NCBI RefSeq assembly: GCF_000155675.2
Contig: NC_020911.1
Span: 2,594,501-2,658,500 of the forward strand
From: Octadecabacter antarcticus 307
GTDB taxonomy: Bacteria > Pseudomonadota > Alphaproteobacteria > Rhodobacterales > Rhodobacteraceae
DNA: 64,000 bases
Direction: 5' to 3'
In this document: piece after piece, positions 1 to 64,000 of the stretch
Numbering within the stretch: the stretch's first letter is position 1
Layout: the number at the start of each line of letters is the position of its first letter
Translations under genes and position numbers: made by a program
The notes under the pieces: model-generated
Database searches by the model: none
Seen by the model: the letters and a program-made list of their open reading frames with translations, nothing else
What the model was told of the DNA's origin: nothing

Positions 1-312
1 CAAGCGCCTTCAGCACGCGATAGACCGAAGCCTCTGATACAAAACGGCTTTCCTTGTCTGTGAAGGTCACGGCCAGTTCCCTCGGTGACAGTTTCGTCTC
101 CTTCAGCGCCAGCTTGACGACCTTGCGCCGCACCTCGTCAGCACCTCTCATTGATACTGCGTATCAACTGCCAGGCAATGAATGCGGTTCCAGACGTGTT
201 TTGGCTTTGGTGATTGATCCTGCAAGCCAGCTTCGCCACGTTGCAGATATCGGTCATACCAACGGTAGAATGTGGTGCGTGGAATGCCGAGCTTGGCCAG
301 CGTCAGACGGGC
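1..312 (-). pseudogene. IS type A orfB transposase fragment, copy 1
   Basis: Minus-strand coding for the N-terminal helix-turn-helix region (about residues 25-110) of the type A orfB seen complete at 9765-10785; nucleotide identity is high. Palindromic insert 1 interrupts it at 143-180 between codons for NRI and ADEV. The gene is cut upstream by insert 2 and downstream by the window start. Non-functional. Confidence 0.8.
143..180 (-). repeat. Palindromic insert 1
   Basis: 38 bp; stem TTGATAC/GTATCAA, left box CATTGCCTGGCAG, right box GAGAGGT. The corresponding site in the second IS copy (about 10586-10592) is empty, and subtracting the insert gives the same reading with no target duplication. 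Confidence 0.9.
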
Positions 313-352
313 CCCTCTCGGCGTTTGCTAGGCAAAAGTCTGCCGGGCAACG
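313..352 (-). repeat. Palindromic insert 2 (at a deletion junction)
   Basis: 40 bp; near-perfect stem around GCGTTTGC/GGCAAAAGT, boxes CCCTCTC and TGCCGGGCAACG. On one side is orfB (residues near LTLAKLGIP), on the other the orfA N-terminus; about 370 bp present in the 10-11 kb copy are missing. Recombination between two inserts would explain this. Confidence 0.85.
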
Positions 353-440
353 GTCGCACGCTTGAAGTCTTTGACGATCGATCCGCCAGGGCTTTTGCGT
401 GTTCCGTTATTCGGGGAAAACGCCCCACTGGGGCCTTTTC
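353..440 (-). pseudogene. IS type A orfA N-terminal fragment, copy 1
   Basis: Matches the start of orfA at 11110-11190 (GTRKSPG...IVKD.KRAT). The remaining orfA was lost in the deletion at insert 2. Non-functional remnant. Confidence 0.7.
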
Positions 441-730
441 TGATCACTCCAACCCTGTCTCATAGAGGTGGTCCCAGTAATTCGACCAGTTTGCGGCCAA
501 CTTAAGGTGGATCAGGGTTTCATTTAGGCTGCTGATCTCATTGGTTCTATTTTTCTGTCATAGGCTTCATCTGGGGTCAATATTCCGTGCGTGGAATGTG
601 GCCGTTCTGCGTTGTAGTACGCAATCCATTTTTCAATCCCGGCGCGTGTTTCTGAACCGGTTTCAAATGCATTGAGATAGATGCATTCATATTTCAGGGA
701 GCGCCAAAGTCGTTCGATCATCCGGTTGTC

Positions 731-769
731 CGTTGCCCGGCAGTGGTTTGCTCGCAAACCATGAGAGGG
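731..769 (+). repeat. Palindromic insert 3
   Basis: 39 bp; stem TGGTTTGC/GCAAACCA, left box CGTTGCCCGGCAG, right box TGAGAGGG. Splits orfB between GKGRWP and DNRMIERLW. The same site in the partial copy at 2362-2401 holds insert 12 with a different but still paired stem. Confidence 0.92.
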
Positions 770-794
770 GGGCCAGCGACCTTTACCGTCCATG

Positions 795-831
795 CACTGC
801 CCGGCAGCGCATGTTTACATGCGTGAGAGGG
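795..831 (+). repeat. Palindromic insert 4
   Basis: 37 bp; CACTGCCCGGCAG, stem CGCATGT/ACATGCG, TGAGAGGG. Splits the orfB codons for DVRIS and MDGKGR. Confidence 0.92.
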
Positions 832-899
832 GATATCCTTACGTCCGCATCCTTCAGTGCATTTATCCATTCAAAGCCAGTGAACTGACTGCCCTGATC

Positions 900-940
900 C
901 GTTGCCCGGCAGGGTTATGCGCAGCATGATCCCGAGAGGG
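900..940 (+). repeat. Palindromic insert 5
   Basis: 41 bp; CGTTGCCCGGCAG, stem GGGTTATGC/GCATGATCCC, GAGAGGG. Falls exactly between the codons for AIMNS and DQGSQF, beside the second catalytic Asp. Confidence 0.92.
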
Positions 941-1013
941 GCTGTTCATTATCGCTGGTTTCCCATATTTTGCGATGGCCTCTTTCAGGGCTTCAACGCA
1001 AAAGTCAGCCTCC

Positions 1014-1053
1014 CACTGCCCGGCAGTGGTTTGCAAAGCAAACCGTGAGAGGG
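1014..1053 (+). repeat. Palindromic insert 6
   Basis: 40 bp; CACTGCCCGGCAG, stem TGGTTTGC/GCAAACC, TGAGAGGG. Splits orfB between SNS and MEADFC. Confidence 0.92.
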
Positions 1054-1102
1054 ATGCTGTTTGACAAACGCCAACTGATAACTTTACGGCTGAACCAGTC
1101 CA

Positions 1103-1142
1103 CTCCTCTCGGCGTTTGCTACGCAAAAGCCTGCCGGGCAAA
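1103..1142 (-). repeat. Palindromic insert 7 (opposite orientation)
   Basis: 40 bp; reads TTTGCCCGGCAG, stem GCTTTTGC/GCAAACGC, GAGAGGAG along the transposase coding strand. This is opposite to its neighbours 3-6, 8 and 9. Splits VAI from LDWFSRK. Confidence 0.9.
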
Positions 1143-1176
1143 GGATCGCGACCAGATACAGAAATCCGCGCCGCCT

Positions 1177-1215
1177 CGCTGCCCGGCAGTTGATTGCAAA
1201 GCAATCAATGAGAGG
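1177..1215 (+). repeat. Palindromic insert 8 (in frame)
   Basis: 39 bp; CGCTGCCCGGCAG, stem TTGATTGC/GCAATCAA with loop AAA, TGAGAGG. In frame, it would add 13 residues ([13 protein letters not shown]) after ITYIP. Confidence 0.9.
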
Positions 1216-1414
1216 GGGAATGTAGGTAATATCAACGCACCAGACCTGATTTGGCCGATCAATCGTCAGCCCCCGAAGCAGGTAAGGATAAATCTTATGC
1301 TGGGGGTGTTTCTTGCTCGTGTTTGGCGTCTGATAAATAGGAACCAATCGCATCAGGCGGCGAACGCGATGGCGACCGCATGTGTGACCATGACGCTGCA
1401 TGTGTCGTGCCATT

Positions 1415-1452
1415 CACTGCCCGGCAGTGCATACGGAGTATGCATGAGAGGG
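1415..1452 (+). repeat. Palindromic insert 9
   Basis: 38 bp; CACTGCCCGGCAG, stem TGCATAC/GTATGCA, TGAGAGGG. Splits WYGSRQ from MARHMQRHGH in orfB. Confidence 0.92.
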
Positions 1453-1815
1453 TGCCGAGATCCATACCATGGCGTTTCCAAGAACTGCTTGTCGATCAAT
1501 TCCATGAACCGCAGGTTCTCAGCACTCTCGCCTTTTGGAGCGTAATACAGATTTGAACGTGCCAGCGACAGCATCTGGCATTGCCGCCGCACGCTGACCT
1601 TCGGATGGTTTCTTTCAATGCACATCTGCCTGCGATCCTTGCTCAACGATCCCAGGCGCGTTTCAAAAAATCGCGCTCCACCACCAACTGACCAATCGTG
1701 GAATGAAGTTTGTCTATCGCGGCGTCATCGACCTGCGCTGGATCACCGCCTCGTTTAGAAAACCCCGCAGCCATATTCTTAATCGCGGCGCGCTTCCAAG
1801 TCCCAATCTGCGTAG

Positions 1816-1852
1816 CCTCTCAGTGTTTGCAAGCAAACACCTGCCGGTAATA
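1816..1852 (-). repeat. Palindromic insert 10 (decayed left box)
   Basis: 37 bp; stem GTGTTTGC/GCAAACAC is perfect, while the left box has lost a base (TTACCGGCAG instead of TTGCCCGGCAG). Splits orfA between YGVH and PTQIGTW. Confidence 0.85.
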
Positions 1853-1935
1853 GATGCACGCCGTATTTTTTCGATAACTCCGCCATTGTCATTTCTTCGC
1901 AGATCGCTTCAAGCGCAACCTTGGCCTTGAAATCC

Positions 1936-1974
1936 CCCTCTCATCGTTTGCGAGCAAACAACTGCCGAGCAGTG
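1936..1974 (-). repeat. Palindromic insert 11
   Basis: About 39 bp; left box CACTGCTCGGCAG, stem TGTTTGC/GCAAACG, TGAGAGGG. Interrupts the orfA N-terminus just before DFKAKVAL. Confidence 0.88.
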
Positions 1975-2037
1975 GGACGAATGGTTCTTTCGTTTCGTCA
2001 TTTTGGATCATCTCTTTCACAAGTTGATCCACCTTAA

Positions 2038-2080
2038 CTACTGGCCCGAATTTCCGCGACCACCTCTCTATTTGGACCCA
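2038..2080 (-). mobile_element. IS type A copy 1, outer terminus
   Basis: Ends in GGCGCTGACGTCAGACAG, matching the right terminus of the type A copy at 11262-11279. With 1-501 it shows that IS type B inserted into type A. Confidence 0.75.
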
Positions 2081-2105
2081 TAGGCGCTGACGTCAGACAG
2101 AGACG

Positions 2106-2217
2106 TTTTTGATACATTGCGCGATGCCCGCAAAATGCTTGAAGAATGGCAGGAGGATTACAACTGGCGCAGGCCACATTCAGCCTTGGCGAACCTGACC
2201 CTGATGAAATTCTTGTA
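2106..2217 (+). pseudogene. IS3-family orfB C-terminal fragment
   Basis: Translation gives FDTLRDARKMLEEWQEDYN followed by WRRPHSALANLTP, the characteristic tail of an IS3-family transposase of a type different from A-E here. It has no N-terminal part and runs into unrelated sequence. Remnant only. Confidence 0.65.
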
Positions 2218-2310
2218 GAGAAAGACGATGGACAAGATGACCGCCAAAGGTCAAAGATTTAATCCCAAGGACTCCGCCCAAGCCGGAGGGAACTTGGGGC
2301 GCAAGTCAGA

Positions 2311-2629
2311 CTGAAAGATGCTGACGTAAAAATATCCAAGGATGGCAAAGGTCACTGCCCCCCCCTCTCATCGTTTGCAAGTAAACGACTGCCGGGCAAT
2401 CGACAACCGAATGATCGAACGGCTTTGGCGTTCCCTCAAGTATGAGTGCATTTATCTGAACGCATTTGAAACGGGCTCAGAAGCAAGGATAGGGGTCAGA
2501 AAATGGATGACATACTACGACACGGAATGCCCACACTCGACACACGGAATATTGACGTCAGACAAGACATATGAATACAAAAAGGAACCCATGAGAGACG
2601 CAGCATAAATCAAACCTTGATCCACCTTA
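2311..2629 (+). pseudogene. IS type B partial copy 2 (orfB C-terminus and terminus)
   Basis: Plus-strand copy of the last third of type B orfB (KDADVKISKDGKGHCP...DNRMIERLWRSLK...MRDAA, stop at 2606-2608) followed by the inverted repeat (TTGATCCACCTTA) ending at 2629. Insert 12 occupies the same codon boundary as insert 3 in the first copy. Confidence 0.85.
2362..2401 (-). repeat. Palindromic insert 12
   Basis: 40 bp; stem CGTTTGC/GTAAACG, boxes CCCTCTCAT and ACTGCCGGGCAATC. Same transposase site as insert 3 but both stem arms changed together (GGTTTGC/GCAAACC there). Confidence 0.92.
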
Positions 2630-2667
2630 GCAAGGCTGCACACTGGTCGAAAAGATAGGACCATCTC

Positions 2668-4158
2668 TTAGCCCGTTGCACGCGCGCGCATGGCACGAAA
2701 ACCGGGTAGCAAAACCAAGCTGACAGCCAAAATCAACAAGCCCAATGTCATCGGGCGTTCCCAGATGAATGACATACCACCATAAAGCTGCATTGAACGG
2801 GAGAAATTGTCCTCCATCATACCACCCAAGATGAAACCGATCAAAAGTGGCGGCAGCGGGTAGTTCGCAAATTTCAAGGCAATACCGCAGACACCGAACC
2901 CAACAAGCAACAACAGTTCGGTAGCGTTGTTTTGCCCGATATATGCCCCCATCAACGTGAAGAAGAGGATGAACGGGATCAAATAATTGCGTGGAATTGC
3001 AAGAACTTTGGCGATGTAGGGGATCAACGGCAGGTTCAGGATCAACAACACAAGGTTGCCGATGAACATCGACATGATCACGGCCCAGAAAATCTGCGGT
3101 TCGTCGATCATCAAACGCGGCCCGGGTGTAACGTTAAGTGCGATAAGCGCGCCAAGCAGGATTGCTGTCGTACCAGACCCCGGAATGCCGAGCGTTAACA
3201 GCGGCACAAACGACCCCGTACAGGCCGCGTTGTTGGCGGTTTCGGGCGCTGCGAGGCCTTTGATCGACCCTTTGCCAAATTCGTCTTGTTCATGTTTGGG
3301 GGCGATGTTGCGTTCCACGGCATACCCCAAGAAGCTGGCGATTGTGGCACCGGCACCGGGCAAAACACCAATGAAAAAACCTTGGACAGATTGACGTGCT
3401 ATGATCGGCGCGATGGCACGGGCTTCTGCGCGCGTGATGCGTAGCTCTTTAATTTCGCCGCCACTGTCGCCCAGATTTTTGGGTTTCAGGACAAGGAATA
3501 TTGCCTCAGGCAGCGCGAACATCGCCATCGCAAGCGTGACAAAACCAAAGCCCGATTGCAGGTCCATAATGCCCATTGTGAAACGTGGCAGGTTGAACAG
3601 CGCGCCTTCACCAACCGTCGCCATAATCAAACCGAACACCGTCATCAACAACGCTTTGGCCACTTGGCCTCGGCCCGCAAACGCGGCGATGGCGGACATG
3701 CCTACAATCATCAGCGCGAAATATTCAGCAGAATGGAACAGCAACGCCACAGACGACAGCATCGGCGCGAAGATCATCAACAAGATGGCGCCAATGGTAC
3801 CACCAGCGAAACTGGCGATTGCGGCAATGGTCAGCGCCTTGCCGGCCTTGCCTTGTTGCGCCATCGGGTAGCCGTCGAAACTTGACGCGACCGTGCCTGC
3901 CACGCCAGGCGCGTTGAGCAAAATAGATGACGTCGATCCACCAAAAATCGCGCCGTAATACACACCGGCAAGCAGGATCAAAGCGGCGGATGGATCGCCC
4001 ATCGAAATGGCAACCGGGATCATTATAGCGATGATCGACATCGGCCCAAGGCCCGGCAACATGCCGATGAATGTGCCAATCAAACAGCCAGCAACGACGA
4101 GTAGAAGGTTTTGAAAAGACAGGGCCGTTTGCAGGCCAATCAGAATACCTTCGAGCAT
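2668..4158 (-). CDS. tctA: Tripartite tricarboxylate transporter, large membrane subunit TctA
   Basis: 496 aa, the usual TctA length, with about twelve hydrophobic segments. It carries the conserved N-terminal pattern GxxxGxLPGLGP (near residue 32) and the repeat-related stretch VLPGAGATIASFLGY in the second half. It forms the channel for secondary uptake of a carboxylate delivered by the binding protein TctC. Follows tctB with a 1-base gap, so the two are co-transcribed from the tctC side. The substrate (citrate, tricarballylate or other acid) cannot be read from sequence. Confidence 0.95.
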   Translation of the reverse strand: MLEGILIGLQTALSFQNLLLVVAGCLIGTFIGMLPGLGPMSIIAIMIPVAISMGDPSAALILLAGVYYGAIFGGSTSSILLNAPGVAGTVASSFDGYPMAQQGKAGKALTIAAIASFAGGTIGAILLMIFAPMLSSVALLFHSAEYFALMIVGMSAIAAFAGRGQVAKALLMTVFGLIMATVGEGALFNLPRFTMGIMDLQSGFGFVTLAMAMFALPEAIFLVLKPKNLGDSGGEIKELRITRAEARAIAPIIARQSVQGFFIGVLPGAGATIASFLGYAVERNIAPKHEQDEFGKGSIKGLAAPETANNAACTGSFVPLLTLGIPGSGTTAILLGALIALNVTPGPRLMIDEPQIFWAVIMSMFIGNLVLLILNLPLIPYIAKVLAIPRNYLIPFILFFTLMGAYIGQNNATELLLLVGFGVCGIALKFANYPLPPLLIGFILGGMMEDNFSRSMQLYGGMSFIWERPMTLGLLILAVSLVLLPGFRAMRARATG

Positions 4159-4159
4159 G

Positions 4160-4654
4160 TTAGCCCCCTATCAAAGCAATGATGAAAGCCGGAAGTGGCC
4201 GCATGTAAATACCCAAAACCTCTTGCACGAGGTACCAGACAACAAACGTCGCACTGAGCGCTATCAGCAACATAATGTGCCATTTACGCTCGCCCAAAAT
4301 GAACGACCCAAGCAGCAAGAACGAAGCGGTGGAAATCAGAAAACCGATAGGGCGCAGGCACAGCGCGTAGACCACCATAAGGCCAAGCAGCAGCAGCGCT
4401 TGGCCAAGTTTGTATTCGTGCAGGCGGCGGTAATCGATCTCGCCTATCTTTTCCTCACCCTTCTCAAGACCAAGCAGGATGATGAACGCAGCAACCGAGC
4501 CAAAGACCGACAAAACTTTGGGGAAGGTGCTGGGCCAGACCGGGTTGCGGCGCATGAAGGGCGCGAGGCCATCGTCCATCGTGAACCACGCAGTGTAGCC
4601 ATAAGTGAGGCAAATACCCAAAAAAATAAGCGCAATCCAACGATCCAAGGCCAT
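4160..4654 (-). CDS. tctB: Tripartite tricarboxylate transporter, small membrane subunit TctB
   Basis: 164 aa with four predicted membrane helices, typical of TctB. I chose the ATG at 4654 (MALDRWIALIFLGICLTYG) over an upstream ATG at 4711, because the latter would place the intercistronic hairpin inside the gene. It partners TctA in the membrane. The operon order tctC-tctB-tctA is standard. Confidence 0.9.
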   Translation of the reverse strand: MALDRWIALIFLGICLTYGYTAWFTMDDGLAPFMRRNPVWPSTFPKVLSVFGSVAAFIILLGLEKGEEKIGEIDYRRLHEYKLGQALLLLGLMVVYALCLRPIGFLISTASFLLLGSFILGERKWHIMLLIALSATFVVWYLVQEVLGIYMRPLPAFIIALIGG

Positions 4655-4683
4655 ACGTGTATTCCTTAATTTCAGATGTAGAA

Positions 4684-4711
4684 ATGGCGGAGCAGTTGAC
4701 CGCTCCGCCAT
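4684..4711 (-). promoter_or_regulatory. Intercistronic hairpin between tctC and tctB
   Basis: Perfect 10-bp inverted repeat ATGGCGGAGC / GCTCCGCCAT with an 8-base loop, only about 10 bases after the tctC stop and before tctB. It has only a weak T-run on the coding side. Such hairpins commonly protect the 3' end of the binding-protein message or attenuate the membrane genes; that role is inferred. Confidence 0.7.
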
Positions 4712-4720
4712 GTAGGCATC

Positions 4721-5707
4721 TTAGAGGAAGCCGAGTTTGGTCATCAGATCGCCAATGACTGTTTCCTGCTCTTCAAGGAAGACGCGGAAATCATCGCCAG
4801 GGTTATGGATGTTGACCCAACCGTTACGCGCACGGACGGCTTCCCATTCAGATGTGTCATACATTGCAGCAATTGCCGCTTGGTACTGGGCCAGCTTTTC
4901 ATCAGACATGCCAGGTGCGCCGAAGAAACCGCGCCAGTTGATGAACGTGGTGTCGATGCCCTGCTCTATCATGGTCATTGCGTCTGGCGCTGCGGCTACA
5001 CGCGCGTCAGATGTCACACCGATGATTTTGACTTCGCCAGCGTTTGCCAGATCAACCGCCTCAGAAAAACCAGTCGACAGAGCCACGATTTCACCCGACA
5101 GCAATGCTGCCATGGCTGTACCACCAGCGTCATATGGAATGTAGTTCACGCTAAGTGCGTCACGACCGGATGCTTCCATAACCATGGCTGCAACAAGGTG
5201 GTCCATGCCACCCGGAACCGAACCGCCGCCAATCGGTGAGGCAGATGGGTCCACGTCATACACAGCAAGGAATTCTTCCATGTTGTTGATCGGGCTGTCT
5301 TTTCCGACAACGACCGCCGCATAGTCACCAATCGTGCCGGACACCAGCGTCAGGTCACGAAAGTTAAACGGGAACACGCCAGTCAGCGAACGGATCACGA
5401 TTGGGGTCGAATTGACCATCAATGTGCCTTCGTTGCTTTCGGCATTTTCAATCAGATAACCAATGGCTGTACCGCCACCGCCACCGGACATGTTCTCAAA
5501 GGATGCAGTCCCGATCAGGCCGGATTCTGTCAGCGCCTCGCCAACACCCCGAGCAGTACCATCCCAGCCACCACCGGCGCCGCCAGGAATCAGAAAGTGG
5601 ATACTGTCGAGCACTTGGTGACCATCAGCAAATGCCGGTGTTCCAAGGCCAAGCGTAGCGACAGCAGTCGTTATCAGGGCGCGACGGCCCATTTTCATCA
5701 TTGTCAT
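4721..5707 (-). CDS. tctC: Tripartite tricarboxylate transporter, periplasmic binding protein TctC
   Basis: 328 aa with a twin-arginine-like or Sec signal (MGRRALITTAVATLGLGTPAFA) and the TctC/Bug family pattern: IHFLIPGGAGGGWDGTAR near residue 37 and YIPYDAGGTAMAALLSGEI near residue 190. Captures the carboxylate in the periplasm for TctAB. First gene of the tct operon, divergent from the regulator pair that probably controls it. Confidence 0.93.
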   Translation of the reverse strand: MTMMKMGRRALITTAVATLGLGTPAFADGHQVLDSIHFLIPGGAGGGWDGTARGVGEALTESGLIGTASFENMSGGGGGTAIGYLIENAESNEGTLMVNSTPIVIRSLTGVFPFNFRDLTLVSGTIGDYAAVVVGKDSPINNMEEFLAVYDVDPSASPIGGGSVPGGMDHLVAAMVMEASGRDALSVNYIPYDAGGTAMAALLSGEIVALSTGFSEAVDLANAGEVKIIGVTSDARVAAAPDAMTMIEQGIDTTFINWRGFFGAPGMSDEKLAQYQAAIAAMYDTSEWEAVRARNGWVNIHNPGDDFRVFLEEQETVIGDLMTKLGFL

Positions 5708-5746
5708 TTTATTCTCCCATTTGGTAGCCGTTCTCCCAACGACACC

Positions 5747-5758
5747 GTGTTATAACAC
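5747..5758. promoter_or_regulatory. Palindrome in the tctC/tctD divergent promoter region
   Basis: Perfect 12-bp palindrome GTGTTATAACAC in the 105-bp gap between tctC and the response regulator. Candidate binding site for the TctD-like regulator; inferred from position only. Confidence 0.45.
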
Positions 5759-5771
5759 AAACACGTCAACC

Positions 5772-5787
5772 TGACACAAACCTGTCA
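5772..5787. promoter_or_regulatory. Inverted repeat TGACA-N6-TGTCA
   Basis: TGACACAAACCTGTCA lies 26 bases before the response-regulator start. OmpR-type regulators usually bind direct repeats, so this may be a different operator or coincidence. Confidence 0.35.
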
Positions 5788-5812
5788 TCAGGCCGAAAAG
5801 GCAACCGGCACC

Positions 5813-6478
5813 ATGAAATATCTTCTCGTTGAAGACAATCTTGAACTGGCAAATGCGATCTGTTCGCGGATTGGTTTGGACGGCCATACCGTTGACCACG
5901 CAGCAAGAATGGCAGACGCCATCGCGTTTGCGCAGACTGGCGAATATGATCTTATTTTGCTTGATATTATGTTGCCCGACGGGGATGGCCGCAGCTTTCT
6001 AAAACAACACCGCGCGGCCAAGAACGACACCCCTGTCATCGTTTTGACTGCCAGAAGTGAGGTCTCCGATAGAATTAGCTTGTTGGATCTTGGTGCGGAT
6101 GACTATGTCACCAAGCCGTTCGACCACGCTGAATTGCAGGCCCGTTGTCGTGCTGTTTTGCGCCGTAAAGCAGGCGCATCACAGACCACGATCAAAGTCG
6201 GAGATGTCGAGTTTGATCCCGTCGGTGGGCATCTTACGGTCAAAGGAAATGTGATCAATCTGCGCAACCGCGAACTGCGTTTGCTCGAAATCTTGATGAA
6301 CGCCAAGGGTCAGGTTTTTCACAAACAAAAATTGGTCGACCGTTTGTACTCATATGATGACGACGTATCAGAAAATGCGGTTGAAGTTTATGTCGGTCGT
6401 TTGCGCCGCCACCTTGAAGGATCGGCAGTACAGATCACGACGTTGCGCGGCCTTGGCTACAGGCTCGATCATGACTGA
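5813..6478 (+). CDS. tctD: OmpR-family response regulator, TctD-like
   Basis: 221 aa. N-terminal receiver domain with the phospho-acceptor in LILLDIMLPDGDG (Asp near residue 51), switch Thr and Lys in VLTARSE and DDYVTKPF. The C-terminal winged helix (NRELRLLEILM...ENAVEVYVGRLRRHLEG...LRGLGYRL) is complete. It overlaps the sensor-kinase gene by 8 bases. The divergent tct operon suggests it switches that transporter on in response to its substrate, as TctDE does in enterobacteria. Confidence 0.92.
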   Translation: MKYLLVEDNLELANAICSRIGLDGHTVDHAARMADAIAFAQTGEYDLILLDIMLPDGDGRSFLKQHRAAKNDTPVIVLTARSEVSDRISLLDLGADDYVTKPFDHAELQARCRAVLRRKAGASQTTIKVGDVEFDPVGGHLTVKGNVINLRNRELRLLEILMNAKGQVFHKQKLVDRLYSYDDDVSENAVEVYVGRLRRHLEGSAVQITTLRGLGYRLDHD

Positions 6479-7838
6479 GGACGCCATTGTTTTCGGGTCG
6501 CTACGAAACCGTTTGGTGGTGATCCTAACTGGCGGCGCGGCGCTTTTGGCGATTGTGCTGTTCTTGTTCGTGCGTGGCTATGCAGCACTGATCACACAAC
6601 AAGGCCAAGACAATATCCTCAGTGCTTCAGTTTCGTCGATTTTGGGCACAGCTGTACTGCGTGATGGCAATGTAGAGTTGGATTTGCCCTACGCATCCTT
6701 GTTGATACTAAGCACGCCCGCCGATGACCGTGTGTTCTATGCGATCTATGCGGACGGCGCGCTGTTGTCGGGCTATGACGACTTGGAAGTGCCGCAGTTG
6801 CAGGCAGGGGATGAGGGCTCTTTTGCGTCGCTGACCTACGACGGCGCGCAGATCCGCGTGGCAACTGCGACCCGAACATTGATTGGCGCGGATGTCCTAC
6901 GACAGGTCTCCGTCTCCGTGGCACAAACCCAAGATGCGTTATCAGATAAACTTAACCGGATTTCACGCAATGTTGCTGTGTTTGGTGCGGGCTTCTTCGC
7001 ATTAGCGACGGCGCTGTCGTTCTGGGCGACGTCGGCAACCATCGGGCAGCTTCGCAGGCTGACAACGTCTGTAACGCTTCGGGGGCCGCAAGACCTCAGC
7101 CCGTTTTCAATACCTGTGCCGTCCGAAATGGCACCACTGGTAGGTTCGCTCAACACCTTGATGTTGCGCTTGGATCAATCGCTCAAACAGTCTGAGGACT
7201 TCATCACTGAGGCGGCGCATCGTGTTCGAACCCCGCTTGCGACGGTACGATCTTATGCGGAGGCCACACTGCAACGTGTTCAAAACCTCGAAAACCGCAA
7301 TGCTTTGCGCGCAATGGTGCGCGCTATCGACGAAAGCTCCCGGGCGGCGGGGCAGCTGTTGGATCATGCGATGGTCACGTTGCGGGCGGGAAACCTGAGT
7401 CGTGAAGCCGTCGACCTTGTGGCGTTGCTGGGGGACCTTGTGCAGCGCATGACCCCCATCGCTGAGATGCGCGATGTTACCTTGAAACTGGAACCGTGTA
7501 ACCCTGCACAGATGTTGGGGGATCCTATCTTGCTGCAAAACGCATTTTCCAATCTCATCGATAACGCGCTGAAATATGCGCCCGCTGACACTGCCATTGT
7601 GATCTACATTCACAACGCTCCGACCCTGACCGTGGATGTCAAAGATCAGGGCCCTGGCTTCCCATCCGACGAGATTCACAAGCTTGCTGGACGGTTCGTG
7701 CGCGGAAGCGATACAAGCGGTCATGTCGGGTCCGGACTAGGCCTGACAATTGCACAAGACGTGGCCTTGGCGCACGGGGGCAAAATGATCCTTTCCAACA
7801 GACCCGGGGGCGGCGCATGCGCTACTTTGCAGTTTTAG
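6471..7838 (+). CDS. tctE: Sensor histidine kinase, TctE-like
   Basis: 455 aa from the ATG overlapping tctD; a longer frame opens upstream but would overlap the regulator entirely. Two membrane helices (about residues 12-38 and 178-200) flank a periplasmic sensor region. H-box EAAHRVRTPLATV (His near residue 250, with Arg-Val in place of the usual Glu-Leu), N-box NAFSNLIDNALKYAP, then DQGPGFP and GSGLGLTIAQ. Autophosphorylates and passes phosphate to the regulator next door. Confidence 0.92.
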   Translation: MTEDAIVFGSLRNRLVVILTGGAALLAIVLFLFVRGYAALITQQGQDNILSASVSSILGTAVLRDGNVELDLPYASLLILSTPADDRVFYAIYADGALLSGYDDLEVPQLQAGDEGSFASLTYDGAQIRVATATRTLIGADVLRQVSVSVAQTQDALSDKLNRISRNVAVFGAGFFALATALSFWATSATIGQLRRLTTSVTLRGPQDLSPFSIPVPSEMAPLVGSLNTLMLRLDQSLKQSEDFITEAAHRVRTPLATVRSYAEATLQRVQNLENRNALRAMVRAIDESSRAAGQLLDHAMVTLRAGNLSREAVDLVALLGDLVQRMTPIAEMRDVTLKLEPCNPAQMLGDPILLQNAFSNLIDNALKYAPADTAIVIYIHNAPTLTVDVKDQGPGFPSDEIHKLAGRFVRGSDTSGHVGSGLGLTIAQDVALAHGGKMILSNRPGGGACATLQF

Positions 7839-8827
7839 TCTTTGCCCTTGCCCCCCTGATGGGCCATGCTCAGAACTGGGAAGACCACCAAGTGTTTGGC
7901 GCGTCAAACGCCACGAGCACGTTGCGAATTTTGTCGAGCACAGACACGTCTTTCTTTGCGCCAATAATCGACAGCTTCACCGCGCAGCGACCAGATATCG
8001 AGGTACAATATATTGTGACTGGCACCTCAAATCTGGACGACGTGTTTCGACAGGACCCCGACCAATTCGACGTTGTAATATCAAGCGCGATGGACCTTCA
8101 ATTGAAGCTGGCGAATGACGGATTTGCAGCGCGACTGGTCGGTATTTCACACCCTGAATGGGCGCAGTGGCGGGACAGCCTTTTCGCTTTCACCACAGAA
8201 CCCGCCGCAATTGTCATCAACAACGCAGCCTTCGCAGGACTACCCATTCCGGCCACACGCCAAGACTTGATCGAAGTCTTACGTGCAAACTCTGACACTT
8301 TCCTCGGAAAAGTGGGGACCTATGATGTGCGCCAATCGGGGTTGGGCTATTTGTTCGCCACCCAAGATGCGCGCGCATCTGAGACGTTTTGGCGTTTAAT
8401 GGAGGTGATTGGTAGTTTAGATACGCAGCTATATTGCTGTTCGGGCGATATGATCGACGATCTCATGACCGGGCGCATTTTGGTGGCCTATAATGTGCTG
8501 GGCAGCTACGCGCAGGCGCAGGCGGACACGGCAGATGTGCTCACCGTGATCTTGCCTTCCGATTTTCCGACAACGATGATGCGATCAGCCCTTGTTTCTA
8601 AAGCCGCACCACAACCCGCGCTGGCCGAGGACTTCGTGAAGCATTTGATTCGACTGCAATCTGACGGCTCGCCACAGGACTTTCCATTGCCGTCATTGGG
8701 TGCGTTTCAAGACACGACAGGTCGCGCGTCTATCAGTCTTGAACCAGCTTTGATGACTTACCTCGATGCGCTAAAACGGCGAACATTCATCCGCGAATGG
8801 GAGAGCGCTATTATCCAAGATCGATAA
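7817..8827 (+). CDS. Periplasmic solute-binding protein linked to the TctDE pair
   Basis: 336 aa with a signal peptide (MRYFAVLVFALAPLMGHAQ) and the fold pattern of ABC-type extracellular binding proteins (LRILSSTDTSFFAPIIDSFT, then FDVVISSAMDLQLKLANDG). It overlaps the kinase gene by 22 bases and has no permease or ATPase beside it. I infer that it acts as an accessory sensor feeding the kinase rather than a transporter part, as seen for other TctE-like operons in Rhodobacterales. Ligand unknown. Confidence 0.75.
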   Translation: MRYFAVLVFALAPLMGHAQNWEDHQVFGASNATSTLRILSSTDTSFFAPIIDSFTAQRPDIEVQYIVTGTSNLDDVFRQDPDQFDVVISSAMDLQLKLANDGFAARLVGISHPEWAQWRDSLFAFTTEPAAIVINNAAFAGLPIPATRQDLIEVLRANSDTFLGKVGTYDVRQSGLGYLFATQDARASETFWRLMEVIGSLDTQLYCCSGDMIDDLMTGRILVAYNVLGSYAQAQADTADVLTVILPSDFPTTMMRSALVSKAAPQPALAEDFVKHLIRLQSDGSPQDFPLPSLGAFQDTTGRASISLEPALMTYLDALKRRTFIREWESAIIQDR

Positions 8828-9194
8828 ATTGACGCCTTCTGCGAGCGGTTTATCCGTCTTACCGCCCATCCTTGAGTGATCATTCCGAAGCGCCACCATC
8901 CTGCAATCAAAATCTCCTCAGAAGAAATGCAATCTACGCACATGCAACGACCGGTGGCTTGGTCCGGTGTAGTAGATGTTGGAATATGTTGCGGCTCAAG
9001 CCCTCAGGTCTAGGCTTGACTGTCAGGTAGCGGCACTTTTTTTTGGGGCCTTTGTCTTGGCTTGAGCGTCCCACCATTTTTATATTATTCAACAGTATCA
9101 GTGGCAGTGATCGCGCGTGCGCCATTCCATATCGCACGAAGGCTTCGCGTTGCTGAGTTGGCAATTGAGGGGCTCGGCATACAAGACATTGATG
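8828..9194. other. Gap without recognisable gene
   Basis: No convincing ORF, RNA or repeat; only short shadow frames. Confidence 0.5.
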
Positions 9195-9240
9195 CCTGTT
9201 AATCAATTTTTCGTAGGTTCGACCCCTACCGCCGGAGCCA
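9195..9240 (+). pseudogene. 3' fragment of tRNA-Asn (GTT)
   Basis: Contains the anticodon-loop bases CTGTTAATC, a complete T arm (GTAGG, loop TTCGACC, CCTAC at 9213-9229), an acceptor half CGCCGGA and GCCA. The matching 5' half (TCCGGCG, D arm) is absent upstream. Such 3' halves are left by integrative elements that recombine in tRNA genes, so this may be an old attachment site. Confidence 0.6.
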
Positions 9241-9668
9241 ATTATAAAGACTTTCCAGTTATAATTGGTAATCATCTGGCATGCAGCCACGAAAACACCC
9301 ACAACCCAATCAATCTTAGGTTAATGTGGTGACATAGACGTCAAAGCACCCAAAGCAAAATGCTTTGCTGCGCATGTGAGATACGCATCAAGGAATCAAC
9401 TATCCTAATGATCGAGCTATACTTGCGCCATGATATCGTAGAATGGACGGAAAGCAGAACTTCGCTTCAGTCGTGACAAAGTGCGGATCAGCCGGACAAA
9501 GTGACCTTTGACTACAAGTTAGCTAAAAGGGAATGACACTGGGTCTTACTATGAAGTAAAATCGGGAATAATCTGCCAAGAAAAAACGCGAATTATGGTT
9601 GGCTTTTTGTATCGGCTAGAGCCGACCAGAACACACACTAATACAAAAAGCCTCGATGACCTCTTGCA
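9241..9668. other. Gap without recognisable gene
   Basis: No supported coding region. It contains the inverted repeat at 9601-9652 and runs up to IS type A. Confidence 0.5.
9601..9652. repeat. 12-bp inverted repeat pair
   Basis: GGCTTTTTGTAT at 9601-9612 and its exact complement ATACAAAAAGCC at 9641-9652. Could be a terminator-like hairpin or the joined ends of a deleted mobile element. Confidence 0.5.
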
Positions 9669-9764
9669 TGTCTGACGTCAGCGCTTCTGGTGTACGTCGT
9701 CAGGGTTTTTGGCACCAAAGGCGGCTTAAATTAAGAGAGCGTTCGGCTCATCTGGTTGGTGTCA

Positions 9765-10785
9765 TTATGTGGCGTGCAGGCTGTGATGCAAGCGGCGCGC
9801 TTCGAGTGTCTTTCGTTTGATCCTTTCCCTTTGTTGTAGAATGGCTTTGTCACGGCCGAAGTAGACGTCAGACGGCGTGACGTTGTTCAGACTCTCGTGG
9901 AAGCGCTGGTGGTTGTAGTGATCGACGAATGCTTCAATTTGGGCTTCAAGATCACCTGGCAGGAAGTAGTTTTCCAAGAGGATGCGGTTCTTCAAGGTTT
10001 GATGCCATCGCTCGATCTTGCCCTGTGTTTGCGGATGATATGGCGCGCCGCGAGAATGCTTCATGCCTTTCCCTTGCAACCACTCAGCCAGGTCACCGGA
10101 TACGTAACTGGATCCGTTGTCGCTCAGCAGCCGTGGTTTGTGAACGACGTGAACCTGATCACAGCCGGACGCCTTAAGGGCCAAGTCGAGCGTGTCAGTC
10201 ACGTCCTCAGCCCGCATATTGGTGCAGAGTTTCCACCCTCTCGGGACATTGCTGCGCAATACCCTGCCGGGCAGCGGAGATGATGTAACGGCTGTAATCG
10301 TCTAGGATCGTACTGAGATAGAACCAGCCCCATCCCAGAACCTTGAGATAGGTGAAGTCAGTTTGCCAAAGCTGGTTGATCGCTGTGGTTTTGTCTTTGA
10401 ACGCACTGGCGGCTTTCATGACGATGAAGGCTGGGCTGGTGATCAGGTCATGCGCCTTCAGCATACGGTATACGGAAGCCTCTGATACGAAGTAGCTTTC
10501 CTTATCTGTGAAGGTCACTGCCAGTTCACGCGGTGACAGTTCTGTCTCTTCCAGCGCAAGGTCCACAACCCGACGTCGCACCTCGTCAGGAATACGGTTC
10601 CAGACGTGCTTTGGCTTGGGAGATTGGTCTTGCAAGCCAGCCTCACCACGCTGCCAATACCGATCATACCAACGGTAGAATGTGGTGCGTGGAATGCCGA
10701 GCTTGGCCAAAGTCAGGCGGGCCGGCAGATGCGACCCCTCGACCAGCTTGATGATCTCCAGCTTCTCTGATGCGGGATACCTCAT
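9765..10785 (-). pseudogene. IS type A orfB transposase, split by insert 13
   Basis: Integrase-type (rve) DDE transposase with two N-terminal helix-turn-helix segments. Before the insert: WQTDFTYLK (first Asp) and DDYSRYIIS; after it: WKLCTNMRAEDV, LLSDNGSSYVSG (second Asp) and PQTQGKIERWHQTLKNR (Glu). Subtracting the 40-bp insert joins both halves into a full-length frame of about 325 aa with no other damage. Confidence 0.85.
10236..10275 (-). repeat. Palindromic insert 13
   Basis: 40 bp; GCTGCCCGGCAG, stem GGGTATTGC/GCAATGTCCC, GAGAGGG. Nearly identical stem to insert 19 in an unrelated IS5-family gene. Splits YIIS from WKLC. Confidence 0.92.
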
Positions 10786-11193
10786 TCGTGGTCGCCCCCA
10801 CCGTCGAACATGCTTTTTTTGAGCAAGCGGAGTTCAAGTGTTTGCTCCGCAACGACTTCCTTCAGATCACGTGCTTCACGGCGCAGATCCTTCACCTCGT
10901 CGGTTGTGGCGGCGCGGGCGGTATCGCCCGCAAGGCGCTTCTTACCGGCCTCCATAAAGTCCTTGGACCATTTGTAGTAGATGCCTTGGGAGATGCCTTC
11001 ACCCCTCTCGTGCATGTAAACATGCACTGCCGGGCAGTGGACGACACAGCTCGGCAATGCTGTCTTCCCCACGCAGACCGTCTAAGACGATCCTAATCTT
11101 CTCTTCAGATGAATAATGCTTGCGGGTCGCCCGTTTGATATCTTTGACGATCTTCTCGCCCGGGCTTTTGCGTGTTCCAGTTGTCTGTCTCAT
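10782..11193 (-). pseudogene. IS type A orfA, split by insert 14
   Basis: Helix-turn-helix transposase partner, starting at the ATG at 11193 after GAGGAG. Reads RKHYSSEEKIRIVLDGLRG...IAELCR, insert, then EGISQGIYYKWSKDFMEAG and a coiled-coil end (VAEQTLELRLLKKS). Subtracting the 37-bp insert restores the frame. Confidence 0.85.
11003..11039 (-). repeat. Palindromic insert 14
   Basis: 37 bp; CACTGCCCGGCAG, perfect stem TGCATGT/ACATGCA, CGAGAGGG. Splits IAELCR from EGISQG. Confidence 0.92.
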
Positions 11194-11340
11194 GTCCCAC
11201 TCCTCAGTGGTTACGATGAGCCAACAACACTCTCTTATCAAATATGCCTATTTGGACCCAGAAGCGCTGACGTCAGACAGTCATCAAGGTCCCGCTGATA
11301 TATTCTGTGCCGTAACACCTTCGGAATATCGCTAATTTAA

Positions 11341-11390
11341 GGCTATGACTGCCTGCGCAGCCCCAAATAACGCAGCAGGTGGTCATAGCC
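11341..11390 (+). ncRNA. Strong hairpin upstream of IS110 relic; candidate bridge-RNA part
   Basis: GGCTATGAC at 11341 pairs with GTCATAGCC at 11382, and CCTGCG with CGCAG inside it. IS110-family elements encode a structured bridge RNA in a noncoding end. The position fits, but the RNA is inferred, and the element is dead. Confidence 0.4.
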
Positions 11391-11909
11391 GTGCCTCAGG
11401 TCCCTACGGTGGTTTTGTACAAACCACACCGCAAAGGAGACCAACTATGACCGATATCATTATTACACAAACTGCGCCCGTTTTGGTGGCCATCGATATC
11501 TCGAAGGCCCGCGACGAAGGTCTCATTGCTATTGCGGACAAGAAGCGCTGCCGTCGTTTGACTGTTCTGAACCAGCTAGACGACTTCAATCGTCTAATCA
11601 CATCGCTTGCCTGCTACGGCCGCCCTGTCCGTGTAGCTTTTGAAGCAACGGGTAATTATCACCGTGCCTTGGCTTATCATCTTGCCGCAGCAGGTTTTGA
11701 GTTGAAGTTGGTGTCATCTGTGGCCCTGGCCAGAACGCGAGAGGCCTTGCACAACAGTTGGGACAAAAACGACCCTAAGGATGCCCAGGTCATTCTTCAC
11801 ATGATGGAGATCGGGAACGAGCAGTTTTATCATGCCCCCCTCGTGCGTGGCACTAACGACATCCAAGAGCGTTCCAAAACGCATGACATCGTATCCAAGT
11901 CGAAGACCG

Positions 11910-11951
11910 AGTTGTGGCACCGAGTTGTGGCACCGAGTTGTGGCACCGAGT
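11910..11951 (+). repeat. Tandem 13-bp triplication in IS110 relic
   Basis: Three perfect copies of GAGTTGTGGCACC where the native gene has one; the extra 26 bases shift the frame. Looks like replication slippage. Confidence 0.85.
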
Positions 11952-12287
11952 TTTAACCCATTATCTGCCGCTGTATTTTCCTGAAGCTGATCGTTTCCAT
12001 CGCAGTTCTCGCAGTTCTCGCAGTGACTGGTTCTTTGCTTTCCTTGAACGTTATCCGTCACCACACTTGATCTCAGCCATGAGCAAGGAGGCATTCATCG
12101 CTGACGCTTGGGATGTGGTGGGCCTCAAGGTTGCAAAAGAGCGTTTACTTTCAGATATCTACGAGACTGCCAAAGTATCAGTCGGACTGCCGGTTGCCGC
12201 AGATTCCGACGCGATAAGCATGTTCAAAAGGAACGTCAGAGTAGCCCTGCTACAGATCGCCTCGCAGCACACTAAATCAGGTCAAAG

Positions 12288-12360
12288 GGGGGTGGCCGGA
12301 TGCCCCGGAACCCCCGGCCGGATCAAATCGGTATGGGTGGCCGGATTGCCCCGGAATACG
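12288..12360 (+). repeat. GC-rich direct-repeat stretch in IS110 relic
   Basis: Two copies of GTGGCCGGAT(T)GCCCCGGAA separated by CCCCCGGCCGGATCAAATCG. Foreign to the IS110 gene; origin not recognised. Confidence 0.6.
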
Positions 12361-13166
12361 CAATGCTTTGACAATTTTGGCAGAAGCTGGGGATGTACGG
12401 CGCTTTCGTCATCACCGGCAGTTTTTGAAGTTCTGTGGAATGGACCTTGCGACTATGCAATCAGGTACATTCAGAGGGCAAACCAAACTGTCAAAATATG
12501 GCAATGCTCGGCTTCGTCGAACGCTTTGGATGGCTGGACAGGTTGCTATTCTGCAGCGCACCAACAGCTTCCGCGACAAGTTCGAGCGCTACATCGCCAA
12601 AGACCGTCACAACACCCATTTGCGCCGAAAGGCGTACACCGCAATCGCAGCGAAGATGGCCCGAACCGTTCATGGGATCATCAAGCACGGCGAACCATAT
12701 CGCCCCTTCTTTGAGGGGTGATCGACAGCAGTAGGACCTTTCTCTGTAAGGGCCGTGGAGGCAGACAACTGACCTCGTAGATAATGTTTAGGCCTTCTGC
12801 TCAACGACCCAAAGATCTCGTCTTAAGGACGGTGAGAGCCGCAAAAGCGTACTCTGTGTTTGTTATGGGAGAGACAGTTCGTTGACCAAAATGCCAAACT
12901 GAGCAATGCTTCTAACGTGTCGAGACGCCTCGATGCGACAATAACCTGACGCCAATTCAGCTAATCATTCCGCGCATAGGACGTTATCGACACGTATGGT
13001 TTGGGGTTTGCCGCGCCACTCGATGATCTGGTTCAGGCTCCGGACGACGCGTTCCGCGGGCAGCGAGACGTCCACGTCAATGCACAAGCCTTCACGATTG
13101 AAGTCATCCAAGACGTTAAGAGTTCGGATTGATCTGCCATCTGCAAGCTGATCCGCCATGAAATCC

Positions 13167-13205
13167 CCTCTCATCGATTGCAAAGCAATCAACTGCCGGG
13201 CAGTG
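13167..13205 (-). repeat. Palindromic insert 15 (in frame)
   Basis: 39 bp; CACTGCCCGGCAG, stem TTGATTGC/GCAATCGA with one mismatch, TGAGAGG. The same site in the other type C copy holds insert 22, which is a perfect long palindrome. Confidence 0.92.
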
Positions 13206-13381
13206 ATAGACCAAGTATCGTTTGGCGCGTCAGGCACGGCCAGGCGTTCCAGCCAATCTGCTCTCTCCTCATTCTCATCACTCAAGATCGGGCTGTACCG
13301 ATAGCAGGTCTCGCTGATTTGGAAGGTACGGCAGGCAAGTGCGATACTGGTGCCCCACATTACGAAGCATTCATGGCCATC

Positions 13382-13419
13382 CACTGACCGGCAGGTGACT
13401 GGCAAATTCACCGAGAGGG
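13382..13419 (+). repeat. Palindromic insert 16 (decayed stem)
   Basis: 38 bp; CACTGACCGGCAG, stem GGTGA/TCACC with a mismatched inner part, CGAGAGGG. Insert 23 at the same site of the second copy has a perfect 8-bp stem. Confidence 0.88.
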
Positions 13420-13436
13420 AATCGTCGGTGAGACGG

Positions 13437-13706
13437 CCTTATCGCTTTTTTCCGAGCGCCTCCTTCAGAAGATCGTCTCAGACATGCTCATCGCAGCATA
13501 CATCCTCTTGAGACGGCGGTTTTGCTCGGCCATGTCCTTCATCTCGGTGATCAAGGACGCATCCATGCCGCCGAACTTGGCACGCCACTTGTAAAAACTG
13601 GCGCTGCTCATCCCATGCTCTCGGCACAGATCAGAGACCGGCGTACCCCCTCTGCCTGTTTCAAAATGCCCATGACCTGTGCGTCGCTAAATCGTGCTGT
13701 CTTCAT
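13437..13706 (-). pseudogene. IS type C orfA with a frameshift
   Basis: Reads MKTARFSDAQVMGILKQAE, then one base is missing in the run of G near 13645, then PVSDLCREHGMSSASFYKW and FGGMDASLITEMKDMAEQN. Ends near an A6G run (IS3-type slippery sequence). Confidence 0.75.
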
Positions 13707-13777
13707 CAAAAATCTCCTCAGATATCTTGCCGAGAAAATTCCAATTTTGAACACCATTAATTTTAGGGGGGATTACC

Positions 13778-14010
13778 GCTGGACCCACTTGTTAAGCGTC
13801 GAAAGTCCAACCCCCAAATCCGATGAAAGCTGGGGCCGCCCCTCTCGTCGATACTGCGTATCAACTGACGGGCAGTGGTTAAACCACTGGTCGTGGCGAT
13901 CCGCACCGCATCACGGCGAAACTCGTCTGTATATTTCTTTGCAATTCGTTCTCTCCTTCATAGCAAACATTGCTCGAAAGAGACCGGAACTAAACCGTGG
14001 CAAGACCAGG
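13778..14010 (-). pseudogene. IS type D fragment (orfA N-terminus)
   Basis: Matches the start of the intact type D element at 18036-18250, including its terminus (TTAGTTCCGGTCTCTTTCGA on the complement). The orfA start codon has mutated (ATT instead of ATG), and insert 17 lies after ATTSGLT. Truncated by IS type C. Confidence 0.8.
13840..13877 (-). repeat. Palindromic insert 17 (with in-window empty site)
   Basis: 38 bp; CACTGCCCGTCAG, stem TTGATAC/GTATCGA, CGAGAGGG. The uninterrupted site is at 18161-18173 (GGTTAAC then GCGGCC). Comparison gives exact borders and no target-site duplication. Confidence 0.95.
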
Positions 14011-14042
14011 CTGGCCCAAATACCTTAGTCGTCTGGACAGAA

Positions 14043-14822
14043 TTACTCGGCGTTTAAACCCCATTTATCGCCAAGGTCGTCGAAGAACCCCTGTTCCTGC
14101 TTCAGGCTGATCCATGTGTTCACATAATTGATCCAAACCTGATCGGCCTGCGGCAACAACATCGCCACTGGCGTTGGCGAACGGCCAGCGTCCACTGGAA
14201 TGATCATCAGATTTTCATATTGCTCAACAAGTGTAGCAGCTTCGATGTTTGACGTAATGCTAGCATCGGCACGGCCTGACAGGACCTCTTGAAAGTCGCG
14301 AGCCGGAGCTTCTACGATGCGGTGGGTTGCAGCGGGGAAGTACTGTTTGACTTGTGCTTCTTGGGTGGTGCCAAGCGTTGCGGCCACAGACACGCCTTCA
14401 ACGTTCAAATCATCCCAGTTGGTAAAACGATCTGCATTCTCTCGCAATGTAAGTGGCACGGTCACAAGTGAAAAGTAGCTATCGGAATATCCGGCTGCCT
14501 TGGCACGGGCTGGCGATACCGACGCCGACCCTGTGATATGATATTGACCGGACGTCACACCAGCGACCAGTGTCTTCCAGTCTGTCGGTACGAATTCAAT
14601 TTCGACACCCAAATCATTGGCCAGCATCGTCATGACGTCGATATCATAGCCTACGTATGTATTTGTAGCGATGTCACGCATCGTCATCGGGTTCCAATCG
14701 CCCGTTGTGCCAACTCTAAGAACCCCCTCAGATAGGATTTCGTTTAGGGCAGATTGTGCAGTTGCCTGTACGGCACCCGACGCGAAGATCACGGCGGTGG
14801 CGATTATTTTAAAGAATTTCAT
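14043..14822 (-). CDS. Amino-acid ABC transporter substrate-binding protein
   Basis: 259 aa from the ATG at 14822, preceded by GGAAGGGAAACCC; the longer frame is unlikely. Signal peptide MKFFKIIATAVIFASGAVQATAQ, then the family-3 solute-binding core (GVLRVGTTGDWNPMTM, YVGYDIDVMTMLANDLGVE, DWKTLVAGVTSGQY). Binds a polar amino acid in the periplasm for the ATPase and permease encoded divergently. Ligand not predictable with confidence. Confidence 0.88.
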   Translation of the reverse strand: MKFFKIIATAVIFASGAVQATAQSALNEILSEGVLRVGTTGDWNPMTMRDIATNTYVGYDIDVMTMLANDLGVEIEFVPTDWKTLVAGVTSGQYHITGSASVSPARAKAAGYSDSYFSLVTVPLTLRENADRFTNWDDLNVEGVSVAATLGTTQEAQVKQYFPAATHRIVEAPARDFQEVLSGRADASITSNIEAATLVEQYENLMIIPVDAGRSPTPVAMLLPQADQVWINYVNTWISLKQEQGFFDDLGDKWGLNAE

Positions 14823-14949
14823 GGGTTTCCCTTCCATTGTACTAGTTCCACATAGTACGGCGGCGCGAATTGGAAATGCACATAACGTAACAATGTAAAA
14901 ATCTGCAACACATCGTTGCTCTTGTAAGACCACTAGAGGTGCCACCGTC
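14823..14949. promoter_or_regulatory. Divergent promoter region of the amino-acid ABC system
   Basis: 127-bp gap between oppositely oriented genes; it must hold both promoters. I see no clear operator. Confidence 0.4.
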
Positions 14950-15684
14950 ATGACCATTATATCAATGCATAACGTATCCAAGTTCTTTGGGGATTTTCAA
15001 GCTCTCAAAGACGTTTCTTTGGATGTGGTTCTGGGTGAGCGCGTTGTCATCTGTGGTCCATCTGGATCCGGAAAATCTACTTTAATCCGCTGTATCAACG
15101 GCCTTGAGGCGCATGAGGTCGGCGAGATTGTGGTTGATGGCACGACCCTAACGGACGCCCCTGCTAACCTGGAAAAAGTCCGTGGTACAGTTGGCATGGT
15201 CTTTCAGCAGTTCAATCTGTTTCCACATCTGACGGTCTTGGACAACCTGTGTTTGGGACCCCGCCGGGTGCTCGGACTGACGCAGGTCCAAGCGCGTGAA
15301 CGTGCCATAACTTATCTTGAACGGGTGCAGATATCCGAACAGGCTGATAAATTTCCGCGCCAGCTCTCAGGTGGTCAGCAACAACGTGTTGCGATTGCAA
15401 GGTCGCTCTGCATGGAGCCACGGATCTTGTTGTTCGACGAACCAACCTCGGCATTGGACCCCGAAATGATCGCGGAGGTTCTTGAAGTTATGACCGAGCT
15501 GGCCCTGTCCGGTATGACCATGATTGTCGTAACGCACGAGATGGGTTTTGCCCGTCGGGTCGCCGACCGGATGGTGTTTATGGACAAAGGCGAAATCGTC
15601 GAGGTTGGCTCACCAGAAGATGTATTCAACGCGCCCAAATCCAAGCGATTTGCTCAATTCATCAAAAAAATCTTGAACCACTAG
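14950..15684 (+). CDS. Amino-acid ABC transporter ATP-binding protein
   Basis: 244 aa, GlnQ/HisP class. Walker [10 protein letters not shown] near residue 37, Q-loop [12 protein letters not shown], signature [13 protein letters not shown], Walker [13 protein letters not shown], switch His in VVTHEMGFA. Powers uptake through the permease that starts 4 bases after its stop. Confidence 0.93.
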
Positions 15685-15688
15685 GTGA

Positions 15689-16432
15689 ATGACCTTGAAA
15701 AAATTCCTAACCCTCGGCCTAATGTTGCTTCTGCTTTCTGGCTGTTCCGGCAATTGGGGCTGGTATGTGGTCGACCCTACAACGTCGTCTGGCTGGACCA
15801 ATCTAAAATTTATGGCGTTTGGCGCGTACTACACGATCTTGATTTCGGTCACTTCGATCTTGATTTCGGTCGTTTTGGGCCTTCTTATTGCTCTTCCGGG
15901 CCTGTCGGAAAAACGTGGCTGGCGCATGTTCAACAGGACTTATGTTGAAATCGTCCGCTCAGTGCCAATCCTCGTGCTGATCCTTTGGGTCTATTACGGG
16001 CTTCCGACAGTTTCGGGCATCACACTTAGCGTATTTTGGTCTGGCGTGTTAGCATTAGCTCTCAGCGATAGTGCCTTTCAAGCTGAGATTTTTCGGGCGG
16101 GTATCCAGTCCATCGGGCGTGGCCAATACGAGGCGGCGCAGTCTGTCTCCCTGAATTATCGCGACACAATGCGCTACATTATCTTACCTCAAGCGATCCG
16201 ACGAATCCTGCCTGCTCTCGGCAACCAACTCGTTTACATGCTTAAGATGTCGTCGCTGGTCTCAGTTATCGGGTTGCAGGAACTGACACGCAGGGCCAAT
16301 GAGTTGGTTGTATCGGAATACCGGCCCCTCGAAATCTATAGCGTTTTGGTTCTACAATACCTTTTCCTTATCCTCATTGTTTCTGCTGGCGTGCGCTGGT
16401 TCGAACGACGCCTGAAAGCTAGCGACACCTGA
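15689..16432 (+). CDS. Amino-acid ABC transporter permease with lipobox-like N-terminus
   Basis: 247 aa, HisMQ family: TM segments plus the ABC-contact loop (EAAQSVSLNYRDTMRYIILP.AIR). Unusually, the first 23 residues read as a lipoprotein signal (LGLMLLLLSGCSGNWGW). This would put a lipidated Cys near residue 20 ahead of the first ordinary helix. The stop overlaps the MATE gene start (ATGA-type). Confidence 0.88.
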   Translation: MTLKKFLTLGLMLLLLSGCSGNWGWYVVDPTTSSGWTNLKFMAFGAYYTILISVTSILISVVLGLLIALPGLSEKRGWRMFNRTYVEIVRSVPILVLILWVYYGLPTVSGITLSVFWSGVLALALSDSAFQAEIFRAGIQSIGRGQYEAAQSVSLNYRDTMRYIILPQAIRRILPALGNQLVYMLKMSSLVSVIGLQELTRRANELVVSEYRPLEIYSVLVLQYLFLILIVSAGVRWFERRLKASDT

Positions 16433-17796
16433 TGCAAACAGATGATCTGACAAAGGGTGCGATCGCGACCCACTTTCGTACTCTTGCGATCCCCGCTGCA
16501 TTTGGAATGCTCTTTGCGACGTTATATAACGTCGTCGACGTTTATTGGGCAGGGCGATTGTCGACAGACGCGCAAGCTGGCCTTGCCATCGGATACCAAG
16601 CCTTCTTTGTCTTGATGGCAATCGGCTTTGGCCTCAGTTCCGCGCTCAGCGCGTTGGTGTCGAATGCCAAAGGCAGCGGTGACAGTTCACAGACCCAACG
16701 CCTTGCCGTACAAGGTATATCCTTCGGTATAATCGCGACTTTGGCATCAATGATTATCGGTTGGTTTATCGGACCATTGCTGATCAACCTAGTCTCTGAA
16801 CCGGGCGCTTACCGTGATGCTGCTTTGGGTTACTTCAAGTTTCTGATCTTTGCCTTGCCCGGCTTTTTCCTCGCCTACGGCGGCAACGGTATTTTGCAAG
16901 CGCATGGCGATAGTCGCACAATGCAACGGGCAATGATGGTGGCATTCTTCGTCAATATTGGGCTAAATCCGATTCTGATGTTCGGGATTGATGGCATTTG
17001 GAACGGCATGGGCTTTAACGGTATCGCTGTCGCCACGATCATTAGCCAGACAGGCGTCATGGTATTTATCATCACGCGCATCCTGAAACTTGAGACGATG
17101 CAATCTGTTAACCTTAGCGCATTCTGGCCAGACCGCGCCAGCTTTATGCAAATTATTGGGCAACTAATCCCTGCCAGTTCAGCGATGATGGTTATGTTCG
17201 TGTCAGGGTTTGTGGTGCAATTCGCGCTCAAGGGTTTTGGTGGGCATGCGGTCGCGGCATACGGTATTGCGCTGCGGATCGAACAAATCCTGTTGCTACC
17301 TGTCCTCGGCATGACAGGCGCCTTGTTGCCAATCGCAGGACAAAATTTTGGCGCGAAAGACTTCGATCGCGTCCGCGCGGCAGTGCTGTTTTGTTGGAAG
17401 ACCGGGTTAGCGATGACCCTGATTGCAACCCCGATCCTCCTATTTGGTGGTGGAAAAGCGATATCGTTGTTTTCGGACGATCCAGAGGTCATCCGCGTTG
17501 GTTTCAGCTATTTGCGGGTCGACGCATTTCTGTTCCCCATTTACATGATGCTGTTCTCAATCAACTCGCTCCTACAAGCGCTTAAGAGGCCTATCTGGAC
17601 GCTTTGGATCAGCATCTACCGTCAAGGTTTTGGTGTCGCATTCTTTGTGTGGATGTTCATAAGCGTGCTGGATTTCAGCGTCTGGGGTGTCTGGCTGGGG
17701 ATCGCAACCGCCGTCACAAGCGGTTGGGTCCTATCGCTTGTCGTGGCACAGCGTGTGGCTCGGGCAACCATGGGCGGCTTGTTGAAACCAGCTTGA
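16432..17796 (+). CDS. MATE-family efflux transporter
   Basis: 454 aa with twelve hydrophobic segments in two homologous halves (FRTLAIPAAFGMLFATLYNVVDVYWAGRLS; later IIGQLIPASSAMMVMFVSGF). Cation-coupled exporter of drugs or metabolites. Overlapping start with the permease suggests co-expression with the amino-acid importer, an odd pairing. Substrate unknown. Confidence 0.9.
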   Translation: MQTDDLTKGAIATHFRTLAIPAAFGMLFATLYNVVDVYWAGRLSTDAQAGLAIGYQAFFVLMAIGFGLSSALSALVSNAKGSGDSSQTQRLAVQGISFGIIATLASMIIGWFIGPLLINLVSEPGAYRDAALGYFKFLIFALPGFFLAYGGNGILQAHGDSRTMQRAMMVAFFVNIGLNPILMFGIDGIWNGMGFNGIAVATIISQTGVMVFIITRILKLETMQSVNLSAFWPDRASFMQIIGQLIPASSAMMVMFVSGFVVQFALKGFGGHAVAAYGIALRIEQILLLPVLGMTGALLPIAGQNFGAKDFDRVRAAVLFCWKTGLAMTLIATPILLFGGGKAISLFSDDPEVIRVGFSYLRVDAFLFPIYMMLFSINSLLQALKRPIWTLWISIYRQGFGVAFFVWMFISVLDFSVWGVWLGIATAVTSGWVLSLVVAQRVARATMGGLLKPA

Positions 17797-17831
17797 AAAC
17801 AGAGGTAGTCGCGAGAATTTAGACCATTTTC

Positions 17832-17955
17832 TAAGGTTGATCACATGACGAAAGAAGTAATCCAAAATGAAGAAACGAAAGAACCGCTCGCCCGATTTTA
17901 AGGCCAAGGTTGCTCTTGAATCCATCCGCGAGGAGATGACTTTGGCTGGCGGCGG
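17832..17955 (+). pseudogene. IS type B terminus and orfA start (fragment)
   Basis: Terminus-like TAAGGTTGATCA followed by an orfA start (KKRKNRSPDFKAKVALESIREEMTLA). Cut off at about 17955 by sequence leading into IS type D. Gives the insert-free version of the site of insert 11. Confidence 0.7.
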
Positions 17956-18099
17956 ATCAGAGAACGGGCCGGATTGACTGGGGCCCGTAAAGCCCCATCA
18001 CTTCATTACTAGTCTCAACCGCCGCCATCTGATAGTTGGTCTTGTCACGGTTTAGTTCCCGTCTCTTTCGAGCAATGTTTGCTATGAAGGAGATAGAGA

Positions 18100-18375
18100 A
18101 TGGCAAAGAGATACACAGATGAGTTTCGGCGTGATGCGGTGCGCATGGCGACGACGAGTGGGTTAACGCGGCCTCAACTTTCATCAGATTTAGGGGTTGG
18201 GCTTTCGACGCTGAACAAATGGGTTCAACAGCATCAACACGATGACCTGATGTCAGGACCGCATCAAGACGTTGAGAAGGAGAACACGCGGCTTCGCAAG
18301 GAAGTCCGTCTGCTGCGCGAGGAGAGGGAAGTGTTAAAAAAGGCGGCGATCTTCTTTGCAGGCCAAAGCCGGTGA
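18100..18375 (+). CDS. IS3-family transposase orfA (type D)
   Basis: 91 aa helix-turn-helix protein (MAKRYTDEFRRDAVRMATTS, LGVGLSTLNKWVQQHQ) with a C-terminal leucine-zipper-like coil (ENTRLRKEVRLLREEREVLK). Overlaps orfB by 4 bases, the usual IS3 frameshift arrangement. Intact, and serves as the empty-site reference for insert 17. Confidence 0.9.
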   Translation: MAKRYTDEFRRDAVRMATTSGLTRPQLSSDLGVGLSTLNKWVQQHQHDDLMSGPHQDVEKENTRLRKEVRLLREEREVLKKAAIFFAGQSR

Positions 18376-19067
18376 GGTTTGCTTTCATCGACGTCTGGAA
18401 AGAAGAATGGCCAGTTGAGTTTCTGTGCCGCGTTATGCGGGTCACATCACGTGGTTTCCGCGCGTGGCGGGTTCGCCCGATGAGCCAGCGACAACGAGAT
18501 GATATGGTGATCCTAGCTCATATCCGTGAACAGCATCGCTTAAGCCTGCAAAGCTATGGGCGGCCTCGGATGACCGAGGAACTGCAAGAATTGGGATTGA
18601 AGGTGGGCCATCGTAGGGTCGGACGTCTGATGGGCGAGAATGGCATCAAGATCATCAGAACCCAGAAGTACAAGGCGACAACGGACAGCAACCACACGTT
18701 CAACATCGCACCAAATCTGTTGGATCAAGATTTCTCAGCGACTGGCCCCAATCAGAAATGGGCTGGCGACATCAGCTACATCTGGACAAGTGAGGGCTGG
18801 CTGTATCTTGCCGTCATCCTTGACCTGTATTCTCGCCGCGTCATCGGCTGGGCTGTCAGTAACCGCATGAAGAAGGATCTGGCAATCCGGGCGTTAGATA
18901 TGGCCGTTGCTTTGCGCCAACCACCGGAGGATTGCATTCACCATACGGATCGTGGTTCGCAATATTGCTCAAATGAGTATCAGAAGCGCCTGTCCAAGCA
19001 CGGCTTCAAGATCTCGATGAGCGGCAAGGGAAATTGTTATGATTGTGAGTATGGTATTGCGGCTTGA

Positions 19068-19237
19068 TGGCCTGACCCATGTTACGATTGACTGCGTGTC
19101 ATTGTATTGACGTGTCGACCGTCAAGTCGCCCCGGCGACGGGTGAGATGTGACCTCATAGGAGCATGACGGGGACGCCCCATCACAGTCCTGTCCTCTCA
19201 GAATGTTGCCTGGGCATTCTCAACCTAAGGGGACAAC
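19068..19237 (+). ncRNA. Candidate bridge-RNA region of the intact IS110
   Basis: Long 5' noncoding end with several possible hairpins (for example GGGGACGCCCC near 19170). In IS110-group elements the target-specifying bridge RNA lies upstream of the transposase. Location-based inference only. Confidence 0.35.
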
Positions 19238-20290
19238 ATGAAGATCAGACATCCAATTATCATCGGCATCGATACGCATAAGGCAACACATGTTGCTGTC
19301 GCGATTGATACGCAAGGCACCCGCCTAGCAGCACTTTCCATCCCTGCGAACTCAAAGGGATATCTGGAACTGGAACGCTGGTCTTGTGGCCTGGGTCATG
19401 TCCAAGCTTTTGGAATCGAAGGGACGGGCTCTTACGGTGCCGGTCTATCGCGCTGCTTGCTTGCACAAGGGCACCATGTTGTTGAGGTTACGAGACCCAA
19501 TCGCCAGCTGCGCTATACTCAAGGCAAGACCGACAGCCTCGACGCAGAAGGTGCCGCTCGGTCAGTTTTATCTGGACAGGCAAATTCCCGCCCTAAAACC
19601 CAAACGGGATCGTCGGAGATGATCAGGCATCTGAAGATAGCCCGTGACACGGCTGTTAAGTCACGTTCACAGGCGATGGTGACCCTGAAAACACTGATCA
19701 TCAATGCACCAGCTGATCTGCGTGAAGTACTGGATCAGATCAAAGGTAAGATCGGATTGATCCGGCATATCGCGGCCTTCAGACCCGGTGATATACTTAA
19801 TACATTAGCTTCTGCCAAAGCAGCCATGCGAGCTTTGGCACGACGGTGGCTATTGCTACATGAAGAGATTCTGGGTCACGATAAAGAACTGGAGCGACTT
19901 GTCATCAAACGCGCTCCGGACCTGATGCAATCCCACGGAATTGCGACAATGACAGTCGCAGAGATGCTAATCCTCGTTGGCGATGATCCCACGCGCATCC
20001 GATCTGAGGCTGCATTTGCCAAACTCTGTGGCGTTTGTCCCATCCCTGCATCAAGTGGGAAAACGCACCGTTTCCGTCTCAACAGAGGAGGAAACAGACA
20101 AGCCAACGCTGCGCTCTACCGTGTCGCCATCGTCAGGATGCGCAGCCACGAACCGACGCTTGCTTATGTCAAAAAACGTACGAAAGATGGCAAAAGCAAA
20201 AGCGAAATCATTCGATGCCTGAAGCGTTACATCGTCCGGGAGATTTACAGCCAACTCTGCGTGCCACAAACCATCAAAATTGCTGCTTGA
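19238..20290 (+). CDS. IS110-family DEDD transposase
   Basis: 350 aa and complete. N-terminal RuvC-like domain with GIDTHK (Asp near 11), GIEGTGSYG (Glu near 60) and KTDSLDAEGAA (Asp near 103-106). C-terminal Tnp20 domain with the catalytic-serine region in CGVCPIPASSGKTHRFRLNR. RNA-guided recombination is known for this family. It carries no palindromic insert. Confidence 0.93.
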   Translation: MKIRHPIIIGIDTHKATHVAVAIDTQGTRLAALSIPANSKGYLELERWSCGLGHVQAFGIEGTGSYGAGLSRCLLAQGHHVVEVTRPNRQLRYTQGKTDSLDAEGAARSVLSGQANSRPKTQTGSSEMIRHLKIARDTAVKSRSQAMVTLKTLIINAPADLREVLDQIKGKIGLIRHIAAFRPGDILNTLASAKAAMRALARRWLLLHEEILGHDKELERLVIKRAPDLMQSHGIATMTVAEMLILVGDDPTRIRSEAAFAKLCGVCPIPASSGKTHRFRLNRGGNRQANAALYRVAIVRMRSHEPTLAYVKKRTKDGKSKSEIIRCLKRYIVREIYSQLCVPQTIKIAA

Positions 20291-20627
20291 CGAATATAGG
20301 AGCTTCAACTCTATGGTTGAGACGTTCTTTAAATCCATCAAGGCTGAGCTGATCTGGCGTAACCGATGGGATACACGCCGTCAGGCAGAAGGTGCTATAT
20401 TCCAGTATATCAACGGATTTTATAATCCAAGGCGCAGGCACTCGTCGCTAGGTGGTAAAAGCCCCTTGGCATTTGAACGAAAGGCCGCATAAAAGAGTTC
20501 AGAGACCGGAACGTAAGCGTGACAAGTCCAAGTGGCACACGACCTGATGTAGCGTCACACGTATTGAACTTCGTCCCTGTTCCCGGACATTGGGGTACTT
20601 TACCCCTGTCCGTGAAAGGGGCACCAA

Positions 20628-20760
20628 ATGGGACAACAGCGGCGGAAGTACACAGACGATTATAAGGCCGGGGCAGTTGAGCGACTGTACGAGCCTGGGG
20701 CGACGCAAGGCTGCGTTGCCAAGGAGCTCGGGATTACTGGTCCACAGCTGAAGACGTGGC
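20628..20760 (+). pseudogene. Transposase orfA N-terminal fragment
   Basis: MGQQRRKYTDDYKAGAVERL, then KELGITGPQLKTW: a helix-turn-helix start of an IS3-type orfA. Cut at 20760 by the IS5 element. Confidence 0.7.
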
Positions 20761-20814
20761 GGCTTTGTTGCACAAATCGCCCTTATGGCGTGCTTCCCCT
20801 GACCCCTGACGGAT

Positions 20815-21786
20815 TCAGCCTACAGTAACGGTGTTTGGGATGCCAAGGGCGGTGAAGCCGTTGAGTATCGCGGCACGGATTTGGACTTCCGCAACTTGCC
20901 GGTCAAAGTCTCGTGCGGCCAGGCGCTGCCCGAGTAGTTTCAAACAATGCATCTTTGTCTCAACACGACTCCTGCGGTGGTATCCGCTCAAGCGACGCCA
21001 TTGAGCGCGGCCGAGATCCTTTGAGGACTGTACCGCTTCGTTTCGGGCTCTGGCCCCCAGCGTATCCGGCTTCCATAGCTTGGCATTCTTGCGTGGCGGG
21101 ATGACAGCACGGGCATTGCGGGCCGCAATCGCATCATGGCATTTGCGGGTGTCATATGCCCCATCTGCTGTGACACTGCCAATCTTCTGATCTGGTGTGA
21201 TCTGACCGAGAAGGTTGGGCAACATGGGTGGGTCTCCAATGCTGCTACTCGTCACTTCGACCGCGCGTATCTCCAACGTTTCTTCATCAATCCCTATATG
21301 TATCTTGCGCCACACCCGACGTTTCGGCCCGCCATGCTTGCGAGCGTTCCACTCACCTTCGCCCTCAACTTTGATGCCGGTACTGTCGATAAGGAGGTTT
21401 AGCGGGCCCTTTGAGCCCTGATACGGGATGGTAACCGATAGCCTTTTCTGACGCCGACATAACGTGCTGAAGTCTGGGACCTCCCAGTCAAGGTCGATCA
21501 ATTTCAACAGGCTTTCCACAAAGCCCGTCGCCTGCCTCAAAGGCATTCCGAACAGCACTTTCAACGTGAGACAGGCTTGGATCGCCGCATCGCTATAGCG
21601 TGGCTGGCGGCCCCGTTTGCCCCCCTCTCATGGTTTGCAAACAAACCACTGCCGGGCAACGGTAGGCGCAGCTTTCCAAGTGACCTCTGGGTTAAACCAA
21701 ATGGTCAGTGACCCGCGTCGCTTCAGGGCCTTGTTATACTCAGGCCAGTTCCTCGTGCGGTAAATCGGGGCGATAGGTTTACTCAT
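20815..21786 (-). pseudogene. IS5-family transposase, interrupted by insert 18
   Basis: Starts at 21786 (MSKPIAPIYRTRNWPEYNKA). Insert 18 lies between WKAAPT and GKRGRQPRYSD, and introduces an in-frame stop. The DDE_Tnp_1 body is otherwise complete (LLIDSTGIKVEGEGEW, VTADGAYDTRKCHDAI, RRSRVETKMHCLKLLG). Subtracting the 39-bp insert restores the full-length protein of about 310 aa. Confidence 0.88.
21623..21661 (-). repeat. Palindromic insert 18
   Basis: 39 bp; CGTTGCCCGGCAG, perfect stem TGGTTTG/CAAACCA, TGAGAGGG. Its stem resembles inserts 3 and 6, although the host gene belongs to another IS family. Confidence 0.93.
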
Positions 21787-21853
21787 GACGCCAGCTACCA
21801 TGCTGGATTTACAACATGAATCCCTGATACGAGACTATTTGTGCAACAAAGCC

Positions 21854-22376
21854 ATGTGTATCCGTCCCGATGCAGCAGTTTCAGTGCTGACTTACTCAAG
21901 CTTGTTTCCTCACTTTCAAACAATATCTTTTTTTCACTAACTACTTGTGCAGTAATTTTTTCGTTGTTCGAATAATTTATAATATCGCCAATTTTCAAAC
22001 CAGCATCAGTCAGTTTAAATGTTTTACGTGGCCTACGTGTTGCTTTTTCGAGCGCTTTTATGCCCTCTTCGTCCTCTGCAATGTCACCTTTTGGCGTAAC
22101 ATCTAGTCCACGTGTTAGCTTAAGAGCAGCAATTACGCGCTGTGGATCAATTTCAAAAAACTCGCGCGTCGTTCGTGTTCTGTGATCAGCAAACGCTTGA
22201 TGTACAAGTTTTTCAACTTCTGCTTCGTCTTCAACTTCAACGGCATAAACACATCTAAACGGTAACGGTACACTTGTATTGTCAAGCTGACGCAGGCGCT
22301 GAACTAAATTCGTCGTTCTACCAATCTTCACATAATTTTCAAAAGCTGGATTTGTAAGTACATAAACTGTGGCCAT
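21854..22376 (-). pseudogene. GIY-YIG nuclease-family protein, C-terminus cut by IS5
   Basis: N-terminal GIY-YIG domain of the T5orf172-like type (MATVYVLTNPAFENYVKIGR, TTNLVQRLRQLDN, with VEKLVHQAF and the Glu in TREFFEIDP). It is followed by a small C-terminal domain (LKIGDIINYSNNEKITAQVV) that resembles DUF4357-type tails. The native protein ends at HRDGYTW, where the IS5 terminus begins; the frame then reads into the IS to 21795. Possibly still partly functional. Confidence 0.75.
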
Positions 22377-22483
22377 CTTTTTTTGTGTCCCACTCCAAAC
22401 ATGCTGTAAATGCTATCGTTATGCTAATTTCACTAATTCAATACGTCAATGATATCAAAGCGCTGCTACTAATCTGCTAGCCA

Positions 22484-22520
22484 TAAAAAAAGGGCTCGCA
22501 AAATGCGAACCCTTTGTTTT
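22484..22520 (-). terminator. Rho-independent terminator of rplM-rpsI
   Basis: Stem AAAGGGTTCGCA / TGCGAGCCCTTT followed by a run of seven T on the minus strand, 26 bases beyond the rpsI stop. Confidence 0.9.
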
Positions 22521-22545
22521 AATTGTATAATACGCTCGTTCGTAC

Positions 22546-23046
22546 TTAGCGCTTGGAAAACTGGAAGCTCTTACGGGCTTTCGCTTTACCGTACTTTTTA
22601 CGTTCAACAACACGGCTGTCGCGGGTGATGAAACCGGCGGCCTTTAGGGCTGCACGCAAGGTCGGGTCGAACAATTGTAGCGCCTTGGAAATGCCGTGCT
22701 TAACCGCACCAGCTTGACCGGACAGGCCGCCGCCTTTGACAGTTGCCATGACGTCAAACTGACCAGCAACGCCGGACACTTCGAACGGCTGCAACAAGAT
22801 CATGCGCAACACTGGGCGTGCGAAATAGACCGTTTGGTCGCGACCGTTGACGATGACCTTGCCGGACCCTGGTTTGATCCAGACACGGGCAACTGCATCT
22901 TTACGCTTACCGGTGGCGTACGAGCGACCAAGCGCGTCTTTAACGACTTCGCGTTGGATGGTTGTGATCGCAGGTGCCGCGTCGACAGTTTCGATGCTGC
23001 CTGCAACTTGGCCCAGTTCTTCGAGGGAGTTTACTTGATCGGCCAT
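22546..23046 (-). CDS. rpsI: Ribosomal protein S9
   Basis: 166 aa. The C-terminal 130 residues are the S9 core ([37 protein letters not shown], end [17 protein letters not shown]). The roughly 35-residue N-terminal extension is normal in alphaproteobacteria. Part of the 30S subunit; the C-terminal tail contacts P-site tRNA. Starts where rplM ends. Confidence 0.97.
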
Positions 23047-23510
23047 TAGCTTTGTGTCCTCGTATTCTTTTTGTTCATCGACGCAACGTCGAGAACCTCG
23101 GGCTTTTGAGCTTCCATACCGTGCTCTGTGCCGGCGAACACACGCAGGTGTGTCATCTGCACGCGGGACAAACGGTTGCCAGGAAGCATGCGCTTGACGG
23201 CTTGCATGACGACACGCTCGGGGTGCTTGCCCTCAAGAATCTCACCGGTTGTACGGGACTTGATGCCACCAACGGTGCCAGTGTGCCAATAGTTCGGCTT
23301 GTCACGCTTGTTGCCGGTCAGCTGGATTTTTTCAGCGTTGATGACAATCACGTTGTCGCCCATATCCATGTGCGGTGTAAAAGACGGCTTATGCTTGCCG
23401 CGCAGACGCATGGCGATAACGGAAGCAAGACGGCCCAAGATAACGCCTTCAGCGTCAACCAGGATCCATTTCTTCTCGATATCTGCCGGAGTAGCAGAGA
23501 AGGTTTTCAT
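23046..23510 (-). CDS. rplM: Ribosomal protein L13
   Basis: 154 aa with the L13 signatures ([60 protein letters not shown]). Early-assembling 50S protein. First gene of the rplM-rpsI operon. Confidence 0.97.
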
Positions 23511-23676
23511 CGGTAATTCCTAAGTGTTTGGACCAGCCCCAAAAAAGATTGGTGGTAATCCGATATTTGATTTGGCGGTTATAGCTGGGTCTGTCGTGCA
23601 GTCAAGCGTCAAGAAGCGCAATAAAGCAAGCCTTTTCAGACACTTAATAAAACGGTATCATTTTACCCCATAAAAT

Positions 23677-24099
23677 TTAAGAATTTGGCGGTATCGAATA
23701 GGTCAGCGACGCGCGCGCAACAATTTTATCTGGCGCGGCATCACTGAATATACGCCCTTCGCAGACCGCCAACGCGCGGCCAAGCTTCAGCAGCTCCATC
23801 CGGCACAGCAATCGACCCGCTAAAGGTTTACGCATAAAATCGATCGAACAATTTGTGGTGACGGCCAAGGCCACGGGCCCAAGCGCTGCTAGAATGCAAA
23901 AATAGGCGCAGACATCTGCCAATCCGAACATCGATGGACCCGAAACAGTGCCGCCGGGTCGCAAGTGCTTATCGGACGCGATCAGCGCCATGGTCACAAA
24001 CGGCGGTGCGACGGCAACAAATTCGAAATCACCGGCGGCCTGCGGGAAATCGCGTACCAAAAACGCCTGTAGCGCTGCAATGTCCATCTTCATTTCCAT
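23677..24099 (-). CDS. PaaI-type acyl-CoA thioesterase
   Basis: 140 aa, hotdog fold (LRPGGTVSGPSMFGLADVCAYFCILAALGP, CSIDFMRKPLAGRLLCRMELLKLGR). ATG at 24099 chosen for its GAGG ribosome site. Probably hydrolyses an acyl-CoA. Divergent from the enoyl-CoA hydratase gene with which it may share regulation. Confidence 0.85.
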   Translation of the reverse strand: MEMKMDIAALQAFLVRDFPQAAGDFEFVAVAPPFVTMALIASDKHLRPGGTVSGPSMFGLADVCAYFCILAALGPVALAVTTNCSIDFMRKPLAGRLLCRMELLKLGRALAVCEGRIFSDAAPDKIVARASLTYSIPPNS

Positions 24100-24167
24100 A
24101 GCAATCCTCAATCCCACAACCTACACTTGATTTGTAAATGAGCTTGGCCCCCAACGCGAGACACAAG

Positions 24168-24947
24168 ATGCCCCACCTGACCCGCACCGACGCAAACGGT
24201 ATCGCCCACATCGAAATGACCGCACCTGATCGGCTGAACGCCCTGAGCGATGGAATGATCGCTGCGTTGCAATCGCAATTTGACAGCCTGATGGTTGATC
24301 AAGAGACCAGCGTCGTGATCTTGTCTGGCGCTGGCAAAGCGTTTAGCGCCGGCCATGATCTGCGTGAAATGCAGGCCGCACGGCAAAATGCGGACGGTGG
24401 TGCGACGGATTTTGGTGATCTGTTCGACCGCTGTGCGACCATGATGCAGGCAATCCAGTCCCTCCCCCAACCTGTCATTGCACAGGTCCACGGCATTGCC
24501 ACTGCCGCAGGCTGCCAACTGGTCGCCACCTGTGATCTGGCGGTGGCTGCGCATAGCTGTAAATTCGGCGTCAACGGCGTCAACATTGGGTTGTTTTGTT
24601 CGACCCCTATGGTGGCATTAACCCGCAATATTGCCCGCAAACAGGCGTTCGAAATGCTCACAACGGGGCGATTCATCGGCGCTGTTGAGGCGCAAACGCT
24701 GGGCCTCATCAATAAATCAGTCGCTGACGGAGATCTCGCCAGAGAAACCCGCGCGCTTGCCCAGACCATTGCCAACAAATTGCCCATTGCCGTAAAAACA
24801 GGCAAACAGGCGTTTTACGCACAAGCACAGATGACCACTGCCGACGCTTACGCCTACACGGGCGCGCGCATGGTCGAAAATATGATGGATGCCCAAACCA
24901 GCGAAGGCATCAACGCCTTCCTTGAAAAGCGCGATCCGGATTGGTAG
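24168..24947 (+). CDS. Enoyl-CoA hydratase/isomerase family protein
   Basis: 259 aa, crotonase fold: AGKAFSAGHDLREM (first oxyanion-hole region) and VHGIATAAGCQLVATCDLAVA (second). The usual first catalytic Glu position in the active-site helix is not obvious, so the exact reaction is open. A start at 24138 is also possible. Confidence 0.88.
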   Translation: MPHLTRTDANGIAHIEMTAPDRLNALSDGMIAALQSQFDSLMVDQETSVVILSGAGKAFSAGHDLREMQAARQNADGGATDFGDLFDRCATMMQAIQSLPQPVIAQVHGIATAAGCQLVATCDLAVAAHSCKFGVNGVNIGLFCSTPMVALTRNIARKQAFEMLTTGRFIGAVEAQTLGLINKSVADGDLARETRALAQTIANKLPIAVKTGKQAFYAQAQMTTADAYAYTGARMVENMMDAQTSEGINAFLEKRDPDW

Positions 24948-24949
24948 TA

Positions 24950-25500
24950 AACACAGCGCAACACTGACACGCCAATAAACCTCAGCGTGATTAGAACGGC
25001 GCTTAACGCGATCAACGCTTGCGCCGCACCGATGCCAAACATGACACCGCCAACCGCAACGCGACAACGCCCACCAATATGCCCGTCAGGCACAACATCA
25101 ATGTGCGCCAGTTGGTGTTCCTTTCATCAAGGCGCATCAAAACTAGCCGCCCCACAACCTGCGTGGGCCCGATGATCGATGTGGCCAACACCGCCACGGG
25201 CGGCGCTGCACCCAGATCCGTGAACACAGGGATCACAAAGGCTATCAGCATCCAGTGGTTAAGGGACAGCAGCGCCAAAAATCCGCCCAAAATCCTGAAC
25301 CACAAGCTGCGCGGCGCGCGCGACCAGCCTTTATCGACCAACCGCCCGACAAACGGCGACAACACCCCTGCCAGAATAATCGCAAACGTCGGCCCTAACG
25401 CCAGTGTGGCATTCGATCAGCCCAGATCAGCATTCCATTACACGATCAACGCCGCAAACAGGTAATATAAACAGCCGCATCCTAGTGTCTGCGTGACGGC
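24950..25500 (-). pseudogene. MFS transporter C-terminal half, degraded
   Basis: Minus-strand pieces in more than one frame: LGCGCLYYLFAALIV, stop, NADLG, stop, SNATLALGPTFAII, then an open stretch (25012-25365: LSPFVGRLVDKGWSR and further helices), then a shifted end (IGAAQALIALSAVLITLRF). Membrane-protein character and the RLVDKG motif point to a major facilitator. No N-terminal half is present. Confidence 0.75.
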
Positions 25501-25533
25501 GAGCCCAAGATCGCCTCCCGCCGGTCCATCCCA

Positions 25534-27003
25534 CTAGAGCCCGTAAAGGCCGTTAAACTTTTCCTCGAGGTAGGCCAGCAATGGCGCCTCCGATGGGGCC
25601 GTACCGCAGGCCTTCTCGATAACCTCACGCGGAGTATAAAGCCCGCCGTGTTGTTGCACATTATCGCGCAACCAACTTGTCGCATGGGACGTGTCACCGT
25701 GCGCCAAAGCGACGTCCACATCGGGCACTGCTGTGCGCATGGCGTCGTTCAGACAACCAGCATAAACATTGCCCAAGCTATAGGTCGGAAAATAGCCGAA
25801 CAGCCCGACTGACCAATGCACATCCTGCAAAACACCATTGCTCGCCTTATCAACGGCAAAACCAAAATCAGCCTCAAACCGTTCGTTCCAAGCCGCCTCA
25901 AGATCATCGACCTCGATATCGCATGCGATGATCGCGCGTTCCAGATCAAAGCGCAGCATAACGTGCAGGTTATACTGCACCTCATCAGCCTCGGTCCGGA
26001 TATAACCATTTTCGACGCGGTTGACTGTTGCGTAAAACGCATCCTCATCTGCAATGCCAAAATCACCGAATGCGTCTCGCATCTGACCATATAGCCAACC
26101 GGTAAATGCACGCCCCCGCCCGATCTGGTTCTCATAGATGCGGCTCTGGCTTTCATGCACGCCCATCGACACGCCCTGCCCCAACGGGGTCAGCAGGTAG
26201 TCGGGATTGATGCCCTGCTCATAGGCTGCATGGCCAACCTCATGAATGGTCGAATACAAGCAATTAAACGGATCAGTTTCAGATGTGCGCGTGGTGATCC
26301 TCACATCAAGACCCGAGCCGCTGGAAAACGGATGCACCGCCTTATCAACGCGCCCCTTCGCCATGTCATAGCCAAATGTCTTGGAAATCTTACGGCTAAG
26401 TTTCATCTGCGCGCCTTCATCGAATTTCCCTGACAAAGCGGCAGGCGCTGGCGCATCCAACACAGCCGCGCGTAACGCAACCAAACGCGGGCGCAACGCT
26501 ACAAACATCGCCGACAATTCTACCTCCGTCGCGCCAGCCTCGTAATCATCGAGCATGGCGTCGTAAACATCACCGCCCGCTGACAGCGCAGCCCCCTCTT
26601 CGCGCTTCAGCGACACGACCTCTTTCAACACAGGCGCGAACGCCTTGAAATCATCGGCCGCACGCGCCTCTGCCCATTTTCCCTGAGCCTCAGACGTCAC
26701 CCGCGCAATTTCGCTGGCAAGTTTCGCCGGAACCTTACTGGCACGCTCGAATGACCGCCGGATATGGCGCAACTGCGCAACCTCGACCTCACCGCTGGTT
26801 TCAGCCTCAGCCAGCCAATCGGCGACCTTTAGATCGGTGCGCCGCGCATGTAACACTGCCTCCATCGCGGCCATTTCTTCCCCGCGCTGGGGGGCGGCAT
26901 CGCGCGGCATCATCGTCTCTTGATCCCACCCCAAACGACCAGCCACTTGTGACAATGCTTCGGTCTCGCGCTGGAACGCCATCAGATCATCATAAGCAGC
27001 CAT
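25534..27003 (-). CDS. Metallocarboxypeptidase, M32 (Taq) family
   Basis: 489 aa, full length. Zinc site HEVGHAAYEQG near residue 256 (HExxH) with the downstream Glu in MGVHESQSRIYENQIGRG. N-terminus YDDLMAFQRETEALSQVAG. Cytosolic enzyme removing C-terminal residues from peptides. Confidence 0.93.
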   Translation of the reverse strand: MAAYDDLMAFQRETEALSQVAGRLGWDQETMMPRDAAPQRGEEMAAMEAVLHARRTDLKVADWLAEAETSGEVEVAQLRHIRRSFERASKVPAKLASEIARVTSEAQGKWAEARAADDFKAFAPVLKEVVSLKREEGAALSAGGDVYDAMLDDYEAGATEVELSAMFVALRPRLVALRAAVLDAPAPAALSGKFDEGAQMKLSRKISKTFGYDMAKGRVDKAVHPFSSGSGLDVRITTRTSETDPFNCLYSTIHEVGHAAYEQGINPDYLLTPLGQGVSMGVHESQSRIYENQIGRGRAFTGWLYGQMRDAFGDFGIADEDAFYATVNRVENGYIRTEADEVQYNLHVMLRFDLERAIIACDIEVDDLEAAWNERFEADFGFAVDKASNGVLQDVHWSVGLFGYFPTYSLGNVYAGCLNDAMRTAVPDVDVALAHGDTSHATSWLRDNVQQHGGLYTPREVIEKACGTAPSEAPLLAYLEEKFNGLYGL

Positions 27004-27006
27004 GGT

Positions 27007-28158
27007 TTATCGTCCTCTAATGAATTGGGGGATCGGATAGCGCGACAAATATTGCGCACGTAAAACAGCGACCCACAACAGGATTGCTGTAAATTGGTGC
27101 ACAATCGCGATGTTGGCAGGTGCGGAATACAAAACCGTCACAACGCCAATAACCATCTGCAGCGTCATGACCACCATCATAAAATTGAACACGACCCGCG
27201 TCTGATTGTTAGACGATTTGCGCCCACGTAACCAGACAAGCACGGTGAAAATGAACAGTAAGTAGGCAGACATGCGGTGGATAAATTGCACCAGCCCCGC
27301 GTCTTCAAAGAAATTGCGCCACAGCGGGGTGATCTGGAATGGATCTGGCGGGAAAAAGCTTGCTCCCGTGCCTGTGGTCATCAGCGGCCAGTTTGGGAAA
27401 TCACGCCCTGCGTCGATTCCAGCCACCAATGCGCCAAGGATAATCTGCGAGAAGACAAAATACATCAATCCCGTGGACAGCCTGAACAACTCCACATCCC
27501 CAACACGCCGCGCCCGCATCAAATCCGCCTCTCGGCGGCCCAGCAAAAATACATACCATGCAATGAACCCGAGGATGACAAACGCAAGGCCAAGGTGCGT
27601 GGCGAGGCGATAAGAAGCCACATCGACCATCCCGGCCTCTAGGCCTGATGACACCATCCACCAGCCGATCGCGCCCTGCAATCCACCCATTGCCCCAATC
27701 AGCACCAATCGCCCGGTCCAACCGACAGGAATTTGGCGCCGTGCTAGAAAATAAAAGAACCCCAATGCCCAGACGAGGCCGATGACACGCCCCAACTGGC
27801 GATGCCCCCATTCCCAATAATAGATTACTTTGAACTCGGACATCGACATGCCAGCGTTCTGTTCAATATATTCCGGTATCAGCTTGTAAGCCGCAAATTC
27901 GGACTCCCAGCCGGCGGCATTCAGCGGCGGCAACATGCCAGACACAGGCGCCCATTCGGTGATCGACAGTCCACTATCCGTCAGCCGCGTTAGCCCACCC
28001 ACGGTGATTATTGCAACCACCAGCGCGAACAACATCATCAGCCAAACACGGATCGGCCCGCGTGCGCCTTTTGCGCGCGCATCGATCCCGCCAGGGGCTG
28101 CCAAGGGCTTTTGGATGTCGCTCACATGTTCAAAAATATTACGCGCCTTGGTCGCCAT
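27007..28158 (-). CDS. ctaA: Heme A synthase (COX15/CtaA)
   Basis: 383 aa from the ATG at 28158 (MATKARNIFEHVS), with AGCGAGG upstream; the longer frame is an extension. Eight membrane helices and conserved His regions (ITEWAPVSGMLPP, YYWEWGHRQLGRVIG, THLGLAF, FIHRMSAYLLF). Converts heme O to heme A for cytochrome aa3 oxidase. Confidence 0.94.
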   Translation of the reverse strand: MATKARNIFEHVSDIQKPLAAPGGIDARAKGARGPIRVWLMMLFALVVAIITVGGLTRLTDSGLSITEWAPVSGMLPPLNAAGWESEFAAYKLIPEYIEQNAGMSMSEFKVIYYWEWGHRQLGRVIGLVWALGFFYFLARRQIPVGWTGRLVLIGAMGGLQGAIGWWMVSSGLEAGMVDVASYRLATHLGLAFVILGFIAWYVFLLGRREADLMRARRVGDVELFRLSTGLMYFVFSQIILGALVAGIDAGRDFPNWPLMTTGTGASFFPPDPFQITPLWRNFFEDAGLVQFIHRMSAYLLFIFTVLVWLRGRKSSNNQTRVVFNFMMVVMTLQMVIGVVTVLYSAPANIAIVHQFTAILLWVAVLRAQYLSRYPIPQFIRGR

Positions 28159-28379
28159 CTCATACCTCGCTTTGCTGAGCTGGAACTTATGCCGCGCCAT
28201 GGCGCTCGGCAACCCGCCAGACCAATTCGCCACACCCCCTTCTCTCATGCTGTCTTTATATCAAAGATATCCCAGGGGAGTCGCACCGCGACGGGGGCAA
28301 CGCCCCTTGTTTCCTTGCGCACCGCAGGTACGCCCCGCTCGCGGCACGCGCAAACATGACCTCGGCGCGCGCAGACCCG

Positions 28380-29117
28380 TCAGGTCTTCCCACGCAACAA
28401 CTGGCGCAACATGCCATGCAACATTTGCACGTCCGCCCGCGTCATTGGCATGCGGCTCCACAGGTTGCGCAGGTTAACCTTCATGCTGTCCGCTTTGTGC
28501 TCGGGATAAAAGAACCCTGCATCGTTCAACCGATCTTCATAATGGCGCGCCAAAGCTTCGATATCGCGTTGATCGGCGGGTTCAACGGTTTGCCCCTGCA
28601 CGACAACATCCACGACCTCAGCAACCGCACGCCGCCATTCATACCCAACCAGCAAAACGCACTGGGCGAGGTTTAGGGACGGGAAATCCGGATTAACCGG
28701 CACGGTGATAATCGCATTGGCATGGGCGATATCGGAGTTGTCCATCCCAGACCGTTCCGGCCCAAATATCACTGCGACCTTTTCACCACGTGCGATCCGC
28801 GCGGCGGCATCCCGCATCGCCGCTTCGGGCGAAAACACCGGTTTGGTCAGTTCGCGCGGGCGCGCTGTCGTTGCGTAAACATAGGTTCGGTCTGCGATCC
28901 CTGACGCCACATCATCGGACACCTCAGCCTCATCCAGAAGCCGACCAGCGCCAGATGCCATGGCGACAGCTGCCGGATTGGGCCATCCATCGCGCGGCGC
29001 CACGATCCGCATCCGATCAAGCCCAAAATTCCACATCGCACGCGCAGCCGCGCCAATATTTTCACCCATTTGCGGGCGGATCAGCACAATCGTGGGCTGT
29101 GGGGCGTCTGTGGGCAT
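28380..29117 (-). CDS. trmJ: tRNA (cytidine/uridine-2'-O)-methyltransferase TrmJ
   Basis: 245 aa, SPOUT fold. N-terminal RPQMGENIGAAARAMWNFGL and the knot motifs VAVIFGPERSGMDNSDIA and FPSLNLAQCVLL. Methylates position 32 in the anticodon loop of several tRNAs. ATG at 29117 preceded by GGAGAG. Confidence 0.93.
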   Translation of the reverse strand: MPTDAPQPTIVLIRPQMGENIGAAARAMWNFGLDRMRIVAPRDGWPNPAAVAMASGAGRLLDEAEVSDDVASGIADRTYVYATTARPRELTKPVFSPEAAMRDAAARIARGEKVAVIFGPERSGMDNSDIAHANAIITVPVNPDFPSLNLAQCVLLVGYEWRRAVAEVVDVVVQGQTVEPADQRDIEALARHYEDRLNDAGFFYPEHKADSMKVNLRNLWSRMPMTRADVQMLHGMLRQLLRGKT

Positions 29118-29210
29118 GCCATCTCTCCAAATTTCAGCGCTGACGTAGCCCACCCCTATTCAATACGCAACATGGGCGCTATAGCGGGCCGACCCGTAAA
29201 GGACTTCATT

Positions 29211-29849
29211 ATGACCAACGACATGACCGATGACGAAAAAGAACAGCCACAGATCTATTTGATCACCCCGTCCGAGTTTGACCTCACGACTTTTCCAGAT
29301 CTGCTCGCGCGTTGTCTTGATACGGTTGATATCGCCTGTGTGCGCCTGTTACTTGGCACCACAGATGACATCCGCATCGCCAAATCCGCTGATGCCTTGC
29401 GCGTGATCACCCACGAACGCGATGTGGCGCTGGTGATCGACAGCCATGTGTTGATGGTTGAACGTCTTGGTCTGGACGGGGTGCATCTTACGGACGCGGC
29501 CCGCACGATCAAAACCGTGCGCAAAGACCTAGGCGCCGATGCCATTATTGGCACAAATTGCTACGCGTCACGCCACAACGGTATGACGGCCTGCGAACTG
29601 GGCGCGGACTACATCAGCTTTGGCCCTGTTGGTGAAACCAACTTGGGCAATGGCCATCGCGCCGAACTGGAATTATTTCAGTGGTGGTCTGAGATGATTG
29701 AAGTGCCTTGCATTGCCGAAGGTGCGTTGGACGACGCCCTCATTCGCACCTTTGCGCCGCATGCGGATTTCTTTGGGTTCGGTGATGAAGTTTGGGCCTC
29801 TGACGATCCCGCAGCGACCCTAAGAACCTTTGCCGCTGCAATGATCTAA
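29211..29849 (+). CDS. Thiamine-phosphate synthase-like (ThiE/TenI superfamily) protein
   Basis: 212 aa TIM barrel: IYLITPSEFD, VIDSHVLMVERLGLDGVHLT, GTNCYASRHNGMTACELGADYISFGPV. Similar to ThiE, but several pyrophosphate-binding residues cannot be confirmed and no thi genes are nearby. Start at 29211 after AAAGGA. Its 3' end overlaps the convergent plsC gene. Confidence 0.8.
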   Translation: MTNDMTDDEKEQPQIYLITPSEFDLTTFPDLLARCLDTVDIACVRLLLGTTDDIRIAKSADALRVITHERDVALVIDSHVLMVERLGLDGVHLTDAARTIKTVRKDLGADAIIGTNCYASRHNGMTACELGADYISFGPVGETNLGNGHRAELELFQWWSEMIEVPCIAEGALDDALIRTFAPHADFFGFGDEVWASDDPAATLRTFAAAMI

Positions 29850-30662
29850 ATAATCTGCATGTCCATCCCGCACGACACGTTCCAGATGCGCCGCCAGTGC
29901 TTTGCGGTCACCAAAATCCGCGACCTTAACTGGATCATGATAAATCACCGTCACGCTGCCTTGCGGTGATTGCGCCAGTGTTGCCAGCAAATGCGGGACA
30001 AAATCCATCTCCCCCCACCAACCGTAGTGGCGTAAATCAACGCCAACCGGTGCATGGTAGACAACTGACACTGGCTGTATCGCCAACGTGTCGCGCAACG
30101 CAGCATCAAAAAACGCCGCAAACAGCGTTGGCTTGAACACCAACACCTGTAACCCGTCCGTCGACGTGCCTTCGGGAAAAAATAGTAACTTATGCCCGTG
30201 GGCAAGCCGCTGACGGAGTACGTCGACCTGTGCGGCGGCCTTTGTGCGATCACGTGCGACGAAAACGGCACCTGTGGCGCGGGCCAGCCAGCCAATGCCG
30301 GGCCAGTCTGCAACCTCAGCTTTGCTGACAAAATAAATCCGTTTGCCGGCATTCAGCGCAAAAATATCAAGCCACGATGAATGGTTCGCGACAACAGCCC
30401 CAGCACCAGCCATCGGTGTGCCAATGCTGGTATAGCCTATGCCCATCAGTACAAACGCCGTGCGACAGACAAACTGGGTGATGTAAGGTGTCACAGGCCG
30501 CCCCTGCCCGAACAGCGGTCGTTCAATGAGGCGCAGCAATAACAGCAACGCCAAGCAGCCAAACGTCACCACCCCAACCGCCACACCGCGCAATATGACA
30601 CGCACCCAGCCCATCGGCGTGATCGTGTGGGATGGCGGCAAATCGTCAGATGTCCAGGTCAT
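29820..30662 (-). CDS. olsA: 1-acyl-sn-glycerol-3-phosphate acyltransferase / lyso-ornithine lipid acyltransferase
   Basis: About 280 aa. Acyltransferase motifs VVANHSSWLDIF (NHx4D) and LLFFPEGTSTDG, with an N-terminal membrane helix. It overlaps olsB, so I read it as OlsA, which adds the second acyl chain of ornithine lipids; a general PlsC role is the alternative. GGAG precedes the ATG at 30662. Confidence 0.85.
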   Translation of the reverse strand: MTWTSDDLPPSHTITPMGWVRVILRGVAVGVVTFGCLALLLLLRLIERPLFGQGRPVTPYITQFVCRTAFVLMGIGYTSIGTPMAGAGAVVANHSSWLDIFALNAGKRIYFVSKAEVADWPGIGWLARATGAVFVARDRTKAAAQVDVLRQRLAHGHKLLFFPEGTSTDGLQVLVFKPTLFAAFFDAALRDTLAIQPVSVVYHAPVGVDLRHYGWWGEMDFVPHLLATLAQSPQGSVTVIYHDPVKVADFGDRKALAAHLERVVRDGHADYLDHCSGKGS

Positions 30663-31443
30663 CACGTGCTCCATACAGCGCCGCCTGTCGTGGGTTCATG
30701 CGCGCCAGGTCCAAGATCACACAGACATCCGTTGTTTTAAACGCATGATCCACAAACGCGCCGTCGCCGATAAAACCACCAAGCCGCAGGTAAGCTTTGA
30801 TGAGTGCGGGCACCTGTTTCATAGCCCCAACACGGTCCTGAATAACGCCGCGATCCAACGCTTCATATGTGTTGGATCGTACACGAATATCGCGCGGCGC
30901 AAGATGATCGCGGTGCAAAAGTGACAATGGCGGCGTCAAAGCATCCAAATCAGTACCACGAAAACTGGCGACGCCGAACAAAACCTCAATCTTGCGGTCG
31001 CGCACGATCTTAGCCAACCCCTGCCACAGATGCATCATGCCAGAGCCACCACGATAATCCACGTGTAAACAGGACCGTCCAAGTTCCAGTAAAGTGCGCT
31101 GCGACCCGATCAATGGGGCCAGATCAAATTCGCCTTGCGAATAAAATTGCCCTGCGGATTTGGCGCCGCGACTGTCCATCAATCGATAAACACCAACAAC
31201 ACGCTCCCCCACCCGGCGCGCCATATCAAGCAACAACAACTGCTCCGTGTGATCATCAAAGCAATCCGTCTCAAGACGCGCATCATGATCAATCAGCGGA
31301 CCATCCGCACCAAATTCGTCAACAAACACACAATACCGCAACGCCTGCGCCTCGCGCACGTCAGCCGCAGTTTGCGCCAAGCGCACCGCAAACTGAGACG
31401 TCGACTTTGCCGTTTCTCGGTAACTTTTCTGTATCATTCTCAT
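30646..31443 (-). CDS. olsB: L-ornithine N(alpha)-acyltransferase OlsB
   Basis: 265 aa GNAT-like fold: AQALRYCVFVDEFGADGP, LLELGRSCLHVDYRGG, HLWQGLAKIVRDRKIEVLFGVASF. Transfers a 3-hydroxyacyl chain from ACP to ornithine, first step of phosphate-free ornithine lipids. Overlaps olsA. Confidence 0.9.
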   Translation of the reverse strand: MRMIQKSYRETAKSTSQFAVRLAQTAADVREAQALRYCVFVDEFGADGPLIDHDARLETDCFDDHTEQLLLLDMARRVGERVVGVYRLMDSRGAKSAGQFYSQGEFDLAPLIGSQRTLLELGRSCLHVDYRGGSGMMHLWQGLAKIVRDRKIEVLFGVASFRGTDLDALTPPLSLLHRDHLAPRDIRVRSNTYEALDRGVIQDRVGAMKQVPALIKAYLRLGGFIGDGAFVDHAFKTTDVCVILDLARMNPRQAALYGARDDLDI

Positions 31444-31545
31444 ATCATTGGGCTTTTTCGCAAACGACGCGCCAGTATCGCGCCATGAGAGACACCATAA
31501 CCCTTGTGCGGCCCCGAAAGCCCCAGTACACTTATTGCGTGTATA

Positions 31546-31725
31546 TTAACCAAAGGACACAATCACGAGATTTATCTGCGCCTCGTCGATGACGACCTTA
31601 CCGGCGTCGCGAAAGTTAATTGTTACCTTACCGCCCACAGCGGACTGGACCTGCCCCAACCCCCAATCTGGCTGGGTCGGGTGTTTTACAATCATCCCGG
31701 GTTCAAAAATTGACGGCCCTGCCAT
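31546..31725 (-). CDS. Small DUF3553 protein
   Basis: 59 aa: MAGPSIFEPGMIVKHPTQPD, WGLGQVQSAVGGKVTINFRD, AGKVVIDEAQINLVIVSFG. A known small family (SH3-like beta fold, seen also in UvrD C-termini) encoded next to chpT in Rhodobacterales. GGAG lies 10 bases before the ATG. Function not established. Confidence 0.85.
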   Translation of the reverse strand: MAGPSIFEPGMIVKHPTQPDWGLGQVQSAVGGKVTINFRDAGKVVIDEAQINLVIVSFG

Positions 31726-31742
31726 TTATCCGGAGCTCCTAA

Positions 31743-32330
31743 TTGTCAAATCTTAACGCCCTTATCGGCTCTCGTATCTGTCATGACCTCATTAACCCAT
31801 TGGGCGCGATCGGCAACGGGATTGAATTACTCGGCCTCGCGGGTGTTGCAGTAGGGCCCGAAATGGCGCTGGTGTCCGAAAGCGTCGAAAACGCCACGGC
31901 CAAGATCTAATTCCTGCGTCTGGCCTTTGGTGCAGCGACGCACGCTCAAACCGTTTCACGGGGCGAAATCCTCAGCACGCTTGAGGCCATGGCCCGCGGC
32001 GGTCGGCTGAGTTATTCGTGGAATGTCGCGGGGGATCCGCCCCGTCTTGACGTGCGAACCGCACTTTTGTCGATGATGTGCGTGGAAACAGCGCTGCCTC
32101 TGGGCGGTGATATCGAAATCACTTTGGATCAAAATAATTGGCAGATCACTGCAAGTCACGATCGCCTGACCCTTGATCCCGACCTTTGGCTTCCGCTGAA
32201 CAAGGGCACGTATCAGAGCGACCTTAGTGCCGCCCAAGTCCACTTTGGACTGCTGCCAGAAATGGCGCATGAGGCTGGGCGCACCCTGACCCTGACCCAT
32301 GGCACCGATTGGGTGACTATCAGCTTTTGA
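31743..32330 (+). pseudogene. chpT: Histidine phosphotransferase ChpT with an in-frame stop
   Basis: TTG start at 31743 gives LSNLNALIGSRICHDLINPL with the phosphorylatable His (ICHDL), like bacterial DHp domains. After 55 codons a TAA (31908-31910) interrupts ENATAKI and FLRLAFG, where an Arg codon is expected. The frame then continues intact to the stop at 32330. ChpT relays phosphate from CckA to CtrA and CpdR. Either a recent loss, a sequencing error, or a split protein restarting at ATG 31989. Confidence 0.85.
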
Positions 32331-32332
32331 AA

Positions 32333-33583
32333 CTAGGCCCGCACGGTTCCATCACCAACAACAAGATATTTGAAACTGGTCAATTGCGCCGCACCGACAG
32401 GCCCGCGCGCATGCATCTTGCCTGTGGCGATGCCAATTTCTGCGCCCATGCCAAATTCACCACCATCAGCAAACTGGGTCGATGCGTTGCGCATCAAAAT
32501 GGCGCTGTCGAGACGGGCAAAGAATGTCTCCGCCGCCATGTCGTCTTCTGTCAGGATACAGTCTGTGTGATTGGACCCAAATGTCTGAATGTGATCAATC
32601 GCGTCTTCAATATTATCGACAACTTTCGCGGCGATTGTCATGTCGAGAAATTCCATACCCCAATCATCCTGCGTCGCCACGCTGGACCCGACTAACCCCT
32701 GTGCATGTACGTCCACGCCCGCCTCCATAAGATCGCTGACAATCGCTTGGCCAAGCGCTGTCGCATTCTTGTGAACCAGCAAACATTCTGCCGCACCACA
32801 AATTCCGGTGCGCCGCGTCTTTGCGTTCAAAACAACAGCGCGCGCTTTTGCGGCGTCCGCATCTTTATCGATGTAGATGTGCACAATACCCTCAAGATGG
32901 GCAAAAACCGGGACGCGAGCCTCGCGTTGCACAAGTCCAACCAGCCCTTTACCGCCACGCGGCACAATCACGTCAATCGTGTTGGTCATCGTGAGCATTT
33001 CACGTACCGCCGCACGGTCACGGGTCGGAACGAGCTGGATAGAATCCATCGGCAACCCCGCAGACCGCAGACCGCCTCGCAGCGCTGCATGTATCGCAGT
33101 TGAACTGTGAAAACTCTCAGACCCACCGCGCAAAATCACCGCATTTCCGGCCTTTAGGCACAAGGCACCTGCATCGGCTGTCACGTTCGGTCGGCTTTCG
33201 TAAATAACGCCAATCACACCCAATGGCGTGCGCACACGGCGGATGTGTAGGCCGGTTGGTTGGGTCCATTCTTCCAACACCGCGCCCACAGGATCGTCTT
33301 GCGCTGCGACGGATTTTAGCCCGTTAACCATGCCCTCAATCCGCGCTTCGTCCAGCATCAGACGGTCCAGCATCGCTGCACTTAGACCCTTATCGCGACC
33401 AAACGCCATATCCTTGGCGTTGGCATCCATGATCGCGCTTTTTGCAGTCCAAACTGCATCTGCCGCCGCGACCAGCGCTTCGGTCTTGGCCTGCGGCGTG
33501 GCGACGGCCAATATCTTGGCGGCGGCTTTTGCCCGCGCACCAATGTCAGCCATAAGGTCGGGAATGTTCGTCTCATTTGTCAT
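32333..33583 (-). CDS. proA: Gamma-glutamyl phosphate reductase
   Basis: 416 aa, full length. Aldehyde-dehydrogenase fold with [30 protein letters not shown] and the catalytic-Cys region [15 protein letters not shown]. Second step of proline synthesis. Its start overlaps the proB stop (33583). Confidence 0.96.
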
Positions 33584-34686
33584 CAGATCACCATATCGTC
33601 ACGATGAATAAATACACCGCGCCCCTCATACCCCAGCGCGCCAGCAATATCTTGGCTGCGCAACCCCTTGATCACCTGTGCCTCATCGCTCGAATAGCGC
33701 GACAGCCCAAGACCGAGGCGTTCGCCGCGCGCCGTCACAATCGCCACCGGATCGCCGCGCTGATAGCTGCCCATGGTGGCAATAATACCGATCGGCAACA
33801 AAGACTTACCAGATATTAATGCGGTTTGCGCCCCATCATCAACAGTGACGTCACCGTGGGATTTCATTGCCGCGATCCAGCGTTTGCGCGCAGCTTGGGG
33901 GTTCGTTTGCGCGGCAAACCACGTGCAACGCCCACCGTCACCAAGTACTTTCAATGGGTTAAGAGGCGTTCCTAATGCAATCACCATACTGCATCCGGCA
34001 TCGGTGGCCATTTTTGCCGCCATTAGCTTGGTCTTCATGCCGCCCCGGGACAGACCAGACCCGGCGTCGCCAGCCTGACGTTCAATCTCAGGCGTAATTT
34101 TATCAATCTTATCATAATGCTGCGCATCACTATTCGTGTGAGGATTGTCAGAATAAAACCCGTCAACATCACTCAATAATACCAGACAATCTGCGCCAAT
34201 CGTCACCGCAACCTGTGCGGCCAGCCGATCGTTATCACCGTAACGGATTTCGTCGGTCGCAACCGTATCGTTTTCATTCACAATCGGAGTCACACCGAGC
34301 GACAACAACGTTTCCATCGTCGCGCGGCTGTTTAGATAACGTCGCCGATCCTCGGAGTCCTCAAGCGTGACCAGTACCTGTGCCGTCGTTATCCCGTGCG
34401 GCGCAAGCGCTTCTTCATAGGCGCGCGCAAGCCTAATTTGCCCGACCGCTGCCGCTGCTTGCGATTGTTCTAGGGCCAATTCTGTTCGCGGCAGCCCCAG
34501 CACACCGCGTCCCAGCGCAATTGAACCGGATGACACCAAAATCACGTCGGTGCCCCGTGCCCGTATCGCCGCCACGTCCGTTGCCAGTGATCGCAACCAA
34601 TCGAACCGCAGCCCAGCCACTTGATCCACAAGCAGTGCCGACCCAATCTTAACAACCAAACGTTTTGCAGATGTTAGGGCCGCCAA
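33583..34686 (-). CDS. proB: Glutamate 5-kinase
   Basis: 367 aa. N-terminal kinase domain ([43 protein letters not shown]) plus a C-terminal PUA domain ([21 protein letters not shown]). First step of proline synthesis, normally feedback-inhibited by proline. Overlaps obgE by 13 bases. Confidence 0.96.
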
Positions 34687-35708
34687 GGTTCTTCCTCCTC
34701 AACGGCGTTTTGGGCCAGTTTGTCCGCCGCGATTGTGGCTTTCAGCGCGCGCAGCACGTCGACCGTGCCCTCACCCGTGGCACCTGCCATCAACATCACA
34801 TCAACGCCAGTTCCAGCCTTAATTTCATCCGCGATGAACTTGCGTTCCTCAGCATCAAGCGTGTCAATCTTGTTCAGCACGGTCACGCGTGGCTTGTCGA
34901 CCAAATGGCCACCGTATTTTTCCAACTCACCAATGATAGTTTTGTAATCGCCCACCGGATCGCCCGATGTGCCATCGATCAAGTGCAAGAGCACCGAACA
35001 GCGTTCAACATGGCCAAGGAACAAATCACCGAGGCCTTTACCGTCGCTCGCGCCCTCAATCAGACCCGGGATATCCGCGACCACGAATTCGGACCCATCA
35101 ACGCCGACAACTCCCAAATTCGGGATCAGAGTGGTAAAAGGATAATCTGCAATTTTTGGACGTGCGTTGGATGTCGCAGCCAAAAACGTTGATTTACCAG
35201 CGTTCGGCAGGCCCAACAGCCCTGCATCCGCAATTAGCTTCAGGCGCAACCAGACCGTGCGTTCAATCCCGTCTTGACCGGGGTTGGACCGACGCGGTGC
35301 TTGGTTGGTGGCGGTTTTGAAATGCAGGTTTCCCCACCCGCCATTGCCACCCTTTGCCAGCACAACAGTTTGCCCGGTTTCCGCCAAATCAATGAGAACA
35401 GTTTCCTGATCTTCATCCATAATCTCAGTCCCAGTCGGAACCTTAAGCAGGATGTCGTTGCCATCAGCACCCGTGCGCTGCTGACCTTTGCCGGCTTCGC
35501 CATTTTTGGCGAAAAAGTGCTGTTGATAGCGAAAATCAATCAACGTGTTGAGGTTATCAACCGCCTCGACGATCACATCACCGCCACGCCCGCCGTCACC
35601 GCCATTGGGTCCGCCAAATTCAATATACTTTTCACGCCGGAACGCGATGCAGCCACCACCGCCAGTACCGGAGCGGATGTAGACTTTGCACAGGTCGAGG
35701 AACTTCAT
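34674..35708 (-). CDS. obgE: GTPase ObgE/CgtA
   Basis: 344 aa. Glycine-rich OBG domain ([20 protein letters not shown]), G1 [11 protein letters not shown], switch region [16 protein letters not shown]3 [11 protein letters not shown]4 NKID. Acts in 50S assembly and stress response. Lacks the C-terminal extension found in some species. Confidence 0.96.
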
Positions 35709-35761
35709 GGGGTGGGCTTTCTAATAGGTTTAGCAGGGAGTACGCGAAACGTTGGTGTGGC

Positions 35762-36355
35762 TCAAGCGGGCTTGGCCGATCCTTTGGGGGCGGGACGACC
35801 TTGAGACTTCGGTTGGTCCATTTTGCGCGCATAGGTCCACGTCGGCGTCACTGAATTTCGCGCAACTGAAAACGTTTCTGCATCACCCAGATAGGCAAAG
35901 CCCGCGTTGATAAGGATGCGGGCGGAACTGGGATTGTCTTGAAACACTTGCGCATAGATGTCGCACGCACCTTGCGGGTTGGCGCGCAAAATTGCCTCAA
36001 CCGCGTCGGTGGCAATGCCTGAATTCCAGAACGCCGGTGCCACCCAATAGCGGATCTCGGACTGGTTGCGATCAAGTTTGAACATCTTGATGACGCCCAT
36101 AACCTCAGCGTGGCCATGTGCGGACCCGTCAACCGCCCAGAAATCTTCGGTGCGCTTTGGGTCGGTCGCCCGTTCGATCAAATTGGCGATGTATTCGGGT
36201 GGTAACGGATGTGGGATCACGCGCGTCATGTTCGCGACCCGCATGTCCCCCAGATGCATCTCAAGCAAACCACCGTCGGATGTGCGCAATGGGCGCAGCG
36301 TAAATCTCGGGGTGTCAATCACCGGCTGGGCGATGCCTTGGTCGACTACAGTCAT
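35762..36355 (-). CDS. GNAT-family N-acetyltransferase (RimJ-like)
   Basis: 197 aa from the ATG at 36355 that overlaps the LysE stop; the longer frame is a shadow of lysE. TPRFTLRPLRTSDGGLL at the start, then IRYWVAPAFWNSGIATDAV and NPSSARILINAGFAYLG typify GNATs acting on ribosomal proteins or small molecules. The tail is basic and Pro-rich. Target unknown. Confidence 0.87.
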   Translation of the reverse strand: MTVVDQGIAQPVIDTPRFTLRPLRTSDGGLLEMHLGDMRVANMTRVIPHPLPPEYIANLIERATDPKRTEDFWAVDGSAHGHAEVMGVIKMFKLDRNQSEIRYWVAPAFWNSGIATDAVEAILRANPQGACDIYAQVFQDNPSSARILINAGFAYLGDAETFSVARNSVTPTWTYARKMDQPKSQGRPAPKGSAKPA

Positions 36356-36972
36356 TGGGCTGTTCCTTGGAATTGTGTGCCACCAAATAATGCATAAAAG
36401 ACTGAGGCAACGGTCAATGCCGCCAGCGTCCACATCAGGTATTTTTCTCCGGGTCTTCCAGCCAAACCTGCCGCGATCCACTGACCAGCAAAGGTCCAGA
36501 TCGGGTGCAGCACCATTTGTAAGCCCAACAGACAAATGGCTATCGTCGCTGTGGCTTGCAAGGGGGGAGTGTCTGCGATCACGAAGGTCGTAAAGCCCGT
36601 CGTGATCAGACCCCAAGCCTTGGGGTTCAGCGGGTGCACGATGAGGCCGGCCAAGAAACCGGGTGGCGGGCCATCGGCCGCCCCAACCTCAAGGCGCATG
36701 CCAGCCACGCGGTAGGCAAGCCACAGAATATAGGCGACCGAAATCCATTTTAGCGCTTGGAACACAAGAGGATAGTCGTCTTGTAATGCCAACAGACCGA
36801 ACCCCAAGGGCCAAATGATCAGTTGTTTTCCAAGGGCGACGCCAGCCACAAACGGCAATGCGCGGCGCAAACCGTATCGCGCGCCTGTTGCCAGCAAGAC
36901 CATATTGGCCGGACCGGGTGTGCCGACTTGCGACGTTGCAAATGCAAGAAAGGGCAGAATGGCGACAGACAT
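36352..36972 (-). CDS. LysE/RhtB-family exporter
   Basis: 206 aa, six hydrophobic segments, signature GTPGPANMVLLATGARYGLRRALPFVAG at the N-terminus (GPxN). Exports amino acids or their derivatives. ATGA overlap with the acetyltransferase gene. Confidence 0.9.
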   Translation of the reverse strand: MSVAILPFLAFATSQVGTPGPANMVLLATGARYGLRRALPFVAGVALGKQLIIWPLGFGLLALQDDYPLVFQALKWISVAYILWLAYRVAGMRLEVGAADGPPPGFLAGLIVHPLNPKAWGLITTGFTTFVIADTPPLQATATIAICLLGLQMVLHPIWTFAGQWIAAGLAGRPGEKYLMWTLAALTVASVFYALFGGTQFQGTAQ

Positions 36973-37006
36973 GGAACCCCTTTCTATAAAACGGGTAGCG
37001 AACAGG

Positions 37007-37036
37007 AAAAGGGGCCAGTTTGCACCGACCCCTTTA
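37007..37036 (-). terminator. Terminator after rpmA
   Basis: AAAGGGG and CCCCTTT arms flank a 16-base loop and are followed by TTTT on the minus strand. Ends the rplU-rpmA transcript, about 25 bases beyond rpmA. Confidence 0.6.
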
Positions 37037-37059
37037 AATTCAAAAAACCTAAGGTTCGG

Positions 37060-37329
37060 TTACTCGGCTGCCTCGGCAAGCGGAGCAACAGAGATAAAGG
37101 TGCGGCCCTTAAAGCCTTTGCGGAAGGTCACGTTGCCTTCGACGACTGCGAAGATCGTGTGATCCTTGCCTTCGCCAACGCCCTGACCCGGCCACCATTT
37201 GTTGCCGCGCTGACGTGCAATGATGTTGCCTGGAATGACAAGTTCGCCACCAAACTTTTTGATGCCAAGACGGCGACCAGCGGAGTCGCGACCGTTACGC
37301 GATGATCCGCCTGCTTTTTTATGTGCCAT
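37060..37329 (-). CDS. rpmA: Ribosomal protein L27
   Basis: 89 aa. [20 protein letters not shown] at the N-terminus, [16 protein letters not shown] core. 50S protein near the peptidyl-transferase centre. Twelve bases after rplU. Confidence 0.97.
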
Positions 37330-37341
37330 TGGTGTCTCTCC

Positions 37342-38031
37342 TTATTTCGCGAGGTCGGCAGCTTGCGCCACCCACTCTGGCTTCACTTTAACCGCATCGA
37401 ACGTATCGACGTCAACTGCCGCAAGTGCCGCGTAAGACGTGACACCAGCCGCTACGAGCTTCTTGGCGGCAGCCGGACCAACACCAGTTATGGCTGTCAG
37501 ATCGTCGGAGCCCGCGGGCGCCTCTGTTTCAGCAACCGGCTTTGCGGCTTTCGGCGCAGCCTTGGGTGCCGCAGTTTTCGCGGCCCTCTTAGGCTGGGAC
37601 GCACGTTCTGCGTTTGCAGCGGCTTTCAGCGACGACGGCGCGCCTTTGTTGGCAGCACGTTCGATCATGGACGCTGACATAAAGCCGGTGCCATTCAGTG
37701 CGGCCATAACGCCAGACTTGCCTGCGCCAGTTTCCAAGATGGCACCGATGCGAACCAGTGTCAGTTGCTGACGGTGGCCTTTGGTACGCTTGGACGAATG
37801 CTTGCGGCGGCGCTTAACGAAGTTAATCGTCTTTTCGCCTTTGATCTGGTCGATCACTTCGGCCTGCACGCCAGCGTCATCAACCACGGGCGCGCCCACG
37901 TTCTTGCCAACCATCAGAATTTCGTTGAATTGGATTTTATCGCCGGTTTCGGCAGCGATCTTTTCGACCCGTAGTACATCACCAGTGGTGACTCGGTACT
38001 GCTTGCCGCCGGTTTTGAGAACCGCAAACAT
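37342..38031 (-). CDS. rplU: Ribosomal protein L21 with long HhH extension
   Basis: 229 aa, about twice the usual 103. Residues 1-102 are normal L21 ([40 protein letters not shown]). An Ala/Lys-rich linker leads to a C-terminal helix-hairpin-helix domain ([20 protein letters not shown]). Extended L21 proteins are common in Rhodobacterales; the role of the extra domain is unknown, perhaps extra rRNA contact. Confidence 0.95.
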
Positions 38032-38217
38032 AGTGTCTTCCTTTTTTCATTCGCGTCTCTAGGGTCCCTTATTCATAAGGCGTTCATCGCTTTCGCGACC
38101 CGTGGACAGCGCGCCCATCTAGGGGCGAGTTTTCGCTTATATCCGAACAAATTCCTTGCTCGGATGGCGGTTTATCTGCCCAACCGCCCATCAAGTCAAC
38201 CCAAAGCGAGCCATCAA

Positions 38218-38538
38218 ATGCGCAAGTTCACCTTTGTTTTCCTATGCCTTGTGGCCGGTAGCACCAGCGACGCCAGCCATATCGGCACTTCACTGATATT
38301 GCCCCTTCGTGCCATTGGCATTGCGACATCAAATGCGTCCTGCAATCACACCGGCGGTCAGGTCGAAACCTTCGTTAAAACCAACCACCCTACCCTGATT
38401 GCCGACATCCAGCGCGGTGGCGGTGCGACGCTACCGCAAGCGTTCGATATCGCTCATGTGTCTGCTGCTAAAGTGCCTGCGGCTAAAGTTCCTGCGTCGT
38501 CATCTCATTGGCCGCAGCGCGACCCAAAGACCGGCTGA
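38218..38538 (+). CDS. Hypothetical secreted protein
   Basis: 106 aa from the ATG at 38218 with a signal peptide (MRKFTFVFLCLVAGSTSDA). The segment VETFVKTNHPTLIADIQRGGG has a weak likeness to DUF3015 proteins. The C-terminus contains the tandem AAKVPAAKVPA and overlaps the convergent DUF2059 gene by 56 bases, so the end may be decayed. Confidence 0.5.
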   Translation: MRKFTFVFLCLVAGSTSDASHIGTSLILPLRAIGIATSNASCNHTGGQVETFVKTNHPTLIADIQRGGGATLPQAFDIAHVSAAKVPAAKVPASSSHWPQRDPKTG

Positions 38539-39316
38539 TCCCCGTGAACAAGCGATCAAAACTCTCAAACATTGCGCGGTTGATTTTACTACCGGAATCC
38601 GTCTCCGAAAACGCAATATATGCCTGCAAATCCGCATCATCAAGCGGCTGGTACGCCATGAACAGGAACGAATAAATCCACTCAGTCGTGCTCTCGCGAA
38701 TTTCTTGCTCTTGGCCCCAGACATCTGACAGTATTTGCTCTTCGCTCAACGCGCCATCAAATGCACCGCCATCCAAAAGCCCTGCATAAAACGCGAGGTT
38801 GGAATTCAGGGCCCCTTCGACGTTGGTTTCAATCAAGTTGTTGGTGTCGACGAATTCACCGACCAACTCAATGCGCGGGTTGTCATCCGCCGCTGCAATC
38901 GCTGCCACTTCTTTGCCAGCCTCTTCCACGGCGTCATCGAGCAATGCGCGCCGCGCGCTGACCTCAAGCCCAACGATCATCTGGCCTTGCTCCGAACCGA
39001 AGAAGTCAATCATCGGCGACAGATCGGCGTCTTCCAAAGACGCCACAAAATCCGTGCGCACCATGTTTTCCATCATGTCGTTGTCGTAAATCCGTTCCAC
39101 CGTCGCGGCCCATTCAGCCGTCGGTGGTCCACCAAATAAATCTTGGCCGATAGTATCACCGTAATCGACCCCCTCTTGGCGCATGATCTCAATAATATCA
39201 GGCAGCATAAGTAGATCAAACAGCACATCCGTCTCGCTCTCCTGTGCGATCGCTGGCATGGCAAAGGTCGCGACGGTGGCAAGTGTTGCAAAACGCATAA
39301 ACATCTGGGGCCTCAT
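38483..39316 (-). CDS. DUF2059-family periplasmic protein
   Basis: About 277 aa with a signal peptide (MRFATLATVATFAMPAIA) and helical repeats rich in acidic residues; two DUF2059-like segments (MVRTDFVASLEDADLSPMIDFF, FLFMAYQPLDDADLQAYIAFS). Start 39316 or 39301. Function unknown. Confidence 0.8.
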   Translation of the reverse strand: MRPQMFMRFATLATVATFAMPAIAQESETDVLFDLLMLPDIIEIMRQEGVDYGDTIGQDLFGGPPTAEWAATVERIYDNDMMENMVRTDFVASLEDADLSPMIDFFGSEQGQMIVGLEVSARRALLDDAVEEAGKEVAAIAAADDNPRIELVGEFVDTNNLIETNVEGALNSNLAFYAGLLDGGAFDGALSEEQILSDVWGQEQEIRESTTEWIYSFLFMAYQPLDDADLQAYIAFSETDSGSKINRAMFESFDRLFTGISRSLGRAAANEMTTQEL

Positions 39317-39461
39317 TTTTCTACTCACAATAGGAATAAGCGCGGCTGTCCACATTTCCAAGGGGCAGCACAGGACACGCACGCGATTGTCACCGAATGC
39401 CCTTGCGCGATGTGATCTGTCCGATTATCACGCCAACGATCAACTAAAGATCATCTGGCGC

Positions 39462-39549
39462 GGAGAGGTGGCGGAGTGGTCGAACGTGGCGGTCTCGAAA
39501 ACCGTTGAGCCTAACGGCTCCCAGGGTTCGAATCCCTGTCTCTCCGCCA
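39462..39549 (+). tRNA. tRNA-Ser (CGA)
   Basis: 88 nt including GCCA. Acceptor GGAGAG/CTCTCC, anticodon loop CTCGAAA in stem GCGGT/ACCGT, long variable arm (TGAGCCTAACGGCTCC), T arm AGGGTTCGAATCCCT. Decodes UCG. Its 3' end is the attachment site of the island that follows. Confidence 0.96.
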
Positions 39550-39551
39550 AT
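39535..39551. repeat. attL-like direct repeat (tRNA-Ser 3' end)
   Basis: CCTGTCTCTCCGCCAAT, repeated exactly at 61708-61724. Marks the tRNA-side border of the island. Confidence 0.9.
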
Positions 39552-39725
39552 TACTTCATATAAGTTATTGTAATTATTATATTTTATAGGGAACGCAATC
39601 TCACTGTCCCCCTCAAAGTCCCCCTGATTGATTTAGACTAATGCTAGCAATCTCTTGAACCGGAGTTGCGCGTAATAAAAAAACGCCGTTTCTCGTAAAG
39701 CCACATTACTGCCTGTAAGTTATAG

Positions 39726-40298
39726 TTACTCTGCGCCTATCCAGCTCGGTGGGGGGCCATCTTGCCCCTTCCAATTGAGACCAGTTTTTTCCGTCAAGCG
39801 GGCTCTTTCTTTTCTAGACTGGTCCACAAGATATCCTCCCACCCAGTCAATCAGTGGTTCCCAGTGCTGTGGAGCACCAAGACACATCGTGGAATTTAGA
39901 GTATCCTTAACCGTGACTGCTTTCCCATCAATCTCAAGTTCGGTCTTAACTGAAATTGTCTCATGGTCGCCGTTGTGTGCGTACCGTGTATTCCGTAGAT
40001 CCATTATTTCTTGATGAGTAGCTTGCAACTCCGCAGGAATTTTTTTTGAACTAATTTTGCGAGAGCCATCAGCAAACATGCGGCCATACGAAATAACCAA
40101 GGCTGACTGATGCATGTCGATCTCGAATAAGACCTCCAGAGTAAAGTCTTCAGGCTTCCATGGACCCATCTCTTTCAAACGGCTGTAAATGAAAGATACT
40201 ATGCTGAACGCATAACCGTTTGCCGTGCTATCTCGTAGCCGAGCAATATCCTCCGAATGTTCCTGAAGAAGCGCCTCAAGTTTCTTTTCTTCTGTCAT
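39726..40298 (-). CDS. Hypothetical protein with HEPN-like RxxxxxH motif
   Basis: 190 aa, soluble and helical. The stretch MDLRNTRYAHNGD matches the Rx4-6H pattern of HEPN ribonucleases with a polar residue after the Arg. HEPN proteins are frequent toxins in defence islands, which fits the location. No cognate antitoxin is seen next to it. Assignment is from the motif only. Confidence 0.5.
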   Translation of the reverse strand: MTEEKKLEALLQEHSEDIARLRDSTANGYAFSIVSFIYSRLKEMGPWKPEDFTLEVLFEIDMHQSALVISYGRMFADGSRKISSKKIPAELQATHQEIMDLRNTRYAHNGDHETISVKTELEIDGKAVTVKDTLNSTMCLGAPQHWEPLIDWVGGYLVDQSRKERARLTEKTGLNWKGQDGPPPSWIGAE

Positions 40299-40464
40299 CA
40301 GTTCTCAGCTCCGTGATGGTTGAGTGTTGGATTGCGAAGGCAGTTAGCGCGCAGACAAAAGACATTTTGGATCATCTTGCTGGTCGCATCAAGTGGATCG
40401 TTGGAGCCGGTCCTGTCTACAGGGGCTAATCTATATTCCTCGTTTGGCTTGTCCTAGCCTCTCA

Positions 40465-41800
40465 TCAGGATGAATAAAGGTTGGTCTGCATCTGCAGAAA
40501 AGCATTCTTAACCGCGGGTAATCCACCCAACTTAATTTTACCTTCGCTAACGCTACCAAATCTGGCGGTCAGAAATGGTGTCAGCTCATTGGTGGCCAGT
40601 TCACTTTCACCACGCAGTTCATATGCACTCAGAATTGCCAAATGAAGGTCCTTCATTTCATTGTCGGTATTGGCGACACTACTCGCTCTGACACTGTCTG
40701 CCCTATCGTGGCGGGTCTTTGGTGGGTTCGTGAATAGGACATAGCTCAGAACGTCGAAAAGGTCGCTATCAGGGGTATCTACAAGCCTTCTGATATCATC
40801 CAGCCTGCCATGATCATATCTACGGTCATTAAGCTGCCGAAGGAAGCGTTCTCGGTTGTTCGGGTCGCTCCACAGCACCCGAAGTTGGTCTTCATCAGCT
40901 ATGATGGCGGATAAATCTCCGAACAGGCGTTCCAAAAATTCCGCCGCTAAAATTGGCTTGCCGTCCGGTCCCCGATATGTCGTTGAGGCGATGTACTTGA
41001 TGGTTCGCGTCTTGCCGTCCGACAGCTTAACTACGATCTTCTCGCGCGGAAGATCGTCCTCCCCCTCGCCGCATTGACAGGGTGGGTCGCTGCCCAGCGC
41101 AGGCTCTGGCCCTGTAGCCGGAGTGCGGGGGCCACTGGGTGCCTCCAGAGGCAGTGGTTCGCCATCCCAATCCGGATCATTGAAGTTCTCGTGCGCCTTG
41201 ACGAAATCCCAGATCGTGAAAAAATCCTTGCCGTCGTAGGTTCGTGTGCCCCGACCGATGATCTGCTTGAATTCAATCATTGAGTTGATAGGGCGCATCA
41301 AGACAATGTGCCTGACATTGCGGGCATCGACGCCAGTGGACAGCTTCTGAAACGTCGTCAGGATCGTTGGAATTGTCTTGTCGTTGTCTTGGAAGTCCCT
41401 CAGGTGCTGGTCCCCGATTGCACCATCAGTCGCAGTCACGCGTTGGCAGTAATTGGGGTTGGTGCCGTCTTTCACTTGATTGATCAAGTCACGAACAAGA
41501 GCGGCGTGGGCTTGGGTGGCACAGAAAACCAAGGTCTTCTGCCTCTGGTCCATCTGGCCCATCAACTCCTTAACGCGGCTCAACTCGCGCTCTTGGATTA
41601 TGATGCGGGTATTGAAGTCGCGCTCACTAAAGGTTTCACTCGGCTCAATGTCACCTTCGACCACATCGTCGGTGCCGTCATAAACATATTCGTCGATCGT
41701 ACTGGCCATCTGACGCACTTTGAATGGTGTCAAGAAGCCGTCATCGATCCCATCTCGCAGGGCGTAGGTGTACGCAGGTTCACCAAAGTACGCATATCGG
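40465..41800 (-). pseudogene. Type I restriction HsdR (EcoEI type), C-terminal part
   Basis: Begins abruptly at FGEPAYTYALRDGIDDGFLTPF; what remains is the second helicase domain (KTLVFCATQAHAALV, TTFQKLSTGVDARNVRHIVL, QIIGRGTRTYDGKDFF) and an EcoEI_R_C-like tail (LPAVKNAFLQMQTNLYSS). The nuclease and Walker A half are missing, replaced by the next gene. Remnant of a second restriction system, different from the hsdR at 44388. Confidence 0.85.
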
Positions 41801-41821
41801 CTTCGGTTTTGTCGTGAATGC

Positions 41822-42586
41822 TCATGTACGCCTGTTCTCAATGACATAGTTACGCCAACTGGACTTCTTTTTCCCGCCCGTTGCAATCATTTGGCGGTCA
41901 ACTTGATCTGGACTAAGATCGAAATGTACGCGCAGCACATCTACCTTGGAACAAAAATCCTCATACTCAACGGCTGTGTTTGCGTCAGAAACCCTGAAAG
42001 AAGAACCAGCCTTTTTAGCCCCTGCTTTCCACGTCCGCGTCACATCCATCTTTACCAATTCGTGACCGATGAGGAGATTGATCGAGCATCCCGCCCATTG
42101 ATCCATGATATAAGCGTTCGGGCAGTCCTCCGAGGGGCGCGGCGTAAGAAAATAAATCAACTTGGTGAAATAGGCAGGACCCACACCGTAAAGATTGCTT
42201 TCGTCCCGAAGTCCGGCAAAACGCGCATAAGCAGCGCCCCGGTCAAGGTCGCCTTTGCGAATGCCATCGGCAATCTCGAGCCAGCCATCTTTCGCGGTAT
42301 CAAAGAACTTCGGGCTATACCTTTGGTTCATGCCCCCCCACGCCATGATTGCAGCACTCACGGTTGACGTGTCGATGGAGGTGTCTTTTGCAAGGAAAAA
42401 TAACTCTGAACGCGTCATTTGGTCTTGCGGTAACCGTGCGCTATCAACGTGCTTCAGGCCCCGAGCAAAGCTCTGAACAGCCTTCCCTCCGATATCATCC
42501 GGGTGCAGACCGTCTTTGGTCCCCTCCGCAAAAGCCGCAAGCGCTGCGACATTACAGCCGCTGGATAAAGTGTGGGCATTCTTCAT
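41822..42586 (-). CDS. OGG-fold (8-oxoguanine glycosylase-like) protein
   Basis: 254 aa. LYGVGPAYFTKLIYFLTPR looks like a helix-hairpin-helix, followed by AYIMDQWAGCSINLLIG where OGG-type glycosylases have the catalytic Asp region. Such proteins of unknown role are frequent in defence islands. The classic catalytic Lys is not evident to me. Located between the HsdR remnant and small ORFs. Confidence 0.65.
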   Translation of the reverse strand: MKNAHTLSSGCNVAALAAFAEGTKDGLHPDDIGGKAVQSFARGLKHVDSARLPQDQMTRSELFFLAKDTSIDTSTVSAAIMAWGGMNQRYSPKFFDTAKDGWLEIADGIRKGDLDRGAAYARFAGLRDESNLYGVGPAYFTKLIYFLTPRPSEDCPNAYIMDQWAGCSINLLIGHELVKMDVTRTWKAGAKKAGSSFRVSDANTAVEYEDFCSKVDVLRVHFDLSPDQVDRQMIATGGKKKSSWRNYVIENRRT

Positions 42587-43109
42587 ATCAAATCCTCAAT
42601 GGCCAGTCCTGCCGCACCATCTTGGCATTGCGGGCATTTGCGATGGTGAAAGTCCGACCCGTTTGCGCCGTAGCGGTAGCCGCAGATCCCATCATAAGGC
42701 AAGTGATGCAACCGATGTTGGTGCCTAATGCTGCAAAGCACACCAACCAGATTGCAATCTAAAGCAGACCTTGATGCACAACGCAGCGAACGACTAGTTC
42801 CCGCCCTTCATGTAGAAGTGGGCATGGCGCAGCATCTGTCACTATCGGCCCAGAGCTGCCATTCAGATAGCAGCTTTTGAATGTCCATTATTAATCGTTG
42901 GCTGAGAGCGAGTGATCGAAAAAAATGGATGTGGGTCATAAATGGCGGGCGACCCTGGAACGCTCATGGTCTTGTCCCGCTCGCCATTTGCAAGCCAAAT
43001 GCAGCTTGACCCGGTTAAATCGGCATCGTTGGGTAACCAAGAGGCATCCGTCACATGTCAGTTTTGAAACAACACCCATTCAATGTAGTAAGAAACTACA
43101 CAAACGGCA
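42587..43109. other. Gap without recognisable gene
   Basis: About 520 bp inside the island with no supported ORF or repeat. Confidence 0.5.
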
Positions 43110-43355
43110 TCAGTTAAAGAAATCTGCTCTTATACTTCTTACGCTTCTATTTTCGTCTGCAATGCATTGAGCCATGTCGACGGAACCTCTTTCAAAACCA
43201 TAGCCTTCACATTTTCTTGTGAAGTGCTCAATGATTTGTTCCTGCGATGCAGTGTCAAACCAGGCTAAGCTTCCGACTTCGCCATGGGTACCATCTGGGT
43301 TAGCGCAGGCTGCAAGAAAAAGTGAAATGAACACTACTAAAATCCGAGAATTCAT
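43110..43355 (-). CDS. Small predicted lipoprotein
   Basis: 81 aa with lipobox LFLAAC (MNSRILVVFISLFLAACANP). The mature part has two Cys (RKCEGYGF, MAQCIAD) that could form a disulfide. Matches small outer-membrane or periplasmic lipoproteins of unknown function. Confidence 0.65.
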   Translation of the reverse strand: MNSRILVVFISLFLAACANPDGTHGEVGSLAWFDTASQEQIIEHFTRKCEGYGFERGSVDMAQCIADENRSVRSIRADFFN

Positions 43356-43390
43356 GATGTGTTTCTTCCAATTAGCTCAACGACACTGAA

Positions 43391-43624
43391 TTAATCATAA
43401 AGGCAAATTGACCTCTGAAGCAAGGGCTTGCCAGTGTCTTCCTTGATAGCCGGACCCCAAAGACTTTGCCAGGTCCCAGCGCTGAGACGTCCCTGTTTTT
43501 TCAAAAGTTTTTTAAAAGAGATCAGCTTGCGTGCTAAACATGCTGCCCAGACTGAAGCCGAGGACGACCCAAGCACCTTGTCATACTCACTAAGCTGCAT
43601 CGCTGCAACAGAATGCCTTGCCAC
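43391..43624 (-). CDS. Uncertain small ORF
   Basis: 77 codons with a basic middle (RKLISFKKLLKKQGRLS). No recognised family and no clear ribosome site. Listed only because the gap holds nothing better. Confidence 0.2.
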   Translation of the reverse strand: MARHSVAAMQLSEYDKVLGSSSASVWAACLARKLISFKKLLKKQGRLSAGTWQSLWGPAIKEDTGKPLLQRSICLYD

Positions 43625-43672
43625 TCACTGTATCGAGCTGCGGATTAATATTTGCGGAGGTTCCCTCGATAA

Positions 43673-44398
43673 TTAGCTCCACTCTTCGTGTGAAAGCGGT
43701 GCCGCATTCAGTTCATCTCTGATCAGCCGCCATTGGGGCAGCTTTTGATTTAGCAATGCTACAAACCGATCCGAATGGTTCCGTTCAAAGAAATGAACCA
43801 GCTCATGCACAATGACGTACTCTAGACACAGTGGTGGTTTTTTCACCAGTTCAAGGTTCAGCCAGACACGCTTAGCCTCGATGTTGCAGGTGCCCCACTT
43901 GGTCTTCATTCGCTTTATCCCCCACCAGGGAGGATCGATGTCAAACGCTTTGGCCCAAGTTGCCATTAAGGGGGCGGCGCGATTGCGCAATTCACCGCGA
44001 TACCAGTCTTGGAAAATACGCTCTCTTGTTGCCTGTTCACTTCCCGACCGGACATAGAGGTCAAGCGTCTGGCCGCTACGGATATGAACACGACCTGCGG
44101 GCGCGCCACTTACAACGTTCAAACGGTAGCGCTGGCCGAAGAAGAAATGGCTCTCGCCAGACACATAGGATCGCTCCGTTTGCCGCGGCTGGGTCCCAAA
44201 CTTAGACTGCTGCCGTTTGATCCAACCCATCCGCGTAACGACGGCCAAACGCACTGCCTCATCACTAACGCCAACAGGGGCAGCAACCCGCACACGGCCA
44301 TTTGGCGGGTAAACGCCAAGATGGAGGTTCTTAATCGGCTTTCTGACAACATCGACATCAATTCCGCCAACCGTGATCTGATGCCCTTCAATATTCAT
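43673..44398 (-). CDS. YgjP-like (M48/DUF45) metallopeptidase
   Basis: 241 aa. HELVHFFERNHSDRF carries the HExxH zinc motif near residue 186; upstream WGTCN and RVWLNLELVK are typical for this family. ATG at 44398 overlaps the hsdR stop. This peptidase is a frequent partner at the end of type I restriction operons; its role there is not known. Confidence 0.88.
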   Translation of the reverse strand: MNIEGHQITVGGIDVDVVRKPIKNLHLGVYPPNGRVRVAAPVGVSDEAVRLAVVTRMGWIKRQQSKFGTQPRQTERSYVSGESHFFFGQRYRLNVVSGAPAGRVHIRSGQTLDLYVRSGSEQATRERIFQDWYRGELRNRAAPLMATWAKAFDIDPPWWGIKRMKTKWGTCNIEAKRVWLNLELVKKPPLCLEYVIVHELVHFFERNHSDRFVALLNQKLPQWRLIRDELNAAPLSHEEWS

Positions 44399-47300
44399 GC
44401 TGATTTCTGGCCAAGTCAAAAATCACATCCACCAAGGTTGGATCAGCGATATGTTCCTTGATTGCGTTGCGCACTTCCTTTTTCTTAACCGGATGGTCGC
44501 GCCAGGCGTCTTTCTTGGTCGCGCGTATGGCCGCGTCGACTGCCACAGCCAAGTCTTCATCTTCGCTGAGGTTATCATACAAGGCCCGCTTTGCAGGAGA
44601 GTTGACCGACGCAGGGTACGATGTCGTGGGCTCAGGCCTCTTTGCCTGCTTTGCCAATTCAACAATTTTTGCAAGATACGCTTCATAATCAATTACTTCA
44701 GTCCTCCGCTGCACGATCAGCGCGTCCAAGAGGTCCGACATCTTCTCATAGTACTTTGGATTGATCGGCGTTTCGTCGATGATCAGCTTGCGGACGTTAT
44801 TTTCGATTGTTTCGGCAACCGCTTCTTTGTTCTTGCGAATTCCGCTGGGCAGAGCATCCACAGCATCAACGCCTCGCTCGACGATCAGCTGGATCAGTGA
44901 CATGTCGTCAAAATTCGAAATGATCTCGCTTTCCTCGGCACGGATATAGGTGTCGATCAAGTGCCGCATCGCAGGTTCGTACATCTTGAGATCAATGTAG
45001 TCGCCACTGGCCAACTTCACCTCGTTTCGGACTTTTTCAAAGTGATCAACGTCCGCCTTAATGGCCGCCATTTCGCTATCTGAATAGCCTACTTCACCCA
45101 TCTCATTTGCTGTCTCTGCATAGGCGCGCACAAGCGATGCAACCAGCCGGTAAAGAGCCAGACGCTTCGGCTCATTCTCTTTCAAGGCATCTTTGTCTGA
45201 AGTATCTTTGGCACAGAAAAATTGCAAATAAGCGTGAGTGTCTCGAGGCGTCTCAACGGGTTCGCAAAGTGCACGAACGGCTTCCAGTGCGTCGTCCAAG
45301 CGGTCCCGCGCCATCTTCAGGCGATCGGTCAACAGTCCTGCAACATCCTCCTTGTCATAACCGTCGAAAGCCTCGGTTGTGTAATCTTCGATCGAAGTCT
45401 CAAGGCTTTTGAACAAGTCCTTATAGTCGATGATGTAGCCGTATTCTTTGTCGTCGCCGTCCAACCGGTTGACGCGGCAAATAGCTTGGAACAGTCCATG
45501 GTCCTGCATCTTCTTGTCGATGTAGAGGTATGTGGCCGATGGTGCATCGAACCCGGTCAGAAGTTTGTCCACTACGATCAGCAACTTCATTTGCCCCGGC
45601 TCGTCGATGAACTTCTTCTTGGCTTGTTTTTCGAATGCCTCTGCATCCTGACCGCCCAGCATCTTGGTGTAGATTTCGTATTGCCGCAGTCGCTCGGTAA
45701 GCCCCTCGCCGCTTTCTTCGCCCTTGATATCGCTCGCGGTGGGCTTGTACGACGTGACGATCGCGCATTTTCCTGCCAGATCGGTTTTGTCGAACAACTC
45801 ATAGAACTTGCACGCCTGATAAATGCTCGACGACACCAGCATAGCGTTGCCGTGCCCGCTCTTCAGGCGGTCCCTCAACTCCATGTCTAACAAGATGTCC
45901 GCAACGATCTTCTCAAGACGTGACTGGCTCGACATGACCTTCTGCATCGTGCCCCAGCGAGCCTTAAGCTGCGCCTTGGCCAGATCGTTCAGGCCCTGTG
46001 TCTTAATTTCGAACCACTTGTTGATCTTGTCCTGCGACGTGATGTTCTGATCGATATCCCGCGCCTCATAGCGCAGATCCAACACGACACCGTCAGCCAC
46101 CGCCTCATTGAATTTGTAGGTATGAATATAGGGGCCAAACACTTCGAGGCTTGTCCGCTTGTCCTCTTTCAGCAGCGGCGTGCCGGTGAAGCCGATGAAC
46201 ATAGCATTCGGCAGGATCGCCTTCATTGCCTTGTGCAGGTCGCCACTTTGCGAGCGATGACATTCATCAACAAAGACGTATAGATCACCTTTGGCATGAA
46301 AATCCTTTGGCAACGCTTGGCTCATTTCTTCAATGTAGCCGCTGACATCGCCGTCAGCCTCTTCCTTGCCGCCGAACTTGTGGATCAGGGAACACAGCAA
46401 CCAAGGGGCCTCAGCATTCAATCGTGCGATAAGGTCGGCACCACTTTTGCTGCGCAGAATATCCTCATTGACGCCCTTGAAAACCTTTTCGATCTGCTCA
46501 TCCAGCTCGGTGCGGTCAGTGATCACAAGCACGCGGGCGTCCTTGACGTTTTCGCGTATCCACTTGGCCAGCCAAACCATCGTCAGGCTCTTACCCGAGC
46601 CTTGGGTGTGCCAGATGATCCCGCCCTCGCGGCGCCTGATCTGCTCTTGCGCCGCACGCACACCAAAATACTGGTTGTGGCGGCAGGTCTTTTTAACTCC
46701 AGCATCGAAAACCAAAAAGTTGTGGATCATCTCCAGAAAACGGTCCTTGGCGCACAGCCGGACCAGCGCACAATCAAGCGGTGATGCCCCTTCCGCACTC
46801 GGAGCGTCCGGCAGATAGCGCTTGTCGCGAGGATCAATCCCTTCGCGATAAGCTGGGTTCTCCTCGCGCCAAGACAGCCAGTATTTCTCCTTAGCCTCAA
46901 TTACGCTGTAGCGCAGCCCTTCGGTATCATTCCCTGCCATGATCATCTGCATGGTGGAAAAGAACCGCTGGATGAACATCGGTTTCTGGTTGTCGAGATT
47001 CTGACGGATGCCTTCCGACACCGACACGGTCGAGCGTTTCAGCTCCAGCACGCCGAGCGCAATACCGTTAACATAAATTACCACATCAGGGCGCTTGCCA
47101 AAGGTCTTGCCGTCCGACGTCGCTGCCTTGACAGCCACCTCCTCAGCGACGGCAAAATGGTTAGCCTCGGGGTTAGCCCAATCGATCAGCCAGACGGTCT
47201 GGGTCAGTTCGCCCACCTCAGCCTTCACCTTTACACCATAGCGCAGCAGGTCATAAACATCTCGATTGATGTCATACAGGCTGCGGGACTGGTCGGTGGC

Positions 47301-47507
47301 AGTCTTGGTCAAATGCGCAATGGCGCGGGTGATCAGCGCGGGGGCATAACCCTGGGTTTCAAGGAAGGGCCGTAGATAGACCTCTTCGATGTTGTGGTTA
47401 TCATCGCGGTCAATCCAGTTACCAAGGTAGTCGTAACCCAACTGATCCTGAAATAGTTGGACCACTCGTGCTTGGGTTTTTTTCTCGATCTGTCCAACTG
47501 TACTCAT
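44388..47507 (-). CDS. hsdR: Type I restriction enzyme, R subunit
   Basis: 1039 aa, full length. N-terminal PD-(D/E)xK nuclease (RPDVVIYVNGIALGVLELKR near residue 140), helicase Walker A IIWHTQGSGKSLTMVW near 300, DECHRSQ box, motif VI region DKLLTGFDAPSATYLYIDK and AICRVNRLDGDDKEYG. Translocates DNA and cuts at a distance when HsdS sites are unmethylated. Confidence 0.96.
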   Translation of the reverse strand: MSTVGQIEKKTQARVVQLFQDQLGYDYLGNWIDRDDNHNIEEVYLRPFLETQGYAPALITRAIAHLTKTATDQSRSLYDINRDVYDLLRYGVKVKAEVGELTQTVWLIDWANPEANHFAVAEEVAVKAATSDGKTFGKRPDVVIYVNGIALGVLELKRSTVSVSEGIRQNLDNQKPMFIQRFFSTMQMIMAGNDTEGLRYSVIEAKEKYWLSWREENPAYREGIDPRDKRYLPDAPSAEGASPLDCALVRLCAKDRFLEMIHNFLVFDAGVKKTCRHNQYFGVRAAQEQIRRREGGIIWHTQGSGKSLTMVWLAKWIRENVKDARVLVITDRTELDEQIEKVFKGVNEDILRSKSGADLIARLNAEAPWLLCSLIHKFGGKEEADGDVSGYIEEMSQALPKDFHAKGDLYVFVDECHRSQSGDLHKAMKAILPNAMFIGFTGTPLLKEDKRTSLEVFGPYIHTYKFNEAVADGVVLDLRYEARDIDQNITSQDKINKWFEIKTQGLNDLAKAQLKARWGTMQKVMSSQSRLEKIVADILLDMELRDRLKSGHGNAMLVSSSIYQACKFYELFDKTDLAGKCAIVTSYKPTASDIKGEESGEGLTERLRQYEIYTKMLGGQDAEAFEKQAKKKFIDEPGQMKLLIVVDKLLTGFDAPSATYLYIDKKMQDHGLFQAICRVNRLDGDDKEYGYIIDYKDLFKSLETSIEDYTTEAFDGYDKEDVAGLLTDRLKMARDRLDDALEAVRALCEPVETPRDTHAYLQFFCAKDTSDKDALKENEPKRLALYRLVASLVRAYAETANEMGEVGYSDSEMAAIKADVDHFEKVRNEVKLASGDYIDLKMYEPAMRHLIDTYIRAEESEIISNFDDMSLIQLIVERGVDAVDALPSGIRKNKEAVAETIENNVRKLIIDETPINPKYYEKMSDLLDALIVQRRTEVIDYEAYLAKIVELAKQAKRPEPTTSYPASVNSPAKRALYDNLSEDEDLAVAVDAAIRATKKDAWRDHPVKKKEVRNAIKEHIADPTLVDVIFDLARNQHEY

Positions 47508-48256
47508 GACTGAACCTGCTTGCTGTTAATTTGCGGCAACGGTGCCCATATCCACCCCTCTGACGGCGGTGCGTTGGAGGGGGGAGCTTCCAACCAGTCG
47601 CGCCTCAGCGCGAACACGTGAGCGATATGGGCGCACACCTCTGCGTCTATTATGTCGGCCTCCCGCCCCTTGATCGACTTGGTCAGTTCGGTAAACACAC
47701 CACGCGCCCGGGCACGGCAAAGGGCGGGATAAGTCTCAATCATCGTTAACGCTTCACCATCTGACCAAACGCCAGTCGCGATGGGGTGAGGGGCAAAGCG
47801 CGCAAGGACGTGCATCGCTTTGGTCGACTGGCTACCGATCATGTCTTTTATGGCTGAAAGCGGTGTGATCCCTTCTTCCGCCAGTCTGCGCTCTGTCAGG
47901 CGATAGAGGTAGGGGTTCGCGGCGGATTGGCCCAATTCGGCCACTGCTGTTCTACGGGCAATCAGACTGGTGAACGCCTCGGGAAAGCCCAGCGACGCGT
48001 CGATTGCAAGGGTGGCCTGCACGTGATCTGCCGCCTTGCTTACTTTGCAGAGGGCCAGAAAAGCGGCGAGGAAAGCTGCACCCGTCTCGCTGGCGTTGAT
48101 GGTCTGGCGCAGGTTGCCGCGCCAGGGCTGGCCGATACGTTGGCCGTCCGCGTCGAGGATGACCAGTGCATCGCGGCTGTTGGGGTTCTTGTCGCAGTTC
48201 CAGCCACCGACATCCCAGCCGATGAACAACTGGTCCAGATCAGCGCCCGGCGTCAT
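47504..48256 (-). CDS. DUF429-like predicted RNase H-fold protein in the hsd operon
   Basis: 250 aa. FIGWDVGGWNCDKN at the N-terminus, LAIDASLGFP in the middle and DIIDAEVCAHIAHVFAL near the C-terminus give the D...D...D pattern of RNase H/actin-like folds. It overlaps hsdR (4 bases) and hsdS (4 bases), so it is translated with them. Specific function unknown. Confidence 0.6.
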   Translation of the reverse strand: MTPGADLDQLFIGWDVGGWNCDKNPNSRDALVILDADGQRIGQPWRGNLRQTINASETGAAFLAAFLALCKVSKAADHVQATLAIDASLGFPEAFTSLIARRTAVAELGQSAANPYLYRLTERRLAEEGITPLSAIKDMIGSQSTKAMHVLARFAPHPIATGVWSDGEALTMIETYPALCRARARGVFTELTKSIKGREADIIDAEVCAHIAHVFALRRDWLEAPPSNAPPSEGWIWAPLPQINSKQVQS

Positions 48257-49485
48257 ACCAGCCGCACCTTTCCGGTCAGCAATTCCTGCATCATGCCCTG
48301 CTTGACCGTGCGGGCCTTGGCGGCGCGGGCTTCGAGTGCCGCGAGATCGGCGTCCATGTCAGAGAGGACTTCGGCAATGGCGGTTTGTTCCTCTATGGGT
48401 GGCAAATTGACAAGAAATTTCTCCATTCCAGTCTTTGTCAAATGTAACATCGTGGAACCACCCATCGTGGCTTGTAGTGCTTCCGTAATTTCAACCAATT
48501 TGTAATAGTAAAATTGGCGATCAACTTCTTCGGTGTCACATTCTAACTTCCAAATGTGATAGTGGAAGATTGCACGCGGCCCTGTCCATATGTGGGGCCC
48601 AAAAGAAGCCGACCACATATAAATGAGATCACCTTCAAGCATGTATTGCCGCTCTGGCAGAACCAATTTGGAGTAGTAGAATTTCTCACCTGAGCCTGTG
48701 AGGTTTTGCAGTCGGCAAACCGGTGTTCCGGAAGTCTCCCACTCATGTCTCCCGTACGCGCGTCCATTGATAAAAGTGATGACGTCTTGTTGCTGGGACA
48801 CCTTCCACTCCCCCGAAAACCCCGGCAGGCGGGTTTTGCCAGTGAGGAGCTGCTGCATGGCGGCCTGCTTGAGGTCGCGCTTCTTGGCGATCATTGCCTC
48901 CAGCGCCGCAATCAACGCATCCGCATCACTCAACGCCTCCGCAATGGCGCGTTGTTCAGGGAGAGGTGGAAAAGTGATGGGGCACGCGCTTAGCACCCGT
49001 TGATCGATTGTCGTCATCGTTCCCGTTTTGGCGTGAGATATCAAATAGCGACGAGTGTTTGATGCTGTGCATGCCCTGAAAAGAAATAGAGCATCGATAA
49101 TTTTGGGATTTGGGCGATATCGAATTACATGGCTGTCAAAAACCACAGTGTCGCCCTCAGCTATGGACACATGATTACATTGCGCAATGCCAGACGGCAC
49201 TATTGATGACCTTGTAAAGAAAAGGTCTCCATCGTTCACTTGGAAACGTTTTTGTTCGTCCGGCGACGCATCAAACCTTTCAAGAAAACCAACCGGGATT
49301 GGAGAACCTCCGTAAAGGTCTCCAACATTGATCATAGGGCAGCCTTTACCTTTTCTATTGGCCTCAAAGAAAACACCATTTTGCATTGGGTATTCGGCAA
49401 GGTTGGCTAATGTGGATACTTCCCAGTCGTCCGGGATCACCCCCACTTCAGACAACCTATAACCCGACCTAATTTTTACTCGCAT
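48253..49485 (-). CDS. hsdS: Type I restriction enzyme, specificity subunit
   Basis: About 410 aa, two target-recognition domains. The conserved helical spacers are clear: LPEQRAIAEALSDADALIAAL with LLTGKTRLPGF in the middle, and EEQTAIAEVLSDMDADLAAL with LLTGKVRLV at the end. Sets the bipartite DNA sequence recognised; the recognition sequence cannot be read from the protein. Confidence 0.95.
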   Translation of the reverse strand: MRVKIRSGYRLSEVGVIPDDWEVSTLANLAEYPMQNGVFFEANRKGKGCPMINVGDLYGGSPIPVGFLERFDASPDEQKRFQVNDGDLFFTRSSIVPSGIAQCNHVSIAEGDTVVFDSHVIRYRPNPKIIDALFLFRACTASNTRRYLISHAKTGTMTTIDQRVLSACPITFPPLPEQRAIAEALSDADALIAALEAMIAKKRDLKQAAMQQLLTGKTRLPGFSGEWKVSQQQDVITFINGRAYGRHEWETSGTPVCRLQNLTGSGEKFYYSKLVLPERQYMLEGDLIYMWSASFGPHIWTGPRAIFHYHIWKLECDTEEVDRQFYYYKLVEITEALQATMGGSTMLHLTKTGMEKFLVNLPPIEEQTAIAEVLSDMDADLAALEARAAKARTVKQGMMQELLTGKVRLV

Positions 49486-49636
49486 TGTCACGCCGCAAAC
49501 TCAATCAGTTTCTGACACGCGCTACGCTCAAACTCTGCAAACATTTTAAACATTTGGACAAGCTTCCATCTCTGCGTAATCTCATTCAGTTGCATCATAC
49601 TTGGAGTAACCATTTGTTTGATTTGTGTGAAACCAA

Positions 49637-49852
49637 CTACTTGTCACCCCGGAGCAATCGAAACTGTTTGGGCCATGCCAATGACGGTTTCAGGCAAAGT
49701 CCATCTTCTCTAACGAAGGCACAGACTTTGGGTATAGAGTGACGCCCACAGATATCGGGATTGGCATAACGGCAACCTTCAGTCTGGGTTTCCGTGTCAT
49801 TTGGTTTCAGTGGCGCATGAAACGCACCCAGCTTTTTAGTCGCATTGGTCAT
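49637..49852 (-). CDS. Small Cys-rich protein coupled to hsdM
   Basis: 71 aa; its ATG overlaps the hsdM stop (ATGA). Four Cys in CRYANPDICGRHSIPKVCAF and DGLC suggest a zinc knuckle. I do not know a function; the translational coupling suggests a partner of the modification complex. Confidence 0.65.
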   Translation of the reverse strand: MTNATKKLGAFHAPLKPNDTETQTEGCRYANPDICGRHSIPKVCAFVREDGLCLKPSLAWPKQFRLLRGDK

Positions 49853-52584
49853 GCTGCATATCCCATTTTTTTCAAATGCGCGGCGACGCGGGCGTCCAAA
49901 GTGTTCAGTTCGTCTATCAACTTTGGCAATGGCTTGGAATAGCGTTCCGCCAGCACCTTGACCCTCCCCGCCAACGCCTGACTGACGCGATCCACTTCTG
50001 CCGCCACATCGCCGCGGACCTGCGCCAGCCATTTATCCTCGACCAGCAGCGCCTTGACCTCGGCCTCGCTCAACTTGGCATATTGCGCCACGACCATGGC
50101 ATCCAGCGCCGCCTGCCGCTCTGTCTTCTCGGCTTTGGCAGCCGCAGCCCGTTCCAGCCCGTCCAGATAGGACCGGATGATCCGAAGGTCGGCAAAGTCC
50201 TCGCTGTCTGGCTCGTTTTCCATCTGCTGTAGTAGTCTTTTTTCTGCCATCTCGCGGGTTTCCTTGGCCGATTTGCGCTGCGCTTTCAGCAACTTGTCAC
50301 GCTCAAGATATTTCTCAAGGGTGGCCTGATCCTCGTGCGTGTTCGCCTGCTTGATCTGGTCCTTGATTGCGCCCAAAGTCAGCTTGCCCTTGGCGTTCTT
50401 CAAAGGCCCAAAGACCGGCTGATACGTCAAGTCGTCGATATCAACGACAAGCCTCTCGGCATTATCAATGCACGTGCGATGTTGCCGCAGACTGGCTGGG
50501 TCACGCTGGTTCCAGACAGTGTCAAAGGCATCGGCCCAAGCCGCCAGCGCCTCGTTCTTTTTCTCAACCACAAAAAGCGCGTCGCCTTCGCCGCCATGTG
50601 TTTCCTGAAGCTCTGTCACGACGGCCTCGTCCTGCTCAAGCTCTTCGGTCAGACGATCAACCTCTGCCTGCTCTACCGCAAAGAACCGCGCCACGATCAG
50701 CGCGGGCGGGATCAGTTCGGCTTTTAGGTGGCGCTTGCCAATCTTGATGTCCGGCGTTTCAGAGTATTTGCCGTCGGCGTTCTTAACTAGTTCGCGGATT
50801 ACGCGCCCAGCCGCCCAGCCATCCTGCACCAGCACATAGGTATCGTCCTGCATCACCTCGGACCAATAGGTCATAAGGTGCTGATAGACATCATAGCCAT
50901 CGATCAGTGACACGGGTTTAAAGCGCTCCAGCAGATCCTCGGAGATTTCGGCGATCAGGTCTTTGGGTTTGTCACCAATGGCGATGCCGCGCAGCCCGCC
51001 CTCATGCGCCGCGCGCCATGCGTCAAACACCGCCGTCACGCTGTCGGTAAAGGTGGCAAATTCGGGATGGTGCAGAATGGCGGATTTCACACCAGCGGCT
51101 TCGACCAGAGGTGCCAGATATCCGGGCCTGTCGCCCGGCGCAAAGAGTGTGTCGCGCACGGCAGGCAGCATTTGCCAAAAGTCGCCGAAGCCATCTACAT
51201 CGCTTACCGGAATGCCACCGCGCAGGTGGGCATCGATATCCTGCAAATCTTCAGGTTTAGAGCTGTCGATGTAACGCGGGATGTTGAGGTTGAAGCCGTG
51301 CTTTTCAATCTCGGCCAGGGGCACCATGCGCGAGTATTTGTCGATCTCGATCTGCTTGGTGAACGCATCGACGATCTTGTGCAGATCTTGGGACCGCAGG
51401 CGGTTCTTGTTGCCGTCCTTCACAAAACCCTTGGAAGCGTCGACCATGAAGATACCGGTGCGGGCCTGGGCGTTTTCCTTGTCGATCACGATGATACAGG
51501 CGGGAATGCCGGTGCCGTAGAACAGGTTAGCAGGCAGGCCGATGATGCCCTTGATATAGCCCTTGCGGATAATCTTCTCGCGGATTTCGCTTTCTGCATT
51601 GCCACGGAACAGCACACCGTGTGGCAGAATGACTGCTCCTTTGCCGGTTGTTTTTAGCGAGGCGACGATGTGAAGGAGATAAGCATAGTCGCCGTTCTTT
51701 GCAGGCGGCACGCCATAGCCGAAGCGATCATACTGGTCATTGACGGGATCAAGCCCGGTGCTCCAAGCCTTATCCGAGAACGGCGGGTTGGCGACAACGA
51801 AGTCAAACGTCTTAAGCCCACCGGTATCATTCTTGAAATGCGGGCTGGCGAGGGTGTTGTCACGCCAGATTTCAGCAGTCGGATCATCATGCAGCACCAT
51901 GTTCATCTTGGCCAAAGCGCGGGTCGCCACGTCTTTTTCTTGGCCGTAAATCGTGATGCCTGCTGGTGCTTCGTCCCGCGCTTTCAGCAGCAGAGAGCCG
52001 GAGCCGCAGGTTGGGTCGTAGATCGTCTGATCCGGCCGATTGGACGCGCTGATGCCGATCGCTTTGGCCATGATCCGCGACACTTCAGCTGGCGTGTAAA
52101 ACTGACCTTTGCTCTTGCCTGCCTCTGTCGCGAAGTGACGCATCAGGTATTCGTAGGCATCGCCAAGGATATCGTCGCCTTCGGCGCGGTTGTTGCGGAA
52201 GTCGAGTTCGGGCCGATTGAAAATCGCGATCAAGTTCGACAGGCGGTCAACCATTTCCTTGCCTGTGCCGAGTTTCTCTTCCTCGTTGAAATCAGCAACG
52301 TCAATGACGCCTTTGAGATCATTGGCCTCAGCCAACCTCGAAATGATAACATTGATCTTGTCACCTATCTCTTTGTCGCCCTTTAGAGCGACCATATCCG
52401 CAAAACTGCCACCCTCAGGGATTTCGATCAGACCGTCAGGGTCGCCCGCATATTTGTCAGAGACGTATTTCACAAACAGCAAGACGAGGACGTAGTCCTT
52501 GTATTGCGAGGCATCCATGCCGCCACGAAGCGCATCACAGCTTGCCCAGAGTGAGCTGTAAATTTCAGATTTTTTGACTGCCAC
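49849..52584 (-). CDS. hsdM: Type I restriction enzyme, M subunit (long form)
   Basis: 911 aa, longer than the usual 500-550. HsdM N-terminal helices, SAM-binding YDPTCGSGSLLLKA, catalytic FVVANPPFSDK (NPPF). After about residue 480 an extension with long charged helices (EQDEAVVTELQETHGGEGDA; KYLERDKLLKAQRKSAKETR) ends in AHLKKMGYAA. Adenine-N6 methylation; first gene of the hsd operon. Confidence 0.95.
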   Translation of the reverse strand: MAVKKSEIYSSLWASCDALRGGMDASQYKDYVLVLLFVKYVSDKYAGDPDGLIEIPEGGSFADMVALKGDKEIGDKINVIISRLAEANDLKGVIDVADFNEEEKLGTGKEMVDRLSNLIAIFNRPELDFRNNRAEGDDILGDAYEYLMRHFATEAGKSKGQFYTPAEVSRIMAKAIGISASNRPDQTIYDPTCGSGSLLLKARDEAPAGITIYGQEKDVATRALAKMNMVLHDDPTAEIWRDNTLASPHFKNDTGGLKTFDFVVANPPFSDKAWSTGLDPVNDQYDRFGYGVPPAKNGDYAYLLHIVASLKTTGKGAVILPHGVLFRGNAESEIREKIIRKGYIKGIIGLPANLFYGTGIPACIIVIDKENAQARTGIFMVDASKGFVKDGNKNRLRSQDLHKIVDAFTKQIEIDKYSRMVPLAEIEKHGFNLNIPRYIDSSKPEDLQDIDAHLRGGIPVSDVDGFGDFWQMLPAVRDTLFAPGDRPGYLAPLVEAAGVKSAILHHPEFATFTDSVTAVFDAWRAAHEGGLRGIAIGDKPKDLIAEISEDLLERFKPVSLIDGYDVYQHLMTYWSEVMQDDTYVLVQDGWAAGRVIRELVKNADGKYSETPDIKIGKRHLKAELIPPALIVARFFAVEQAEVDRLTEELEQDEAVVTELQETHGGEGDALFVVEKKNEALAAWADAFDTVWNQRDPASLRQHRTCIDNAERLVVDIDDLTYQPVFGPLKNAKGKLTLGAIKDQIKQANTHEDQATLEKYLERDKLLKAQRKSAKETREMAEKRLLQQMENEPDSEDFADLRIIRSYLDGLERAAAAKAEKTERQAALDAMVVAQYAKLSEAEVKALLVEDKWLAQVRGDVAAEVDRVSQALAGRVKVLAERYSKPLPKLIDELNTLDARVAAHLKKMGYAA

Positions 52585-52713
52585 GAAGTCCTCTTTTTCT
52601 GTTCGGCGCTCGGGACTGAAGGATCAGTCAACTGCACGTTGATTGGCTTTAGCCATATAGATCAGGAGAGTTTACAGCTTTCAACCGACGATAAATCATG
52701 AAGGCGAGTTTCA

Positions 52714-52889
52714 GGCCTATTCTGTTGAAAAACTCGGCTCGGAGTTGTCGACCTTCCAAAAACCAGAGCAACGTTCTCCTAACATGCAGAATGGCCCTCA
52801 TAGTAGCAGTTTTTCTCAAAAACTGGTAACGATGTGCTGCTAGTTGGTCCGTTTTCACCTGTCATCCGAGTTTTTCAACAGAATAGGCC
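52714..52889. mobile_element. 176-bp MITE-like element
   Basis: Perfect 24-bp terminal inverted repeats beginning GGCCTATTCTGTTGAAAAAC (52714-52737 and 52866-52889). No transposase frame inside and no related full IS in the window. Confidence 0.75.
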
Positions 52890-53194
52890 AAACACTCGAT
52901 CATGTTAAATGGACACCGCCGCGCATTCTAGTGCCGCGGGAACTGGTGCAAGAAGGTCGGCAACAATTGCCTTCAGCATGCGGCTAAGGCCCAACAAAAG
53001 CAGATGATGAAGCTTCTCTCGATGACCGACAAGTTCAGCCAGTTCATGAATACTGTTTACGATATGATACAGAACGACGTAGGTAAGTAGAGAACGGAGA
53101 GCATTCGCAATCATCACTACCGGTTTGTGATGCTGATGAAGCCTTACGTCCCGGACGATGAGCCTTGCCCAAAGTTATCGGCTACGCGGGCGCG
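52890..53194. other. Gap without recognisable gene
   Basis: No supported coding sequence; possibly decayed. Confidence 0.4.
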
Positions 53195-53334
53195 GTGAGT
53201 GAACGCTGTAGGAAGCGGCAACCGAGCCAACTCTGGCGCAGGTCTGGCTGGCAGATATGTACGGCAAATAACCGACCACGCGCCTCGGGAGAGCGGGTCC
53301 TTATCTGGATTATCTGGGGCGCCCCGCAACACAC
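53195..53334 (-). pseudogene. Duplicated fragment of the 54111-55340 gene
   Basis: Clear nucleotide similarity to 54719-54860 (for example CGCAGGTCTGGCTGG.AGAT and GGGAGCGGGTCCT). An orphan piece of that gene or of a lost paralogue. Confidence 0.7.
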
Positions 53335-53356
53335 ATAGGAAACAAGGCTGACAAAA

Positions 53357-53863
53357 TTGAGAAATGAAGATACCAATAAAAGCCCTGTTTGCACTATTTG
53401 TGGAACAGAAGATTTCAGTGACTGTGGTCATCTTGTGGCCGATCTAGACGTTACTTTTTTTGAATGCGAAGGAGGCGCTCTTAGTGACAAATTCCATGAT
53501 TTCGTTGATATTTTGGAAACTGCATTCTCTTCCTCTGTTAATCAGGGTCAGAATTTCCAGACAAACTTTGGCTTCTACCAAGCCCATATCAACGAACTTT
53601 GGCGCAGTGTAGACAATCATGCTGAGGGTGGCTCAGAAGATGTGGTTGGTGATGGATCAATTTTTTTCGGTCTAATTGCCACTTTACTACTTGATGCGGG
53701 CGCTAATGAATATTTGGGGCCAGTTGTTATCGACGGCGGTCCAGGATGTTCGTCAGCCTGTCGGTTATTCTTCAGTGAAGCTCCAGAAAATACGGTGACT
53801 GAAATGTATAATTTGCTGGCCACAACATTTACGAATGCAACGGCCGCTACATCATCCAATTAA
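53357..53863 (+). CDS. Hypothetical protein with N-terminal zinc-ribbon-like CxxC...CGH
   Basis: 168 aa from a TTG (no early ATG). CTICGTEDFSDCGHLVADLD near the start could bind zinc; the rest is acidic with a hydrophobic FFGLIATLLLDAG. The only plus-strand gene of the island. No family recognised; the lack of an ATG leaves open that it is truncated. Confidence 0.5.
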   Translation: MRNEDTNKSPVCTICGTEDFSDCGHLVADLDVTFFECEGGALSDKFHDFVDILETAFSSSVNQGQNFQTNFGFYQAHINELWRSVDNHAEGGSEDVVGDGSIFFGLIATLLLDAGANEYLGPVVIDGGPGCSSACRLFFSEAPENTVTEMYNLLATTFTNATAATSSN

Positions 53864-54110
53864 AATGCTGCGGCTCGTATTGCGAGTGAGCGTGACTTTC
53901 CGGCTCGTTACGCGGCCGTATCTTTTCTGTCCAGCCAGTTTCTCCGTCCGGTCTCCGGGGTACACCCAGCCAGTAGGGAAGATGTCATTGAAACGCTGCA
54001 TTTAGCTTCAACCCGGATAGGAATGCGCCCTCACGTGATCGCGGCAATGTTATTTTGCTCGCCCGCAGTATGGTCCTGCAGTTGCGCGGCTCAGCAGTCA
54101 CGCCGGACGC

Positions 54111-55340
54111 TCACTCTCGATCGCACACAACACTAACCGGATATGGCCAGGACGCCCGCTTTTTCGGCAGCTCACGTATATCTAGCCGTACAAAAGCATC
54201 ACTCGGCATAAACCGGTGAGCGAGACCGTGGGCGGTCTCCATATCACGTGCCTCAAGCCACCCAGCAGCCTCCAGGATACGCAAATCTTGTCCGATGACG
54301 CCAGAAGTCAGTGTTGTCGGTGAAATAAACTGAGGGCGGTGGCGCAGCATGGCCGCCGCTGCGCGGTGAACCGGTCCGGTGTGTGCTGGACGCACCCGTG
54401 CGTAAAAAGCAATCAAATGAGCGCGTGCGATCATCGCCAGCTCGAAGGCACTTTCGGCCATTTCATCTGCAAGATTAGCGCCCATGCTCCGCTCAAACCG
54501 CCGGATTGGACCAAGAGCGCCATCGGGGGCGGCAAGGACGCTCAGCGCGGCGTATAGGCAGTCCATCAGGCCAGGAAGAGCGGTGACGCGGCTCCGAACG
54601 TCAGGTGGAAGGTGCAGTGCCTCTGCGTCGTCTGCGCAAATCGACATCAGCACACGCCGGTGACTGCATTTCGCACGCTCAGCGGCGAAGGCTCTCCGTT
54701 GTGGGATTTCGTGCGCGCTGTGAGCGAGCACAGTAGGGAGCGGCATCGGAGGCAACGCTGACGCAGGTCTGGCTGGTAGATAGGCTGAGCAGAGAACCGG
54801 CCATATGCCGCGGGGGAGCGGGTCCTCATTGGGGTCATCCGGAATGCCACGCACCGCGTAGAGGTCAATCAGATGCCGCCCCGCTTTGGGATTGATAGCT
54901 ATCGCGGCACGACGGACTGCCGCGGCGCCAGGACCAAACAACCCGATGCGGGGCGGTGGATCATCGGAGGAGGCCTGGAGAGCTGCTGGGAGGCGTGTTT
55001 CGTACACGGCAAGGATTGCTAGCAGGATGGCGAAGGGCGGCGCGCCAAATGCCTGTGTGGCGCGCTCCGTGGCGCTCAGCGTGACCTCTGGCAAGGCGCA
55101 GTGTATGGAAGCGGCCGCGGGCACCGGATCGAGTACGCCGAGGATGTCGAGCGGATGGCATTGCGGTGCCTCGCCGAGCACCGGTGGCGGTGCCGATAAG
55201 GCGGCAGACCAGCGCCAGCGGGGGCTGTAGAGACGTGGTTCAGCGGGAGCGCCATCGCTGGCAGCTGGCAACGCGGCTTTCCCAAAAGGTGACGGAAGTG
55301 ACTGAAATTTTCCAGGTAGTTGTCGTTCTAAAATATACAT
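54111..55340 (-). CDS. Hypothetical island protein
   Basis: 409 aa from the ATG at 55340 (MYILERQLPGKFQSLPSPFG). Rich in Ala, Pro and Arg. The C-terminal third (TLTSGVIGQDLRILEAAGWLEARD) resembles a winged-helix fold. Lies downstream of the iteron region and P4-type helicase. No family recognised. Confidence 0.55.
   Translation of the reverse strand: MYILERQLPGKFQSLPSPFGKAALPAASDGAPAEPRLYSPRWRWSAALSAPPPVLGEAPQCHPLDILGVLDPVPAAASIHCALPEVTLSATERATQAFGAPPFAILLAILAVYETRLPAALQASSDDPPPRIGLFGPGAAAVRRAAIAINPKAGRHLIDLYAVRGIPDDPNEDPLPRGIWPVLCSAYLPARPASALPPMPLPTVLAHSAHEIPQRRAFAAERAKCSHRRVLMSICADDAEALHLPPDVRSRVTALPGLMDCLYAALSVLAAPDGALGPIRRFERSMGANLADEMAESAFELAMIARAHLIAFYARVRPAHTGPVHRAAAAMLRHRPQFISPTTLTSGVIGQDLRILEAAGWLEARDMETAHGLAHRFMPSDAFVRLDIRELPKKRASWPYPVSVVCDRE
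55288..55307 (+). repeat. Iteron pair (GGTGACGGAA, GTGACTGAA)
   Basis: Two iteron-like units at the start of the 54111-55340 gene, the left outlier of the array at 55403-55617. Confidence 0.55.
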
Positions 55341-55402
55341 ACGTTTGTTCCCCTTATGTTCTTTAGTATTTCTCTTTGTAGTCATATGAGAAAAACTAGT
55401 CA

Positions 55403-55617
55403 CTCAGTCACCAATGCACTCTTTATTAAACTAAAGCAGACCTTTAGGTGGTGACCGAAGTGGTGACTGAAAGGTGACAGAGGTGACGGAAGCCCACCGT
55501 TGGCGCTTGCCCCCTCCGTTGGCGCTGCACCGCGCATGGCGGCCGCAGCCTCTTGGTGCACGCCTCAGTCACCTTTTCACGCTCTTTGTCACCTGTTCGT
55601 CACCCCTTCAGTCACCT
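55403..55617. other. Probable replication origin with GGTGACNGAA iterons
   Basis: Direct units at 55450-55459, 55462-55471, 55473-55482 and 55482-55491 (GGTGACCGAA, GGTGACTGAA, GGTGACAGAG, GGTGACGGAA), then inverted units at 55564-55573, 55585-55593, 55596-55604 and 55608-55617, plus one near 55403-55412. They flank a GC-rich core beside the helicase gene. P4 alpha protein binds such iterons at its origin; the role here is inferred. Confidence 0.65.
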
Positions 55618-55626
55618 TTTCCCAGT

Positions 55627-57171
55627 CTACTTTTTCACCGCACGGCGACGCTTGATGGCGACGTGCTTAGCGAACTTGCTGTTCGCCCCCGTCGGCGGTT
55701 CCGTCAAGCGACGCTCAACTCGAAATCCGCGCGCCGCTTTAGTGCGTACATCCGACAACTCGTAACGCTCCGCGTTCTCACGAATTACTTTGGAAAGCGT
55801 GCGCACAGACCACGACTTGTGGCCTTTGCTTTCTGCCCAGCGTCTAAATTCGTCGAACAATTGACTGCACGAGACGAACGCACCGGGCGACCAATCAATC
55901 GAGGTTGCTGCACTACCCTGTGCATCGATGAGGAACTGAAGAACGATGTCCTCCTCTTCGAAATACGTCCTCGTAGCGTCAGTGATCGACTGAGGAATTC
56001 GAAGCCCCCTTACGCCACCACCATCGGCCAAAAATTTACGCGCGCCGTCAATCGCCCAACGTAGGATTGCAGACCCCTCTGTCGAAATCAGGTCAGCGAC
56101 CAGGTTTGGGTCTTGCTCATCCTCCGTGAAGTTCCGTTTGAATTCGATGATTACAATACGGCGCAGCATGGCCTCCTGCGCTCCAGTGAACGATGGCAAC
56201 GTATTTGCTGTGAAAATCAGCGTGCCACGGGGCGTGAACGAAAACTCGTTCTGGTGCACCCACCGCGTGGTCATCTTCTCACCGCCAGTTAGTTCCTTCA
56301 AAAGCGCGTCATTCCATGAGCGCCCCGCGGGCACTTCGCTCGCCATCACGACCCGCTTGCCTGCCAACGACGCAATTTCTGTGGGATGACGATCGGAATG
56401 ACTTTGCATAAAGACCTTCGCCGATGCCGTGCCAGCATACGACCCAACCAGACAGCTGACGACATCGCGCAGCACCGATTTGCCGTTCGAACCGCGACCG
56501 TAAAGCACAAAGAATTTCTGCGCAGAAACGTTGCCCACTAGTGCACTTCCGACAAGGCGCTCGATAAATTCCAATGTCTCTTTATCGCCCTCGAAAACCT
56601 GCGACAGAAACTCTAACCATCTAGAAGCAGATGCACCCGCCTGCGCTGGTGCAACGTCCGTCGATTGCGTGACCTTATCACCCACGGTAGCTGACCTGAC
56701 CTCGCCGGTTCGCAGATCAATCACACCGCCCGGCGTGCCCAGCAGTTCTGGGTTCGCGTCGAAGTCGTCGACCTCGGCGGCGTCCATGTTAACCACCGCC
56801 GTTTGCCAGACAGCCGTGCGACGCGTAGTCGAGCGTAGGTTCGCATATAGTTTCTTTGCCGCGAGACGATCCTTCTTTTCGATTTCACCTTGGCGAAACC
56901 TAGCCTCGACCGCTTCCAACTTGGCATCACCAACCTCGCACAGGAATTCTGAGACGCGCTGAAGCGTGTCGGTTTTGTCAAGTACGCACCACATGCCCGT
57001 CAAACGGTCAAAGCGTCGGATTAAACCGTCGTTGGAGCGCAAGATCTCAGCGTCCTCTTCATCGTCACCACCCCCTTCAGTGGCAATCCACGCCAGCGCA
57101 AGGCTCGTGTCGTCGGCTTCCACATCCGCTAACGCGGCAAGCCGCTCCTCCATGTGCTCAAGGTCTCTCAT
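55627..57171 (-). CDS. P4-type SF3 helicase / phage replication protein
   Basis: 514 aa. Pox_D5/SF3 core with Walker A LYGRGSNGKSVLRDVV near residue 221, Walker B-like KRVVMASEV and sensor TLIFTANTLPSF. C-terminal region after EEDIVLQFLIDAQG resembles a DNA-binding winged helix. Unwinds the origin of the excised island. The stop lies about 10 bases from the inverted iterons, and the start overlaps the primase-like gene. Confidence 0.9.
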   Translation of the reverse strand: MRDLEHMEERLAALADVEADDTSLALAWIATEGGGDDEEDAEILRSNDGLIRRFDRLTGMWCVLDKTDTLQRVSEFLCEVGDAKLEAVEARFRQGEIEKKDRLAAKKLYANLRSTTRRTAVWQTAVVNMDAAEVDDFDANPELLGTPGGVIDLRTGEVRSATVGDKVTQSTDVAPAQAGASASRWLEFLSQVFEGDKETLEFIERLVGSALVGNVSAQKFFVLYGRGSNGKSVLRDVVSCLVGSYAGTASAKVFMQSHSDRHPTEIASLAGKRVVMASEVPAGRSWNDALLKELTGGEKMTTRWVHQNEFSFTPRGTLIFTANTLPSFTGAQEAMLRRIVIIEFKRNFTEDEQDPNLVADLISTEGSAILRWAIDGARKFLADGGGVRGLRIPQSITDATRTYFEEEDIVLQFLIDAQGSAATSIDWSPGAFVSCSQLFDEFRRWAESKGHKSWSVRTLSKVIRENAERYELSDVRTKAARGFRVERRLTEPPTGANSKFAKHVAIKRRRAVKK

Positions 57172-58421
57172 TTTCTTGTCTCCTCATCTCCGCGTCGGCC
57201 AAGACCACGTAATGTTTTAAGAATGCCGCTCGTGTCTTTGGCTTTCACGCCAGAGGGCTCCCTACCGAGCGCGCGTAGCCGATCGTGATGCTTGACGAGC
57301 TGCTCCCGTCTGCGTGCCAGACCATGTCCGACCTCGATGTTTCGTTTGTCGTCACACTGTATCTTCCAGGCTTTGAGTGCGGCGCCATTGTCGCCCCCGT
57401 GGGAGAAGTGCACGAAAAGGTCGAAGGCATCGCCGTAGCGCGCCCCCCCGTTGGCGCTCTTGGCCCCAAGCCCGCGTTTGGCGTCACTTCCCGATAGGCT
57501 GACCCAGGTCTCGCCACCTTCGTCATCATCGCGATAGACGCGTGTCGCAAAACTGCCGGATGTTTGGTATGGTGAACGCCAATGATCTTTTGGCCAGCGC
57601 CCAGAAGCATCCTCTGCCTGCTCATATCCGTAACGGCTGAGAAGTTCATCAACGCTGTGATGGGCGTTGAAGCGGGTTATCAATGTCGATCCGCCTCCAC
57701 GCCGACGCTTCGCCCGTTCAGCTGCGGCTTCAGCCTCATATTGCTTTTCAAGACGTTTTGCCTCCCGCAGCTGAACAATTGGATGATCGTCCGTCAAATC
57801 GAGTGCAAGATCGGGGTCCTCACCGATTTCAGCTGCAAAAGCTAGATAGTCGTCTCCATCAGGGTCGCCGCTAGGCGCATTCGGCAGAAAAGAAATCTGG
57901 CCTGGCCGCGCCCCAGCGTTGTCGGGATCGATCCGCCCCTCGCTTGCCTCACGTATCCGGACGTAGAAAGCTTGTGCGGTGTCAGCATAATCCGCGCCCG
58001 AGAGCGATCGCTCTAGCGGGATGACGACGCGCCAGCGCGGCATGGCAAAGGTCGCGCTCTTGGTCGAGTAGACCAGCGCCACAGCGCCGCCCGTCGTTGC
58101 CAATACCGCGCGCTCCACCTCGTTGAATGTTGCCCTGCCGCCGTCGATATCGACGACCAGCGCCACGAATTCTCCGTCTGAAACCTGATCAGCGCTTTGG
58201 CGTGATGGAAGCGTGGATGACATGAACCATCGAGCTTGCTCCTTAGGGACGCCAGCCCAGGCTACCCGCTCCTTGTCGTCTGTGAGGCGGGTAGCCTCAT
58301 AGACGAGGTCGTCATAGGCGATCGAGCCATTTGGCCCTCCGTGCACGCCGTGCCCAGTTACCATTGGCTGCACGAACGGATTGTACTGACCTCTCAAATT
58401 TGTTTTCACTGACTTATTCAT
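57168..58421 (-). CDS. Primase-polymerase-like replication protein
   Basis: 417 aa from the ATG at 58421. FVALVVDIDGG (acidic pair), VALVYSTKSAT and PRWRVVIPLERSL follow the pattern of archaeo-eukaryotic primase domains in phage and satellite replication proteins. A coiled, basic linker and a C-terminal segment follow. Overlaps the helicase gene by 4 bases; the two replace the single fused P4 alpha protein. Confidence 0.75.
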   Translation of the reverse strand: MNKSVKTNLRGQYNPFVQPMVTGHGVHGGPNGSIAYDDLVYEATRLTDDKERVAWAGVPKEQARWFMSSTLPSRQSADQVSDGEFVALVVDIDGGRATFNEVERAVLATTGGAVALVYSTKSATFAMPRWRVVIPLERSLSGADYADTAQAFYVRIREASEGRIDPDNAGARPGQISFLPNAPSGDPDGDDYLAFAAEIGEDPDLALDLTDDHPIVQLREAKRLEKQYEAEAAAERAKRRRGGGSTLITRFNAHHSVDELLSRYGYEQAEDASGRWPKDHWRSPYQTSGSFATRVYRDDDEGGETWVSLSGSDAKRGLGAKSANGGARYGDAFDLFVHFSHGGDNGAALKAWKIQCDDKRNIEVGHGLARRREQLVKHHDRLRALGREPSGVKAKDTSGILKTLRGLGRRGDEETRK

Positions 58422-58923
58422 TGCTGCTCTCCGGGTGACCATACAAAATCTGAGGGCAGTGGCGGGCGATCGCTTCGATGATCCTTTGGAGCGGTTCCCC
58501 TTCGTCACGCGTAAGTTCGAGCAGATGTTCACGCCCATCTGAACCGCCCATTCCAGTCCCTATGACGTTGCCGGTTTCGTGCTGCCCCTCGCACAGCCCG
58601 ATGAGGAGGGGCACGAGGATGTACTCCCCGGCATCCCAGACAGTGTCTGCATCGGCGTTTTTGAACACCAATACCAACGTGGCGCGCAGCAAATCTAAAC
58701 GTTGCCCATGGCCTAGGCATCCCTTTGCTAGACGATCAGCGTATTCATCGCTCATTTCTGTAGCGGCGGCGGCCCTATACAGAGTGGCGATGGTTCCCTT
58801 CAAATTCGCCGCAGAGGGCGCACCCGGACCGGGGCGCAACAAGGGTTCAGGCGAAGTCAGCGTGGCACGCTGTTTACTGTTCATGTACCGCTGACGCGGC
58901 GTTCCGTTCGTCGAGTTGACCAT
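58414..58923 (-). CDS. Hypothetical island protein
   Basis: 169 aa from the ATG at 58923 (MVNSTNGTPRQRYMNSK). Helical; LVLVFKNADADTVWDAGEYILVPLLIGLCEG. Overlaps the primase-like gene by 8 bases, so likely co-translated. No family recognised. Confidence 0.6.
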   Translation of the reverse strand: MVNSTNGTPRQRYMNSKQRATLTSPEPLLRPGPGAPSAANLKGTIATLYRAAAATEMSDEYADRLAKGCLGHGQRLDLLRATLVLVFKNADADTVWDAGEYILVPLLIGLCEGQHETGNVIGTGMGGSDGREHLLELTRDEGEPLQRIIEAIARHCPQILYGHPESSNE

Positions 58924-59035
58924 TTTGGCCTCCATTCAATTGCTTGCTCGGGAGGCGCGTGTCGGCTATCTTGATTATGCGGTATCCAAAACGCATCAAG
59001 ATGTCGAAGCGCGCGCCGTTATCGCGGCGTGCGTT

Positions 59036-59224
59036 TCACGCCACCGAAGTTTCGGCTAACGCATCCATCCATTTTTGAAGATCGCTCATGCGCCACCGGA
59101 CGCTATTCTCACCGGTGCGCAGCGGTCGTGGAAATCTACCCTCGGCCATGAGGCGATAGATCGTGGTTCGCGAGAACCCGGTCATTTCCTCTACGACCCG
59201 ACGTTTCAACAGTTGTTCAACCAT
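59036..59224 (-). CDS. AlpA-family transcriptional regulator / excisionase
   Basis: 62 aa from the ATG at 59224. Winged helix LLKRRVVEEMTGFSRTTIYR, then FPRPLRTGENSVRW and DLQKWMDAL: classic AlpA/MerR-like phage regulator. Expected to control excision or the replication genes downstream. Confidence 0.9.
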   Translation of the reverse strand: MVEQLLKRRVVEEMTGFSRTTIYRLMAEGRFPRPLRTGENSVRWRMSDLQKWMDALAETSVA

Positions 59225-59294
59225 TTTTCCATTCCTTTGTGATGGCTTGCCTCCACAAAGTCCCGGAAAGGGCTTCTTAGAACTCAACCAGAAT

Positions 59295-60266
59295 TCAGGA
59301 TAAAATTAAGTCATTGTTTTTATTGCCAAAGTGCAATCTTGGATGAGCACACACGTACTCCACAGCTGATCGCCAACCATTGTCGCCAACCTCTTGCTGC
59401 GACACTCCCAGCGCTCCCAAAGCTGCTTCAACAGCGCAGCAATATAAGTTATCCGGTACGTAGTTTATCACATCGTCGGCGACACCGCGCCGCGTCCCTT
59501 TGACTGGCTTTCGCGCAAGCTTCACTATGAGTTTTTCTGCCGCCTTCCGGTCGTTGATTGCTTCTGCAGCGACACGGGCAGCATCGAAATACGCCGCGAC
59601 TAGGTATGCGACTTCGATTGCTGCGAGGTTTTTGCCTGAACGGCCTTGGGCAGGCCTTTCGTCAAGAAAATCTACCACCTCGCGTGCGACGCGCTCGCAG
59701 TCCTCAGCCATGAAAGCAATATCGTTCAGGGCATCCGTTACGAGGCTGTCTGCCTCTTTCCCTTCATTCTTATATAACCGCTCCGACGCCTTTTTTGCAT
59801 CCGCGCGTAACATATTACTGCTGGGGGCAGCTTGAAACGCTCGCAAATGCTTGGCGATACCAGCATGAGCTTCCCCGTACCTACGCATTTCATCGCGAAA
59901 GTCCCCTGCTGTGCGGTATGTGGATAGATCCCGCGGGCAATAACCAGTTGCCAGCTCCAGACGCCATTCTAAGTGACGTTCTTGAGTGCGCAGCCAGTGC
60001 TCGACAGCCTCCTTCGATGCCTTACACTGCACCATGCATTGATTGTCATTGAAACGTAGTGGCCGACCCTGTTCGCCAGGCCAGTAGAAAGGCCAGTATT
60101 TCCGTGCAAGAGCATGTGCGGCACGATCTTCGGCGACATTTAATAGTATATCAACCAGTGCGGCTTTGCGTGCGCGCCACTCTTCCTTAAGTTCTGGCGA
60201 AGCCTTAGCAGATGGAGAGGTTGGAGACGGCCCAACCGGTTTGGCAGGTCTTCCTCGCCGCCCCAT
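59295..60266 (-). CDS. Hypothetical island protein next to integrase
   Basis: 323 aa, basic Pro-rich N-terminus (MGRRGRPAKPVGPSPTSPS) and helical body (EWRARKAALVDILLNVAED; WPFYWPGEQGRPLRFNDNQC). Starts at the integrase stop. No family recognised. Confidence 0.6.
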   Translation of the reverse strand: MGRRGRPAKPVGPSPTSPSAKASPELKEEWRARKAALVDILLNVAEDRAAHALARKYWPFYWPGEQGRPLRFNDNQCMVQCKASKEAVEHWLRTQERHLEWRLELATGYCPRDLSTYRTAGDFRDEMRRYGEAHAGIAKHLRAFQAAPSSNMLRADAKKASERLYKNEGKEADSLVTDALNDIAFMAEDCERVAREVVDFLDERPAQGRSGKNLAAIEVAYLVAAYFDAARVAAEAINDRKAAEKLIVKLARKPVKGTRRGVADDVINYVPDNLYCCAVEAALGALGVSQQEVGDNGWRSAVEYVCAHPRLHFGNKNNDLILS

Positions 60267-61564
60267 CAGACACTTTCTCTTACCGCGAACGACACGACAT
60301 CACCCGTCTCGACACGTCCGTCGAGAAAATCCGACCACGCCGCCATCATAGCGCGACGCCGCTCTAGCATGTCAGAGCGCCGGTAGGCGCGTTCCACAGC
60401 ACTGCCCACATCGTGAGCAAGCGCCATTTCCGCCATATCACGCGGATAGCCGCACTCTGCTGTCCAGTCACGAAATGTCGAGCGCAGACCGTGGGGCACC
60501 GCAGGACGGCCGGACGCGCGATCTAACCATCCGGCGCACCCGACATCAATTTCTGCCTGCTGCATCCGCCGCATGACGGCGGAGAGCGACATATCGGAGA
60601 GAACACCACCTCGGGGGGCGCTGAATACGGGGCGACCACAGTCAGTGGGATCGGCGTCGGGGGCCACCGCCATGCTCTCCAATAATGAAAACGCGGGTGC
60701 GGAAAGTGGAACACGATGCTCACGGCTCGCCTTCATGCGGTCGGCAGGTACGGTCCAGACGCCTGTCGTCAGATCAACTTCCGCCCAAGTCATGCCACGC
60801 ACCTCACCTGAACGAGCCGCGGTCAGGGCCAGAAATTCAAGCGCACGTGCCGCCACTCCGTCGCGACCGCGCAGTGCCGCATACCAGACTGAGACATCAG
60901 AACTCGCCAATGCTGGGTGATGAACCGTTTTGGCGACGCGCTGAGGTTTTGGGAGCATCTCCGACAAATTACCTTTCCAGCGCGCCGCGTTCTCGCCTTC
61001 CCGATGTCCGGCTGCCGTAGCCCAAGAGAGAATGGCTTCGATCCGCCCACGTAGGCGTGAAGCAGTTTCCGTCTTCTCGGTCCAAATTGGTTCCAGAACG
61101 CGTAGCACATCCGCCGTGTTAACCTTTCCAACGGGGAGCGCGCCAAGAATTGGCAAGGCGTAGGTATCTAGCGTGCTGCGCCATTGTTTGCGATGTTTGT
61201 CTGAACGGAACTCCGACGATTTGGCGGCAATGGCGTGTTCAGCCGCGGTGGCAAAGGTCAAGAAAGTCCGCGCGTTGCGGCGAATGGCAACAGGGTCGTT
61301 ACCGGCTTGCACCGTGCGCATGTTATCCAGCGCCGCTTCGCGCGCAGCTGCTAGGGTCACAACCGGCGGCGTGCCTAGGCCAATCTCTCGCCGCCGCCCC
61401 GAGATGACGATGCGCTGCACCCAGCGGCGGCTTCCGGACGGTTCGACGCGCAGCATCAAACCAAGTCCACCACCGTCGTGGTACTTTCCTGGGTCGCGAA
61501 CCGTGCGTACGAAAGCTGCACTAAGCGACTTCCCTATCCTTGGATTGATGCTTGCGCCTGACAT
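60266..61564 (-). CDS. Tyrosine recombinase/integrase, P4 type
   Basis: 432 aa. N-terminal DUF4102-like arm domain (YHDGGGLGLMLRVEPSGSRRW), core with Arg in TAARSGEVRGM, HGLRSTFRDW (HxxR), then AHDVGSAVERAYRRSD with the nucleophilic Tyr. ATG at 61564 chosen as the first inside the conserved region. Adjacent to the right att repeat; catalyses island integration and excision at tRNA-Ser. Confidence 0.93.
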   Translation of the reverse strand: MSGASINPRIGKSLSAAFVRTVRDPGKYHDGGGLGLMLRVEPSGSRRWVQRIVISGRRREIGLGTPPVVTLAAAREAALDNMRTVQAGNDPVAIRRNARTFLTFATAAEHAIAAKSSEFRSDKHRKQWRSTLDTYALPILGALPVGKVNTADVLRVLEPIWTEKTETASRLRGRIEAILSWATAAGHREGENAARWKGNLSEMLPKPQRVAKTVHHPALASSDVSVWYAALRGRDGVAARALEFLALTAARSGEVRGMTWAEVDLTTGVWTVPADRMKASREHRVPLSAPAFSLLESMAVAPDADPTDCGRPVFSAPRGGVLSDMSLSAVMRRMQQAEIDVGCAGWLDRASGRPAVPHGLRSTFRDWTAECGYPRDMAEMALAHDVGSAVERAYRRSDMLERRRAMMAAWSDFLDGRVETGDVVSFAVRESV

Positions 61565-61707
61565 ACCTGTCCCCCTCGCTGTCCCCCACAGAGTAGAGGA
61601 ATGCATGGGATTTCACAAGCCCACTTGGGACGAGCTATCGTACGATGTATATGATATAATTGATACTTTTGGTACTCTTGGGAACCTATGGGAGCTGAGC
61701 ATGGCTG

Positions 61708-61724
61708 CCTGTCTCTCCGCCAAT
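61708..61724. repeat. attR-like direct repeat
   Basis: CCTGTCTCTCCGCCAAT, exact copy of the tRNA-Ser 3' end at 39535-39551. Lies between the two integrase genes. Confidence 0.9.
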
Positions 61725-61873
61725 ATACCATTACTGTTAGTTTGAACGGGTCGCCTTGGTCGGCCTTTTTACTATATATACATGGCTCAAGTGCACTTTT
61801 CGGATTGCCTTGAGTTTTCTTCGGTTACGTCTATTTTCTTTCCCTGAGTGGTATGGAATGTGGTATTTTATAG

Positions 61874-62709
61874 ATGGCCCTATCTGGCAAACTGACAAAG
61901 AGGCTGGTCGAGAACCTTGGCGCGGGGCGGCATGGCGATGGCGGCGGGTTGTATCTGGTGGTGGACCCGTCCGGTGCGCGGCGCTGGATCGTGCACGTTG
62001 TCGTGAAGGGGCAGAAGAATAAACAGGGCGGGCCGTTGCGGACTGATTTTGGTTTGGGTGGCGCGGATATTGTCACGATCAACCAAGTCCGCGACCGTGC
62101 GCTGGAATATCGCCGGATGGCGAAGCAAGGGCTTAACCCGCGTTTCAACGTTCAGCGTGAAGTTCCAACCTTTGAAGAGTTCGCACAGCAAGTCCATATT
62201 GAGCGGATGCCGACGTGGAAAAATGCCAAACATGGCCAGCAGTGGATCAACCCACTGCGGGATTATGCCTTTCCCAAGATCGGGCGAATGCCAATCGACA
62301 GCATCAACCAACCCGAGGTGATGATGTGCCTGTCGCCAATCTGGACAGAAAAGCATGAAACGGCGCGGCGGTTGGCGCAACGGATTAAAACGGTTTTGGA
62401 TGTGGCACGGTCTAAGGGGTTCAGGTCCGGCGAGAACCCCGTCACGGCGATTAAGGATGCCCAAGCCCTTCCCAAGGTGAAGGCTAAGCCCAAACACCAC
62501 AAGGCGATGCGCTGGCAAGATGTGCCTGCGTTCTATGCGGACCTTAAATCCCGCAACGCAATGTCAGCCAACGCCTTGCGGTTTACGTGCCTGACCGGAT
62601 CACGGACAAGCGAAGTCTTAGGGATGCGCTGGGAAGAAATCGACTTCGAAGCGCGATTGTGGACCTGTCCGGCTGAGCGGATGAAGACGGGCGAAGAACA
62701 CCGCGTGAT
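61874..62709 (+). pseudogene. Second tyrosine integrase, C-terminus lost to IS5
   Basis: DUF4102 arm domain (RHGDGGGLYLVVDPSGARRW) and core up to the catalytic Arg (TCLTGSRTSEVLGMRW) and CPAERMKTGEEHRV. From about 62709 the frame runs into IS5-family sequence, so the HxxR and Tyr are missing. Starts 150 bp beyond the att repeat, as expected for the integrase of a second island at the same tRNA site. Confidence 0.88.
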
Positions 62710-62776
62710 AAAGAAGCGGACGGGACATCCGCTGTTGTCGCGTGCAGTTTGGTGTTCATGCCGCCCTTGGTTAGCC

Positions 62777-62817
62777 CCCTCTCGCGACATTGCTGCGCAA
62801 TACCCTGCCGGGCAGTG
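62777..62817 (-). repeat. Palindromic insert 19
   Basis: 40-41 bp; CACTGCCCGGCAG, stem GGGTATTGC/GCAATGTCGC, GAGAGGG. Near-identical to insert 13 although the host IS families differ. Splits GRLF from GLTKGG. Confidence 0.92.
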
Positions 62818-62889
62818 AAACAGGCGCCCACACCCCCTTTTTAGCCTCAGGCTGGAAGCCGTGCGATGTGCCTTGAGGTAGGTTGCATC

Positions 62890-62927
62890 CACTGCCCGGC
62901 AGTCGAAACACAGTCTCGATGAGAGCG
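62890..62927 (+). repeat. Palindromic insert 20
   Basis: 38 bp; CACTGCCCGGCAG, stem TCGAAAC/GTCTCGA (6 of 7 paired), TGAGAGCG. Falls exactly between codons for KTISI and DATYL. Confidence 0.9.
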
Positions 62928-63381
62928 GATCGAGATTGTCTTATTATCTGGGGCCTGTTCTGCCAGCCCCATCATGATCCGGGCGAACACGCCCATGTCA
63001 CTCCAGCGCTTCCAACGATTATACAAAGTCTTTGGCCGCCCATATTCCGCAGGCGCGTCACACGGTAATCCCCCCATTTTTAATGGGGCTCGGCCGTAGA
63101 ATTCACGCGGCTGTTTTCAGTTTCATTGCGGGTGTTATGCCGCCGATGCCCATGTTGGGTCTCTCATTGTTGTAAGTCCAGAGCCATTCAGTTGCTTGTT
63201 CTTGTGCCTCCTCGATGGTTTCAAAGATGTATTGGCTCAGCCATTCGCCGCGAATGGCTCGATTGTAGCGCTGGATATAGGCGTTCTGCTGAGGTTTGCC
63301 TGGTTGGATATGTTCAAGCCAAACGCCGTGTTTCTCGGCCCATGTCATCATGGTCCCATTGATGTATTCTGGGCCACTGTC

Positions 63382-63422
63382 CGTTGCCTGACAGTTGATT
63401 GCAAAGCAATCAATGAGAAGGG
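63382..63422 (+). repeat. Palindromic insert 21
   Basis: 40-41 bp; CGTTGCCTGACAG, stem TTGATTGC/GCAATCAA, TGAGAAGGG (one extra A in the right box). Splits QTIRV from DSGPEY. Confidence 0.9.
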
Positions 63423-63599
63423 ACACGTATGGTTTGGGGTTTGCCGCGCCGATCGATGATTTGGTTCAGGCTCCGGACGACGCGTTCTGCGGGCAGCGAG
63501 ACGTCCACGTCGATGCACAAGCCTTCACGATTGAAGTTATCCAAGACGTTAAGAGTTCGGATCGATCTGCCGTCTGCAAGCTGATCCGCCATGAAACCC

Positions 63600-63638
63600 C
63601 CTCTCATTGATTGCAAAGCAATCAATGAGAGGGCAGTG
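63600..63638 (-). repeat. Palindromic insert 22 (perfect long palindrome)
   Basis: 39 bp at the same site as insert 15. The left box CCGGCAGT is replaced by the complement of the right box, giving CCCTCTCATTGATTGC / GCAATCAATGAGAGGG around TTT. Confidence 0.92.
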
Positions 63639-63815
63639 ATAGACCAAGTATCGTTTGGCGCGTCAGGCACGGCCAGGCGTTCCAGCCAATCTGCAATCTC
63701 CTCGTTCTCATCACTCAAGATCGGGCTGTACCGATAGCAGGTCTCGCTAATTTGGAAGGTGCGGCAGGCAAGTGCGATACTTGTGCCCCGCTGCATGACT
63801 GCATTCATGGCCATC

Positions 63816-63853
63816 CACTGGCCGGCAGGTGAATGGCACATTCACCGAGAGGG
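63816..63853 (+). repeat. Palindromic insert 23
   Basis: 38 bp; CACTGGCCGGCAG, perfect stem GGTGAATG/CATTCACC, CGAGAGGG. Same IS site as insert 16, which has a partly mismatched stem. Confidence 0.9.
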
Positions 63854-63880
63854 TATCGTCGGCGAGACGGCCTTATCGCT

Positions 63881-64000
63881 TTTTTCCGAGCGCCTCCTTC
63901 AGAAGAACGTCTCGGACATACTCATCTCAGCATACATCCTCTTGAGACGGCGGTTTTGCTCGGCCATGTCCTTCATCTCGGTGATCAAGGACGCATCCAT
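63881..64000 (-). pseudogene. IS type C orfA, copy 2 (partial)
   Basis: C-terminal part of orfA (MDASLITEMKDMAEQNRRLK, then MYAEMSMSETF), with the A6G slippery run near 63879. The beginning lies beyond the window. Confidence 0.7.

Follow-up and report, generated by a model that had tools for sequence, protein, structure and literature searches.

Palindromic inserts of about 40 bp within IS DNA of Octadecabacter antarcticus 307 and relatives

Introduction

REP elements with RAYT (Y1) transposases have been described as the GTAG and CGTC super-families (PMC3733652). Like the element reported here, REPs are palindromes of 20-40 bp that occur in many copies, carry a conserved tag by the hairpin and have no gene of their own; however, most of the REPs described in that work are intergenic and have GTAG or CGTC at the hairpin foot, whereas our element lies mostly in transposase genes and has TGCCCGGCAG and GAGAGGG (PMC3733652). 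Seven genomes that carry our element gave no Y1 match, which is a further difference from REP/RAYT. Rickettsia palindromic elements (RPEs) are likewise palindromes inside alphaproteobacterial protein genes, but as described they are about 150 bp long, in frame and in unrelated metabolic genes (PMC10969869). Our element measures 37-45 bp, has mobile-gene hosts and is random in frame in IS, although it shares with RPEs an open frame in two of three phage methylase inserts. The GC clusters of yeast mitochondria (GC42) are also palindromes of about 40 bp without own gene, with units that merge and shuffle and a transposition mechanism that is unsettled; they differ by a putative AG target duplication and by their location in mitochondrial DNA (PMC4478555), as no duplication was found here. 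Prokaryotic MITEs are similarly short, non-autonomous and repeated (PMC10969869). In contrast to MITEs, the two end boxes of our element differ, and no terminal inverted repeats, target duplication or parent IS were found for it. Hairpin gaps within genes are known from the byp elements of yeast mitochondria and from T4 gene 60. Our element occurs in both orientations and with random frame, unlike these gaps, and the original prediction that RPE and byp would be poor precedents was correct.

Here we describe this element in a window of 64,000 nucleotides (the whole stretch of DNA that was analysed), in the genome of O. antarcticus 307 and in its relatives.

Results

Structure and number of the inserts

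In the inserts C(A/G)(C/T)TGCCCGGCAG is followed by a hairpin of variable sequence and about 6-9 bp, and then by GAGAGGG, with an unpaired T in the 3' arm of the hairpin in a long class. Including the three left bases, 198 of 207 own-genome copies had the previously noted length of 37-41 bp, and the other nine exceeded it (42-45 bp). The invariant columns were TGCCCGGCAG and GAGAGGG, the same boxes by which the copies had been found. The stems covary, with 96% and 100% of the cells paired (0/500 shuffles). Half-copied perfect palindromes were present among the copies, and for this reason the perfection of the stems despite their diversity may partly be due to hairpin template switching.

In the window the left box (0-1 mismatch) had 28 matches against 2.05 expected, many of them sites counted on both strands as the box is near-palindromic, and 0 of 100 shuffles reached 28. 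A scan for two boxes and a stem gave 21 calls in the window and none in the reversed window. Two calls (978-1025 and 58586-58633) had three mismatches each and were discarded. Reading by eye added four copies (313-349, 13385-13419, 62893-62927 and 63599-63638), so that the total was 23, the same number as originally counted. The window features are:

143..177, minus, insert with two box mismatches (two-box scan; empty homologous site at window 10591)
313..349, minus, insert with imperfect stem (by eye; left-box match)
734..769, plus, insert in multi-insert IS3 element (exact motif; two-box scan)
798..831, plus, insert in multi-insert IS3 element (exact motif; two-box scan)
903..940, plus, insert in multi-insert IS3 element (exact motif; two-box scan)
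1017..1053, plus, insert in multi-insert IS3 element (exact motif; two-box scan)
1104..1140, minus, insert with one mismatch in multi-insert IS3 element (two-box scan)
1180..1216, plus, insert in multi-insert IS3 element (exact motif; two-box scan)
1418..1452, plus, insert (two-box scan; a 98.4% identical IS3 copy bears an unrelated stem there)
1815..1850, minus, decayed insert with three mismatches (two-box scan)
1936..1971, minus, insert with one mismatch (two-box scan)
2363..2398, minus, insert in IS3-type fragment (two-box scan)
10236..10273, minus, insert in IS3-type transposase gene (two-box scan)
11003..11036, minus, insert in first frame of the IS3-type element holding 10236..10273, as assigned by eye (two-box scan)
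13166..13202, minus, insert in IS3-type gene (two-box scan)
13385..13419, plus, decayed insert (by eye; pairwise copy comparison)
13840..13874, minus, insert, clean against empty site (two-box scan; filled/empty alignment)
20761..21853, minus, IS903/IS5-type element IS-A, one of 22 insert-carrying copies
21623..21658, minus, insert inside the IS-A transposase gene (two-box scan)
62777..62814, minus, insert in IS5-type gene (two-box scan)
62893..62927, plus, decayed insert in the IS5-type gene of 62777..62814 (by eye; left-box match; pairwise copy comparison)
63385..63421, plus, decayed insert with three mismatches (two-box scan)
63599..63638, no strand assigned, insert with left box swapped for the mirror of the right box (by eye; pairwise copy comparison)
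63819..63853, plus, insert with one mismatch (two-box scan)

The whole genome contained 134 + 150 = 284 exact-motif copies and none of the motif read backwards; the scans do not pick up copies whose boxes differ at more than 2-3 positions. At the gathering score Rfam matched only Cis8_sRNA and a tRNA in the window and no family at the inserts. The literature search found no description of the hairpin element; the genome paper PMC3646047 has no use of 'palindrom'.

Confinement to IS DNA and insertion sites

All 123 copies with at most two box mismatches in 1.81 contiguous Mb were within IS DNA. A repeat/transposase mask covering 13% of this sequence held 122 of them, and the only copy off the mask (C2:901995) belongs to an IS903/IS5-type protein group. 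Among 3000 random points, both flanks were repeated at 246 and one flank at 204. A blastx transposase match was found at most 600 bases away in 84 of the 90 own site clusters. These clusters were oriented in sense to the transposase in 35 cases and antisense in 49 (six unresolved), in agreement with the two orientations reported before.

Filled and empty sites were compared in 23 pairs. The net gain was 37-41 bp in 23/23, zero target bases were lost in ten and no pair had a target duplication. The insertion point was often just after (C/T)CATC, with a target motif of 3.6 bits, and this low value led us to drop the motif as the reason for confinement. Target sites scoring at least the median numbered 6,904 in the IS mask and 56,457 outside. 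Despite these comparable outside sites, no non-IS copy was present in the 1.81 Mb. Non-IS DNA free of long frames had 1,867 motif sites and 0 copies, against about 5.5 expected at the IS rate of 63 clusters over 21,287 sites, and survival alone is therefore hard to square with this zero.

The reading frame was preserved at 35 of 104 resolved own sites, as chance predicts, and at 10 of 52 sites in relatives, with no sign of selection for frame in either set. At 83 of the 104 own sites the frame was closed through the insert. Homologous IS and phage methylase genes can have unrelated stems at one position and in the same orientation; box identity was left aside in these comparisons, as the mismatch cut inflates it.

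Host IS families and age of the inserts

IS-A (IS903-like) was found in 22 copies; each of them bears the insert, and a copy free of it was not detected. Its frame is open through the insert apart from one UGA, and it has four intact relatives with 80% protein identity. In a 2.45 Mb sample the IS481-type family had ten copies, nine with two recognised inserts, and one intact relative on the plasmid (81-88% DNA identity in pieces). Each copy of one IS3 family had eight or nine inserts. Inserts were carried by 14 of 29 amplified repeat families, which overlap, and presence was nearly all-or-none within families. Since interrupted IS multiply, an IS can persist with a 'dead' transposase.

Empty sites made up 2/556 comparisons at flank identities of at least 96%, 18/74 at 92-96%, 54/212 at 86-92% and 100/141 at 80-86%, the comparisons being pairs of copies that are not independent. 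The inserts are mostly older than the recent IS bursts. Both empties at 97-98% identity came from one own IS copy that is without both inserts of its relative in another genome of the genus (G400, locus L287), and therefore sequences that have diverged by no more than about 3% already differ there by insertion or loss. Of six insert-bearing families that reach four or more copies at 95% identity, five had the insert in sense, with one insert of one family unresolved (p ~0.05 against the base rate of 35/84). In the published genome, 265 of the 626 transposable-element genes are given as pseudogenes (PMC3646047), and the inserts probably account for part of the broken ones in that annotation.

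Occurrence in relatives

Exact matches were found in 115 of 394 host-family genomes and in 10 of 19 host-genus genomes (own included), and the element is spread widely, mostly at low copy. In other genomes, 58 of 71 hairpin-bearing site clusters were in IS (of these 58, four were assigned by eye and three scored below 60 bits in blastx); these counts leave out distant-phylum matches without hairpin and relatives' sites with a stem fraction below 0.6 (16 at 0.45-0.6, some in IS). Confinement to transposase genes, as predicted, therefore stood for the own genome as sampled and not for every relative. The non-IS hosts, also mobile genes, included RelE, RHS and phage C5-methylase genes, with intergenic sites as a minority class. 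The C5-methylase inserts were on three viral contigs, and the frame ran through two of the three. In eight high-copy genomes, a transposase match was present in the 600-base flanks of 38 of 46 copies, many of which are copies of one IS, and it spanned the insertion point in 23 of the 38; 3 of 30 loci from high-copy genomes yielded no copy on scanning. These genomes showed an IS bias, and no genome rich in intergenic copies stood out as a donor. This bias and the IS with eight or nine inserts both fit targeting. Only one own cluster (C2:325247, with L287) clearly had a stem type in common with another genome, and pre-loaded arrival is for that reason shown for very few.

Search for the mover

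A PF01797 profile search of the own genome and 22 others gave 24 Y1_Tnp matches in the own genome. Seven of 14 carriers were matched (G400, G007, G064, G340, G394, G395, G397) and seven were not (G377, G067, G250, G013, G262, G396, G398), among them the two-contig genome G013 with 11 element copies. Going by these genome sequences, a Y1/RAYT gene is not required for carriage of the element, and the Y1/REP-type enzyme that had been expected to track it did not do so. Three of eight retrieved own IS200-type/Y1 loci were scanned (one also by eye) and had no element boxes at their ends; the single motif copy there was a nearby IS-A insert. An autonomous long form was also considered and rejected on the basis of 14 unpaired left boxes in the retrieved DNA that lie outside recognised copies: these were either chance matches or copies that are truncated, degenerate or weak in the stem. 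Neither an enzyme nor an autonomous partner was found, the long-form search covering those 14 boxes.

Discussion

Our results agree with the original view of a miniature element at the DNA level that is associated, in both orientations, with transposase genes of many IS types. Tentatively, and with somewhat less than an even chance, we consider the hairpins a non-autonomous mobile family that is copied with its host IS and travels chiefly as a passenger on IS and phage DNA. Some enzyme would insert the hairpin, which is probably single-stranded at that step, at target sites of low specificity. Ordinary genes would be purged of their copies, while copies in IS and other mobile DNA would survive, multiply as intact relatives move their carrier in trans, and be taken to new hosts by that carrier. 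The own genome would have received most copies already loaded within its IS, and template switching would partly keep the diverse stems near-perfectly paired.

Insertion may instead be truly aimed at transposase genes by an enzyme, a guide or a transposition intermediate, with homing-like re-use of positions. The location of all 123 copies in IS DNA when the mask covers 13% of the sequence, the 58/71 clusters and 38/46 copies of other genomes, the unrelated stems that share position and orientation in homologous IS and in phage methylase genes, the IS with eight or nine inserts and the gain or loss of two inserts over no more than about 3% divergence would all suit such aiming. We find it possible but unlikely, as the target motif is weak, insert differences are almost absent among near-identical IS copies, other genomes have RelE, RHS, phage methylase and intergenic hosts, and a candidate enzyme was not found. 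A gene-less homing hairpin of about 40 bp that repeatedly re-enters the same transposase and phage-gene positions, as an enzyme- or guide-aimed parasite of parasites, is more doubtful still.

Movement as a REP-type element by a RAYT-type Y1 (HUH) tyrosine transposase would account for the short hairpin and its conserved unpaired base, the asymmetric ends, the insertion after a short motif without duplication and the 24 own Y1_Tnp matches, but it is improbable given the seven carriers without Y1_Tnp (G013 included), the three scanned Y1 loci without boxes at their ends and the mostly intragenic location. Less probable again is an insert that is silent in its host gene (spliced, ribosome-bypassed or read through) and leaves the interrupted transposases functional. 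The 22 filled IS-A copies with none found empty, the IS-A frame broken by one UGA only, the sense bias of highly copied families and the two phage methylase genes read through point that way; the two orientations, the random frame (35/104 own, 10/52 relatives), the nine inserts within one IS, the intact relatives of the two largest families, which might act in trans, and the marginal significance of the sense bias (p ~0.05) point against it. Pure survivorship, in which uniform insertion in the own genome followed by IS amplification and purging mimics confinement, ranks below this. It fits the weak motif, the near lack of ongoing insertion and the dispensable hosts, but not 0 copies against about 5.5 in long-frame-free non-IS DNA or 63 separate site clusters in IS. 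It also differs from the passenger reading in that it denies arrival from outside. The prediction of an IS-silencing parasite, or of a host or IS-borne device disabling transposase genes, we regard as the least probable. Frames closed at 83/104 sites and the 265/626 pseudogenes listed in PMC3646047 agree with silencing. However, the most amplified families include those with inserts (IS-A with 22 copies, all filled; the IS481-type with ten sampled, nine having two inserts), already broken IS were struck repeatedly, with eight or nine inserts per copy in one IS3 family exceeding what silencing needs, and the inserts, with almost no recent insertions in the own genome, mostly predate the recent bursts.

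The enzyme behind hairpin insertion is a clearly posed target. The literature searched gave no report of such a niche, in which a family occupies IS DNA only, in the sampled part of this two-contig genome, and spans many IS families and genera. The hairpins allow one to ask, in a natural setting, whether selfish DNA can specialise on other selfish DNA.

Copies and anatomy of the element

The genome of O. antarcticus 307 was assembled in two contigs (4,875,481 bases), with the window at positions 2,594,501-2,658,500 of the contig of 4,812,600 bases; the published description gives a 4.8 Mb chromosome and a 63 kb plasmid (PMC3646047). Within the window 23 copies of C(A/G)(C/T)TGCCCGGCAG-hairpin-GAGAGGG or decayed forms of it were detected. 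The exact motif occurred 284 times in the whole genome, and the motif read backwards occurred 0 times. In the 38-column class of stems (22 different sequences) 96.0% of cells were paired and two-sided changes were found at 8 of 9 pairs, neither figure being matched in 500 shuffles, and in the 36-column class (20 sequences) pairing was 100% with two-sided changes at 7 of 8 pairs, equalled by 6 of 500 shuffles; these figures are biased upward, as the sequences were hand-chosen from earlier lists for good stems and variety, with the consensus left box typed in for two rows. A single unpaired T in the 3' arm was invariant in 22/22 sequences of the long class. The boxes are invariant because they served to find the copies.

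One copy was nested inside another, and two remnants were without hairpin. In several copies one box was swapped for the mirror of the other box, as expected for template switching in the hairpin. One of these is a perfect palindrome:
Window 63599-63638: mirror-box copy, left box replaced by the right-box mirror

Insertion, orientation and reading frame

Comparison of 23 filled and empty pairs with flank identity of 78-97% gave a net insertion of 37 to 41 bp, and no target duplication was seen in these pairs. Zero target bases were lost in 10 pairs, and in seven of these the insert spanned precisely the three left bases through GAGAGGG. In the remaining 13 the bases adjacent to the junction differed, mostly 1-6 and in three pairs 13-20, which may reflect divergence or small replacement. 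One pair showed a two-base overlap.

The own genome contributed 90 site clusters, drawn from a contiguous 1.81 Mb, the window and nine further stretches. Relative to the transposase, 35 of these were in sense and 49 in antisense orientation, with six without a call. The reading frame was kept at 35 and open at 21 of 104 resolved own sites; in relatives the corresponding numbers were 10 and 6 of 52.

Location in the genome

The first contiguous 1.81 Mb contained 123 copies in 63 site clusters, allowing up to two box mismatches. Repeated DNA lay at both flanks of 112 copies, at one flank of seven and at neither flank of four; for 3000 random points the numbers were 246, 204 and 2550. Of the four copies without repeated flanks, one belonged to an IS903/IS5-type group and the other three to an IS256-type remnant (Transposase_mut). 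When repeats and transposase matches were masked, the mask covered 13% of the 1.81 Mb and contained 122 of the 123 copies. Transposase matches by blastx were found at 84 of the 90 own site clusters, and Pfam names of the host frames included rve, DDE_Tnp_1, Transposase_20, DEDD_Tnp_IS110, HTH_Tnp_1, DUF772 and Transposase_mut. At G000:C2 804624-805289 of the own genome, an IS256-type remnant that is mostly not repeated held four inserts in a span of about 700 bases.

The insertion-point motif amounted to 3.6 bits (150 sites), and outside the mask it occurred 56,457 times at or above the median score. Unmasked DNA without any frame of 70 codons amounted to 28 kb; there, 1,867 sites reached at least the lower-quartile score and carried 0 copies. 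About 5.5 would be expected by our arithmetic from the masked DNA, where 21,287 such sites correspond to 63 clusters.

Y1_Tnp matches numbered 24 in the own genome and 48 in another genome of the genus (G400). The window also carries a match to Rfam Cis8_sRNA (Ruegeria cis8 sRNA) at 2996-3123 (94.6 bits).

Inserts and amplification of insertion sequences

The 1,093-bp IS903/IS5-type element IS-A was present in 22 copies, each bearing the insert at the identical place, and a search over the junction with up to three mismatches found no insert-free copy. Thirteen aligned copies were 99.9-100% identical. The frame runs on through the insert but for one UGA; four intact relatives had 80% protein identity.
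Window 20,761-21,853: IS-A copy

A second family, named IS481-type from plasmid annotations, had ten copies in 2.45 Mb, nine of them with two recognised inserts, and its sole intact close relative sits on the plasmid. In the published genome description, IS481 in O. antarcticus is given as 1 gene and 16 pseudogenes, and pseudogenes/transposable-element genes as 265/626 versus 263/1175 in O. arcticus (PMC3646047).

Inserts were present in most copies of 14 of 29 repeat families (at least three copies at 97% identity; partly overlapping). Insert status was near all-or-none within a family, except for a single copy that bore just one of two inserts and for two mixed-state, apparently composite families. 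At homologous sites of at least 96% identity the empty state was found in 2 of 556 comparisons, at 86-96% in about a quarter, and in the majority only below 86%. Both exceptions at high identity involved a single IS copy of the own genome, which shared 97-98% identity with a two-insert copy (L287) in another genome of the genus. The rarity of the empty state at high identity indicates that most insertions predate recent IS bursts and that the interrupted IS were multiplied together with their inserts.
D 89763-89860 of stretch 3005001-3405000: own IS copy without the two inserts of L287

In the window, a 314-codon frame at 61874-62818, judged by eye to be phage-type integrase-like, is cut near 62740 by an insert-bearing IS5-type fragment.

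Other genomes and viral contigs

The exact motif, a match to which is not necessarily a hairpin, was found in 115 of 394 family genomes and 10 of 19 genus genomes, own included; the reversed motif gave five matches in total in the 394. One other genus genome had 44 exact copies. Hairpin-bearing site clusters with no member from the own genome numbered 71. Of these, 58 were in or beside IS genes, as called by blastx (47, three below 60 bits), Pfam (4), grouping with Pfam-named frames (3) or eye (4). The other 13 comprised RHS/RelE mobile genes (2), seemingly intergenic sites (6), no call (2), too short sequences (2) and one probable chance match. In loci of eight high-copy genomes a transposase match was found in the 600-base flanks of 38 of 46 copies, many of which represent one repeated IS, and across the insertion point in 23; the remaining eight were intergenic (3, one genome), in a weak-Pfam transposase (1) or without a call (4).

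A GC-rich stem class of the motif lay between genes in a few genomes. Convergent genes flank three of its five loci, which by eye are terminator-like.
L269, L270, L276, L282, L283: intergenic loci of the GC-rich stem class

Viral contigs contained 14 copies with good hairpins, eight of them in transposase genes. The other six were in C5-methylase genes (four on three contigs, one placed by eye), in a RelE-like gene (one, by eye) or without a call (one). The methylase frame was continuous through the insert in two of the three contigs. These phage C5-cytosine methylase inserts are at the same place with different stems:
L386, 8880-8913
L431, 1527-1560
L416, 5559-5594

By eye, two of the three stems at this site are linked by a paired change. 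More than one element sequence was present in 55 site clusters, and about half of these had, by eye, unrelated stems that shared insertion base and orientation in homologous IS, even in two IS3 copies 98.4% identical. Both recurrent insertion at a preferred site and replacement would account for this pattern.

Carrier and target readings

We read this as a non-autonomous, DNA-level element that is mostly old. Its presence in transposase genes would be explained if these were its target, which we regard as the less likely reading, or if they were its carriers, a reading that we favour tentatively, at a little below even chance. The weak target motif, the near lack of recent insertion in this genome and the fact that several non-IS hosts are likewise mobile genes all argue for transposase genes as carriers of the element.
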